This document shows positions 1-64,000 of a DNA stretch of 64,000 nucleotides, one piece after another. How positions within the stretch are numbered: the stretch's first letter is position 1; the number at the start of each line of letters is the position of its first letter. Below the pieces are notes generated by a model. The model ran no database searches. It saw only the letters and a program-made list of their open reading frames with translations, and had not been told where the DNA came from. This DNA is from Tachypleus tridentatus (taxonomy: Eukaryota; Arthropoda; Merostomata; Xiphosura; Limulidae): positions 496,001-560,000 of the forward strand of contig NC_134831.1 of assembly GCF_004210375.1 (NCBI RefSeq), given 5' to 3'. The position numbers and the translations under genes are program-made.

Positions 1-62
1 CCTCATAACACGGTTATTGCAGTTGACGAATAAACTCCGAAACGGGCTATGTCACCAACAGT

Positions 63-199
63 CTGTTTCTGTGTGTGTGCGTGTGTGTTTTTCTTATAGC
101 AAAGCCATATCTGGCTATCTGCTGTGTCTACCGAGGGGAATCAAACTCCTGTTTTTAGCGTTGTAAATGTGGAAACTTACCACTGTCCCAATGGCGAAC
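63..199 (-). mobile_element. tRNA-derived SINE (family 2) with target-site duplication
   Basis: The minus strand reads as a short tRNA-derived SINE with an A-box-like GACAGTGGTAAGT, a B-box-like GAGTTTGATTCCCC, then CAGCAGATAGCC and a tail GGCTTTGCTATAAGAAAAAC that runs into a CA-rich end. The 12-bp direct repeat GTCACCAACAGT lies at 51-62 and 200-211, as expected for target-primed insertion. About 137 bp, apparently full length. It encodes no protein and depends on a LINE for movement. Confidence 0.8.
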
Positions 200-537
200 G
201 TCACCAACAGTTTACTATTTCGTAAAAATTATGGTTTAATACAGGTGATCCCCACTAACGGTGACTGAACTTTTTATGTGGGAAATTTTTATAGACGGTA
301 ACAGAACTCTCAGATGGACATTTATTTGAAACCTTTAAAATACGTACCGCTTCTGGCAACTCTACATTATGAAGTAATAATGTAAAATATACTTTTATTT
401 TTTTTTGTATTTTGTATATTAATGGCAAAGTTACTAAAGTTATCTGCTGCTGTTCATAAATTGTAATTACTGACCAAAGGGAAGACAGCCAGTCAGAAAC
501 ACTTTCACACGTTAAGGGATTGACTATCGCTATTATA

Positions 538-651
538 GTCCTCCGGCAGGAAAGCAGGATTTACAACATTAAAATCAGGGGTTCGAATCTCATCGATAGA
601 CATAGCAGATAACTCGTTGTGGCTTTGCTATAAGAAAACCGACAAACACAT
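538..651 (+). mobile_element. tRNA-derived SINE (family 2) nested in a decayed array unit
   Basis: This shares the B-box-like GGGGTTCGAATCTC and the tail GTGGCTTTGCTATAAGAAAA with the copy at 63-199, in the opposite orientation. The 11-bp direct repeat TCGCTATTATA at 527-537 and 652-662 flanks it. The repeat lies inside the segment homologous to the unit (GTTGCTAATACG in core units), so the SINE landed in an array unit that was already present. Confidence 0.78.
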
Positions 652-1254
652 TCGCTATTATACTGTGCCTATAGATTAAATTTCGATGAATATTATGTGG
701 TATTGCACACATTCGAACGCGGACCACCAGTTTCGAAAAAACACAGTTTCATCACAAAGTAGCCAACCCACACTCGAGATACTTATAAAAACATAGTAGA
801 CCATTAATATCGAATTATATATGTGATATACCGTAACCTTTATATATCGAGAACTGATAATCATTTTTCTTTTTGTATTGGCACACTAAATATATCAAAA
901 TCCTTAACTGTCTTTATAAATTCAAAATGTTGCCCATAGGTCAGGCTTAGCATAACTAAAATTCTAATAAAATAATGATGACGTGGATGCACATGTGATT
1001 TTCTGATGTGGTCACATACGATCCCGAAATTAAATTTTACGAGTGATTTATATTTGTCTTCATCAACTCTGTAAGTGGAAATAAAATTTGGAAAACTTAT
1101 ATGGGTTACCTGGAATGTCGGCTTTGATAATACCAACACCCTGATTTATTAACTAAGTAACTAATACACACACAAAATATTAGATTTTATTAACATCATA
1201 ATCTCAGAGACAAATTGTACACGTGCAAAAACAACCATCTGAGGTACGATAAGT

Positions 1255-1356
1255 GGCAACTGTTAGAGCACTAGAAACCGAGTTTTGATAACTTTGGTGG
1301 GTAGAGCACAGATAACTTATTGTATTTCTTCGTGTTTAACTTCAAACACACAAACA
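1255..1356 (+). mobile_element. Probable SINE fragment (family 3)
   Basis: The block TGGTGGGTAGAGCACAGATA followed by a TTCGTGTTTAACTTCAAACA tail matches the copies at 60413-60512 (minus) and 62604-62712 (plus) in this window. The 5' half, which should carry the tRNA-like head, is hard to separate from the decayed array unit around it. No target-site duplication was identified. Confidence 0.5.
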
Positions 1357-1921
1357 CTTTTAGAGTGAAAAGAAGCAGACGAAATATATTAAGTCAGGAA
1401 GCTTTAATTTACTTGGATCGAGGATCATTTTGAACATCAAAAAAGATATTGTAGTAAACAAGGGTTTAAATAAAGAATAAATATACGAAAGTAAATGTAA
1501 AGCAAACCACGTAAGGTAAAGGCAAAATACGCCAAGAAAAAATCGTGGAAAGTGTGTTACGTTGGTTTGTAAAGAAGAATTTCTGTCTTAAATAATTATT
1601 TAAATCATTAACCTTATTAATATCTATTGAATAAAGGTTTAAATATCTAATACAGAACGACAATAAATTCCAAATATTGTACTTTGATTTATATGCTCCA
1701 GCCACGAACACCATCCTATAATGAAACTCTTGATTAAATGATACTGGAAAAGAATTTTTATTACGTGATGCGCAACTCTAAACTTCACGAAAATTTTATC
1801 CTATTTGAATGTTTATTTGCAATAGGGGTCCATATTTTCACGTTTAGCCTCCGCTTATCGTAGCGGAGAACTTTATTTTCCTTCATTCTCATAGTGAATA
1901 TATGACAATACGAAAACATAA

Positions 1922-2187
1922 GGCCCGGCATGGCCAGGTATTTAAGGCGCTCGTCTCGTAAACTGAGGGTCGAAAGTTCAAATCCCCATCACACCAAACA
2001 CGCTCACCCCTTCAGCTGTGGGGTGTTATAATGTGATGACAGTCCCATAATTCATTGGTAAAAGAGTAGTCCAAAACTTGGCGGTAAATGGTAACGACTA
2101 GAAGCCTTTACTCTAGTCTTACACTGCTAAATTACGGACGACTAGCGCAGAAAGCTCTTGTGCAGCTTTGCGCGAAATTCAAAGCAA
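1922..2187 (+). mobile_element. tRNA-derived SINE (family 1), full length with target-site duplication
   Basis: A complete copy of the commonest SINE here. The head is GGCCCGGCATGGCCAGG, the B-box region AGTTCAAATCCCCATCACAC, the middle carries TTGGTAAAAGAGTAGTCC, and the tail is GCAGCTTTGCGCGAAATTC. It is flanked by the 12-bp direct repeat ACGAAAACATAA at 1910-1921 and 2188-2199. The same family left the old relic present in every array unit, and copies at about 58805, 60598 and 63486. I recall this family from horseshoe crab sequence, but could not check. Confidence 0.88.
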
Positions 2188-2199
2188 ACGAAAACATAA

Positions 2200-2560
2200 C
2201 ACTCTAATTGAATGCACTTGCCGCCATCTATACAAATATAATAGTACTGTCTGTCGTAAATTCGTGTAAAAACATTTCAGCGTGTGAAAGCATCTTCAAT
2301 AATATTGACATAAGAAATCAGTAGACCTCTAGAATAACACTTGCAATGTTGGGGTATGAGCTATTTATGATCTCTACTTTCCTCTCATTGATGGATATTC
2401 ACCAAATTTGGCAATAAAATTTGTTGGATCCACAACGATATAAATACAAATTTACAATTTCACACTTTTTAGTTTTTATAAGAATTTTCAGGTTTTAACC
2501 TTATACAGAAAGGAAATTCCTTTCCATGTCCACTTCTCTGGTACCCCAGATAGTTCACAT
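2200..2560. other. AT-rich stretch, nothing recognised
   Basis: No RNA gene, coding segment or repeat was recognised here. It lies between the SINE and the decayed unit piece at 2560-2728 and may be part of an insertion of about 0.8 kb into the old unit. Confidence 0.5.
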
Positions 2561-2728
2561 AATCCAGAATATATTTCATTCTCCACCAAAGTAAGAATAT
2601 CCTAGTGAATTTAAGCACAGTTTATACTGTTTTAATATTAGTACACTAGTAAAATGAATATATCGGGAGCGAGCAGGATTAATCAAGGAACCTATTGATC
2701 TGATCGAATGGTCTACCACTGAGCTACC
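2560..2728 (-). repeat. Decayed unit piece leading into a tRNA-Cys pseudogene
   Basis: TCTCCACCAAAGTAAGAATA near 2580 aligns with the CTCCTCCAACGTAAGATTA that precedes every core tRNA, and ATACTGTTTTAATATTAGTA near 2621 with TTACTGTTTACGATGTTGGT. The piece ends abruptly at 2728, where clean array sequence (ACAAATTCCAGTCAAGCG) begins. That segment normally lies before the tRNA rather than after it, so this is a recombination junction. Confidence 0.7.
2664..2728 (-). pseudogene. tRNA-Cys pseudogene
   Basis: The plus strand keeps AGGATT, then GATCGAATGGTCTACCACTG and AGCTACC at the positions of the core tRNA gene, with substitutions and small deletions throughout. One base is lost in the anticodon loop (CTGATCG for CTGCAGTCG), so no GCA anticodon remains. 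The 5' acceptor strand is missing because the sequence jumps to other array DNA. The flanks also match the pre-tRNA part of a unit, so it is a dead gene copy and not a SINE head. Confidence 0.72.
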
Positions 2729-2861
2729 ACAAATTCCAGTCAAGCGTTCAACTAATCCCCGAAAAAATTGTGGAAGGTCTTTCCTTCTCCTCCAACGTAA
2801 GATTATGTTAAAATCTTCCGTCACTGTTTACGATGCTGGTACACAACAAGAAGGCACACAT

Positions 2862-2907
2862 AGGGGCTCGACCTTCGATTGCAGTCGATGCTCTTGAGTT
2901 ACACCCC
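2862..2907 (-). pseudogene. tRNA-Cys relic with internal deletion (unit 0)
   Basis: Located exactly where the first near-clean unit should carry its tRNA. The acceptor ends (AGGGGC and ACACCCC) and TTGCAGTCGATGCTCT survive, but about 24 bases covering most of the T arm and variable loop are gone, and the D arm is altered (TTGAGTTAC). The downstream T-run seen in other copies is also broken (ACAAGAAGG on plus). It cannot fold as a tRNA. Spacing to the next tRNA is 2572 bp. Confidence 0.85.
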
Positions 2908-3390
2908 TCGATTATTTATTTTAACAGTTAGTACATTAATTTGAAACCATATTCTTGAGATTTCTTCGTTAGTAGTGATGAACGTATGAAATTATTTCAA
3001 GTGGCACCTGTGAAAACAGTTCCTTGAAAGTTCTTACAAAAATGACATTCCACTGAACAAGTAGGCTTATAATAATGTTTGGTACACAACATAACATGCA
3101 AATGTAACATGATTAACTTGACACTTAATGTTTATTGTTCTCAGGATGATATAATACTGTGACTTTTTGTTTTCGCGTTTGTAGCACCTTCGACTTATCA
3201 GTGTAAAGCCCAATGTCAATTGATTTGTTGACATTCGTTATAGGTATATATAAAAATAAATTATAAACAGAAACTGAATTAAACGAAATCACATCACGGT
3301 GTTTAGATTACCTCTATTCGTACATTCGGGAAAGAGAGGCCACGAGTTTTTAGGAAGTGCCATTGAACATGATATTTTGTATATGGTGTC

Positions 3391-3654
3391 ATAGGCCAGG
3401 TATTTAGGGGTCTCGACTTGCAATCTCATGGTCGCGGGATGGAATCTCCGTCACACCCAAAATACTCGCCTTTTCAGTCGTGGTGGAGTTATAAAGTGGC
3501 TCTTTATCCTATTCATCGTTGGTTAAAGATTAGCCAAAGATTTGGCGGTGGGTGGTGATGACTAGCTGTTTCTCCTCTAGTTCTAAACTGCTAAATAAGG
3601 GACGGCTAACATAGATAGACATGCTTTAGATTTGCGCGAAAAGTAGAAACAAAC
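3391..3654 (+). mobile_element. Embedded family-1 SINE relic, unit 0
   Basis: Each unit carries this diverged family-1 SINE in the opposite orientation to the tRNA. It can be followed from ATAGGCCAGGTATTTAGG (head), through GGTCGCGGGATGGAATCTCC (former B box, now GGATGGAATCT), ATTCATCGTTGGTTAAAG, TTTGGCGGTGGGTGGTGATG, to GATTTGCGCGAAAAGTAG. The A box is degraded and no target-site duplication is visible, so the insertion predates amplification of the array and is probably inactive. Diagnostic sites in this copy: CCTCTAGTTC, TTAGATTTG, run of four G after TTTA. Confidence 0.85.
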
Positions 3655-5434
3655 ATTTCACCTTCCGTTGCTGATTTAGTGACAGGTACTAAATGAGAAA
3701 ACGAAATATCAGAGACTCTATATAGAAATACTGAGAAAAAAAATGTGAATGTGCATTTGGATGTTATGCAAGTTGTACGGGTGACAAAAGTATTTTAACT
3801 CCTTACATGAACATTATTTTTCACTTGGATTTCTCGGAAAATGAATCACAGTGACGTCGTCAATTCACAGACCAATCTTATGCAAATTATCTGATTTTTA
3901 AATATAGCAAACTCCTACATTTTACTAAAGCTTGCTATTAAAAATGGGAATTGTAGTCATAATTTTATCAACTATACGGGAGTAAAGGAACTGACCTTGA
4001 CCATATTCTGTTATGTAATTAATCATTTCTAAACACTCAAGTATTCGAATTTTGTCTTTCCCCACGATGAATTTGACTACTTTGCCAATTTTTTGTTCTT
4101 GTAAACAAAACACACTTCTTAAACAATGTTTTATATTCAGTGATATTTACATTACAGTATATGTGTATATATATATTTGAAGAGAACAATAAACACTTAC
4201 TTCATATGGTATTTCTACAATGTGAAGTTATAATGATGAATATGCTTATGTATTTGTTTTGTGTTTACGCCTTCCGCTGTCTCTAATTTTTGACTACTGA
4301 CTAGAAGCAAGGCAGCCAGTCAGAATCATTCTAGCACCGACAGTACACGCTAGAAGATTTACTGTTGCTAATACGATGCAACGAAATCTTAATGTGCAAG
4401 AAATATTATGTGGTATTGTATAAAATCTAACGCCAATCGCCAGCATTGAATTTCTGAGCTCCTCCAGAGAGCCAATTCGAGCCTGTATGCTTATAATGTT
4501 ATATTGGATCATTTATTACCAAATTAAGAGAAAAGTAGGTTTTCGCTTAAATACCATATTCTCTCTATTTGAACGATCGATCGTCACTTTACCTTTTGTA
4601 ATATTTTTCGCCAAAGATATCGAAATACTTAAATGTTTTTATGAAGCTGTGATGTAACAGGTCCATTCAATGTAATATAGTAATGGACCATAATTTGCTA
4701 AAGACTCTGTTTTACATCCGACACTGTAAATCAAGCGACGCAAGTGAAAATAAGAATGATCTCTTAGGTTAGGCCTAGTATCACTACCCTCCAAACAAAC
4801 TAACGGTGACGTGGCGCGCATGTGGTCGTATTCACTCAGTGAACGAAAAGAAACACTGGTTGTATACCCTGATGTACTAACACACACACAAAATATCACA
4901 TTGTTACAGTTTTACAAACTTTAAGAAAATTTGTACAGAATAAGAACCCATCGTAAGAACCATTTGATGGATACGAGGATTTGAACTGACGAGTTTTGAG
5001 TTATGAAATTCCGCGATATTTCGAACGAGAAGCTTGACGAGTATGTAGAATTTTATTTAACAGCGTGACTATCAAATAGGTATGGATATTTGGAACTGTG
5101 CATAGAGAAAACTATGTAACGTAGAGAAAAATATGTGTAAAATACACGCATAAAGAGAAATGTGTTCCACTGGCTTGTGTACAATTCATTCGAATTTGTA
5201 TACTTATTTAGATTCATTTAAACTGTTTAATTTCCAGTGACTACAGGTTTACTTATTTGTAGTTGAGAACGATAACAAGTTCCAATTGTCGAACTTTGAA
5301 TCACAAATTCCAGTCAAGCGTTCAACTAATCCCCGAAAAAATTGTGGAAGGTCTTTCCTTCTCCTCCAACGTAAGATTATGTTAAAATCTTCCGTCACTG
5401 TTTACGATGTTGGTAAACAACAAAAGGTACACAT

Positions 5435-5504
5435 AGGGGCGCCTGGATTGAACCAGGGACCTCTCGATCTGCAGTCGAATGCTCTACCACTGAGCTACAC
5501 CCCC
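5435..5504 (-). tRNA. tRNA-Cys (GCA), unit 1, 70 nt as assembled
   Basis: Anticodon stem-loop, D arm and 5' acceptor strand are intact. The 3' side reads AGGGGCGCCTGG on plus, one G and one further base shorter than the full-length copies. With the missing base restored the T stem would be a perfect CCTGG/CCAGG. The downstream terminator is T4 (plus 5422-5425). First non-decayed tRNA of the array. The shortening may be a consensus error and not a real deletion. Confidence 0.85.
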
Positions 5505-5993
5505 TCGATTATTTATTTTTAACAGTTAGGATAATGTACATTAATTTGAAACCATATTCTTGAGATTTCTTCGTTAGTTGTGATGAACGTATGAAATTAT
5601 TTCAAGTGGCACCTGTGAAAACAGTTCCTTGAAAGTTCTTACAAAATGACATTCCACTGAACAAGTAGGCTTATAATAATGTTTGGTACACAACATAACA
5701 TGCAAATGTAACATGATTAACTTGACACTTAATGTTTATTGTTCTCAGGATGATATAACACCGTGACTTTTTGTTTTCGCGTTTGTAGCACCTTCGACTT
5801 ATCAGTGTAAAGCCCAATGTCAATTGATTTGTTGACATTCGTTATAGGTATATATAAAAATAAATTATAAACAGAAACTGAATTAAACGAAATCACATCA
5901 CGGTGTTTAGATTACCTCTATTCGTTCATTCGGGAAAGAGAGGCCACGAGTTTTAGGAAGTGCCATTGAACATGATATTTTGTATATGGTGTC

Positions 5994-6256
5994 ATAGGCC
6001 AGGTATTTAGGGTCTCGACTTGCAATCTCATGGTCGCGGGATGGAATCTCCGTCACACCCAAAATACTCGCCTTTTCAGTCGTGGTGGAGTTATAAAGTG
6101 GCTCTTTATCCTATTCATCGTTGGTTAAAGATTAGCCAAAGATTTGGCGGTGGGTGGTGATGACTAGCTGTTTCTCCACTAGTTCTAAACTGCTAAATAA
6201 GGGACGGCTAACATAGATAGACATGCTTTAGATTTGCGCGAAAAGTAGAAACAAAC
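5994..6256 (+). mobile_element. Embedded family-1 SINE relic, unit 1
   Basis: Diagnostic sites CCACTAGTTC and TTAGATTTG, with a run of three G after TTTA. Confidence 0.85.
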
Positions 6257-8030
6257 ATTTCACCTTCCGTTGCTGATTTAGTGACAGGTACTAAATGAGA
6301 AAACGAAATATCAGAGACTCTATATAGAAATACTGAGAAAAAAATGTGAATGTGCATTTGGATGTTATGCAAGTTGTACGGGTGACAAAAGTATTTTAAC
6401 TCCTTACATGAACATTATTTTTCACTTGGATTTCTCGGAAAATGAATCACAGTGACGTCGTCAATTCACAGACCAATCTTATGCAAATTATCTGATTTTA
6501 AATATAGCAAACTCCTACATTTTACTAAAGCTTGCTATTAAAAAATGGGAATTGTAGTCATAATTTTATCAACTATACGGGAGTAAAGGAAGTGACCTTG
6601 ACCATATTCTGTTATGTAATTAATCATTTCTAAACACTCAAGTATTCGAAATTTGTCTTTCCCGACGATGAATTTGCCAATTTTTTGTTCTTGTAAACAA
6701 AACACACTTCTTAAACAATGTTTTATATTCAGTGATATTTACATTACAGTATATGTGTATATATATATATATTTGAAGAGAACAATAAACACTTACTTCA
6801 TATGGTATTTCTACAATGTGAAGTTATAATGATGAATATGCTTATGTATTTGTTTTGTGTTTACGCCTTCCGCTGTCTCTAATTTTGACTACTGACTAGA
6901 AGCAAGGCAGCCAGTCAGAGTCATTCTAGCACCGACAGTACACGCTACAAGATTTACTGTTGTTAATACGATGCAACGAAATCTTAATGTGCAAGAAATA
7001 TTATGTGGTATTGTATAAAATCTAACGCCAATCGCCAGCATTGAATTTCTGAGCTCCTCCAGAGGGCCATTTCGAGCCTGTATGCTTATAATGTTATATT
7101 GGATCATTTATTACCAAATTAAGAGAAAAGTAGGTTTTCGCTTAAATACCATATTCTCTCTATTTGAACGATCGATCGTCACTTTACCTTTTGTAATATT
7201 TTTCGCCAAAGATATCGAAATACTTAAATGTTTTATGAAGCTGTGATGTAACAGGTCCATTCAATGTAATATAGTAATGGACCATAATTTGCTAAAGACG
7301 TTGTTTTACATCCGACACTGTAAATCAAGCGACGTAAGTGAAAATAAGAATGATCTCTTAGGTTAGGCCTAGTATCACTACCCTCCAAACAAACTAACGG
7401 TGACGTGGCGCGCATGTGGTCGTATTCACTCAGTGAACGAAAAGAAACACTGGTTGTATACCCTGATGTACTAACACACACACACAAAATATCACATTGT
7501 TACAGTTTTACAAACTTTAAGAAAATTTGTACATAATAAGAACCCATCGTAAGAACCATTTGGTGGATACGAGGATTTGAACTGACGAGTTTTGAGTTAT
7601 GGAATTCCGCGATATTTCGAACGAGAAGCTTGAAGAGTATGTAGAGTTTTATTTTACAGCGTGACTATCAAATAGGTATGGATATTTGGAACTGTGCATA
7701 GAGAAAACTATGTAACGTAGAGAAAAATATGTGTAAAATACACGCATAAAGAGAAATGTGTTCCACTGGCTTGTGTACAATTCATTCGAATTTGTATAAT
7801 TATTTAGACTCATTTAAACTGTTTAATTTCCAGTGACTACAGGTTTACTTATTTGTAGTTGAGAACGATAACAAGTTCCAATTGTCGAACTTTGAATCAC
7901 AAATTCCAGTCAAGCGTTCAACTAATCCCCGAAAAAATTGTGGAAGGTCTTTCCTTCTCCTCCAACGTGAGATTATGTTAAAATCTTCCGTTACTGTTTA
8001 CGATGTTGGTACACAACAAAAGGTACACAT

Positions 8031-8099
8031 AGGGGCGCCGGGATTGAACCAGGGACCTCTCGATCTGCAGTCGAATGCTCTACCACTGAGCTACACCCC
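8031..8099 (-). tRNA. tRNA-Cys (GCA), unit 2, 69 nt as assembled
   Basis: Plus strand reads AGGGGCGCCGGGATTG and ends ACACCCC. One base is lost from each of three homopolymers relative to the 72-nt form (GGGGG, CCC and CCCCC). Arms and anticodon are otherwise unchanged. T4 terminator at 8018-8021. Confidence 0.85.
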
Positions 8100-8588
8100 T
8101 CGATTATTTATTTTAACAGTTAGGATAATGTACATTAATTTGAAACCATATTCTTGAGATTTCTTCGTTAGTAGTGATGAACGTATGAAATTATTTCAAG
8201 TGGCACCTGTGAAAACAGTTCCTTGAAAGTTCTTACAAAAATGACATTCCACTGAACAAGTAGGCTTATAATAATGTTTGGTACACAACATAACATGCAA
8301 ATGTAACATGATTAACTTGACACTTAATGTTTATTGTTCTCAGGATGATATAATACTGTGACTTTTGTTTTCGCGTTTGTAGCACCTTCGACTTATCAGT
8401 GTAAAGCCCAATGTCAATTGATTTGTTGACATTCGTTATAGGTATATATAAAAATAAATTATAAACAGAAACTGAATTAAACGAAATCACATCACTGTGT
8501 TTAGATTACCTCTATTCGTACATTCGGGAAAGAGAGGCCACGAGTTTTTAGGAAGTGCCATTGAACATGATATTTTGTATATGGTGTC

Positions 8589-8852
8589 ATAGGCCAGGTA
8601 TTTAGGGGTCTCGACTTGCAATCTCATGGTCGCGGGATGGAATCTCCGTCACACCCAAAATACTCGCCTTTTCAGTCGTGGTGGAGTTATAAAGTGGCTC
8701 TTTATCCTATTCATCGTTGGTTAAAGATTAGCCAAAGATTTGGCGGTGGGTGGTGATGACTAGCTGTTTCTCCACTAATTCTAAACTGCTAAATAAGGGA
8801 CGGCTAACATAGATAGACATGCTTTAGATTTGCGCGAAAAGTAGAAACAAAC
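8589..8852 (+). mobile_element. Embedded family-1 SINE relic, unit 2
   Basis: Diagnostic sites CCACTAATTC and TTAGATTTG, four G after TTTA. The CCACTAATTC form is shared with units 3, 4 and 13. Confidence 0.85.
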
Positions 8853-10634
8853 ATTTCACCTTCCGTTGCTGATTTAGTGACAGGTACTAAATGAGAAAAC
8901 GAAATATCAGAGACTCTATATAGAAATACTGAGAAAAAAAATGTGAATGTGCATTTGGATGATATGCAAGTTGTACGGGTGACAAAAGTATTTTAACTCC
9001 TTACATGAACATTATTTTTCACTTGGATTTCTCGGAAAATGAATCACAGTGACGTCGTCAATTCACAGACCAATCTTATGCAAATTATCTGATTTTTAAA
9101 TATAGCAAACTCCTACGTTTTACTAAAGCTTGCTATTAAAAAATGGGAATTGTAGTCATAATTTTATCAACTATACGGGAGTAAAGGAAGTGACCTTGAC
9201 CATATTCTGTTATGTAATTAATCACTTCTAAACACTCAAGTATTCGAAATTTGTCTTTCCCGACGATGAATTTGACTACTTTGCCAATTTTTTGTTCTTG
9301 TAAACAAAACACACTTCTTAAACAATGTTTTATATTCAGTGATATTTACATTACAGTATATGTGTATATATATATTTGAAGAGAACAATAAACACTTACT
9401 TCATATGGTATTTCTACAATGTGAAGTTATAATGATGAATATGCTTATGTATTTGTTTTGTGTTTACGCCTTCCGCTGTCTCTAATTTTGACTACTGACT
9501 AGAAGCAAGGCAGCCAGTCAGAATCATTCTAGCACCGACAGTACACGCTAGAAGATTTACTGTTGCTAATACGATGCAACGAAATCTTAATGTGCAAGAA
9601 ATATTATGTGGTATTGTATAAAATCTAACGCCAATCGCTAGCATTGAATTTTGAGCTCCTCCAGAGGGCCATTTCGAGCCTGTATGCTTATAATGTTATA
9701 TTGGATCATTTATTACCAAATTAAGAGAAAAGTAGGTTTTCCCTTAAATACCATATTCTCTCTATTTGAACGATCGATCGTCACTTTACCTTTTGTAATA
9801 TTTTTCGCCAAAGATATCGAAATACTTAAATGTTTTTATGAAGCTGTGATGTAACAGGTCCATTCACTTTAATATAGTAATGGACCATAATTTGCTAAAG
9901 ACGTTGTTTTACATCCGACACTGTAAATCAAGCGACGTAAGTGAAAATAAGAATGCTCTCTTAGGTTAGGCCTAGTATCACTACCCTCCAAACAAACTAA
10001 CGGTGACGTGGCGCGCATGTGGTCGTATTCACTCAGTGAACGAAAAGAAACACTGGTTGTATACCCTGATGTACTAACACACACACACAAAATATCACAT
10101 TGTTACAGTTTTACAAACTTTAAGAAAATTTGTACATAATAAGAACCCATCGTAAGAACCATTTGGTGGATACGAGGATTTGAACTGACGAGTTTTGAGT
10201 TATGGAATTCCGCGATATTTCGAACGAGAAGCTTGAAGAGTATGTAGAGTTTTATTTTACAGCGTGACTATCAAATAGGTATGGATATTTGGAACTGTGC
10301 ATAGAGAAAACTATGTAACGTAGAGAAAAATATGTGTAAAATACACGCATAAAGAGAAATGTGTTCCACTGGCTTGTGTACAATTCATTCGAATTTGTAT
10401 AATTATTTAGACTCATTTAAACTGTTTAATTTCCAGTGACTACAGGTTTACTTATTTGTAGTTGAGAACGATAACAAGTTCCAATTGTCGAACTTTGAAT
10501 CACAAATTCCAGTCAAGCGTTCAATTAATCCCCGAAAAAATTGTGGAAGGTCTTTCCTTCTCCTCCAACGTAAGATTATGCTAAAATCTTCCGTTACTGT
10601 TTACGATGTTGGTACACAACAAAAAGGTACACAT

Positions 10635-10705
10635 AGGGGGCGCCCGGGATTGAACCAGGGACCTCTCGATCTGCAGTCGAATGCTCTACCACTGAGCTAC
10701 ACCCC
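10635..10705 (-). tRNA. tRNA-Cys (GCA), unit 3, 71 nt as assembled
   Basis: The 3' acceptor strand and T arm are full length (AGGGGGCGCCCGGG on plus), but the 5' end has four instead of five G. T5 terminator at 10621-10625. Probably functional if the missing G is a consensus error. Confidence 0.9.
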
Positions 10706-11194
10706 TCGATTATTTATTTTAACAGTTAGGATAATGTACATTAATTTGAAACCATATTCTTGAGATTTCTTCGTTAGTAGTGATGAACGTATGAAATTAT
10801 TTCAAGTGGCACCTGTGAAAACAGTTCCTTGAAAGTTCTTACAAAATGACATTCCACTGAACAAGTAGGCTTATAATAATGTTTGGTACACAACATAACA
10901 TGCAAATGTAACATGATTAACTTGACACTTAATGTTTATTGTTCTCAGGATGATATAATACTGTGACTTTTTGTTTTCGCGTTTGTAGCACCTTCGACTT
11001 ATCAGTGTAAAGCCCAATGTCAATTGATTTGTTGACATTCGTTATAGGTATATATAAAAATAAATTATAAACAGAAACTGAATTAAACGAAATCACATCA
11101 CTGTGTTTAGATTACCTCTATTCGTACATTCGGGAAAGAGAGGCCACGAGTTTTTAGGAAGTGCCATTGAACATGATATTTTGTATATGGTGTC

Positions 11195-11458
11195 ATAGGC
11201 CAGGTATTTAGGGGTCTCGACTTGCAATCTCATGGTCGCGGGATGGAATCTCCGTCACACCCAAAATACTCGCCTTTTCAGTCGTGGTGGAGTTATAAAG
11301 TGGCTCTTTATCCTATTCATCGTTGGTTAAAGATTAGCCAAAGATTTGGCGGTGGGTGGTGATGACTAGCTGTTTCTCCACTAATTCTAAACTGCTAAAT
11401 AAGGGACGGCTAACATAGATAGACATGCTTTAGATTTGCGCGAAAAGTAGAAACAAAC
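11195..11458 (+). mobile_element. Embedded family-1 SINE relic, unit 3
   Basis: Diagnostic sites CCACTAATTC and TTAGATTTG, four G after TTTA. Confidence 0.85.
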
Positions 11459-13236
11459 ATTTCACCTTCCGTTGCTGATTTAGTGACAGGTACTAAATGA
11501 GAAAACGAAATATCAGAGACTCTATATAGAAATACTGAGAAAAAAAATGTGAATGTGCATTTGGATGATATGCAAGTTGTACGGGTGACAAAAGTATTTT
11601 AACTCCTTACATGAACATTATTTTTCACTTGATTTCTCGGAAAATGAATCACAGTGACGTCGTCAATTCACAGACCAATCTTATGCAAATTATCTGATTT
11701 TAAATATAGCAAACTCCTACATTTTACTAAAGCTTGCTATTAAAAAATGGGAATTGTAGTCATAATTTTATCAACTATACGGGAGTAAAGGAAGTGACCT
11801 TGACCATATTCTGTTATGTAATTAATCACTTCTAAACACTCAAGTATTCGAAATTTGTCTTTCCCGACGATGAATTTGACTACTTTGCCAATTTTTGTTC
11901 TTGTAAACAAAACACACTTCTTAAACAATGTTTTATATTCAGTGATATTTACATTACAGTATATGTGTATATATATATTTGAAGAGAACAATAAACACTT
12001 ACTTCATATGGTATTTCTACAATGTGAAGTTATAATGATGAATATGCTTATGTATTTGTTTTGTGTTTACGCCTTCCGCTGTCTCTAATTTTGACTACTG
12101 ACTAGAAGCAAGGCAGCCAGTCAGAATCATTCTAGCACCGACAGTACACGCTAGAAGATTTACTGTTGCTAATACGATGCAACGAAATCTTAATGTGCAA
12201 GAAATATTATGTGGTATTGTATAAAATCTAACGCCAATCGCTAGCATTGAATTTTTGAGCTCCTCCAGAGGGCCATTTCGAGCCTGTATGCTTATAATGT
12301 TATATTGGATCATTTATTACCAAATTAAGAGAAAAGTAGGTTTTCCTTAAATACCATATTCTCTCTATTTGAACGATCGATCGTCACTTTACCTTTTGTA
12401 ATATTTTTCGCCAAAGATATCGAAATACTTAAATGTTTTATGAAGCTGTGATGTAACAGGTCCATTCACTTTAATATAGTAATGGACCATAATTTGCTAA
12501 AGACGTTGTTTTACATCCGACACTGTAAATCAAGCGACGTAAGTGAAAATAAGAATGCTCTCTTAGGTTAGGCCTAGTATCACTACCCTCCAAACAAACT
12601 AACGGTGACGTGGCGCGCATGTGGTCGTATTCACTCAGTGAACGAAAAGAAACACTGGTTGTATACCCTGATGTACTAACACACACACACAAAATATCAC
12701 ATTGTTACAGTTTTACAAACTTTAAGAAAATTTGTACATAATAAGAACCCATCGTAAGAACCATTTGGTGGATACGAGGATTTGAACTGACGAGTTTTGA
12801 GTTATGGAATTCCGCGATATTTCGAACGAGAAGCTTGAAGAGTATGTAGAGTTTTATTTTACAGCGTGACTATCAAATAGGTATGGATATTTGGAACTGT
12901 GCATAGAGAAAACTATGTAACGTAGAGAAAAATATGTGTAAAATACACGCATAAAGAGAAATGTGTTCCACTGGCTTGTGTACAATTCATTCGAATTTGT
13001 ATAATTATTTAGACTCATTTAAACTGTTTAATTTCCAGTGACTACAGGTTTACTTATTTGTAGTTGAGAACGATAACAAGTTCCAATTGTCGAACTTTGA
13101 ATCACAAATTCCAGTCAAGCGTTCAATTAATCCCCGAAAAAATTGTGGAAGGTCTTTCCTTCTCCTCCAACGTAAGATTATGCTAAAATCTTCCGTTACT
13201 GTTTACGATGTTGGTACACAACAAAAAGGTACACAT

Positions 13237-13305
13237 AGGGGCGCCAGGATTGAACCAGGGACCTCTCGATCTGCAGTCGAATGCTCTACCACTGAGCTAC
13301 ACCCC
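13237..13305 (-). tRNA. tRNA-Cys (GCA), unit 4, 69 nt as assembled, CCAGG variant
   Basis: Plus strand reads GCGCCAGGATTG where full-length copies read GCGCCCGGGATTG. Read literally, the T-stem partner of T51 becomes T, a mismatch. This is the only copy with CCAGG here. T5 terminator at 13223-13227. It is either a weakened gene or a miscalled base in a CCCGGG context. Confidence 0.8.
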
Positions 13306-13794
13306 TCGATTATTTATTTTAACAGTTAGGATAATGTACATTAATTTGAAACCATATTCTTGAGATTTCTTCGTTAGTAGTGATGAACGTATGAAATTAT
13401 TTCAAGTGGCACCTGTGAAAACAGTTCCTTGAAAGTTCTTACAAAATGACATTCCACTGAACAAGTAGGCTTATAATAATGTTTGGTACACAACATAACA
13501 TGCAAATGTAACATGATTAACTTGACACTTAATGTTTATTGTTCTCAGGATGATATAATACTGTGACTTTTTGTTTTCGCGTTTGTAGCACCTTCGACTT
13601 ATCAGTGTAAAGCCCAATGTCAATTGATTTGTTGACATTCGTTATAGGTATATATAAAAATAAATTATAAACAGAAACTGAATTAAACGAAATCACATCA
13701 CTGTGTTTAGATTACCTCTATTCGTACATTCGGGAAAGAGAGGCCACGAGTTTTTAGGAAGTGCCATTGAACATGATATTTTGTATATGGTGTC

Positions 13795-14058
13795 ATAGGC
13801 CAGGTATTTAGGGGTCTCGACTTGCAATCTCATGGTCGCGGGATGGAATCTCCGTCACACCCAAAATACTCGCCTTTTCAGTCGTGGTGGAGTTATAAAG
13901 TGGCTCTTTATCCTATTCATCGTTGGTTAAAGATTAGCCAAAGATTTGGCGGTGGGTGGTGATGACTAGCTGTTTCTCCACTAATTCTAAACTGCTAAAT
14001 AAGGGACGGCTAACATAGATAGACATGCTTTAGATTTGCGCGAAAAGTAGAAACAAAC
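13795..14058 (+). mobile_element. Embedded family-1 SINE relic, unit 4
   Basis: Diagnostic sites CCACTAATTC and TTAGATTTG, four G after TTTA. Confidence 0.85.
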
Positions 14059-15837
14059 ATTTCACCTTCCGTTGCTGATTTAGTGACAGGTACTAAATGA
14101 GAAAACGAAATATCAGAGACTCTATATAGAAATACTGAGAAAAAAATGTGAATGTGCATTTGGATGATATGCAAGTTGTACGGGTGACAAAAGTATTTTA
14201 ACTCCTTACATGAACATTATTTTTCACTTGGATTTCTCGGAAAATGAATCACAGTGACGTCGTCAATTCACAGACCAATCTTATGCAAATTATCTGATTT
14301 TAAATATAGCAAACTCCTACATTTTACTAAAGCTTGCTATTAAAAAATGGGAATTGTAGTCATAATTTTATCAACTATACGGGAGTAAAGGAAGTGACCT
14401 TGACCATATTCTGTTATGTAATTAATCACTTCTAAACACTCAAGTATTCGAAATTTGTCTTTCCCGACGATGAATTTGACTACTTTGCCAATTTTTTGTT
14501 CTTGTAAACAAAACACACTTCTTAAACAATGTTTTATATTCAGTGATATTTACATTACAGTATATGTGTATATATATATTTGAAGAGAACAATAAACACT
14601 TACTTCATATGGTATTTCTACAATGTGAAGTTATAATGATGAATATGCTTATGTATTTGTTTTGTGTTTACGCCTTCCGCTGTCTCTAATTTTGACTACT
14701 GACTAGAAGCAAGGCAGCCAGTCAGAATCATTCTAGCACCGACAGTACACGCTAGAAGATTTACTGTTGCTAATACGATGCAACGAAATCTTAATGTGCA
14801 AGAAATATTATGTGGTATTGTATAAAATCTAACGCCAATCGCTAGCATTGAATTTTTGAGCTCCTCCAGAGGGCCATTTCGAGCCTGTATGCTTATAATG
14901 TTATATTGGATCATTTATTACCAAATTAAGAGAAAAGTAGGTTTTCCTTAAATACCATATTCTCTCTATTTGAACGATCGATCGTCACTTTACCTTTTGT
15001 AATATTTTTCGCCAAAGATATCGAAATACTTAAATGTTTTATGAAGCTGTGATGTAACAGGTCCATTCACTTTAATATAGTAATGGACCATAATTTGCTA
15101 AAGACGTTGTTTTACATCCGACACTGTAAATCAAGCGACGTAAGTGAAAATAAGAATGCTCTCTTAGGTTAGGCCTAGTATCACTACCCTCCAAACAAAC
15201 TAACGGTGACGTGGCGCGCATGTGGTCGTATTCACTCAGTGAACGAAAAGAAACACTGGTTGTATACCCTGATGTACTAACACACACACACAAAATATCA
15301 CATTGTTACAGTTTTACAAACTTTAAGAAAATTTGTACATAATAAGAACCCATCGTAAGAACCATTTGGTGGATACGAGGATTTGAACTGACGAGTTTTG
15401 AGTTATGGAATTCCGCGATATTTCGAACGAGAAGCTTGAAGAGTATGTAGAGTTTTATTTTACAGCGTGACTATCAAATAGGTATGGATATTTGGAACTG
15501 TGCATAGAGAAAACTATGTAACGTAGAGAAAAATATGTGTAAAATACACGCATAAAGAGAAATGTGTTCCACTGGCTTGTGTACAATTCATTCGAATTTG
15601 TATAATTATTTAGACTCATTTAAACTGTTTAATTTCCAGTGACTACAGGTTTACTTATTTGTAGTTGAGAACGATAACAAGTTCCAATTGTCGAACTTTG
15701 AATCACAAATTCCAGTCAAGCGTTCAATTAATCCCCGAAAAAATTGTGGAAGGTCTTTCCTTCTCCTCCAACGTAAGATTATGCTAAAATCTTCCGTTAC
15801 TGTTTACGATGTTGGTACACAACAAAAAGGTACACAT

Positions 15838-15906
15838 AGGGGCGCCTGGATTGAACCAGGGACCTCTCGATCTGCAGTCGAATGCTCTACCACTGAGCTA
15901 CACCCC
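15838..15906 (-). tRNA. tRNA-Cys (GCA), unit 5, 69 nt as assembled, CCTGG variant
   Basis: Plus strand reads AGGGGCGCCTGGATTG and ends ACACCCC. It is the same T-stem variant as units 1, 11 and 13, with the 5' end one G shorter than in units 1 and 13. T5 terminator at 15824-15828. Confidence 0.85.
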
Positions 15907-16394
15907 TCGATTATTTATTTTAACAGTTAGGATAATGTACATTAATTTGAAACCATATTCTTGAGATTTCTTCGTTAGTAGTGATGAACGTATGAAATTA
16001 TTTCAAGTGGCACCTGTGAAAACAGTTCCTTGAAAGTTCTTACAAAAATGACATTCCACTGAACAAGTAGGCTTATAATAATGTTTGGTACACAACATAA
16101 CATGCAAATGTAACATGATTAACTTGACACTTAATGTTTATTGTTCTCAGGATGATATAATACTGTGACTTTTGTTTTCGCGTTTGTAGCACCTTCGACT
16201 TATCAGTGTAAAGCCCAATGTCAATTGATTTGTTGACATTCGTTATAGGTATATATAAAAATAAATTATAAACAGAAACTGAATTAAACGAAATCACATC
16301 ACTGTGTTTAGATTACCTCTATTCGTACATTCGGGAAAGAGAGGCCACGAGTTTTAGGAAGTGCCATTGAACATGATATTTTGTATATGGTGTC

Positions 16395-16657
16395 ATAGGC
16401 CAGGTATTTAGGGTCTCGACTTGCAATCTCATGGTCGCGGGATGGAATCTCCGTCACACCCAAAATACTCGCCTTTTCAGTCGTGGTGGAGTTATAAAGT
16501 GGCTCTTTATCCTATTCATCGTTGGTTAAAGATTAGCCAAAGATTTGGCGGTGGGTGGTGATGACTAGCTGTTTCTCCACTAGTTCTAAACTGCTAAATA
16601 AGGGACGGCTAACATAGATAGACATGCTTTAGATTTGCGCGAAAAGTAGAAACAAAC
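16395..16657 (+). mobile_element. Embedded family-1 SINE relic, unit 5
   Basis: Diagnostic sites CCACTAGTTC and TTAGATTTG, three G after TTTA. Units 5 to 9 all share this combination. Confidence 0.85.
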
Positions 16658-18436
16658 ATTTCACCTTCCGTTGCTGATTTAGTGACAGGTACTAAATGAG
16701 AAAACGAAATATCAGAGACTCTATATAGAAATACTGAGAAAAAAATGTGAATGTGCATTTGGATGATATGCAAGTTGTACGGGTGACAAAAGTATTTTAA
16801 CTCCTTACATGAACATTATTTTTCACTTGGATTTCTCGGAAAATGAATCACAGTGACGTCGTCAATTCACAGACCAATCTTATGCAAATTATCTGATTTT
16901 AAATATAGCAAACTCCTACATTTTACTAAAGCTTGCTATTAAAAAATGGGAATTGTAGTCATAATTTTATCAACTATACGGGAGTAAAGGAAGTGACCTT
17001 GACCATATTCTGTTATGTAATTAATCACTTCTAAACACTCAAGTATTCGAAATTTGTCTTTCCTGACGATGAATTTGACTACTTTGCCAATTTTTTGTTC
17101 TTGTAAACAAAACACACTTCTTAAACAATGTTTTATATTCAGTGATATTTACATTACAGTATATGTGTATATATATATTTGAAGAGAACAATAAACACTT
17201 ACTTCATATGGTATTTCTACAATGTGAAGTTATAATGATGAATATGCTTATGTATTTGTTTTGTGTTTACGCCTTCCGCTGTCTCTAATTTTGACTACTG
17301 ACTAGAAGCAAGGCAGCCAGTCAGAATCATTCTAGCACCGACAGTACACGCTAGAAGATTTACTGTTGCTAATACGATGCAACGAAATCTTAATGTGCAA
17401 GAAATATTATGTGGTATTGTATAAAATCTAACGCCAATCGCTAGCATTGAATTTTTGAGCTCCTCCAGAGGGCCATTTCGAGCCTGTATGCTTATAATGT
17501 TATATTGGATCATTTATTACCAAATTAAGAGAAAAGTAGGTTTTCCTTAAATACCATATTCTCTCTATTTGAACGATCGATCGTCACTTTACCTTTTGTA
17601 ATATTTTTCGCCAAAGATATCGAAATACTTAAATGTTTTATGAAGCTGTGATGTAACAGGTCCATTCACTTTAATATAGTAATGGACCATAATTTGCTAA
17701 AGACGTTGTTTTACATCCGACACTGTAAATCAAGCGACGTAAGTGAAAATAAGAATGCTCTCTTAGGTTAGGCCTAGTATCACTACCCTCCAAACAAACT
17801 AACGGTGACGTGGCGCGCATGTGGTCGTATTCACTCAGTGAACGAAAAGAAACACTGGTTGTATACCCTGATGTACTAACACACACACACAAAATATCAC
17901 ATTGTTACAGTTTTACAAACTTTAAGAAAATTTGTACATAATAAGAACCCATCGTAAGAACCATTTGGTGGATACGAGGATTTGAACTGACGAGTTTTGA
18001 GTTATGGAATTCCGCGATATTTCGAACGAGAAGCTTGAAGAGTATGTAGAGTTTTATTTTACAGCGTGACTATCAAATAGGTATGGATATTTGGAACTGT
18101 GCATAGAGAAAACTATGTAACGTAGAGAAAAATATGTGTAAAATACACGCATAAAGAGAAATGTGTTCCACTGGCTTGTGTACAATTCATTCGAATTTGT
18201 ATAATTATTTAGACTCATTTAAACTGTTTAATTTCCAGTGACTACAGGTTTACTTATTTGTAGTTGAGAACGATAACAAGTTCCAATTGTCGAACTTTGA
18301 ATCACAAATTCCAGTCAAGCGTTCAACTAATCCCCGAAAAAATTGTGGAAGGTCTTTCCTTCTCCTCCAACGTAAGATTATGTTAAAATCTTCCGTTACT
18401 GTTTACGATGTTGGTACACAACAAAAAGGTACACAT

Positions 18437-18508
18437 AGGGGGCGCCCGGGATTGAACCAGGGACCTCTCGATCTGCAGTCGAATGCTCTACCACTGAGCT
18501 ACACCCCC
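18437..18508 (-). tRNA. tRNA-Cys (GCA), unit 6, canonical 72 nt
   Basis: This is the reference form. On the minus strand the acceptor GGGGGTG pairs with CGCCCCC and the discriminator is U73, the usual base in cysteine tRNAs. The D arm is GCTC-AGTGGTA-GAGC, the anticodon stem TTCGA/TCGAG has one T-G wobble, the loop is CTGCAGA with anticodon GCA, the variable loop is AGGTC, and the T stem CCTGG/CCGGG around TTCAATC has one T-G wobble. The A box is TAGCTCAGTGGT and the B box GGTTCAATCCC, the internal Pol III promoter. A T5 terminator follows 9 nt after the 3' end (plus 18423-18427). The 5' flank is AT-rich (TTAAAAATAAATAATCGAG). There is no intron and, as usual in eukaryotes, no encoded CCA. 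The product would carry cysteine to UGC and UGU codons. Confidence 0.96.
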
Positions 18509-18997
18509 TCGATTATTTATTTTTAACAGTTAGGATAATGTACATTAATTTGAAACCATATTCTTGAGATTTCTTCGTTAGTAGTGATGAACGTATGAAA
18601 TTATTTCAAGTGGCACCTGTGAAAACAGTTCCTTGAAAGTTCTTACAAAAATGACATTCCACTGAACAAGTAGGCTTATAATAATGTTTGGTACACAACA
18701 TAACATGCAAATGTAACATGATTAACTTGACACTTAATGTTTATTGTTCTCAGGATGATATAATACTGTGACTTTTGTTTTCGCGTTTGTAGCACCTTCG
18801 ACTTATCAGTGTAAAGCCCAATGTCAATTGATTTGTTGACATTCGTTATAGGTATATATAAAAATAAATTATAAACAGAAACTGAATTAAACGAAATCAC
18901 ATCACTGTGTTTAGATTACCTCTATTCGTACATTCGGGAAAGAGAGGCCACGAGTTTTAGGAAGTGCCATTGAACATGATATTTTGTATATGGTGTC

Positions 18998-19260
18998 ATA
19001 GGCCAGGTATTTAGGGTCTCGACTTGCAATCTCATGGTCGCGGGATGGAATCTCCGTCACACCCAAAATACTCGCCTTTTCAGTCGTGGTGGAGTTATAA
19101 AGTGGCTCTTTATCCTATTCATCGTTGGTTAAAGATTAGCCAAAGATTTGGCGGTGGGTGGTGATGACTAGCTGTTTCTCCACTAGTTCTAAACTGCTAA
19201 ATAAGGGACGGCTAACATAGATAGACATGCTTTAGATTTGCGCGAAAAGTAGAAACAAAC
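18998..19260 (+). mobile_element. Embedded family-1 SINE relic, unit 6
   Basis: Diagnostic sites CCACTAGTTC and TTAGATTTG, three G after TTTA. Confidence 0.85.
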
Positions 19261-21040
19261 ATTTCACCTTCCGTTGCTGATTTAGTGACAGGTACTAAAT
19301 GAGAAAACGAAATATCAGAGACTCTATATAGAAATACTGAGAAAAAAAATGTGAATGTGCATTTGGATGTTATGCAAGTTGTACGGGTGACAAAAGTATT
19401 TTAACTCCTTACATGAACATTATTTTTCACTTGGATTTCTCGGAAAATGAATCACAGTGACGTCGTCAATTCACAGACCAATCTTATGCAAATTATCTGA
19501 TTTTAAATATAGCAAACTCCTACATTTTACTAAAGCTTGCTATTAAAAAATGGGAATTGTAGTCATAATTTTATCAACTATACGGGAGTAAAGGAAGTGA
19601 CCTTGACCATATTCTGTTATGTAATTAATCACTTCTAAACACTCAAGTATTCGAAATTTGTCTTTCCGACGATGAATTTGACTACTTTGCCAATTTTTTG
19701 TTCTTGTAAACAAAACACACTTCTTAAACAATGTTTTATATTCAGTGATATTTACATTACAGTATATGTGTATATATATATTTGAAGAGAACAATAAACA
19801 CTTACTTCATATGGTATTTCTACAATGTGAAGTTATAATGATGAATATGCTTATGTATTTGTTTTGTGTTTACGCCTTCCGCTGTCTCTAATTTTGACTA
19901 CTGACTAGAAGCAAGGCAGCCAGTCAGAATCATTCTAGCACCGACAGTACACGCTAGAAGATTTACTGTTGCTAATACGATGCAACGAAATCTTAATGTG
20001 CAAGAAATATTATGTGGTATTGTATAAAATCTAACGCCAATCGCTAGCATTGAATTTTGAGCTCCTCCAGAGGGCCATTTCGAGCCTGTATGCTTATAAT
20101 GTTATATTGGATCATTTATTACCAAATTAAGAGAAAAGTAGGTTTTCCCTTAAATACCATATTCTCTCTATTTGAACGATCGATCGTCACTTTACCTTTT
20201 GTAATATTTTTCGCCAAAGATATCGAAATACTTAAATGTTTTTATGAAGCTGTGATGTAACAGGTCCATTCACTTTAATATAGTAATGGACCATAATTTG
20301 CTAAAGACGTTGTTTTACATCCGACACTGTAAATCAAGCGACGTAAGTGAAAATAAGAATGCTCTCTTAGGTTAGGCCTAGTATCACTACCCTCCAAACA
20401 AACTAACGGTGACGTGGCGCGCATGTGGTCGTATTCACTCAGTGAACGAAAAGAAACACTGGTTGTATACCCTGATGTACTAACACACACACACAAAATA
20501 TCACATTGTTACAGTTTTACAAACTTTAAGAAAATTTGTACATAATAAGAACCCATCGTAAGAACCATTTGGTGGATACGAGGATTTGAACTGACGAGTT
20601 TTGAGTTATGGAATTCCGCGATATTTCGAACGAGAAGCTTGAAGAGTATGTAGAGTTTTATTTTACAGCGTGACTATCAAATAGGTATGGATATTTGGAA
20701 CTGTGCATAGAGAAAACTATGTAACGTAGAGAAAAATATGTGTAAAATACACGCATAAAGAGAAATGTGTTCCACTGGCTTGTGTACAATTCATTCGAAT
20801 TTGTATAATTATTTAGACTCATTTAAACTGTTTAATTTCCAGTGACTACAGGTTTACTTATTTGTAGTTGAGAACGATAACAAGTTCCAATTGTCGAACT
20901 TTGAATCACAAATTCCAGTCAAGCGTTCAACTAATCCCCGAAAAAATTGTGGAAGGTCTTTCCTTCTCCTCCAACGTAAGATTATGCTAAAATCTTCCGT
21001 TACTGTTTACGATGTTGGTACACAACAAAAAGGTACACAT

Positions 21041-21112
21041 AGGGGGCGCCCGGGATTGAACCAGGGACCTCTCGATCTGCAGTCGAATGCTCTACCACTG
21101 AGCTACACCCCC
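21041..21112 (-). tRNA. tRNA-Cys (GCA), unit 7, canonical 72 nt
   Basis: Identical to the unit 6 gene across all 72 bases. T5 terminator at 21027-21031. The 5' flank has one T fewer in the T-run (TTATTTTAAC on plus) than unit 6. Confidence 0.96.
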
Positions 21113-21600
21113 TCGATTATTTATTTTAACAGTTAGGATAATGTACATTAATTTGAAACCATATTCTTGAGATTTCTTCGTTAGTAGTGATGAACGTATG
21201 AAATTATTTCAAGTGGCACCTGTGAAAACAGTTCCTTGAAAGTTCTTACAAAAATGACATTCCACTGAACAAGTAGGCTTATAATAATGTTTGGTACACA
21301 ACATAACATGCAAATGTAACATGATTAACTTGACACTTAATGTTTATTGTTCTCAGGATGATATAATACTGTGACTTTTGTTTTCGCGTTTGTAGCACCT
21401 TCGACTTATCAGTGTAAAGCCCAATGTCAATTGATTTGTTGACATTCGTTATAGGTATATATAAAAATAAATTATAAACAGAAACTGAATTAAACGAAAT
21501 CACATCACTGTGTTTAGATTACCTCTATTCGTACATTCGGGAAAGAGAGGCCACGAGTTTTAGGAAGTGCCATTGAACATGATATTTTGTATATGGTGTC

Positions 21601-21863
21601 ATAGGCCAGGTATTTAGGGTCTCGACTTGCAATCTCATGGTCGCGGGATGGAATCTCCGTCACACCCAAAATACTCGCCTTTTCAGTCGTGGTGGAGTTA
21701 TAAAGTGGCTCTTTATCCTATTCATCGTTGGTTAAAGATTAGCCAAAGATTTGGCGGTGGGTGGTGATGACTAGCTGTTTCTCCACTAGTTCTAAACTGC
21801 TAAATAAGGGACGGCTAACATAGATAGACATGCTTTAGATTTGCGCGAAAAGTAGAAACAAAC
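21601..21863 (+). mobile_element. Embedded family-1 SINE relic, unit 7
   Basis: Diagnostic sites CCACTAGTTC and TTAGATTTG, three G after TTTA. Confidence 0.85.
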
Positions 21864-23641
21864 ATTTCACCTTCCGTTGCTGATTTAGTGACAGGTACTA
21901 AATGAGAAAACGAAATATCAGAGACTCTATATAGAAATACTGAGAAAAAAATGTGAATGTGCATTTGGATGATATGCAAGTTGTACGGGTGACAAAAGTA
22001 TTTTAACTCCTTACATGAACATTATTTTTCACTTGGATTTCTCGGAAAATGAATCACAGTGACGTCGTCAATTCACAGACCAATCTTATGCAAATTATCT
22101 GATTTTAAATATAGCAAACTCCTACATTTTACTAAAGCTTGCTATTAAAAAATGGGAATTGTAGTCATAATTTTATCAACTATACGGGAGTAAAGGAAGT
22201 GACCTTGACCATATTCTGTTATGTAATTAATCACTTCTAAACACTCAAGTATTCGAAATTTGTCTTTCCCGACGATGAATTTGACTACTTTGCCAATTTT
22301 TTGTTCTTGTAAACAAAACACACTTCTTAAACAATGTTTTATATTCAGTGATATTTACATTACAGTATATGTGTATATATATATTTGAAGAGAACAATAA
22401 ACACTTACTTCATATGGTATTTCTACAATGTGAAGTTATAATGATGAATATGCTTATGTATTTGTTTTGTGTTTACGCCTTCCGCTGTCTCTAATTTTGA
22501 CTACTGACTAGAAGCAAGGCAGCCAGTCAGAATCATTCTAGCACCGACAGTACACGCTAGAAGATTTACTGTTGCTAATACGATGCAACGAAATCTTAAT
22601 GTGCAAGAAATATTATGTGGTATTGTATAAAATCTAACGCCAATCGCTAGCATTGAATTTTTGAGCTCCTCCAGAGGGCCATTTCGAGCCTGTATGCTTA
22701 TAATGTTATATTGGATCATTTATTACCAAATTAAGAGAAAAGTAGGTTTTCCTTAAATACCATATTCTCTCTATTTGAACGATCGATCGTCACTTTACCT
22801 TTTGTAATATTTTTCGCCAAAGATATCGAAATACTTAAATGTTTTATGAAGCTGTGATGTAACAGGTCCATTCACTTTAATATAGTAATGGACCATAATT
22901 TGCTAAAGACGTTGTTTTACATCCGACACTGTAAATCAAGCGACGTAAGTGAAAATAAGAATGCTCTCTTAGGTTAGGCCTAGTATCACTACCCTCCAAA
23001 CAAACTAACGGTGACGTGGCGCGCATGTGGTCGTATTCACTCAGTGAACGAAAAGAAACACTGGTTGTATACCCTGATGTACTAACACACACACACAAAA
23101 TATCACATTGTTACAGTTTTACAAACTTTAAGAAAATTTGTACATAATAAGAACCCATCGTAAGAACCATTTGGTGGATACGAGGATTTGAACTGACGAG
23201 TTTTGAGTTATGGAATTCCGCGATATTTCGAACGAGAAGCTTGAAGAGTATGTAGAGTTTTATTTTACAGCGTGACTATCAAATAGGTATGGATATTTGG
23301 AACTGTGCATAGAGAAAACTATGTAACGTAGAGAAAAATATGTGTAAAATACACGCATAAAGAGAAATGTGTTCCACTGGCTTGTGTACAATTCATTCGA
23401 ATTTGTATAATTATTTAGACTCATTTAAACTGTTTAATTTCCAGTGACTACAGGTTTACTTATTTGTAGTTGAGAACGATAACAAGTTCCAATTGTCGAA
23501 CTTTGAATCACAAATTCCAGTCAAGCGTTCAACTAATCCCCGAAAAAATTGTGGAAGGTCTTTCCTTCTCCTCCAACGTAAGATTATGCTAAAATCTTCC
23601 GTTACTGTTTACGATGTTGGTACACAACAAAAGGTACACAT

Positions 23642-23711
23642 AGGGGCGCCGGGATTGAACCAGGGACCTCTCGATCTGCAGTCGAATGCTCTACCACTGA
23701 GCTACACCCCC
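23642..23711 (-). tRNA. tRNA-Cys (GCA), unit 8, 70 nt as assembled
   Basis: Full 5' acceptor (five G), but the 3' side reads AGGGGCGCCGGG on plus, one G and one C short. T4 terminator at 23629-23632. Everything between the acceptor and T arm equals the reference copy. Confidence 0.87.
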
Positions 23712-24199
23712 TCGATTATTTATTTTTAACAGTTAGGATAATGTACATTAATTTGAAACCATATTCTTGAGATTTCTTCGTTAGTAGTGATGAACGTATG
23801 AAATTATTTCAAGTGGCACCTGTGAAAACAGTTCCTTGAAAGTTCTTACAAAATGACATTCCACTGAACAAGTAGGCTTATAATAATGTTTGGTACACAA
23901 CATAACATGCAAATGTAACATGATTAACTTGACACTTAATGTTTATTGTTCTCAGGATGATATAATACTGTGACTTTTGTTTTCGCGTTTGTAGCACCTT
24001 CGACTTATCAGTGTAAAGCCCAATGTCAATTGATTTGTTGACATTCGTTATAGGTATATATAAAAATAAATTATAAACAGAAACTGAATTAAACGAAATC
24101 ACATCACTGTGTTTAGATTACCTCTATTCGTACATTCGGGAAAGAGAGGCCACGAGTTTTAGGAAGTGCCATTGAACATGATATTTTGTATATGGTGTC

Positions 24200-24462
24200 A
24201 TAGGCCAGGTATTTAGGGTCTCGACTTGCAATCTCATGGTCGCGGGATGGAATCTCCGTCACACCCAAAATACTCGCCTTTTCAGTCGTGGTGGAGTTAT
24301 AAAGTGGCTCTTTATCCTATTCATCGTTGGTTAAAGATTAGCCAAAGATTTGGCGGTGGGTGGTGATGACTAGCTGTTTCTCCACTAGTTCTAAACTGCT
24401 AAATAAGGGACGGCTAACATAGATAGACATGCTTTAGATTTGCGCGAAAAGTAGAAACAAAC
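24200..24462 (+). mobile_element. Embedded family-1 SINE relic, unit 8
   Basis: Diagnostic sites CCACTAGTTC and TTAGATTTG, three G after TTTA. Confidence 0.85.
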
Positions 24463-26241
24463 ATTTCACCTTCCGTTGCTGATTTAGTGACAGGTACTAA
24501 ATGAGAAAACGAAATATCAGAGACTCTATATAGAAATACTGAGAAAAAAATGTGAATGTGCATTTGATGATATGCAAGTTGTACGGGTGACAAAAGTATT
24601 TTAACTCCTTACATGAACATTATTTTTCACTTGGATTTCTCGGAAAATGAATCACAGTGACGTCGTCAATTCACAGACCAATCTTATGCAAATTATCTGA
24701 TTTTAAATATAGCAAACTCCTACATTTTACTAAAGCTTGCTATTAAAAAATGGGAATTGTAGTCATAATTTTATCAACTATACGGGAGTAAAGGAAGTGA
24801 CCTTGACCATATTCTGTTATGTAATTAATCACTTCTAAACACTCAAGTATTCGAAATTTGTCTTTCCCGACGATGAATTTGACTACTTTGCCAATTTTTT
24901 GTTCTTGTAAACAAAACACACTTCTTAAACAATGTTTTATATTCAGTGATATTTACATTACAGTATATGTGTATATATATATTTGAAGAGAACACAAACA
25001 CTTACTTCATATGGTATTTCTACAATGTGAAGTTATAATGATGAATATGCTTATGTATTTGTTTTGTGTTTACGCCTTCCGCTGTCTCTAATTTTTGACT
25101 ACTGACTAGAAGCAAGGCAGCCAGTCAGAATCATTCTAGCACCGACAGTACACGCTAGAAGATTTACTGTTGCTAATACGATGCAACGAAATCTTAATGT
25201 GCAAGAAATATTATGTGGTATTGTATAAAATCTAACGCCAATCGCTAGCATTGAATTTTTGAGCTCCTCCAGAGGGCCATTTCGAGCCTGTATGCTTATA
25301 ATGTTATATTGGATCATTTATTACCAAATTAAGAGAAAAGTAGGTTTTCCCTTAAATACCATATTCTCTCTATTTGAACGATCGATCGTCACTTTACCTT
25401 TTGTAATATTTTTCGCCAAAGATATCGAAATACTTAAATGTTTTATGAAGCTGTGATGTAACAGGTCCATTCACTTTAATATAGTAATGGACCATAATTT
25501 GCTAAAGACGTTGTTTTACATCCGACACTGTAAATCAAGCGACGTAAGTGAAAATAAGAATGCTCTCTTAGGTTAGGCCTAGTATCACTACCCTCCAAAC
25601 AAACTAACGGTGACGTGGCGCGCATGTGGTCGTATTCACTCAGTGAACGAAAAGAAACACTGGTTGTATACCCTGATGTACTAACACACACACACAAAAT
25701 ATCACATTGTTACAGTTTTACAAACTTTAAGAAAATTTGTACATAATAAGAACCCATCGTAAGAACCATTTGGTGGATACGAGGATTTGAACTGACGAGT
25801 TTTGAGTTATGGAATTCCGCGATATTTCGAACGAGAAGCTTGACGAGTATGTAGAGTTTTATTTTACAGCGTGACTATCAAATAGGTATGGATATTTGGA
25901 ACTGTGCATAGAGAAAACTATGTAACGTAGAGAAAAATATGTGTAAAATACACGCATAAAGAGAAATGTGTTCCACTGGCTTGTGTACAATTCATTCGAA
26001 TTTGTATAATTATTTAGACTCATTTAAACTGTTTAATTTCCAGTGACTACAGGTTTACTTATTTGTAGTTGAGAACGATAACAAGTTCCAATTGTCGAAC
26101 TTTGAATCACAAATTCCAGTCAAGCGTTCAATTAATCCCCGAAAAAATTGTGGAAGGTCTTTCCTTCTCCTCCAACGTAAGATTATGCTAAAATCTTCCG
26201 TTACTGTTTACGATGTTGGTACACAACAAAAAGGTACACAT

Positions 26242-26313
26242 AGGGGGCGCCCGGGATTGAACCAGGGACCTCTCGATCTGCAGTCGAATGCTCTACCACT
26301 GAGCTACACCCCC
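26242..26313 (-). tRNA. tRNA-Cys (GCA), unit 9, canonical 72 nt
   Basis: Sequence equals the unit 6 gene. T5 terminator at 26228-26232. Confidence 0.96.
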
Positions 26314-26804
26314 TCGATTATTTATTTTTAACAGTTAGGATAATGTACATTAATTTGAAACCATATTCTTGAGATTTCTTCGTTAGTAGTGATGAACGTA
26401 TGAAATTATTTCAAGTGGCACCTGTGAAAACAGTTCCTTGAAAGTTCTTACAAAAATGACATTCCACTGAACAAGTAGGCTTATAATAATGTTTGGTACA
26501 CAACATAACATGCAAATGTAACATGATTAACTTGACACTTAATGTTTATTGTTCTCAGGATGATATAATACTGTGACTTTTTGTTTTCGCGTTTGTAGCA
26601 CCTTCGACTTATCAGTGTAAAGCCCAATGTCAATTGATTTGTTGACATTCGTTATAGGTATATATAAAAATAAATTATAAACAGAAACTGAATTAAACGA
26701 AATCACATCACTGTGTTTAGATTACCTCTATTCGTACATTCGGGAAAGAGAGGCCACGAGTTTTTAGGAAGTGCCATTGAACATGATATTTTGTATATGG
26801 TGTC

Positions 26805-27067
26805 ATAGGCCAGGTATTTAGGGTCTCGACTTGCAATCTCATGGTCGCGGGATGGAATCTCCGTCACACCCAAAATACTCGCCTTTTCAGTCGTGGTGGA
26901 GTTATAAAGTGGCTCTTTATCCTATTCATCGTTGGTTAAAGATTAGCCAAAGATTTGGCGGTGGGTGGTGATGACTAGCTGTTTCTCCACTAGTTCTAAA
27001 CTGCTAAATAAGGGACGGCTAACATAGATAGACATGCTTTAGATTTGCGCGAAAAGTAGAAACAAAC
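26805..27067 (+). mobile_element. Embedded family-1 SINE relic, unit 9
   Basis: Diagnostic sites CCACTAGTTC and TTAGATTTG, three G after TTTA. Last of the block of units 5-9 that share this type. Confidence 0.85.
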
Positions 27068-28849
27068 ATTTCACCTTCCGTTGCTGATTTAGTGACAGGT
27101 ACTAAATGAGAAAACGAAATATCAGAGACTCTATATAGAAATACTGAGAAAAAAATGTGAATGTGCATTTGGATGATATGCAAGTTGTACGGGTGACAAA
27201 AGTATTTTAACTCCTTACATGAACATTATTTTTCACTTGGATTTCTCGGAAAATGAATCACAGTGACGTCGTCAATTCACAGACCAATCTTATGCAAATT
27301 ATCTGATTTTAAATATAGCAAACTCCTACATTTTACTAAAGCTTGCTATTAAAAAATGGGAATTGTAGTCATAATTTTATCAACTATACGGGAGTAAAGG
27401 AAGTGACCTTGACCATATTCTGTTATGTAATTAATCACTTCTAAACACTCAAGTATTCGAAATTTGTCTTTCCCGACGATGAATTTGACTACTTTGCCAA
27501 TTTTTTGTTCTTGTAAACAAAACACACTTCTTAAACAATGTTTTATATTCAGTGATATTTACATTACAGTATATGTGTATATATATATTTGAAGAGAACA
27601 ATAAACACTTACTTCATATGGTATTTCTACAATGTGAAGTTATAATGATGAATATGCTTATGTATTTGTTTTGTGTTTACGCCTTCCGCTGTCTCTAATT
27701 TTTGACTACTGACTAGAAGCAAGGCAGCCAGTCAGAATCATTCTAGCACCGACAGTACACGCTAGAAGATTTACTGTTGCTAATACGATGCAACGAAATC
27801 TTAATGTGCAAGAAATATTATGTGGTATTGTATAAAATCTAACGCCAATCGCTAGCATTGAATTTTTGAGCTCCTCCAGAGGGCCATTTCGAGCCTGTAT
27901 GCTTATAATGTTATATTGGATCATTTATTACCAAATTAAGAGAAAAGTAGGTTTTCCCTTAAATACCATATTCTCTCTATTTGAACGATCGATCGTCACT
28001 TTACCTTTTGTAATATTTTTCGCCAAAGATATCGAAATACTTAAATGTTTTATGAAGCTGTGATGTAACAGGTCCATTCACTTTAATATAGTAATGGACC
28101 ATAATTTGCTAAAGACGTTGTTTTACATCCGACACTGTAAATCAAGCGACGTAAGTGAAAATAAGAATGCTCTCTTAGGTTAGGCCTAGTATCACTACCC
28201 TCCAAACAAACTAACGGTGACGTGGCGCGCATGTGGTCGTATTCACTCAGTGAACGAAAAGAAACACTGGTTGTATACCCTGATGTACTAACACACACAC
28301 ACAAAATATCACATTGTTACAGTTTTACAAACTTTAAGAAAATTTGTACATAATAAGAACCCATCGTAAGAACCATTTGGTGGATACGAGGATTTGAACT
28401 GACGAGTTTTGAGTTATGGAATTCCGCGATATTTCGAACGAGAAGCTTGACGAGTATGTAGAGTTTTATTTTACAGCGTGACTATCAAATAGGTATGGAT
28501 ATTTGGAACTGTGCATAGAGAAAACTATGTAACGTAGAGAAAAATATGTGTAAAATACACGCATAAAGAGAAATGTGTTCCACTGGCTTGTGTACAATTC
28601 ATTCGAATTTGTATAATTATTTAGACTCATTTAAACTGTTTAATTTCCAGTGACTACAGGTTTACTTATTTGTAGTTGAGAACGATAACAAGTTCCAATT
28701 GTCGAACTTTGAATCACAAATTCCAGTCAAGCGTTCAATTAATCCCCGAAAAAATTGTGGAAGGTCTTTCCTTCTCCTCCAACGTAAGATTATGCTAAAA
28801 TCTTCCGTTACTGTTTACGATGTTGGTACACAACAAAAAAGGTACACAT

Positions 28850-28916
28850 AGGCGCCTGATTGAACCAGGGACCTCTCGATCTGCAGTCGAATGCTCTACC
28901 ACTGAGCTACACCCCC
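28850..28916 (-). tRNA. tRNA-Cys (GCA), unit 10, 67 nt as assembled, 3' side shortened
   Basis: The 5' half is complete, but the 3' side reads AGGCGCCTGATTG on plus, so the acceptor 3' strand has lost three C and the T stem/loop is also short. As written the acceptor stem could not pair fully. The neighbouring T-run is longer than usual (T6, plus 28835-28840). Homopolymers alone are affected, so a consensus error is as likely as a true pseudogene. Confidence 0.7.
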
Positions 28917-29405
28917 TCGATTATTTATTTTTAACAGTTAGGATAATGTACATTAATTTGAAACCATATTCTTGAGATTTCTTCGTTAGTAGTGATGAAC
29001 GTATGAAATTATTTCAAGTGGCACCTGTGAAAACAGTTCCTTGAAAGTTCTTACAAAAATGACATTCCACTGAACAAGTAGGCTTATAATAATGTTTGGT
29101 ACACAACATAACATGCAAATGTAACATGATTAACTTGACACTTAATGTTTATTGTTCTCAGGATGATATAATACTGTGACTTTTGTTTTCGCGTTTGTAG
29201 CACCTTCGACTTATCAGTGTAAAGCCCAATGTCAATTGATTTGTTGACATTCGTTATAGGTATATATAAAAATAAATTATAAACAGAAACTGAATTAAAC
29301 GAAATCACATCACGGTGTTTAGATTACCTCTATTCGTACATTCGGGAAAGAGAGGCCACGAGTTTTAGGAAGTGCCATTGAACATGATATTTTGTATATG
29401 GTGTC

Positions 29406-29669
29406 ATAGGCCAGGTATTTAGGGGTCTCGACTTGCAATCTCATGGTCGCGGGATGGAATCTCCGTCACACCCAAAATACTCGCCTTTTCAGTCGTGGTG
29501 GAGTTATAAAGTGGCTCTTTATCCTATTCATCGTTGGTTAAAGATTAGCCAAAGATTTGGCGGTGGGTGGTGATGACTAGCTGTTTCTCCTCTAATTCTA
29601 AACTGCTAAATAAGGGACGGCTAACATAGATAGACATGCTTTAGATTTGCGCGAAAAGTAGAAACAAAC
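29406..29669 (+). mobile_element. Embedded family-1 SINE relic, unit 10
   Basis: Diagnostic sites CCTCTAATTC (unique combination) and TTAGATTTG, four G after TTTA. It looks intermediate between the left and right variant blocks. Confidence 0.85.
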
Positions 29670-31451
29670 ATTTCACCTTCCGTTGCTGATTTAGTGACAG
29701 GTACTAAATGAGAAAACGAAATATCAGAGACTCTATATAGAAATACTGAGAAAAAAAAAATGTGAATGTGCATTTGGATGATATGCAAGTTGTAACGGGT
29801 GACAAAAGTATTTTAACTCCTTACATGAACATTATTTTTCACTTGGATTTCTCGGAAAATGAATCACAGTGACGTCGTCAATTCACAGACCAATCTTATG
29901 CAAATTATCTGATTTTTAAATATAGCAAACTCCTACATTTTACTAAAGCTTGCTATTAAAAATGGGAATTGTAGTCATAATTTTATCAACTATACGGGAG
30001 TAAAGGAAGTGACCTTGACCATATTCTGTTATGTAATTAATCACTTCTAAACACTCAAGTATTCGAAATTTGTCTTTCCCGACGATGAATTTGACTACTT
30101 TGCCAATTTTTGTTCTTGTAAACAAAACACACTTCTTAAACAATGTTTTATATTCAGTGATATTTACATTACAGTATATGTGTATATATATATTTGAAGA
30201 GAACAATAAACACTTACTTCATATGGTATTTCTACAATGTGAAGTTATAATGATGAATATGCTTATGTATTTGTTTTGTGTTTACGCCTTCCGCTGTCTC
30301 TAATTTTGACTACTGACTAGAAGCAAGGCAGCCAGTCAGAATCATTCTAGCACCGACAGTACACGCTAGAAGATTTACTGTTGCTAATACGATGCAACGA
30401 AATCTTAATGTGCAAGAAATATTATGTGGTATTGTATAAAATCTAACGCCAATCGCTAGCATTGAATTTTTGAGCTCCTCCAGAGGGCCATTTCGAGCCT
30501 GTATGCTTATAATGTTATATTGGATCATTTATTACCAAATTAAGAGAAAAGTAGGTTTTCCCTTAAATACCATATTCTCTCTATTTGAACGATCGATCGT
30601 CACTTTACCTTTTGTAATATTTTTCGCCAAAGATATCGAAATACTTAAATGTTTTTATGAAGCTGTGATGTAACAGGTCCATTCACTTTAATATAGTAAT
30701 GGACCATAATTTGCTAAAGACGTTGTTTTACATCCGACACTGTAAATCAAGCGACGTAAGTGAAAATAAGAATGCTCTCTTAGGTTAGGCCTAGTATCAC
30801 TACCCTCCAAACAAACTAACGGTGACGTGGCGCGCATGTGGTCGTATTCACTCAGTGAACGAAAAGAAACACTGGTTGTATACCCTGATGTACTAACACA
30901 CACACACAAAATATCACATTGTTACAGTTTTACAAACTTTAAGAAAATTTGTACATAATAAGAACCCATCGTAAGAACCATTTGGTGGATACGAGGATTT
31001 GAACTGACGAGTTTTGAGTTATGGAATTCCGCGATATTTCGAACGAGAAGCTTGACGAGTATGTAGAGTTTTATTTTACAGCGTGACTATCAAATAGGTA
31101 TGGATATTTGGAACTGTGCATAGAGAAAACTATGTAACGTAGAGAAAAATATGTGTAAAATACACGCATAAAGAGAAATGTGTTCCACTGGCTTGTGTAC
31201 AATTCATTCGAATTTGTATAATTATTTAGATTCATTTAAACTGTTTAATTTCCAGTGACTACAGGTTTACTTATTTGTAGTTGAGAACGATAACAAGTTC
31301 CAATTGTCGAACTTTGAATCACAAATTCCAGTCAAGCGTTCAATTAATCCCCGAAAAATTGTGGAAGGTCTTTCCTTCTCCTCCAACGTAAGATTATGTT
31401 AAAATCTTCCGTTACTGTTTACGATGTTGGTACACAACAAAAGGTACACAT

Positions 31452-31520
31452 AGGGGCGCCTGGATTGAACCAGGGACCTCTCGATCTGCAGTCGAATGCT
31501 CTACCACTGAGCTACACCCC
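31452..31520 (-). tRNA. tRNA-Cys (GCA), unit 11, 69 nt as assembled, CCTGG variant
   Basis: Plus strand AGGGGCGCCTGGATTG with end ACACCCC, identical to the unit 5 form. T4 terminator at 31439-31442. Confidence 0.85.
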
Positions 31521-32008
31521 TCGATTATTTATTTTAACAGTTAGGATAATGTACATTAATTTGAAACCATATTCTTGAGATTTCTTCGTTAGTAGTGATG
31601 AACGTATGAAATTATTTCAAGTGGCACCTGTGAAAACAGTTCCTTGAAAGTTCTTACAAAAATGACATTCCACTGAACAAGTAGGCTTATAATAATGTTT
31701 GGTACACAACATAACATGCAAATGTAACATGATTAACTTGACACTTAATGTTTATTGTTCTCAGGATGATATAATACTGTGACTTTTGTTTTCGCGTTTG
31801 TAGCACCTTCGACTTATCAGTGTAAAGCCCAATGTCAATTGATTTGTTGACATTCGTTATAGGTATATATAAAAATAAATTATAAACAGAAACTGAATTA
31901 AACGAAATCACATCACTGTGTTTAGATTACCTCTATTCGTACATTCGGGAAAGAGAGGCCACGAGTTTTAGGAAGTGCCATTGAACATGATATTTTGTAT
32001 ATGGTGTC

Positions 32009-32272
32009 ATAGGCCAGGTATTTAGGGGTCTCGACTTGCAATCTCATGGTCGCGGGATGGAATCTCCGTCACACCCAAAATACTCGCCTTTTCAGTCGTG
32101 GTGGAGTTATAAAGTGGCTCTTTATCCTATTCATCGTTGGTTAAAGATTAGCCAAAGATTTGGCGGTGGGTGGTGATGACTAGCTGTTTCTCCTCTAGTT
32201 CTAAACTGCTAAATAAGGGACGGCTAACATAGATAGACATGCTTTAGATTTGCGCGAAAAGTAGAAACAAAC
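32009..32272 (+). mobile_element. Embedded family-1 SINE relic, unit 11
   Basis: Diagnostic sites CCTCTAGTTC and TTAGATTTG, four G after TTTA. Confidence 0.85.
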
Positions 32273-34051
32273 ATTTCACCTTCCGTTGCTGATTTAGTGA
32301 CAGGTACTAAATGAGAAAACGAAATATCAGAGACTCTATATAGAAATACTGAGAAAAAAATGTGAATGTGCATTTGATGTTATGCAAGTTGTACGGGTGA
32401 CAAAAGTATTTTAACTCCTTACATGAACATTATTTTTCACTTGATTTCTCGGAAAATGAATCACAGTGACGTCGTCAATTCACAGACCAATCTTATGCAA
32501 ATTATCTGATTTTAAATATAGCAAACTCCTACATTTTACTAAAGCTTGCTATTAAAAATGGGAATTGTAGTCATAATTTTATCAACTATACGGGAGTAAA
32601 GGAAGTGACCTTGACCATATTCTGTTATGTAATTAATCACTTCTAAACACTCAAGTATTCGAAATTTGTCTTTCCCGACGATGAATTTGACTACTTTGCC
32701 AATTTTTTGTTCTTGTAAACAAAACACACTTCTTAAACAATGTTTTATATTCAGTGATATTTACATTACAGTATATGTGTATATATATATTTGAAGAGAA
32801 CAATAAACACTTACTTCATATGGTATTTCTACAATGTGAAGTTATAATGATGAATATGCTTATGTATTTGTTTTGTGTTTACGCCTTCCGCTGTCTCTAA
32901 TTTTGACTACTGACTAGAAGCAAGGCAGCCAGTCAGAATCATTCTAGCACCGACAGTACACGCTAGAAGATTTACTGTTGCTAATACGATGCAACGAAAT
33001 CTTAATGTGCAAGAAATATTATGTGGTATTGTATAAAATCTAACGCCAATCGCTAGCATTGAATTTTTGAGCTCCTCCAGAGGGCCATTTCGAGCCTGTA
33101 TGCTTATAATGTTATATTGGATCATTTATTACCAAATTAAGAGAAAAGTAGGTTTTCCTTAAATACCATATTCTCTCTATTTGAACGATCGATCGTCACT
33201 TTACCTTTTGTAATATTTTTCGCCAAAGATATCGAAATACTTAAATGTTTTATGAAGCTGTGATGTAACAGGTCCATTCACTTTAATATAGTAATGGACC
33301 ATAATTTGCTAAAGACGTTGTTTTACATCCGACACTGTAAATCAAGCGACGTAAGTGAAAATAAGAATGCTCTTCTTAGGTTAGGCCTAGTATCACTACC
33401 CTCCAAACAAACTAACGGTGACGTGGCGCGCATGTGGTCGTATTCACCAGTGAACGAAAAGAAACACTGGTTGTATACCCTGATGTACTAACACACACAC
33501 AAAAATATCACATTGTTACAGTTTTACAAACTTTAAGAAAATTTGTACATAATAAGAACCCATCGTAAGAACCATTTGGTGGATACGAGGATTTGAACTG
33601 ACGAGTTTTGAGTTATGGAATTCCGCGATATTTCGAACGAGAAGCTTGACGAGTATGTAGAGTTTTATTTTACAGCGTGACTATCAAATAGGTATGGATA
33701 TTTGGAACTGTGCATAGAGAAAACTATGTAACGTAGAGAAAATATGTGTAAAATAAGCACGCATAAAGAGAAATGTGTCCACTGGTTTGTGTACAATATT
33801 ATCTGAATTTGTATAATTATTTAGACTCATTTAAACTGTTTAATTTCCAGTGACTACAGGTTTACTTTATATTTTGTAGTTGAGAACGATAACAAGTTCC
33901 AATTGTCGAACTTTGAATCACAAATTCCAGTCAAGCGTTCAATTAATCCCCGAAAAAATGTGGAAGGTCTCTCCTCCAACGTGTAAGATAAGATTATATA
34001 AAAATCTTCCGTTACTGTTTACGATGTTGGTACACAACAAAAGGTACATAT

Positions 34052-34055
34052 AGGC
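34052..34055 (-). tRNA. tRNA-Cys gene cut by assembly gap (only its last bases visible)
   Basis: The usual lead-in, T4 terminator (34039-34042) and AGGC start of the tRNA 3' end are present, then the N gap begins. The remainder of the gene is expected inside the gap, since the unit resumes about 440 bp further on in unit coordinates. Presence is inferred from position and not seen. Confidence 0.5.
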
Positions 34056-34555
34056 NNNNNNNNNNNNNNNNNNNNNNNNNNNNNNNNNNNNNNNNNNNNN
34101 NNNNNNNNNNNNNNNNNNNNNNNNNNNNNNNNNNNNNNNNNNNNNNNNNNNNNNNNNNNNNNNNNNNNNNNNNNNNNNNNNNNNNNNNNNNNNNNNNNNN
34201 NNNNNNNNNNNNNNNNNNNNNNNNNNNNNNNNNNNNNNNNNNNNNNNNNNNNNNNNNNNNNNNNNNNNNNNNNNNNNNNNNNNNNNNNNNNNNNNNNNNN
34301 NNNNNNNNNNNNNNNNNNNNNNNNNNNNNNNNNNNNNNNNNNNNNNNNNNNNNNNNNNNNNNNNNNNNNNNNNNNNNNNNNNNNNNNNNNNNNNNNNNNN
34401 NNNNNNNNNNNNNNNNNNNNNNNNNNNNNNNNNNNNNNNNNNNNNNNNNNNNNNNNNNNNNNNNNNNNNNNNNNNNNNNNNNNNNNNNNNNNNNNNNNNN
34501 NNNNNNNNNNNNNNNNNNNNNNNNNNNNNNNNNNNNNNNNNNNNNNNNNNNNNNN
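34056..34555. other. Assembly gap of 500 N
   Basis: Exactly 500 N, a typical placeholder size. Aligning both sides to the unit, about 434 bp of normal unit would fit here if the same unit continues, but any whole number of extra 2.6 kb units could also be missing. Sequence within 0.3 kb to the left of the gap carries unusual indels, as is common at contig ends. Confidence 0.98.
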
Positions 34556-34675
34556 TCACAGAATTAAACGAAATCACATCACGGTGTTTAGATTACCTCT
34601 ATTCGTTCATTCGGGAAAGAGAGGCCACGAGTTTTTAGGAAGTGCCATTGAACATGATATTTTGTATATGGTGTC

Positions 34676-34939
34676 ATAGGCCAGGTATTTAGGGGTCTCG
34701 ACTTGCAATCTCATGGTCGCGGGATGGAATCTCCGTCACACCCAAAATACTCGCCTTTTCAGTCGTGGTGGAGTTATAAAGTGGCTCTTTATCCTATTCA
34801 TCGTTGGTTAAAGATTAGCCAAAGATTTGGCGGTGGGTGGTGATGACTAGCTGTTTCTCCTCTAGTTCTAAACTGCTAAATAAGGGACGGCTAACATAGA
34901 TAGACATGCTTTAGCTTTGCGCGAAAAGTAGAAACAAAC
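34676..34939 (+). mobile_element. Embedded family-1 SINE relic, first unit after the gap
   Basis: Diagnostic sites CCTCTAGTTC and TTAGCTTTG, four G after TTTA. This is the first copy with TTAGCTTTG, the type that dominates the right part of the array. Confidence 0.85.
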
Positions 34940-35600
34940 ATTTCACCTTCCGTTGCTGATTTAGTGAGGGTACTAAATGAAAACGAAATATCAGAGACTC
35001 TATATAGAAATACTGAGAAAAAAAAATGTGAATGTGCATTTGGATGTTATGCAAGTTGTACGGGTGACAAAAGTATTTTAACTCCTTACATGAACATTAT
35101 TTTTCACTTGGATTTCTCGGAAAATGAATCACAGTGACGTCGTCAATTCACAGACCAATCTTATGCAAATTATCTGATTTTTAAATATAGCAAACTCCTA
35201 CATTTTACTAAAGCTTGCTATTAAAAATGGGGTTGTAGTCATAATTTTATCAACTATACGGGAGTAAAGGAAGTGACCTTGACCATATTCTGTTATGTAA
35301 TTAATCATTTCTAAACACTCAAGTATTCGAAATTCGTCTTTCCCGACGATGAATTTGCCAATTTTTTGTTCTTGTAAACAAAACACACTTCTTAAACAAT
35401 GTTTTATATTCAGTGATATTTACATTACGGTATATGTGTATATATATATATTTGAAGAGAACAATAAACACTTACTTCATATGGTATTTCACAATGTGAA
35501 GTTATAATGTGTAATGTATTTGTTGTTTTGTGTTTACGCCTTCGCTGTCTTTAATTTTTTGACTACTGACTAGCAAGGCAGCCAGTCAGAATCATTCTAG

Positions 35601-35694
35601 AACAGTATAGATTTGTTACTAGTGCATCTTAATCACTTCTGACTAGCAATTCTCTAATAGATATTTTAGATTTGCGAAAAGTAGAGAAACAAAC
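35601..35694. other. Irregular junction with partial unit duplication
   Basis: The unit runs normally to GCCAGTCAGAATCATTCTAG at 35581-35600, then passes through about 64 bases of scrambled sequence and re-enters the end of the SINE relic (TTAGATTTGCGAAAAGTAG near 35665). The same GCCAGTCAGAATCATTCTAG recurs at 36353. About 0.75-0.77 kb of the unit is therefore repeated out of phase. The copy from 35470 onward is indel-rich, so an assembly artefact next to the gap is a strong alternative to real recombination. Confidence 0.8.
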
Positions 35695-37471
35695 ATTTCA
35701 CTTCCGTTGCTGATTGTGACAGGTACTAAATGAGAAAACAGAAATATCAGAGACTCTATAGAAATACTGAGAAAAAAATGTGAATGTGCATTTTTGATGT
35801 TATGCAAGTTGTACGGGTGACAAAAGTATTTTAACTCCTTACATGAACATTATTTTTCACTTGATTTCTCGGAAAATGAATCACAGTGACGTCGTCAATT
35901 CACAGACCAATCTTATGCAAATTATCTGATTTTTAAATATAGCAAACTCCTACATTTTACTAAAGCTTGCTATTAAAAAAATGGGAATTGTAGTCATAAT
36001 TTTATCAACTATACGGGAGTAAAGGAAGTGACCTTGACCATATTCTGTTATGTAATTAATCACTTCTAAACACTCAAGTATTCGAAATTGTCTTCTTCCC
36101 GACGATGATTTGACTACTTTTGCCAATTTTTTTGTTCTTGTAAACAAAACACACTTCTTAAACAATGTTTTATATTCAGTGATATTTACATTACAGTATA
36201 TGTGTATATATATATTTGAAGAGAACAATAAACACTTACTTCATATGGTATTTCTACAATGTGAAGTTATAATGATGAATATGCTTATGTATTTGTTTTG
36301 TGTTTACGCCTTCCGCTGTCTCTAATTTTGACTACTGACTAGAAGCAAGGCAGCCAGTCAGAATCATTCTAGCACCGACAGTACACGCTAGAAGATTTAC
36401 TGTTGCTAATACGATGCAACGAAATCTTAATGTGCAAGAAATATTATGTGGTATTGTATAAAATCTAACGCCAATCGCCAGCATTGAATTTCTGAGCTTC
36501 TCCAGAGGGCCGCATTCGAGCCTGTATGCTTATAATGTTATATTGATCATTTATTACCAAATTAAGAGAAAAGTAGGTTTTTCCTTAAATACCATATTCT
36601 CTATTTGAACGATCGATCGTCACTTTACCTTTTGTAATATTTTTCGCCAAAGATATCGAAATACTTAAATGTTTTATGAAGTTGTGATGTAACAGGTCCA
36701 TTCACTTTAATATAGTAATGGACCATAATTTGCTAAAGACGTTGTTTTACATCCGACACTGTAAATCAAGCGACGTAAGTGAAAATAAGAATGCTCTCTT
36801 AGGTTAGGCCTAGTATCACTACCCTCCAAACAAACTAACGGTGACGTGGCGCGCATGTGGTCGTATTCACTCAGTGAACGAAAAGAAACACTGGTTGTAT
36901 ACCCTGATGTACTAACACACACACACAAAATATCACATTGTTACAGTTTTACAAACTTTAAGAAAATTTGTACATAATAAGAACCCATCGTAAGAACCAT
37001 TTGGTGGATACGAGGATTTGAACTGACGAGTTTTGAGTTATGGAATTCCGCGATATTTCGAACGAGAAGCTTGACGAGTATGTAGAGTTTTATTTTACAG
37101 CGTGACTATCAAATAGGTATGGATATTTGGAACTGTGCATAGAGAAAACTATGTAACGTAGAGAAAAATATGTGTAAAATACACGCATAAAGAGAAATGT
37201 GTTCCACTGGCTTGTGTACAATTCATTCGAATTTGTATAATTATTTAGACTCATTTAAACTGTTTAATTTCCAGTGACTACAGGTTTACTTATTTGTAGT
37301 TGAGAACGATAACAAGTTCCAATTGTCGAACTTTGAATCACAAATTCCAGTCAAGCGTTCAACTAATCCCCGAAAAAATTGTGGAAGGTCTTTCCTTCTC
37401 CTCCAACGTAAGATTATGTTAAAATCTTCCGTTACTGTTTACGATGTTGGTACACAACAAAAGGTACACAT

Positions 37472-37541
37472 AGGGGCGCCTGGATTGAACCAGGGACCTC
37501 TCGATCTGCAGTCGAATGCTCTACCACTGAGCTACACCCCC
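37472..37541 (-). tRNA. tRNA-Cys (GCA), unit 13, 70 nt as assembled, CCTGG variant
   Basis: Plus strand AGGGGCGCCTGGATTG with five C at the other end, the same as unit 1. T4 terminator at 37459-37462. First complete tRNA after the gap. Confidence 0.86.
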
Positions 37542-38031
37542 TCGATTATTTATTTTTAACAGTTAGGATAATGTACATTAATTTGAAACCATATTCTTGA
37601 GATTTCTTCGTTAGTAGTGATGAACGTATGAAATTATTTCAAGTGGCACCTGTGAAAACAGTTCCTTGAAAGTTCTTACAAAAATGACATTCCACTGAAC
37701 AAGTAGGCTTATAATAATGTTTGGTACACAACATAACATGCAAATGTAACATGATTAACTTGACACTTAATGTTTATTGTTCTCAGGATGATATAATACT
37801 GTGACTTTTGTTTTCGCGTTTGTAGCACCTTCGACTTATCAGTGTAAAGCCCAATGTCAATTGATTTGTTGACATTCGTTATAGGTATATATAAAAATAA
37901 ATTATAAACAGAAACTGAATTAAACGAAATCACATCACTGTGTTTAGATTACCTCTATTCGTACATTCGGGAAAGAGAGGCCACGAGTTTTTAGGAAGTG
38001 CCATTGAACATGATATTTTGTATATGGTGTC

Positions 38032-38295
38032 ATAGGCCAGGTATTTAGGGGTCTCGACTTGCAATCTCATGGTCGCGGGATGGAATCTCCGTCACACCCA
38101 AAATACTCGCCTTTTCAGTCGTGGTGGAGTTATAAAGTGGCTCTTTATCCTATTCATCGTTGGTTAAAGATTAGCCAAAGATTTGGCGGTGGGTGGTGAT
38201 GACTAGCTGTTTCTCCACTAATTCTAAACTGCTAAATAAGGGACGGCTAACATAGATAGACATGCTTTAGATTTGCGCGAAAAGTAGAAACAAAC
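38032..38295 (+). mobile_element. Embedded family-1 SINE relic, unit 13
   Basis: Diagnostic sites CCACTAATTC and TTAGATTTG, four G after TTTA. This is the left-block type (units 2-4) lying among right-block units. Confidence 0.85.
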
Positions 38296-40073
38296 ATTTC
38301 ACCTTCCGTTGCTGATTTAGTGACAGGTACTAAATGAGAAAACGAAATATCAGAGACTCTATATAGAAATACTGAGAAAAAAAAATGTGAATGTGCATTT
38401 GGATGATATGCAAGTTGTACGGGTGACAAAAGTATTTTAACTCCTTACATGAACATTATTTTTTACTTGATTTCTCGGAAAATGAATCACAGTGACGTCG
38501 TCAATTCAAAGACCAATCTTATGCAAATTATCTGATTTTTAAATATAGCAAACTCCTACATTTTACTAAAGCTTGCTATTAAAAATGGGAATTGTAGTCA
38601 TAATTTTATCAACTATACGGGAGTAAAGGAAGTGACCTTGACCATATTCTGTTATGTAATTAATCACTTCTAAACACTCAAGTATTCGAAATTTGTCTTT
38701 CCCGACGATGAATTTGACTACTTTGCCAATTTTTTTGTTCTTGTAAACAAAACACACTTCTTAAACAATGTTTTATATTCAGTGATATTTACATTACAGT
38801 ATATGTGTATATATATATTTGAAGAGAACAATAAACACTTACTTCATATGGTATTTCTACAATGTGAAGTTATAATGATGAATATGCTTATGTATTTGTT
38901 TTGTGTTTACGCCTTCCGCTGTCTCTAATTTTTGACTACTGACTAGAAGCAAGGCAGCCAGTCAGAATCATTCTAGCACCGACAGTACACGCTAGAAGAT
39001 TTACTGTTGCTAATACGATGCAACGAAATCTTAATGTGCAAGAAATATTATGTGGTATTGTATAAAATCTAACGCCAATCGCTAGCATTGAATTTTTGAG
39101 CTCCTCCAGAGGGCCATTTCGAGCCTGTATGCTTATAATGTTATATTGGATCATTTATTACCAAATTAAGAGAAAAGTAGGTTTTCCCTTAAATACCATA
39201 TTCTCTATTTGAACGATCGATCGTCACTTTACCTTTTGTAATATTTTTCGCCAAAGATATCGAAATACTTAAATGTTTTATGAAGCTGTGATGTAACAGG
39301 TCCATTCACTTTAATATAGTAATGGACCATAATTTGCTAAAGACGTTGTTTTACATCCGACACTGTAAATCAAGCGACGTAAGTGAAAATAAGAATGTCT
39401 CTTAGGTTAGGCCTAGTATCACTACCCTCCAAACAAACTAACGGTGACGTGGCGCGCATGTGGTCGTATTCACTCAGTGAACGAAAAGAAACACTGGTTG
39501 TATACCCTGATGTACTAACACACACACACAAAATATCACATTGTTACAGTTTTACAAACTTTAAGAAAATTTGTACATAATAAGAACCCATCGTAAGAAC
39601 CATTTGGTGGATACGAGGATTTGAACTGACGAGTTTTGAGTTATGGAATTCCGCGATATTTCGAACGAGAAGCTTGACGAGTATGTAGAGTTTTATTTTA
39701 CAGCGTGACTATCAAATAGGTATGGATATTTGGAACTGTGCATAGAGAAAACTATGTAACGTAGAGAAAATATGTGTAAAATACACGCATAAAGAGAAAT
39801 GTGTTCCACTGGCTTGTGTACAATTCATTCGAATTTGTATAATTATTTAGACTCATTTAAACTGTTTAATTTCCAGTGACTACAGGTTTACTTATTTGTA
39901 GTTGAGAACGATAACAAGTTCCAATTGTCGAACTTTGAATCACAAATTCCAGTCAAGCGTTCAACTAATCCCCGAAAAATTGTGGAAGGTCTTTCCTTCT
40001 CCTCCAACGTAAGATTATGTTAAAATCTTCCGTTACTGATTACGATGTTGGTACACAACAAAAAGGTACACAT

Positions 40074-40144
40074 AGGGGGCGCCCGGGATTGAACCAAGGA
40101 CCTCTCGATCTGCAGTCGAATGCTCTACCACTGAGCTACACCCC
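40074..40144 (-). tRNA. tRNA-Cys (GCA), unit 14, 71 nt, T-stem substitution
   Basis: The 3' side is full length (AGGGGGCGCCCGGG on plus) and the 5' end has four G. Plus strand AACCAAGGACC replaces AACCAGGGACC, so the T stem is CTTGG and has two T-G wobbles instead of one. T5 terminator at 40060-40064. It is the only copy with a clear non-homopolymer change in the tRNA body, so it is a candidate isodecoder. Confidence 0.88.
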
Positions 40145-40633
40145 TCGATTATTTATTTTAACAGTTAGGATAATGTACATTAATTTGAAACCATATTCTT
40201 GAGATTTCTTCGTTAGTAGTGATGAACGTATGAAATTATTTCAAGTGGCACCTGTGAAAACAGTTCCTTGAAAGTTCTTACAAAATGACATTCCACTGAA
40301 CAAGTAGGCTTATAATAATGTTTGGTACACAACATAACATGCAAATGTAACATGATTAACTTGACACTTAACGTTTATTGTTCTCAGGATGATATAATAC
40401 TGTGACTTTTTGTTTTCGCGTTTGTAGCACATTCGACTTATCAGTGTAAAGCCCAATGTCAATTGATTTGTTGACATTCGTTATAGGTATATATAAAAAT
40501 AAATTATAAACAGAAACTGAATTAAACGAAATCACATCACGGTGTTTAGATTACCTCTATTCGTTCATTCGGGAAAGAGAGGCCACGAGTTTTTAGGAAG
40601 TGCCATTGAACATGATATTTTGTATATGGTGTC

Positions 40634-40896
40634 ATAGGCCAGGTATTTAGGGTCTCGACTTGCAATCTCATGGTCGCGGGATGGAATCTCCGTCACACCC
40701 AAAATACTCGCCTTTTCAGTCGTGGTGGAGTTATAAAGTGGCTCTTTATCCTATTCATCGTTGGTTAAAGATTAGCCAAAGATTTGGCGGTGGGTGGTGA
40801 TGACTAGCTGTTTCTCCTCTAGTTCTAAACTGCTAAATAAGGGACGGCTAACATAGATAGACATGCTTTAGCTTTGCGCGAAAAGTAGAAACAAAC
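40634..40896 (+). mobile_element. Embedded family-1 SINE relic, unit 14
   Basis: Diagnostic sites CCTCTAGTTC and TTAGCTTTG, three G after TTTA. Confidence 0.85.
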
Positions 40897-42680
40897 ATTT
40901 CACCTTCCGTTGCTGATTTAGTGACAGGTACTAAATGAGAAAACGAAATATCAGAGACTCTATATAGAAATACTGAGAAAAAAAATGTGAATGTGCATTT
41001 GGATGTTATGCAAGTTGTACGGGTGACAAAAGTATTTTAACTCCTTACATGAACATTATTTTTCACTTGATTTCTCGGAAAATGAATCACAGTGACGTCG
41101 TCAATTCACAGACCAATCTTATGCAAATTATCTGATTTTTAAATATAGCAAACTCCTACATTTTACTAAAGCTTGCTATTAAAAAATGGGAATTGTAGTC
41201 ATAATTTTATCAACTATACGGGAGTAAAGGAAGTGACCTTGACCATATTCTGTTATGTAATTAATCACTTCTAAACACTCAAGTATTCGAAATTTGTCTT
41301 TCCCGACGATGAATTTGACTACTTTGCCAATTTTTTTGTTCTTGTAAACAAACACACACTTCTTAAACAATGTTTTATATTCAGTGATATTTACATTACA
41401 GTATATGTGTATATATATATTTGAAGAGAACAATAAACACTTACTTCATATGGTATTTCTACAATGTGAAGTTATAATGATGAATATGCTTATGTATTTG
41501 TTTTGTGTTTACGCCTTCCGCTGTCTCTAATTTTGACTACTGACTAGAAGCAAGGCAGCCAGTCAGAATCATTCTAGCACCGACAGTACACGCTAGAAGA
41601 TTTACTGTTGCTAATACGATGCAACGAAATCTTAATGTGCAAGAAATATTATGTGGTATTGTATAAAATCTAACGCCAATCGCTAGCATTGAATTTTTGA
41701 GCTCCTCCAGAGGGCCATTTCGAGCCTGTATGCTTATAATGTTATATTGGATCATTTATTACCAAATTAAGAGAAAAGTAGGTTTTCCCTTAAATACCAT
41801 ATTCTCTCTATTTGAACGATCGATCGTCACTTTACCTTTTGTAATATTTTTCGCCAAAGATATCGAAATACTTAAATGTTTTTATGAAGCTGTGATGTAA
41901 CAGGTCCATTCACTTTAATATAGTAATGGACCATAATTTGCTAAAGACGTTGTTTTACATCCGACACTGTAAATCAAGCGACGTAAGTGAAAATAAGAAT
42001 GCTCTCTTAGGTTAGGCCTAGTATCACTACCCTCCAAACAAACTAACGGTGACGTGGCGCGCATGTGGTCGTATTCACTCAGTGAACGAAAAGAAACACT
42101 GGTTGTATACCCTGATGTACTAACACACACACACAAAATATCACATTGTTACAGTTTTACAAACTTTAAGAAAATTTGTACATAATAAGAACCCATCGTA
42201 AGAACCATTTGGTGGATACGAGGATTTGAACTGACGAGTTTTGAGTTATGGAATCTCGCGATATTTCGAACGAGAAGCTTGACGAGTATGTAGAGTTTTA
42301 TTTTACAGCGTGACTATCAAATAGTTATGGATATTTGGAACTGTGCATAGAGAAAACTATGTAACGTAGAGAAAAATATGTGTAAAATACACGCATAAAG
42401 AGAAATGTGTTCCACTGGCTTGTGTACAATTCATTCGAATTTGTATAATTATTTAGACTCATTTAAACTGTTTAATTTCCAGTGACTACAGGTTTACTTA
42501 TTTGTAGTTGAGAACGATAACAAGTTCCAATTGTCGAACTTTGAATCACAAATTCCAGTCAAGCGTTCAACTAATCCCCGAAAAAATTGTGGAAGGTCTT
42601 CCCTTCTCCTCCAACGTGAGATTATGTTAAAATCTTCCGTTACTGTTTACGATGTTGGTACACAACAAAAAGGTACACAT

Positions 42681-42749
42681 AGGGGCGCCGGGATTGAACC
42701 AGGGACCTCTCGATCTGCAGTCGAATGCTCTACCACTGAGCTACACCCC
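42681..42749 (-). tRNA. tRNA-Cys (GCA), unit 15, 69 nt as assembled
   Basis: Plus strand AGGGGCGCCGGGATTG with end ACACCCC, the same as unit 2. T5 terminator at 42667-42671. The region before it has the CTTCCCTTCTCC variant shared with units 17 and 18. Confidence 0.85.
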
Positions 42750-43238
42750 TCGATTATTTATTTTAACAGTTAGGATAATGTACATTAATTTGAAACCATA
42801 TTCTTGAGATTTCTTCGTTAGTAGTGATGAACGTATGAAATTATTTCAAGTGGCACCTGTGAAAACAGTTCCTTGAAAGTTCTTACAAAAATGACATTCC
42901 ACTGAACAAGTAGGCTTATAATAATGTTTGGTACACAACATAACATGCAAATGTAACATGATTAACTTGACACTTAACGTTTATTGTTCTCAGGATGATA
43001 TAATACTGTGACTTTTTGTTTTCGCGTTTGTAGCACCTTCGACTTATCAGTGTAAAGCCCAATGTCAATTGATTTGTTGACATTCGTTATAGGTATATAT
43101 AAAAATAAATTATAAACAGAAACTGAATTAAACGAAATCACATCACTGTGTTTAGATTACCTCTATTCGTACATTCGGGAAAGAGAGGCCACGAGTTTTA
43201 GGAAGTGCCATTGAACATGATATTTTGTATATGGTGTC

Positions 43239-43502
43239 ATAGGCCAGGTATTTAGGGGTCTCGACTTGCAATCTCATGGTCGCGGGATGGAATCTCCGTC
43301 ACACCCAAAATACTCGCCTTTTCAGTCGTGGTGGAGTTATAAAGTGGCTCTTTATCCTATTCATCGTTGGTTAAAGATTAGCCAAAGATTTGGCGGTGGG
43401 TGGTGATGACTAGCTGTTTCTCCTCTAGTTCTAAACTGCTAAATAAGGGACGGCTAACATAGATAGACATGCTTTAGCTTTGCGCGAAAAGTAGAAACAA
43501 AC
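43239..43502 (+). mobile_element. Embedded family-1 SINE relic, unit 15
   Basis: Diagnostic sites CCTCTAGTTC and TTAGCTTTG, four G after TTTA. Confidence 0.85.
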
Positions 43503-45283
43503 ATTTCACCTTCCGTTGCTGATTTAGTGACAGGTACTAAATGAGAAAACGAAATATCAGAGACTCTATATAGAAATACTGAGAAAAAAAATGTGAATGT
43601 GCATTTGGATGTTATGCAAGTTGTACGGGTGACAAAAGTATTTTAACTCCTTACATGAACATTATTTTTCACTTGGATTTCTCGGAAAATGAATCACAGT
43701 GACGTCGTCAATTCACAGACCAATCTTATGCAAATTATCTGATTTTAAATATAGCAAACTCCTACATTTTACTAAAGCTTGCTATTAAAAAATGGGAATT
43801 GTAGTCATAATTTTATCAACTATACGGGAGTAAAGGAAGTGACCTTGACCATATTCTGTTATGTAATTAATCACTTCTAAACACTCAAGTATTCGAAATT
43901 TGTCTTTCCCGACGATGAATTTGACTACTTTGCCAATTTTTTGTTCTTGTAAACAAAACACACTTCTTAAACAATGTTTTATATTCAGTGATATTTACAT
44001 TACAGTATATGTGTATATATATATTTGAAGAGAACAATAAACACTTACTTCATATGGTATTTCTACAATGTGAAGTTATAATGATGAATATGCTTATGTA
44101 TTTGTTTTGTGTTTACGCCTTCCGCTGTCTCTAATTTTGACTACTGACTAGAAGCAAGGCAGCCAGTCAGAATCATTCTAGCACCGACAGTACACGCTAG
44201 AAGATTTACTGTTGCTAATACGATGCAACGAAATCTTAATGTGCAAGAAATATTATGTGGTATTGTATAAAATCTAACGCCAATCGCTAGCATTGAATTT
44301 TTGAGCTCCTCCAGAGGGCCATTTCGAGCCTGTATGCTTATAATGTTATATTGGATCATTTATTACCAAATTAAGAGAAAAGTAGGTTTTCCTTAAATAC
44401 CATATTCTCTCTATTTGAACGATCGATCGTCACTTTACCTTTTGTAATATTTTTCGCCAAAGATATCGAAATACTTAAATGTTTTTATGAAGCTGTGATG
44501 TAACAGGTCCATTCACTTTAATATAGTAATGGACCATAATTTGCTAAAGACGTTGTTTTACATCCGACACTGTAAATCAAGCGACGTAAGTGAAAATAAG
44601 AATGATCTCTTAGGTTAGGCCTAGTATCACTACCCTCCAAACAAACTAACGGTGACGTGGCGCGCATGTGGTCGTATTCACTCAGTGAACGAAAAGAAAC
44701 ACTGGTTGTATACCCTGATGTACTAACACACACACACAAAATATCACATTGTTACAGTTTTACAAACTTTAAGAAAATTTGTACATAATAAGAACCCATC
44801 GTAAGAACCATTTGGTGGATACGAGGATTTGAACTGACGAGTTTTGAGTTATGGAATTCCGCGATATTTCGAACGAGAAGCTTGACGAGTATGTAGAGTT
44901 TTATTTTACAGCGTGACTATCAAATAGGTATGGATATTTGGAACTGTGCATAGAGAAAACTATGTAACGTAGAGAAAAATATGTGTAAAATACACGCATA
45001 AAGAGAAATGTGTTCCACTGGCTTGTGTACAATTCATTCGAATTTGTATAATTATTTAGATTCATTTAAACTGTTTAATTTCCAGTGACTACAGGTTTAC
45101 TTATTTGTAGTTGAGAACGATAACAAGTTCCAATTGTCGAACTTTGAATCACAAATTCCAGTCAAGCGTTCAACTAATCCCCGAAAAAATTGTGGAAGGT
45201 CTTTCCTTCTCCTCCAACGTAAGATTATGTTAAAATCTTCCGTCACTGTTTACGATGTTGGTACACAACAAAAAGGTACACAT

Positions 45284-45354
45284 AGGGGCGCCCGGGATTG
45301 AACCAGGGACCTCTCGATCTGCAGTCGAATGCTCTACCACTGAGCTACACCCCC
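45284..45354 (-). tRNA. tRNA-Cys (GCA), unit 16, 71 nt as assembled
   Basis: Differs from the canonical gene only by one C fewer in the 3' acceptor strand (AGGGGCGCCCGGG on plus). T5 terminator at 45270-45274. Confidence 0.91.
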
Positions 45355-45844
45355 TCGATTATTTATTTTTAACAGTTAGGATAATGTACATTAATTTGAA
45401 ACCATATTCTTGAGATTTCTTCGTTAGTAGTGATGAACGTATGAAATTATTTCAAGTGGCACCTGTGAAAACAGTTCCTTGAAAGTTCTTACAAAAATGA
45501 CATTCCACTGAACAAGTAGGCTTATAATAATGTTTGGTACACAACATAACATGCAAATGTAACATGATTAACTTGACACTTAATGTTTATTGTTCTCAGG
45601 ATGATATAATACTGTGACTTTTGTTTTCGCGTTTGTAGCACCTTCGACTTATCAGTGTAAAGCCCAATGTCAATTGATTTGTTGACATTCGTTATAGGTA
45701 TATATAAAAATAAATTATAAACAGAAACTGAATTAAACGAAATCACATCACGGTGTTTAGATTACCTCTATTCGTACATTCGGGAAAGAGAGGCCACGAG
45801 TTTTTAGGAAGTGCCATTGAACATGATATTTTGTATATGGTGTC

Positions 45845-46108
45845 ATAGGCCAGGTATTTAGGGGTCTCGACTTGCAATCTCATGGTCGCGGGATGGAATC
45901 TCCGTCACACCCAAAATACTCGCCTTTTCAGTCGTGGTGGAGTTATAAAGTGGCTCTTTATCCTATTCATCGTTGGTTAAAGATTAGCCAAAGATTTGGC
46001 GGTGGGTGGTGATGACTAGCTGTTTCTCCTCTAGTTCTAAACTGCTAAATAAGGGACGGCTAACATAGATAGACATGCTTTAGCTTTGCGCGAAAAGTAG
46101 AAACAAAC
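45845..46108 (+). mobile_element. Embedded family-1 SINE relic, unit 16
   Basis: Diagnostic sites CCTCTAGTTC and TTAGCTTTG, four G after TTTA. The same unit carries the 9-bp deletion near 46530. Confidence 0.85.
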
Positions 46109-47884
46109 ATTTCACCTTCCGTTGCTGATTTAGTGACAGGTACTAAATGAGAAAACGAAATATCAGAGACTCTATATAGAAATACTGAGAAAAAAAATGT
46201 GAATGTGCATTTGGATGTTATGCAAGTTGTACGGGTGACAAAAGTATTTTAACTCCTTACATGAACATTATTTTTCACTTGGATTTCTCGGAAAATGAAT
46301 CACAGTGACGTCGTCAATTCACAGACCAATCTTATGCAAATTATCTGATTTTTAAATATAGCAAACTCCTACATTTTACTAAAGCTTGCTATTAAAAAAT
46401 GGGAATTGTAGTCATAATTTTATCAACTATACGGGAGTAAAGGAAGTGACCTTGACCATATTCTGTTATGTAATTAATCATTTCTAAACACTCAAGTATT
46501 CGAAATTCGTCTTTCCCGACGATGAATTTGCCAATTTTTTGTTCTTGTAAACAAAACACACTTCTTAAACAATGTTTTATATTCAGTGATATTTACATTA
46601 CAGTATATGTGTATATATATATTTGAAGAGAACAATAAACACTTACTTCATATGGTATTTCTACAATGTGAAGTTATAATGATGAATATGCTTATGTAAT
46701 TGTTTTATGTTTACGCCTTCCGCTGTCTCTAATTTTTTGACTACTGACTAGAAGCAAGGCAGCCAGTCAGAGTCATTCTAGCACCGACAGTACACGCTAC
46801 AAGATTTACTGTTGTTAATACGATGCAACGAAATCTTAATGTGCAAGAAATATTATGTGGTATTGTATAAAATCTAACGCCAATCGCCAGCATTGAATTT
46901 CTGAGCTCCTCCAGAGGGCCAATTCGAGCCTGTATGCTTATAATGTTATATTGGATCATTTATTACCAAATTAAGAGAAAAGTAGGTTTTCGCTTAACTA
47001 CCATATTCTCTCTATTTGAACGATTGATCGTCACTTTACCTTTTGTAATATTTTTCGCCAAAGATATCGAAATACTTAAATGTCCTTATAAAGCTGTGAT
47101 GTAACAGGTCCATTCAATTTAATATAGTAATGGATCATAGTTTGCTAAAGACGTTGTTTTACATCCGACACTGTAAATCAAGCGACGCAAGTGAAAATAA
47201 GAATGGTCTCTTAGGTTAGGCCTAGTATCACTACCCTCCAAACAAACTAACGGTGACGTGGCGCGCATGTGGTCGTATTCACTCAGTGAACGAAAAGAAA
47301 CACTGGTTGTATACCCTGATGTACTAACACACACACACAAAATATCACATTGTTACAGTTTTACAAACTTTAAGAAAATTTGTACATAATAAGAACCCAT
47401 CGTAAGAACCATTTGGTGGATACGAGGATTTGAACTGACGAGTTTTGAGTTATGGAATCTCGCGATATTTCGAACGAGAAGCTTGACGAGTATGTAGAGT
47501 TTTATTTTACAGCGTGACTATCAAATAGTTATGGATATTTGGAACTGTGCATAGAGAAAACTATGTAACGTAGAGAAAAATATGTGTAAAATACACGCAT
47601 AAAGAGAAATGTGTTCCACTGGCTTGTGTACAATTCATTCGAATTTGTATAATTATTTAGACTCATTTAAACTGTTTAAATTCCAGTGACTACAGGTTTA
47701 CTTATTTGTAGTTGAGAACGATAACAAGTTCCAATTGTCGAACTTTGAATCACAAATTCCAGTCAAGCGTTCAACTAATCCCCGAAAAAATTGTGGAAGG
47801 TCTTCCCTTCTCCTCCAACGTGAGATTATGTTAAAATCTTCCGTTACTGTTTACGATGTTGGTACACAACAAAAAGGTACACAT

Positions 47885-47956
47885 AGGGGGCGCCCGGGAT
47901 TGAACCAGGGACCTCTCGATCTGCAGTCGAATGCTCTACCACTGAGCTACACCCCC
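47885..47956 (-). tRNA. tRNA-Cys (GCA), unit 17, canonical 72 nt
   Basis: Equals the unit 6 gene. T5 terminator at 47871-47875. Confidence 0.96.
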
Positions 47957-48152
47957 TCGATTATTTATTTTTAACAGTTAGGATAATGTACATTAATTTG
48001 AAACCATATTCTTGAGATTTCTTCGTTAGTAGTGATGAACGTATGAAATTATTTCAAGTGGCACCTGTGAAAACAGTTCCTTGAAAGTTCTTACAAAAAT
48101 GACATTCCACTGAACAAGTAGGCTTATAATAATGTTTGGTACACAACATAAC

Positions 48153-48160
48153 ATGCAAAT
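48153..48160 (+). promoter_or_regulatory. Octamer motif ATGCAAAT, first of two per unit (example unit 17)
   Basis: A perfect ATGCAAAT lies about 0.27 kb from the tRNA 5' end side, in the block ACATGCAAATGTAACATG that recurs in the units. The octamer binds POU-domain factors and occurs in some Pol II and Pol III promoters. Function here is not shown, and one 8-bp match in 2.6 kb can arise by chance. Confidence 0.3.
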
Positions 48161-48446
48161 GTAACATGATTAACTTGACACTTAACGTTTATTGTTCCAG
48201 GATGATATAATACTGTGACTTTTTGTTTTCGCGTTTGTAGCACATTCGACTTATCAGTGTAAAGCCCAATGTCAATTGATTTGTTGACATTCGTTATAGG
48301 TATATATAAAAATAAATTATAAACAGAAACTGAATTAAACGAAATCACATCACGGTGTTTAGTTAACCTCTATTCGTACATTCGGGAAAGAGAGGCCACG
48401 AGTTTTTAGGAAGTGCCATTGAACATGATATTTTGTATATGGTGTC

Positions 48447-48710
48447 ATAGGCCAGGTATTTAGGGGTCTCGACTTGCAATCTCATGGTCGCGGGATGGAA
48501 TCTCCGTCACACCCAAAATACTCGCCTTTTCAGTCGTGGTGGAGTTATAAAGTGGCTCTTTATCCTATTCATCGTTGGTTAAAGATTAGCCAAAGATTTG
48601 GCGGTGGGTGGTGATGACTAGCTGTTTCTCCTCTAGTTCTAAACTGCTAAATAAGGGACGGCTAACATAGATAGACATGCTTTAGCTTTGCGCGAAAAGT
48701 AGAAACAAAC
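48447..48710 (+). mobile_element. Embedded family-1 SINE relic, unit 17
   Basis: Diagnostic sites CCTCTAGTTC and TTAGCTTTG, four G after TTTA. Confidence 0.85.
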
Positions 48711-48907
48711 ATTTCACCTTCCGTTGCTGATTTAGTGACAGGTACTAAATGAGAAAACGAAATATCAGAGACTCTATATAGAAATACTGAGAAAAAAAAT
48801 GTGAATGTGCATTTGGATGTTATGCAAGTTGTACGGGTGACAAAAGTATTTTAACTCCTTACATGAACATTATTTTTCACTTGGATTTCTCGGAAAATGA
48901 ATCACAG

Positions 48908-49058
48908 TGACGTCGTCAATTCACAGACCAATCTTATGCAAATTATCTGATTTTAAATATAGCAAACTCCTACATTTTACTAAAGCTTGCTATTAAAAAA
49001 TGGGAATTGTAGTCATAATTTTATCAACTATACGGGAGTAAAGGAAGTGACCTTGACC
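48908..49058 (+). promoter_or_regulatory. Conserved CRE / CCAAT / octamer / nuclear-receptor-like cluster (example unit 17)
   Basis: TGACGTCG (48908-48915), CCAAT (48928-48932) and ATGCAAAT (48936-48943) fall within 36 bp. TGACCTTGACC (49048-49058) follows about 100 bp later; its complement contains TCAAGGTCA, the FTZ-F1/ERR type of monomeric nuclear receptor site. A TATA-like TTTTAAATATAG sits just after the octamer. The same cluster is kept in the core units. It could be a Pol II promoter or enhancer for an unannotated non-coding transcript. No transcript or coding frame downstream was recognised, and conservation between units reflects homogenisation and so does not prove selection. Confidence 0.35.
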
Positions 49059-50477
49059 ATATTCTGTTATGTAATTAATCACTTCTAAACACTCAAGTAT
49101 TCGAAATTTGTCTTTCCCGACGATGAATTTGACTACTTTGCCAATTTTTTGTTCTTGTAAACAAAACACACTTCTTAAACAATGTTTTATATTCAGTGAT
49201 ATTTACATTACAGTATATGTGTATATATATATTTGAAGAGAACAATAAACACTTACTTCATATGGTATTTCTACAATGTGAAGTTATAATGATGAATATG
49301 CTTATGTATTTGTTTTGTGTTTACGCCTTCCGCTGTCTCTAATTTTGACTACTGACTAGAAGCAAGGCAGCCAGTCAGAATCATTCTAGCACCGACAGTA
49401 CACGCTAGAAGATTTACTGTTGCTAATACGATGCAACGAAATCTTAATGTGCAAGAAATATTATGTGGTATTGTATAAAATCTAACGCCAATCGCTAGCA
49501 TTGAATTTTTGAGCTCCTCCAGAGGGCCATTTCGAGCCTGTATGCTTATAATGTTATATTGGATCATTTATTACCAAATTAAGAGAAAAGTAGGTTTTCC
49601 TTAAATACCATATTCTCTCTATTTGAACGATCGATCGTCACTTTACCTTTTGTAATATTTTTCGCCAAAGATATCGAAATACTTAAATGTTTTATGAAGC
49701 TGTGATGTAACAGGTCCATTCAATTTAATATAGTAATGGACCATAATTTGCTAAAGACGTTGTTTTACATCCGACACTGTAAATCAAGCGACGTAAGTGA
49801 AAATAAGAATGCTCTCTTAGGTTAGGCCTAGTATCACTACCCTCAAACAAACTAACGGTGACGTGGCGCGCATGTGGTCGTATTCACTCAGTGAACGAAA
49901 AGAAACACTGGTTGTATACCCTGATGTACTAACACACACACACAAAATATCACATTGTTACAGTTTTACAAACTTTAAGAAAATTTGTACATAATAAGAA
50001 CCCATCGTAAGAACCATTTGGTGGATACGAGGATTTGAACTGACGAGTTTTGAGTTATGGAATTCCGCGATATTTCGAACGAGAAGCTTGACGAGTATGT
50101 AGAGTTTTATTTTACAGCGTGACTATCAAATAGGTATGGATATTTGGAACTGTGCATAGAACTATGTAAAAAATATGTGTAAAATACACGCATAAAGAGA
50201 AATGTGTTCCACTGGCTTGTGTACAATTCATTCGAATTTGTATTATTATTTAGATTCATTTAAACTGTTTAATTTCCAGTGACTACAGGTTTACTTATTT
50301 GTAGTTAAGAACGATAACAAGTTCCAATTGTCGAACTTTGAATCACAAATTCCAGTCAAGCGTTCAACTAATCCCCGAAAAAATTGTGGAAGGTCTTCCC
50401 TTCTCCTCCAACGTAAGATTATGTTAAAATCTTCCGTTACTGTTTACGATGTTGGTACACAACAAAAAGGTACACAT

Positions 50478-50549
50478 AGGGGGCGCCCGGGATTGAACCA
50501 GGGACCTCTCGATCTGCAGTCGAATGCTCTACCACTGAGCTACACCCCC
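50478..50549 (-). tRNA. tRNA-Cys (GCA), unit 18, canonical 72 nt
   Basis: Equals the unit 6 gene, with anticodon complement TGC at plus 50515-50517. T5 terminator at 50464-50468. Spacing to the previous tRNA is 2593 bp, the shortest in the array, owing to a small deletion near 50160. Confidence 0.96.
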
Positions 50550-51039
50550 TCGATTATTTATTTTTAACAGTTAGGATAATGTACATTAATTTGAAACCAT
50601 ATTCTTGAGATTTCTTCGTTAGTAGTGATGAACGTATGAAATTATTTCAAGTGGCACCTGTGAAAACAGTTCCTTGAAAGTTCTTACAAAAATGACATTC
50701 CACTGAACAAGTAGGCTTATAATAATGTTTGGTACACAACATAACATGCAAATGTAACATGATTAACTTGACACTTAACGTTTATTGTTCCAGGATGATA
50801 TAATACTGTGACTTTTTGTTTTCGCGTTTGTAGCACATTCGACTTATCAGTGTAAAGCCCAATGTCAATTGATTTGTTGACATTCGTTATAGGTATATAT
50901 AAAAATAAATTATAAACAGAAACTGAATTAAACGAAATCACATCACGGTGTTTAGATTACCTCTATTCGTACATTCGAGAAAAAGAGGCCACGAGTTTTT
51001 AGGAAGTGCTATTGAACATGATATTTTGTATATGGTGTC

Positions 51040-51303
51040 ATAGGCCAGGTATTTAGGGGTCTCGACTTGCAATCTCATGGTCGCGGGATGGAATCTCCGT
51101 CACACCCAAAATACTCGCCTTTTCAGTCGTGGTGGAGTTATAAAGTGGCTCTTTATCCTATTCATCGTTGGTTAAAGATTAGCCAAAGATTTGGCGGTGG
51201 GTGGTGATGACTAGCTGTTTCTCCTCTAGTTCTAAACTGCTAAATAAGGGACGGCTAACATAGATAGACATGCTTTAGCTTTGCGCGAAAAGTAGAAACA
51301 AAC
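51040..51303 (+). mobile_element. Embedded family-1 SINE relic, unit 18
   Basis: Diagnostic sites CCTCTAGTTC and TTAGCTTTG, four G after TTTA. Confidence 0.85.
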
Positions 51304-52624
51304 ATTTCACCTTCCGTTGCTGATTTAGTGACAGGTACTAAATGAGAAAACGAAATATCAGAGACTCTATATAGAAATACTGAGAAAAAAAATGTGAATG
51401 TGCATTTGGATGTTATGCAAGTTGTACGGGTGACAAAAGTATTTTAACTCCTTACATGAACATTATTTTTTACTTGGATTTCTCGGAAAATGAATCACAG
51501 TGACGTCGTCAATTCACAGACCAATCTTATGCAAATTATCTGATTTTTAAATATAGCAAACTCCTACATTTTACTAAAGCTTGCTATTAAAAATGGGAAT
51601 TGTAGTCATAATTTTATCAACTATACGGGAGTAAAGGAAGTGACCTTGACCATATTCTGTTATGTAATTAATCACTTCTAAACACTCAAGTATTCGAAAT
51701 TTGTCTTTCCCGACGATGAATTTGACTACTTTGCCAATTTTTTTTGTTCTTGTAAACAAAACACACTTCTTAAACAATGTTTTATATTCAGTGATATTTA
51801 CATTACAGTATATGTGTATATATATATTTGAAGAGAACAATAAACACTTACTTCATATGGTATTTCTACAATGTGAAGTTATAATGATGAATATGCTTAT
51901 GTATTTGTTTTGTGTTTACGCCTTCCGCTGTCTCTAATTTTTTGACTACTGACTAGAAGCAAGGCAGCCAGTCAGAATCATTCTAGCACCGACAGTACAC
52001 GCTAGAAGATTTACTGTTGCTAATACGATGCAACGAAATCTTAATGTTCAAGAAATATTATGTGGTATTGTATAAAATCTAACGCCAATCGCTAGCATTG
52101 AATTTTTGAGCTCCTCCAGAGGGCCATTTCGAGCCTGTATGCTTATAATATTATATAAGATCATTTATTACCAAATTAAGAGAAAAGTAGGTTTTCCCTT
52201 AAATACCATATTCTCTCTATTTGAACGATCGATCGTCACTTTACCTTTTGTAATATTTTTCGCCAAAGATATCGAAATACTTAAATGTTTTTATGAAGCT
52301 GTGATGTAACAGGTCCATTCACTTTAATATAGTAATGGACCATAATTTGCTAAAGACGTTGTTTTACATCCGACACTGTAAATCAAGCGACGTAAGTGAA
52401 AATAAGAATGCTCTCTTAAATTAGGCCTAGTATCACTACCCTCCCAAACAAACTAACGGTGACGTGGCGCGCATGTGGTCGTATTCACTCAGTGAACGAA
52501 AAGAAACACTGGTTGTATACCTTGATGTACTAACACACACACACAAAATATCACATTGTTACAGTTTTACAAACTTTAAGAAAATTTGTACATAATAAGA
52601 ACCCATCGTAAGAACCATTTGGTG

Positions 52625-52660
52625 GATACGAGGATTTGAACTGACGAGTTTTGAGTTATG
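52625..52660 (-). other. tRNA-like fragment in each unit (example before unit 19)
   Basis: On the minus strand the unit reads GTCAGTTCAAATCCTCGTAT followed by CCACC, which looks like a T-loop and acceptor end (TTCAAAT) or a SINE head remnant (compare GGTTCGAATCCCCGTCACAC). The presumed T stem does not pair and no anticodon arm can be drawn, so this is at most a fossil. It recurs once per unit, roughly 0.4 kb before the tRNA on plus. Confidence 0.35.
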
Positions 52661-53071
52661 GAATTCCGCGATATTTCGAACGAGAAGCTTGACGAGTATG
52701 TAGAGTTTTATTTTACAGCGTGACTATCAAATAGGTATGGATATTTGGAACTGTGCATAGAGAAAAATATGAGTAAAATACACGCATAAAGAGAAATGTG
52801 TTCCACTGGCTTGTGTACAATTCATTCGAATTTGTATTATTATTTAGATTCATTTAAACTGTTTAATTTCCAGTGACTACAGGTTTACTTATTTGTAGTT
52901 GAGAACGATAACAAGTTCCAATTGTCGAACTTTGAATCACAAATTCCAGTCAAGCGTTCAACTAATCCCCGAAAAAATTGTGGAAGGTCTTTCCTTCTCC
53001 TCCAACGTAAGATTATGTTAAAATCTTCCGTCACTGTTTACGATGTTGGTACACAACAAAAGGGTACACAC

Positions 53072-53143
53072 AGGGGGCGCCCGGGATTGAACCAGGGACC
53101 TCTCGATCTGCAGTCGAATGCTCTACCACTGAGCTACACCCCC
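53072..53143 (-). tRNA. tRNA-Cys (GCA), unit 19, canonical 72 nt, last of the array
   Basis: The 72-nt body equals unit 6. The downstream flank differs, with AAAAGGGTACACACAGG on plus where others have AAAAAGGTACACATAGG, leaving a T4 terminator at 53058-53061. The next unit to the right loses its tRNA position altogether. Confidence 0.95.
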
Positions 53144-53634
53144 TCGATTATTTATTTTTAACAGTTAGGATAATGTACATTAATTTGAAACCATATTCTT
53201 GAGATTTCTTCGTTAGTAGTGATGAACGTATGAAATTATTTCAAGTGGCACCTGTGAAAACAGTTCCTTGAAAGTTCTTACAAAAATGACATTCCACTGA
53301 ACAAGTAGGCTTATAATAATGTTTGGTACACAACATAACATGCAAATGTAACATGATTAACTTGACACTTAATGTTTATTGTTCTCAGGATGATATAATA
53401 CTGTGACTTTTTGTTTTCGCGTTTGTAGCACCTTCGACTTATCAGTGTAAAGCCCAATGTCAATTGATTTGTTGACATTCGTTATAGGTATATATAAAAA
53501 TAAATTATAAACAGAAACTGAATTAAACGAAATCACATCACGGTGTTTAGTTAACCTCTATTCGTACATTCGGGAAAGAGAGGCCACGAGTTTTTAGGAA
53601 GTGCCATTGAACATGATATTTTGTATATGGTGTC

Positions 53635-53898
53635 ATAGGCCAAATATTTAGGGGTCTCGACTTGCAATCTCATGGTCGCGGGATGGAATCTCCGTCACAC
53701 ACAAAATACTCGCCTTTTCAGTCGTGGTGGAGTTATAAAGTGGCTCTTTATCCTATTCATCGTTGGTTAAAGATTAGCCAAAGATTTGGCGGTGGGTGGT
53801 GATGACTAGCTGTTTCTCCTCTAGTTCTAAACTGCTAAATAAGGGACGGCTAACATAGATAGACATGCTTTAGCTTTGCGCGAAAAGTAGAAACAAAC
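53635..53898 (+). mobile_element. Embedded family-1 SINE relic, unit 19
   Basis: Diagnostic sites CCTCTAGTTC and TTAGCTTTG, four G after TTTA. Private changes: CCAAATATTTA for CCAGGTATTTA, and CACACACAAAATAC for CACACCCAAAATAC. Confidence 0.85.
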
Positions 53899-55399
53899 AT
53901 TTCACCTTCCGTTGCTGATTTAGTGACAGGTACTAAATGAGAAAACGAAATATCAGAGACTCTATATAGAAATACTGAGAAAAAAAAATGTGAATGTGCA
54001 TTTGGATGTTATGCAAGTTGTACGGGTGACAAAAGTATTTTAACTCCTTACATGAACATTATTTTTACTTGGATTTCTCGGAAAATGAATCACAGTGACG
54101 TCGTCAATTCACAGACCAATCTTATGCAAATTATCTGATTTTTAAATATAGCAAACTCCTACATTTTACTAAAGCTTGCTATTAAAAAATGGGAATTGTA
54201 GTCATAATTTTATCAACTATACGGGAGTAAAGGAAGTGACCTTGACCATATTCTGTTATGTAATTAATCACTTCTAAACACTCAAGTATTCGAAATTTGT
54301 CTTTCCCGACGATGAATTTGACTACTTTGCCAATTTTTTGTTCTTGTAAACAAAACACACTTCTTAAACAATGTTTTATATTCAGTGATATTTACATTAC
54401 AGTATATGTGTATATATATATTTGAAGAGAACAATAAACACTTACTTCATATGGTATTTCTACAATGTGAAGTTATAATGATGAATATGCTTATGTATTT
54501 GTTTTGTGTTTACGCCTTCCGCTGTCTCTAATTTTTGACTACTGACTAGAAGCAAGGCAGCCAGTCAGAATCATTCTAGCACCGACAGTACACGCTAGAA
54601 GATTTACTGTTGCTAATACGATGCAACGAAATCTTAATGTTCAAGAAATATTATGTGGTATTGTATAAAATCTAACGCCAATCGCTAGCATTGAATTTTT
54701 GAGCTCCTCCAGAGGGCCATTTCGAGCCTGTATGCTTATAATATTATATAAGATCATTTATTACCAAATTAAGAGAAAAGTAGGTTTTCCCTTAAATACC
54801 ATATTCTCTCTATTTGAACGATCGATCGTCACTTTACCTTTTGTAATATTTTTCGCCAAAGATATCGAAATACTTAAATGTTTTTATGAAGCTGTGATGT
54901 AACAGGTCCATTCACTTTAATATAGTAATGGACCATAATTTGCTAAAGACGTTGTTTTACATCCGACACTGTAAATCAAGCGACGTAAGTGAAAATAAGA
55001 ATGCTCTCTTAGGTTAGGCCTAGTATCACTACCCTCCAAACAAACTAACGGCGACGTGGCGCGCATGTGGTCGTATTCACTCAGTGAACGAAAAGAAACA
55101 CTGGTTGTATACTTTGATGTACTAACACACACACACAAAATATCACATTGTTACAGTTTTACAAACTTTAAGAAAATTTGTACATAATAAGAACCCATGG
55201 TAAGAACCATTTGATGGATACGAGGATTTGAACTGACGACTTGGGAGTGATGAAATTCCGCGATATTTCGAACGAGAAGTTTGACGAGTATGTAGAGTTT
55301 TATTTTACAGCGTGACTATCAAATAGATATGGATATTTGGAACTCTGCATAGAGAAAACTATGTAACGTAGAGAAAGAAAATGTGTAAAATACACGCAT

Positions 55400-55553
55400 A
55401 AAACAAGAGTATAAAGTCCAATGTCACCTGATTTGTTGACATATGTTATACGTATATATAAAAATAAATAATCAACTGAAACTTATTTAAACGAAATCGC
55501 ATCACGCTGTTTCGATTATCTTTATGCGTTTATTCAGGAAGGATAGGCTTTCA
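55400..55553 (-). repeat. Decayed unit piece at the right edge, tRNA region missing
   Basis: Up to about 55400 the sequence matches the pre-tRNA half of a unit. It then jumps to AAAGTCCAATGTCACCTGAT, the counterpart of AAAGCCCAATGTCAATTGAT, which normally lies some 0.37 kb beyond the tRNA. The piece continues through ATATATAAAAATAAATAATC and AACGAAATCGCATCACGCTG to about 55553. Around 0.7 kb including the tRNA-Cys gene is absent. Divergence rises steeply across this boundary. Confidence 0.8.
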
Positions 55554-56523
55554 GTCAATAAAGTTTATCTCTTCAACATTGCAATGTGACTAGTTGCTGT
55601 TTGACGCCCAATGTGTAACCTGCAGGCATTGTTCCACGGGAAAAGGAAGCACCTCAGATCATGATGGAACCTCCTCTACTGTGTCGTGTAGAAATGTGTC
55701 CGGTGCGATATCGTTATCGTTCCAGTAATGTTGGAAGCCCTCCGGACCATCCAGGTTAAAATTTTTCACATCAGAGGTAAAAATCTTCGTCCACTTTTCT
55801 CCGTCGTATGTTTAGTGCTTCTGAGTATAGTTTAATCGAACTGTTTCGTGGTGTGGAAGTAGGCTTGGCGTTTGAAGACTTTTACGGTTTTTACAGCCTT
55901 TCTCTCTTAGATGCCGTCTTATTGTTCTTGAGCTGCATTCTGCGTCCGTAAGGGCCTAAATTTGGTTCGACGATCTGCTGGTGTCTTGCCGGACAATTTG
56001 TCGAATCCTTCTGCTCAACATCGGTTAAATTTTCTTGGAACGACCACTTGAAATTCTTCTTCCGTGTCGCTCAGGGTCTTTTAAGAAATTTGCAACAGCA
56101 GTTTTAGTACGCTCAATCTTACCAACGATACCTTGCTTTTGAAATCGACAATTCTTCCACGTTGAAACTCTGTCAACTTTTTAGCCTTTGCCATGTTTTT
56201 ACCCTATGTAACACAGGATATATCAGTAGTAGATCTTGAAAAAGATAATGCTTGATCACAAATTACTAAATTTCGTTACGTGTTTACCGATTAACGTTTC
56301 TTTTCAGTATGGTCTTAAACTTTTGACCAGCTGGTATTTAGTCTAATGTCATAGTGTTCACATTTTTCCTATTAAATGCTAAAAAAGTATTTTATTTTTA
56401 TTTTCCCTTTTCTTATTTTCATCTTTCGAAGCTCTACTCAAATAAGTGGTTGAGTCTAACAACGCAAAATGCATATTTTTTCTATGTGTTCATTGGCTTT
56501 AAGATTTTGACCAGCAGTGCATA
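55554..56523 (-). mobile_element. Truncated Tc3-like (Tc1/mariner) DNA transposon
   Basis: Read on minus, this holds the outer end, a leader and the first part of a transposase, and then stops against array sequence, so the C-terminal half and the other terminal repeat are missing. The intact outer end is GCACTGCTGGTCAAAATC beside a TA (56522-56523), the dinucleotide these elements target. A second copy of the end motif lies inside in the same orientation (56311-56330 against 56495-56514, 184 bp apart), resembling the paired transposase binding sites known from Tc3. It sits between two decayed array pieces. Confidence 0.85.
55600..56204 (-). pseudogene. Tc3-like transposase pseudogene fragment
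   Basis: The start codon is at 56204-56202 and opens MAKAKKLTEFQRGRIVDF, typical of the N-terminal helix-turn-helix of Tc3-type transposases. Further recognisable blocks, in shifting frames, are TAVANFLKDPERHGR, SRTIRRHLREKG and FNLDGPEGFQHYW, the last being the block just after the second catalytic aspartate (SDE in active members, SDV here). The SIMIW-type block (family GGSVMVWG) is present near 55660 on the minus strand. Several frameshifts and in-frame stops interrupt it, and the region with the third catalytic residue is absent. It cannot make a working transposase. Confidence 0.85.
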
Positions 56524-56810
56524 TCAATTTGAAACCATATTGCTGATATTTGTTAATGAGTGGTAATACAAATTTGAAATTATTTCAAGTGGCACTTGTG
56601 GAAATAATTCCTTGAAAGTTCTTATGGAGATGACATTTTACTGAAAAAGTAGGCTTATCATAATGTTCTGTACAATCAACTAAAGACAAGTTATTTAACT
56701 TGACGAATAATTTTTTTTAAGTCTAAGGAAGATATAAATTTGTAACTTTTTTTTTTTCGTTTATAGTATTTTTGAGATTTGTGTATAAATGTTACGGTTA
56801 CCTGATTAAA
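56523..56810 (-). repeat. Decayed unit piece beyond the transposon
   Basis: TCAATTTGAAACCATATTGC, AAATTATTTCAAGTGGCAC, TTCCTTGAAAGTTCTTA and AAAGTAGGCTTATCATAATG match in order the segment that follows the tRNA in core units. The copy of the octamer expected here is lost. It is more diverged than any core unit, like the left flank. Weak further matches (for example TTAGATTACC at 56991) hint that unit-derived DNA extends to about 57150, but I would not insist on this. Confidence 0.8.
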
Positions 56811-57504
56811 GAAATATAATAAACTATTTCTACTATTTAAACTTTCAAATTTTTTTCATGATCTCTGGTGGACTTAACGCATTGTTTCATTGTTTTTGTT
56901 ATCAAAAATATATTTTCTCAAACGGTGTATTCTTTAAAATCAGACCATCATATATTTATTTAACAATCGACATTACACGATTATTATTGGTTAGATTACC
57001 ATTATATGAAATATCGCTGTCACAACGAGCATTGGCAGAAAACAATTGTATAAAACCTAATTCGTCAACTTCACACGTCAAGATATCACATAATTTCGTT
57101 TTTTTAAAAAATAAAACGCTGAAAATGAAAAAAGGATAAATTCAAACCAATTGTCATGTGATGACAACAACAACCAAATCTGTAGCCTAACTTTTACATT
57201 GAAATGTGTGACTAAAGAAACAAAAAATAATTTGAAACATACGCAATACGGACTACTCGAACGAAAGCCTTCTTAACGACGTGAAGTTTGTAACGTTTCA
57301 TTGAGAAAAGTTTCGGATATACAAACGGAAGTGTATTATTTATATTGATTTGAAAGAGTGTAAGTTATCTCAGCCCAGAATAAGTAACAGTATTACAAAA
57401 TAAAGTCTTAATTGTTACTGATCAATAAATTACACAACTCCATTGATGACCTATTTAATTTTTATGTGTGCAGTTTGTTAGCTTTAGAAATATATAAATT
57501 TAGT
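56811..57504. other. AT-rich sequence, nothing firm
   Basis: No gene or named repeat was recognised. Short blocks resemble array-unit sequence (56991 and 57060-57115) but too weakly to annotate as a unit. Confidence 0.4.
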
Positions 57505-57785
57505 TACACCAGAGGGCCTGACGCGTATTTCGACATCAGGCAATGTGAGGGGGGGATGATGATGGTTTGGTGTTTTATGGCGCAAAGCAACTTGACTATC
57601 TGCGCAAAATGGTGTTACCAAAGAGAGGGGCATGACAATTACTTAGTAGTTCAATGAAGTGAAACCAGACCACGCATTGCTGAGTGCGTGATGATAGGTC
57701 GCCGTGACAGGCTGAGAGACGTCAGAGATAATGACGTCCATCAAGTGGATCAACGTTTTTAACGTGGCTGGGTTTAATACAGTCG
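57505..57785 (+). repeat. Interspersed repeat of unknown family, copy 1
   Basis: The block GGTTTGGTGTTTTATGGCGC AAAGCAACTT, then TATCTGCGCAAAATGG, resembles a repeat motif I associate with arthropod genomes. The 3' part, ending CATCAAGTGGATCAACG and ACGTGGCTGGGTTTAATAC, is matched in reverse by the sequence at 59485-59765. It may be a SINE or a small non-autonomous element; neither terminal inverted repeats nor a target duplication was found. Confidence 0.5.
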
Positions 57786-58800
57786 GTGTAAAACACTAAT
57801 TCAATAGTTATATATTTACTCATACTTGTTGACCTTTTATAGGTAAACGTCTTGAAAAGGACGCTTATTTAAATATCATACAATGATTTGAAACATACTG
57901 TTTCTCTACTTTGTTTTAATGGTATCCATAATATATCAAAGGTTATTATGCTTTCAGCTTGTTAGAGGAATTTATCTCTCAGATAAAACTTAAGAACACT
58001 GTCCGAGCAGTAAAGTGGACAATACTGATACTTCTTTACGTGTATAAACAATTACTTCTTCAAGAAGCTAGAGTATGTACAAATCTTTGTGCGCTATATT
58101 AGTGAAATCGTATTCAAACAACAAATATATGAGATCTAGATCAAAAACAGAAAGTAGTAACTTAGGAGTAGAAAATATTGTTTTTATTGTACCTTCAAAT
58201 GTTGAAAATTTCGTGGATATACATTTAATTTTCTGTATTGTTATGTAAAATGTCTGAATATATCAATTTCTTCTCTTGCCTGTTAAGTTCAGTGACACAG
58301 AAAACCAGTTCTTCATTGTTACAATATATGTACAGTGTATATGCAGTTTTTTGTTGTTGAGAAGTTTACTCTGAAATGACAGATAGTAAACCAACAGTTT
58401 CAGTATCGTAATACTCCGTACTTACATCTATTGAATATAACACGTCTGTTTTAATCTATAGAGAAGTGGTGTGTAAAAAGCAAGATAATAAGTGTGAAAA
58501 ATATGTTTAATTATAGAACATGTAATCACTACATGTTGAGTGTGTGCTAAATCATACACACACAATGAGCTCTCTTGTTTAATAATTAATAAAAATATTA
58601 GGCACTGTAAAAACGTTCCAAAAGTAACTTAGTTGTGTTAATAGAATTATCGTCCTATATTAACACAAGCAAATAAAAAAAATAGAATGAGACATGTTAA
58701 AACCCATATGTTGACCTACGGGAGTATAGAAACATCTTTGTACAACATACGCAATTAAATGTACATTAGAATATGTGTACAATCCTCAGTAAAACTGTTC
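57786..58800. other. AT-rich sequence, nothing recognised
   Basis: About 1 kb without a supported gene, tRNA, or recognisable repeat on either strand. Confidence 0.5.
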
Positions 58801-58804
58801 ACCA

Positions 58805-59073
58805 TTATTTGTTTGTTTTTGAATTTCGCGCAAAGCTATACGACGGCTATCTGCACTAATTTAACAGTGTAAGACTAGAAGGAAGGCAGCTAGTCATCAC
58901 CGCTCACCGCCAACTCTTGGGCTACGCTTTTGCCAACGAATAGTGGGATTGACCGTCACATTTAACGCCCCCACGGCTAAAAGGGCGAGGATGTTTGGTG
59001 TGACGAGGATTCGAAACCATGACCTTCAGATTACGAGTTGAGCACCCTAACCATCTGGGCATGCCGAGCCTGC
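58805..59073 (-). mobile_element. tRNA-derived SINE (family 1), nearly full length
   Basis: On minus the head is CAGGCTCGGCATGCCCAGAT, the B-box region GGTTTCGAATCCTCGTCACA, and the middle GTTGGCGGTGAGCGGTGATG. The end GCTTTGCGCGAAATTC leads into an A/C-rich tail. A 7-bp GTAAAAC occurs near both sides (58789 and 59082) but is too short to call a target duplication with confidence. Confidence 0.85.
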
Positions 59074-59484
59074 TTACCTTTGTAAAACATACGTAGTACA
59101 AATAAATGTATGAATGAAAACATAAATTGTGATCTCATTCAAATAATGGATAACAGTAGATTTGTTAAAATCCTACACACAATAAGACTGTTGTTAAAAT
59201 TAAGATTTTAATATAATTGAATCTAGACATTGATGACGGAATCATTTGCAGAAATACAGTAAGTAACACCATCCACCCTTGTAAAACTCATGTAAGATAA
59301 AACTAAATTAACATTTGTAAGTGAACTGTTTTCACATGTTGTATGGATATTACAAAATAAACTAGTAAAGCAGTGATTTTTAAACTATTACATGATATAT
59401 AAGTAAACGTCCCTTTCAGGACAATTTACATACAAATGGCTAGGTAGTGTGATTAAATATAGAACTGTGGAGTTATTGTTCTAA
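59074..59484. other. AT-rich sequence, nothing recognised
   Basis: No supported gene or repeat. Confidence 0.5.
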
Positions 59485-59765
59485 ACCTAGCCATGTTGAG
59501 ACACCTTGATCCACTTGATGAGCATCGTTGTTTCTGACGACACGTTCACCTAATACGGTTCGTGGCAGACCAGTAACACGGCTCTGTAAACACGCTCTCT
59601 GGTTCTGTTCCTTTGAACTATTACATAATCATCTCCAATGTTCTGTTGTCATGTGTGCCTGTCATGGTGGCCTAGTGACGCACCTTTCTTTAGTGACATC
59701 ATTGTTCTCCTTACCTACTGCTTGAGGTCGACGTACCTGTCTCGTCCCCTGGTGGCAAGAATCGC
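59485..59765 (-). repeat. Interspersed repeat of unknown family, copy 2 (inverted relative to copy 1)
   Basis: Plus strand CTTGATCCACTTGATGAGCA, TTCTGACG, and TTTGAACTATTACATAATC align with the reverse complement of copy 1 (GTTGATCCACTTGATGGACG, TCTGACG, ATTGAACTACTAAGTAATT), in the same order and spacing. The other half is less clear, so the copy is old. Confidence 0.5.
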
Positions 59766-60412
59766 AATTACTGGTAAACATCGTTCTCACAAATCTCATA
59801 TATTGTTTAATAACGTTAATTATCATTCTCTGAAAAGGAATCAGTTATATTATTTTAATAACTTTTTTAAAAAAATGATATACCGTTCAATTATATTAAT
59901 GATCGTTCACAGTAAATAAACCTGATGTGTTGCTCTTTCATGTTAACGGACGTTCTCAGCCAAATCCGGATATTACTCGATTATAGATAATAATATTTCA
60001 TGTTCAAATGCAATGCGTTTTTTCTTCTTACACATGAGGTGAGTTCCATCTTTACATTGCTTAATATCTACATAAATATATACACAAATTTTTATATTTA
60101 AAGAAACGGTTTGATTTTTTTACATATCATTTTGGTTGATCTTACTGATGCTATTAAGTACAGACACGTGCATTCATCTCGGAATATTATTTTTACTTGC
60201 TTGAATAATATTATTCTATGTATGTTTCAAAATATTCTTTTATACCCTAAACCTACTGATCCAATACTTATTAAGGTTTTTCTTACCGACCCAATACTGA
60301 TCAAGGTTTGTTCATTGCTAATGTATGGTTATTGTGTTGAACATATCTCATGTAAGTAAATACCAATAATTAATAAACACTTTGTATAGTTTTGTTTACA
60401 CATCTCTTAACG
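59766..60412. other. AT-rich sequence with a short internal duplication
   Basis: No gene recognised. Near 60252-60305 the block ACTGATCCAATACTTATTAA GGTTT is followed by a similar CCGACCCAATACTGATCAAG GTTT, a small local tandem duplication. Confidence 0.45.
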
Positions 60413-60512
60413 CCAGATAGGCGGCGCCATTGATGGGCTATCTGTGCTCTGCCCATCACGGGTACCAAACCCAGGTTTCTAACATTATAAGTTCGCAGGC
60501 TACTGAAGGGGG
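60413..60512 (-). mobile_element. tRNA-derived SINE fragment (family 3)
   Basis: On minus it reads CTTATAATGTTAGAAACCTG, GGTTTGGTACCCGTGATGGG and CAGAGCACAGATAGCCCATC, matching the copy at 62604-62712. GGTTTGGTACCC is the B-box remnant. The A-box side and tail are incomplete. Confidence 0.65.
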
Positions 60513-60597
60513 GGGTTTGATTGAAGGAACATATCTTTTAATTGCATTAGTTTCTTTCCTTTTGTTTAGTTTTTAAATACAAGTATCATTAAGTTTG

Positions 60598-60860
60598 TGG
60601 CCACATGGTTAAGGCACTCGACTCTTAATCTGAGGGTCATAGGTTCGAATCCTCATCACACCAAACATGCTTGCCCTTTCAGTCCTGCGTGCGTTATAAT
60701 GTGTCGATTAATCCCACTCTTTGTTGGTAAAAGACTAGCCCAAGAAGAGGTGGTTATAACAGGCTGCCATCAATCTAGTCTTAAAATGCTAAATTAGGGA
60801 CAGCTAGCGCAGTTAGCTCTCTTGTAGCTTTGCGCGAAATTCAAAACAAACCAAATTAAA
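60598..60860 (+). mobile_element. tRNA-derived SINE (family 1) with target-site duplication
   Basis: The head begins GGCCACATGGTTAAGGCACT, the B box is AGGTTCGAATCCTCATCACA, and the end GTAGCTTTGCGCGAAATTC. The 13-bp repeat ATCATTAAGTTTG (60585-60597) returns as ATCATTAAATTTG (60861-60873) with one mismatch. The first bases of the family head are missing. It is one of the better preserved copies here. Confidence 0.85.
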
Positions 60861-60879
60861 ATCATTAAATTTGATGAGC

Positions 60880-62603
60880 AGTGTAGACTTAGTTATTATC
60901 TGTCATTACATAAACTTGAAATAACAACAGTAGGGAACAAAAGTAAAATATTTTACTTTATTGTTTCATCCACTAACAGAAGGTCACAGCTCAGACACTT
61001 CTAAACACCAGTTCTCACCTAACTCTTTTAAAATCAGATATCCAGCCATTAGCTGTTGTTGTAACGTTTTTAATTATAATATAGAGTTGGGCAACATAAC
61101 CATTAAAGAGGTACACAACATAGTATTTTCCGCCACGTGCCTCCTGTAACGTCCATGCTATGACTAACCAATATTTGTGAATAATAAGGAGTAAAGTTCC
61201 AATATTAAGGGAGCGTCCAAACATTGATGGAAAACCTAATAAAAACGTAATTAGTAGATAAGTCAGTAAGCTGGGAATTTTAATTGGAGGTACCTTAAGC
61301 TTAAGAGTTGCAGATTTGTATTTCTTCGTATTTTATACGTTACAAATCTCACTAAGAGCGATTGTAGTAAAGGCTTGCACATCAGTTATTCTGGTACCTG
61401 ATTATTAAGGTTTTCTAAACACAACAAAATAAATGTATCCACCGGAGCGTCTCTAAAAATTCCCACCAAAAATAAAACAGAATACTTGGATCTAGTTATC
61501 AGCATCAGTAATGAAACATTCAAGTTCAAAATTTCAATAAAATATACATTTTCAACTTTAAATTTATAATAAATTTTCCATTCGCAAATACGAATGTTTC
61601 AAATATGTTACATTGTTCACAACTCCTACTTTATTAGACACAACAGAGATTCTTCATCGGTACAAAACTTGATGGGTTGTGCTCGTAAACTCACTTTCTT
61701 CTTCCCAAACGAAATTTCTAGTCGTGTTTTTTTTTAAATACCACGCTCACTTAATTCCATAAGAATTTTACAATATTCTTGGTAATAATTATGGGTTTAC
61801 AGATTTTTACAGAGTAGCACGACCGCTTTAAAATATCATCTATACACTTTTATTCCTTTGGACAATGTATTGCTCATCATTGGTTTTATATATTAGTAGT
61901 TTGATTAATACTAGCTATACAACAGTTTCTGTACATTGTGCGACTAGTTCTGCCTTATCACTTTCTTTTTCATATTAATGAGTATTATAACATTTCTTTC
62001 TAAGTCTTATTATTATTAAACTTTCTTTAGGCTTATAAAACATCCTTTTGGATTTTTACAGAAGGATTAACATTATTTATTATTTCTTGTAGCCAGCTCT
62101 ATGTGTTTGTTAAATGACAAACGTTGGTTAAAGTGAGAATGTTTGTGTTGGGCACACCTCTTAATATGTTTGACATGTTGTTTCCTTTCTATTATGTTTA
62201 ACACCGTTAGATATTTCATGCTCAAACAGGGAATCTTTTTGCTTATTACTTATTATTTTGTACCTTCATCAAAACTAGTTTTTGGTTGTACTTTAGGGAA
62301 ATTATTTCTACTAACTGGACACAATTTCAATATTAACACCTGTCGTAATAGATTTGTCACATCCACAAACGTCAATCTTCTCTTACGTCGTATACTAGGA
62401 GAGTCTTAATGAGTTTCATTGATCAAAACATGCTTTAGTGAAAATTGGAAAAATCAGAGGTGATTTATTGGACACAGCTCTTTTCTGACCAATCTTTAGT
62501 GTGGATTACTGTTAATCCAAATAGTGACTTCCAGTAGTAGGGATGGACGTCATGTAACTCTTCAGAAATTAATATGTTAACTTTTATTCCTTCTTACTTA
62601 AAA
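60880..62603. other. AT-rich sequence, no gene recognised
   Basis: About 1.7 kb. Open frames here are short and show no recognisable domain. No RNA gene was seen. Exons of a host gene cannot be excluded by eye. Confidence 0.45.
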
Positions 62604-62712
62604 CTGCTGTAGTCCAGTGTCTTAGTGGTAAGTCTGAGCGCTTATAATGCCAGAAATCTGGTTGTGGTGTGCCCACCATGGGTAGATACACAACAGGCTT
62701 AACATTAAACCT
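62604..62712 (+). mobile_element. tRNA-derived SINE fragment (family 3)
   Basis: It carries an A-box-like CTTAGTGGTAAGTCTGAGCG, then CTTATAATGCCAGAAATCTG and CACCATGGGTAGATACACAA. The tRNA-like head is better kept than in the copy at 60413-60512, while the tail is lost. Confidence 0.65.
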
Positions 62713-63480
62713 ACTTGAATCAGGTCAGTTTGGATCGATAAACCACGAGTTTAAAAACTATTGATTAAGAAAACATGTATTTATATCTGGAAGTGATATA
62801 TTTGCAGTATTCATCGTAGATTATAACACATGTTTATTTAAAGCATATACTATTATTAATATGTTATTAAAAGATACTAGTTATGTTCTTACGTGAGATA
62901 TGAAAATATACAAATTAATTCAAATATACGTTTTAGATTTTTCAACACATACTAATTCTTTATAAAACACTTCTCACCTATAAGCTAGCCGAACCTAGAA
63001 AGATGTAATTATGATTACGGCAGATAAACATTTTAATAGCGAAAGTAAATGAATTATGATGGAAAAGACTCTATTCATTTTAAGCTTCAGTTTTATTGTG
63101 TTTTGATGTAGAATGTTAAGTATTTCTAGTCAGTTTTAAATCAAAGTGTCTTCGTGAATTTAAAAGTTACCGTTTTAGTTTTGATTTAGAGTTTACTTCT
63201 CTTTGGTCAGAAGTTATTATTAATAAGACTCCAATATATGCAGGAATTCATTTGGTCTGATGACAGATAGTTTCTAAGTTCTTCTACTCTATGTTTTTCT
63301 TGGAATGTTGAAACAAGTTCCTGCTGTGATCTTTAAAATCCCAGATGAATTAATTACTGTATTGGAAACATGCGAAGCCGGTTAGTTAAATATAATAATC
63401 TTATTACAGTTTTTGCCATGAAATTATCACACCAAATATGCATTCTTTATAATCCATTCTATCAATGTGAATATTCGAAA
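62713..63480. other. AT-rich sequence, nothing recognised
   Basis: No supported feature on either strand. Confidence 0.45.
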
Positions 63481-63485
63481 GATGA

Positions 63486-63757
63486 GGCCTGAGATAGCTT
63501 GGCGGTTAAAACGTTTGACTCGTAATCTGAGGATCGTGAGTTCGAGTTCCTGTCACAGAATATGCTCGTACTTTCAGTAGTGAGGGCGTTGTAATGTTAC
63601 AATCATTTCCTCTATTTGTTGGTAAAAGAGTAGCCCAAGGGTTTGCAGTGGGTGGTGATTACTAGCTGCCTTCCTTCTAGTCTTACACTGCTAAATTAGA
63701 GAGGGCTTGCACAGATAGTCCTCGTGTTGCTTTGCTTGAAATTCAAAACAAAACAAA
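63486..63757 (+). mobile_element. tRNA-derived SINE (family 1), full length
   Basis: The head GGCCTGAGATAGCTTGGCGG, B box GAGTTCGAGTTCCTGTCACA, middle TTTGCAGTGGGTGGTGATTA and the tail TTGCTTTGCTTGAAATTCAA followed by AAACAAAACAAAC show a complete but mutated copy (CTTG for the usual GCGCG in the tail). No clear target duplication. Confidence 0.85.
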
Positions 63758-64000
63758 CGTGTTTGAAATGTGAACTTATCAGTGTTGTTGAAACATATGA
63801 ATATTTTGTTTATGAATGGGCACATTTACGATCAGTTCGGTGACAGTATTATGTTTCATTTGGTAACTGTATTAATATAGTAATGTGACTGTTGGATAAC
63901 ATTCACGCATTGTTTAAACGATATTATGTTTTCCAGTTTAGCAAAGCATGCTGCGCGGACAATAAGAAACATGTCTGTTTTTTGAACTGTTAACGTGGTT

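Follow-up and report, generated by a model that had tools for sequence, protein, structure and literature searches.

The 64,000-nt stretch of Tachypleus tridentatus DNA analyzed here (the window) raises the question of why a single cysteine tRNA gene should recur at regular intervals on a unit of kilobase length. The copies could have been kept for the tRNA that they supply, carried along passively by a satellite, multiplied by the assembly, or spread and homogenized by recombination. The reading that we favor, at a probability of roughly 0.7, is a recombination-driven nuclear tandem array made of a Pol III tRNA-Cys(GCA) gene together with ~2.5 kb of non-coding neighbor DNA.

Extent and regularity of the array

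ARAGORN called 18 tRNA-Cys(GCA) genes in the whole window, all on the minus strand between 5434 and 53144, and the same 18 genes were matched by Rfam RF00005 at 46–67 bits (cut-off 29 bits), so that a cloverleaf fold with a GCA anticodon is supported by both methods. This bears out a preliminary description of the locus, which had claimed an array of at least 18 tRNA-Cys(GCA) genes in a single orientation on a 2.6 kb unit. There is one gene per ~2.60 kb unit, and the starts of successive genes are 2593–2607 nt apart except across an assembly gap, where the distance is 6020 nt (31451 to 37471). In a self-BLAST that used a unit cut at one tRNA as the query, unit pairs were 97.7–100% identical over ~2600 nt, which excludes a chance origin of the repeat. 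The near-constant spacing and near-identical units described earlier are therefore confirmed outside the gap, and the limits given at the time, 2729 and 55400, are at most two bases off (the stretch of near-identical sequence extends from 2728 to 55402). About twenty unit copies lie head to tail, 18 of them with a readable tRNA-Cys gene (Table 1). Tandem Repeats Finder did not report the array, the longest period handled by that program (500) being below the unit length. The head-to-tail arrangement of near-identical, kilobase-scale units, with a core more uniform than the edges, is that of a tandem tRNA array evolving in concert, and the tRNA sequence, the SINEs, and a Tc1 element point to an animal nuclear genome.

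Since a gap of 500 N lies inside the array, its copy number is not fixed. Gaps of this fixed size are typical of Hi-C scaffolding. The left contig terminates within an apparent tRNA 3′ end and the right contig opens in the middle of a unit, so that the gap probably conceals at least one tRNA copy. The truncated unit near the start of the right contig is missing ~1.9 kb including the tRNA, and ~55 bases at its joint (35605–35661) are unmatched to the unit; either a real deletion or a misassembly at the contig end could have produced it.

Table 1. Positions of the array, its tRNA-Cys genes, and related features in the window.
Feature	Position	Strand	Evidence
Remainder of old collinear unit copy, pieces ~60–70% identical, with its own SINE insertion (~1932–2188)	323..2664	-	nhmmer
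20th tRNA-Cys copy, decayed relic in old diverged unit, 78% over 65 columns	2665..2727	-	nhmmer, sequence
Homogeneous tandem array, ~2.60 kb unit; 18 units complete, others partial (both ends, gap)	2728..55402	-	self-BLAST and nhmmer with unit profile
19th tRNA-Cys copy, many small deletions, outermost left unit, not called as tRNA (limits approximate)	2862..2908	-	sequence
tRNA-Cys(GCA) 1	5434..5504	-	ARAGORN, Rfam
tRNA-Cys(GCA) 2	8030..8100	-	ARAGORN, Rfam
tRNA-Cys(GCA) 3	10634..10707	-	ARAGORN, Rfam
tRNA-Cys(GCA) 4	13236..13306	-	ARAGORN, Rfam
tRNA-Cys(GCA) 5	15837..15907	-	ARAGORN, Rfam
tRNA-Cys(GCA) 6; perfect 72-nt consensus gene inside at 18437–18508	18436..18509	-	ARAGORN, Rfam, nhmmer
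tRNA-Cys(GCA) 7; perfect consensus	21040..21113	-	ARAGORN, Rfam, nhmmer
tRNA-Cys(GCA) 8	23641..23711	-	ARAGORN, Rfam
tRNA-Cys(GCA) 9; perfect consensus	26241..26314	-	ARAGORN, Rfam, nhmmer
tRNA-Cys(GCA) 10; 3′ end damaged or misread; lowest Rfam score, 46.5 bits	28847..28916	-	ARAGORN, Rfam
tRNA-Cys(GCA) 11	31451..31521	-	ARAGORN, Rfam
500-N assembly gap within array	34056..34555	.	
Right contig start: partial unit, then truncated unit without tRNA stretch	34556..36172	-	self-BLAST, nhmmer
tRNA-Cys(GCA) 12	37471..37541	-	ARAGORN, Rfam
tRNA-Cys(GCA) 13	40073..40146	-	ARAGORN, Rfam
tRNA-Cys(GCA) 14	42680..42750	-	ARAGORN, Rfam
tRNA-Cys(GCA) 15	45283..45354	-	ARAGORN, Rfam
tRNA-Cys(GCA) 16; perfect consensus	47884..47957	-	ARAGORN, Rfam, nhmmer
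tRNA-Cys(GCA) 17; perfect consensus	50477..50550	-	ARAGORN, Rfam, nhmmer
tRNA-Cys(GCA) 18; perfect consensus	53071..53144	-	ARAGORN, Rfam, nhmmer
Old diverged unit pieces (83%, 73%), not in unit order, Tc1-like transposase between	55408..56789	-	nhmmer, Pfam
Other copies of the ~260 bp SINE-like family	1932–2188, 58810–59060, 60599–60851, 63516–63752		

The repeat unit outside the tRNA gene

The unit consensus is ~2.6 kb long with a GC content of ~35%, and its sole recognizable gene is the tRNA-Cys. Intact units contain no stop-to-stop ORF of at least 120 aa and a six-frame Pfam scan of the unit gave nothing above cut-off, on which grounds a transposon carrying a tRNA gene was rejected. No RNA family other than tRNA was matched in the unit by Rfam. 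Every unit also holds a ~260 bp element (consensus positions 481–740) that is roughly 70% alike to four copies in the flanks. The head of this element resembles a tRNA and includes sequence like an A box and a B box, which makes a tRNA-derived SINE, perhaps of a type found in chelicerates such as horseshoe crabs or spiders, its most likely identity. Viral contigs contained no exact match to the tRNA or to pieces of the SINE.

Integrity of the tRNA genes

All 18 genes retain an undamaged A box (TAGCTCAGTGG), B box (GGTTCAATC), and GCA anticodon arm. The tRNA gene in the unit is followed by ATGTGTACC and then by a run of four to six T (T4–T6), which begins 9–11 nt beyond the discriminator base in 18/18 copies. 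Every gene thus has the Pol III signals, namely the two internal boxes and, downstream, four or more consecutive T, and judged by these signals all 18 look transcribable. The consensus gene ends in ...GCCCCCT at its 3′ end and so has the discriminator U73, which serves as an identity element of tRNA-Cys. Folding the tRNA by itself gave no useful signal (z = −0.9 and −1.5).

Six of the 18 genes are identical, perfect 72-mers, and the other 12 depart from the 72-nt consensus, in most cases through the insertion or deletion of one nucleotide within a G/C run. In the imperfect genes the 5′ run of G is four or five long, and CCGGGCGCCCCC near the 3′ terminus is replaced by CCGGCGCCCC, CAGGCGCCCC, CTGGCGCCCC, or AGGCGCC. 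Read literally, such variants would disrupt the acceptor stem or make the T loop shorter, and the indels and 3′-end changes of the 12 genes would, if real, weaken the acceptor or T stem. No support was found for a compensatory change linking a shorter G run at the 5′ end to the C run at the 3′ end, as copies with G4/C5 and with G5/C4 are both present.

The same kind of change is found across the whole unit, where 99 of 143 indel events fall within runs of at least 3 (22% of the bases) and 88 of the 143 within runs of at least 4 (9% of the bases). The share of copies with an altered run length climbs steeply as runs get longer, from 3% for G/C runs of length 3 to 15% at length 4 and 38% at length 5, and it is 22% for A/T runs of length 5. 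These homopolymer indels look like consensus error of an unpolished long-read assembly, but true slippage would give a similar picture. The CAGG and CTGG variants are more than a pure homopolymer change and may be real. Four of the 18 genes (5434, 15837, 31451, and 37471) have a CCAGG T stem with a 6-nt T loop in place of CCGGG and a 7-nt loop; this form exceeds a homopolymer slip and is possibly a real second isodecoder with a nearby misread.

Divergence and history of the array

Full units differ from one another by a mean pairwise substitution distance of 0.70%. Interior pairs mostly show 0.1–0.6% substitutions, edge units have a mean distance of 0.8–1.4% to other units, and the partial unit at the far left stands at about 2%. 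Distance rises with separation along the array (Spearman 0.46 for all units and 0.53 for interior units only; p about 0.0005, Mantel-type), and variants are common to neighboring units in blocks. Closer units are more alike, as unequal exchange would make them, and unequal crossing-over produces diverged edges around a uniform center with or without selection.

The flanks carry an older record of the same locus, with decayed unit pieces, 60–83% identical, on both sides. On the left, the homogeneous array begins exactly where the relic at 2665–2727 breaks off, at its 5′ end. Proteins of the left flank gave nothing above cut-off in Pfam. On the right, the Tc1-like transposase remnant (~55600–56520) contains stop codons and matches Pfam PF01498 with an E value of 3.6e-9. 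Because decayed unit pieces and a dead tRNA-Cys lie in the flanks, the locus is to be seen as an old one that was re-amplified and not as a fresh stutter of the assembly. The divergence and flank data together fit an old tandem locus with decayed edges and a recently re-amplified middle.

Origin and maintenance of the array

The sequence shows an earlier, smaller group of unit copies that has decayed at both edges, and a middle that is a recent, near-uniform expansion with variants common to nearby units. In the recombination-driven reading, misaligned units would exchange sequence by unequal crossing-over and gene conversion, which would both expand the array and keep it uniform, as the pattern of divergence suggests, and edge units that escape the exchange would decay. 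Transcription of intact genes would be driven by the A and B boxes inside them and end at the downstream T run, and by default their transcripts would be expected to join the pool of ordinary cysteine tRNA. Recombination drift would account for most of the copy number, and selection for tRNA dosage would act weakly or conditionally. The array could also be heterochromatic and silent.

A selected dosage array, whose copies would be kept for extra tRNA-Cys in particular tissues or stages, either for cysteine-rich secreted proteins or as a maternal tRNA stock, is in our view improbable, though it merits consideration since the tandem array is real and its genes look transcribable. Selected use has a precedent in the Arabidopsis SYY (Ser/Tyr) cluster, which is likewise a tandem tDNA array but has two isoacceptors where the present one has a single one; deletion of that array altered how a Ser/Tyr/Pro-rich glycoprotein builds up in cells of the root tip (PMC12308677). 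The same study, which tested expression, shows that such an array can meet tissue-specific tRNA demand (PMC12308677). A second precedent is provided by zebrafish, in which maternally deposited tRNAs derive from highly repetitive regions (PMC11417395). Against dosage selection, unequal exchange alone accounts for the uniformity and the copy number, and the decayed copies at both edges show that some copies disappear as well. More doubtful still is a locus dedicated to tRNA-Cys supply, whose one-isoacceptor array would be selected for dosage, become active in a tissue or at a stage with a high output of cysteine-rich secreted proteins, and perhaps serve as a main source of tRNA-Cys.

We place about as little weight on a neutral satellite with a passenger tRNA gene, in which most copies would be dead or silenced. 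Two-thirds of the tRNA copies are imperfect as read, one further copy is shredded and another a relic, a SINE sits inside the unit, and transposable elements adjoin the array, all of which would suit a satellite. However, the damage is mostly in homopolymers, like consensus errors, and 18/18 genes show no variation in either internal box or in the anticodon arm, although at such low divergence this invariance is weak evidence of selection.

An assembly artefact, in which one or a few units were falsely expanded, would agree with the 500-N gap, the broken unit at the start of the right contig, and the dominance of homopolymers among unit differences, but a wholly false expansion is very unlikely because the units have distinct substitutions that are ordered along the array (common to neighboring blocks, with edge-to-center gradients) and decayed relatives on both sides, which imply that the locus was tandem long ago, and the two contigs run into different unique flanks.

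Comparison with known tRNA arrays

The preliminary description had held long single-isoacceptor arrays to be unusual outside a few cases such as protists. This was too strong, given the large or tandem tRNA clusters of zebrafish, stickleback, and Nematostella (PMC2888827), the human 1q23.3 locus (PMC4041453), and a cluster in Arabidopsis (PMC10701932). Animal tDNA clusters of fifty or more genes exist, and homogeneous clusters that, like the present array, have genes for the same amino acid in parallel orientation are widespread; the survey that found them demanded a spacing below 1 kb, a limit that leaves out arrays of 2.6 kb units like the present one (PMC2888827).

The nearest known case is the single-isoacceptor tRNA-Cys(GCA) cluster on chromosome 5 of Arabidopsis thaliana, which is likewise made of tandem units with one tRNA-Cys(GCA) gene each (PMC10701932). 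It shares with the present array a tRNA-Cys pseudogene flanking one side, transposable-element sequence in the region, and, if the variants read here are real, many gene variants with mispaired stems (PMC10701932). The two differ in scale, the Arabidopsis reference having four units of ~420 bp that are 84–94% identical, compared with at least 18 units of 2.6 kb, mostly >98% identical, here (PMC10701932).

The human 1q23.3 tRNA VNTR resembles the present array in its kilobase-scale tandem units (98% identical) with tRNA genes and in the transposable-element remnants at its edges (PMC4041453). Its 7.3 kb units are GC-rich, bind CTCF, and carry several different tRNA genes each, and a VNTR of the human type was rejected here, the unit having one tRNA gene of one isoacceptor, no other Rfam match, and 35% GC. 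With 9–43 units per allele, the human locus is also a precedent for mere instability (PMC4041453). The arrays of Entamoeba are tandem units with tRNA genes as well, but nearly all tRNA genes are arrayed there, with up to 5 per unit and microsatellite-like repeats between genes, unlike the present array (PMC2652664).

The array is therefore a known arrangement that is unusually long for the one-tRNA type, and not a new kind. It shows clearly, and over a long stretch, how one tRNA gene can be caught up in tandem expansion, probably through recombination, the margins being old and decayed and the core recent and uniform. It also calls for caution with tRNA gene counts taken from draft long-read assemblies. 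Because copy number should vary between individuals, loci of this type make the effect of tRNA gene copy number testable.
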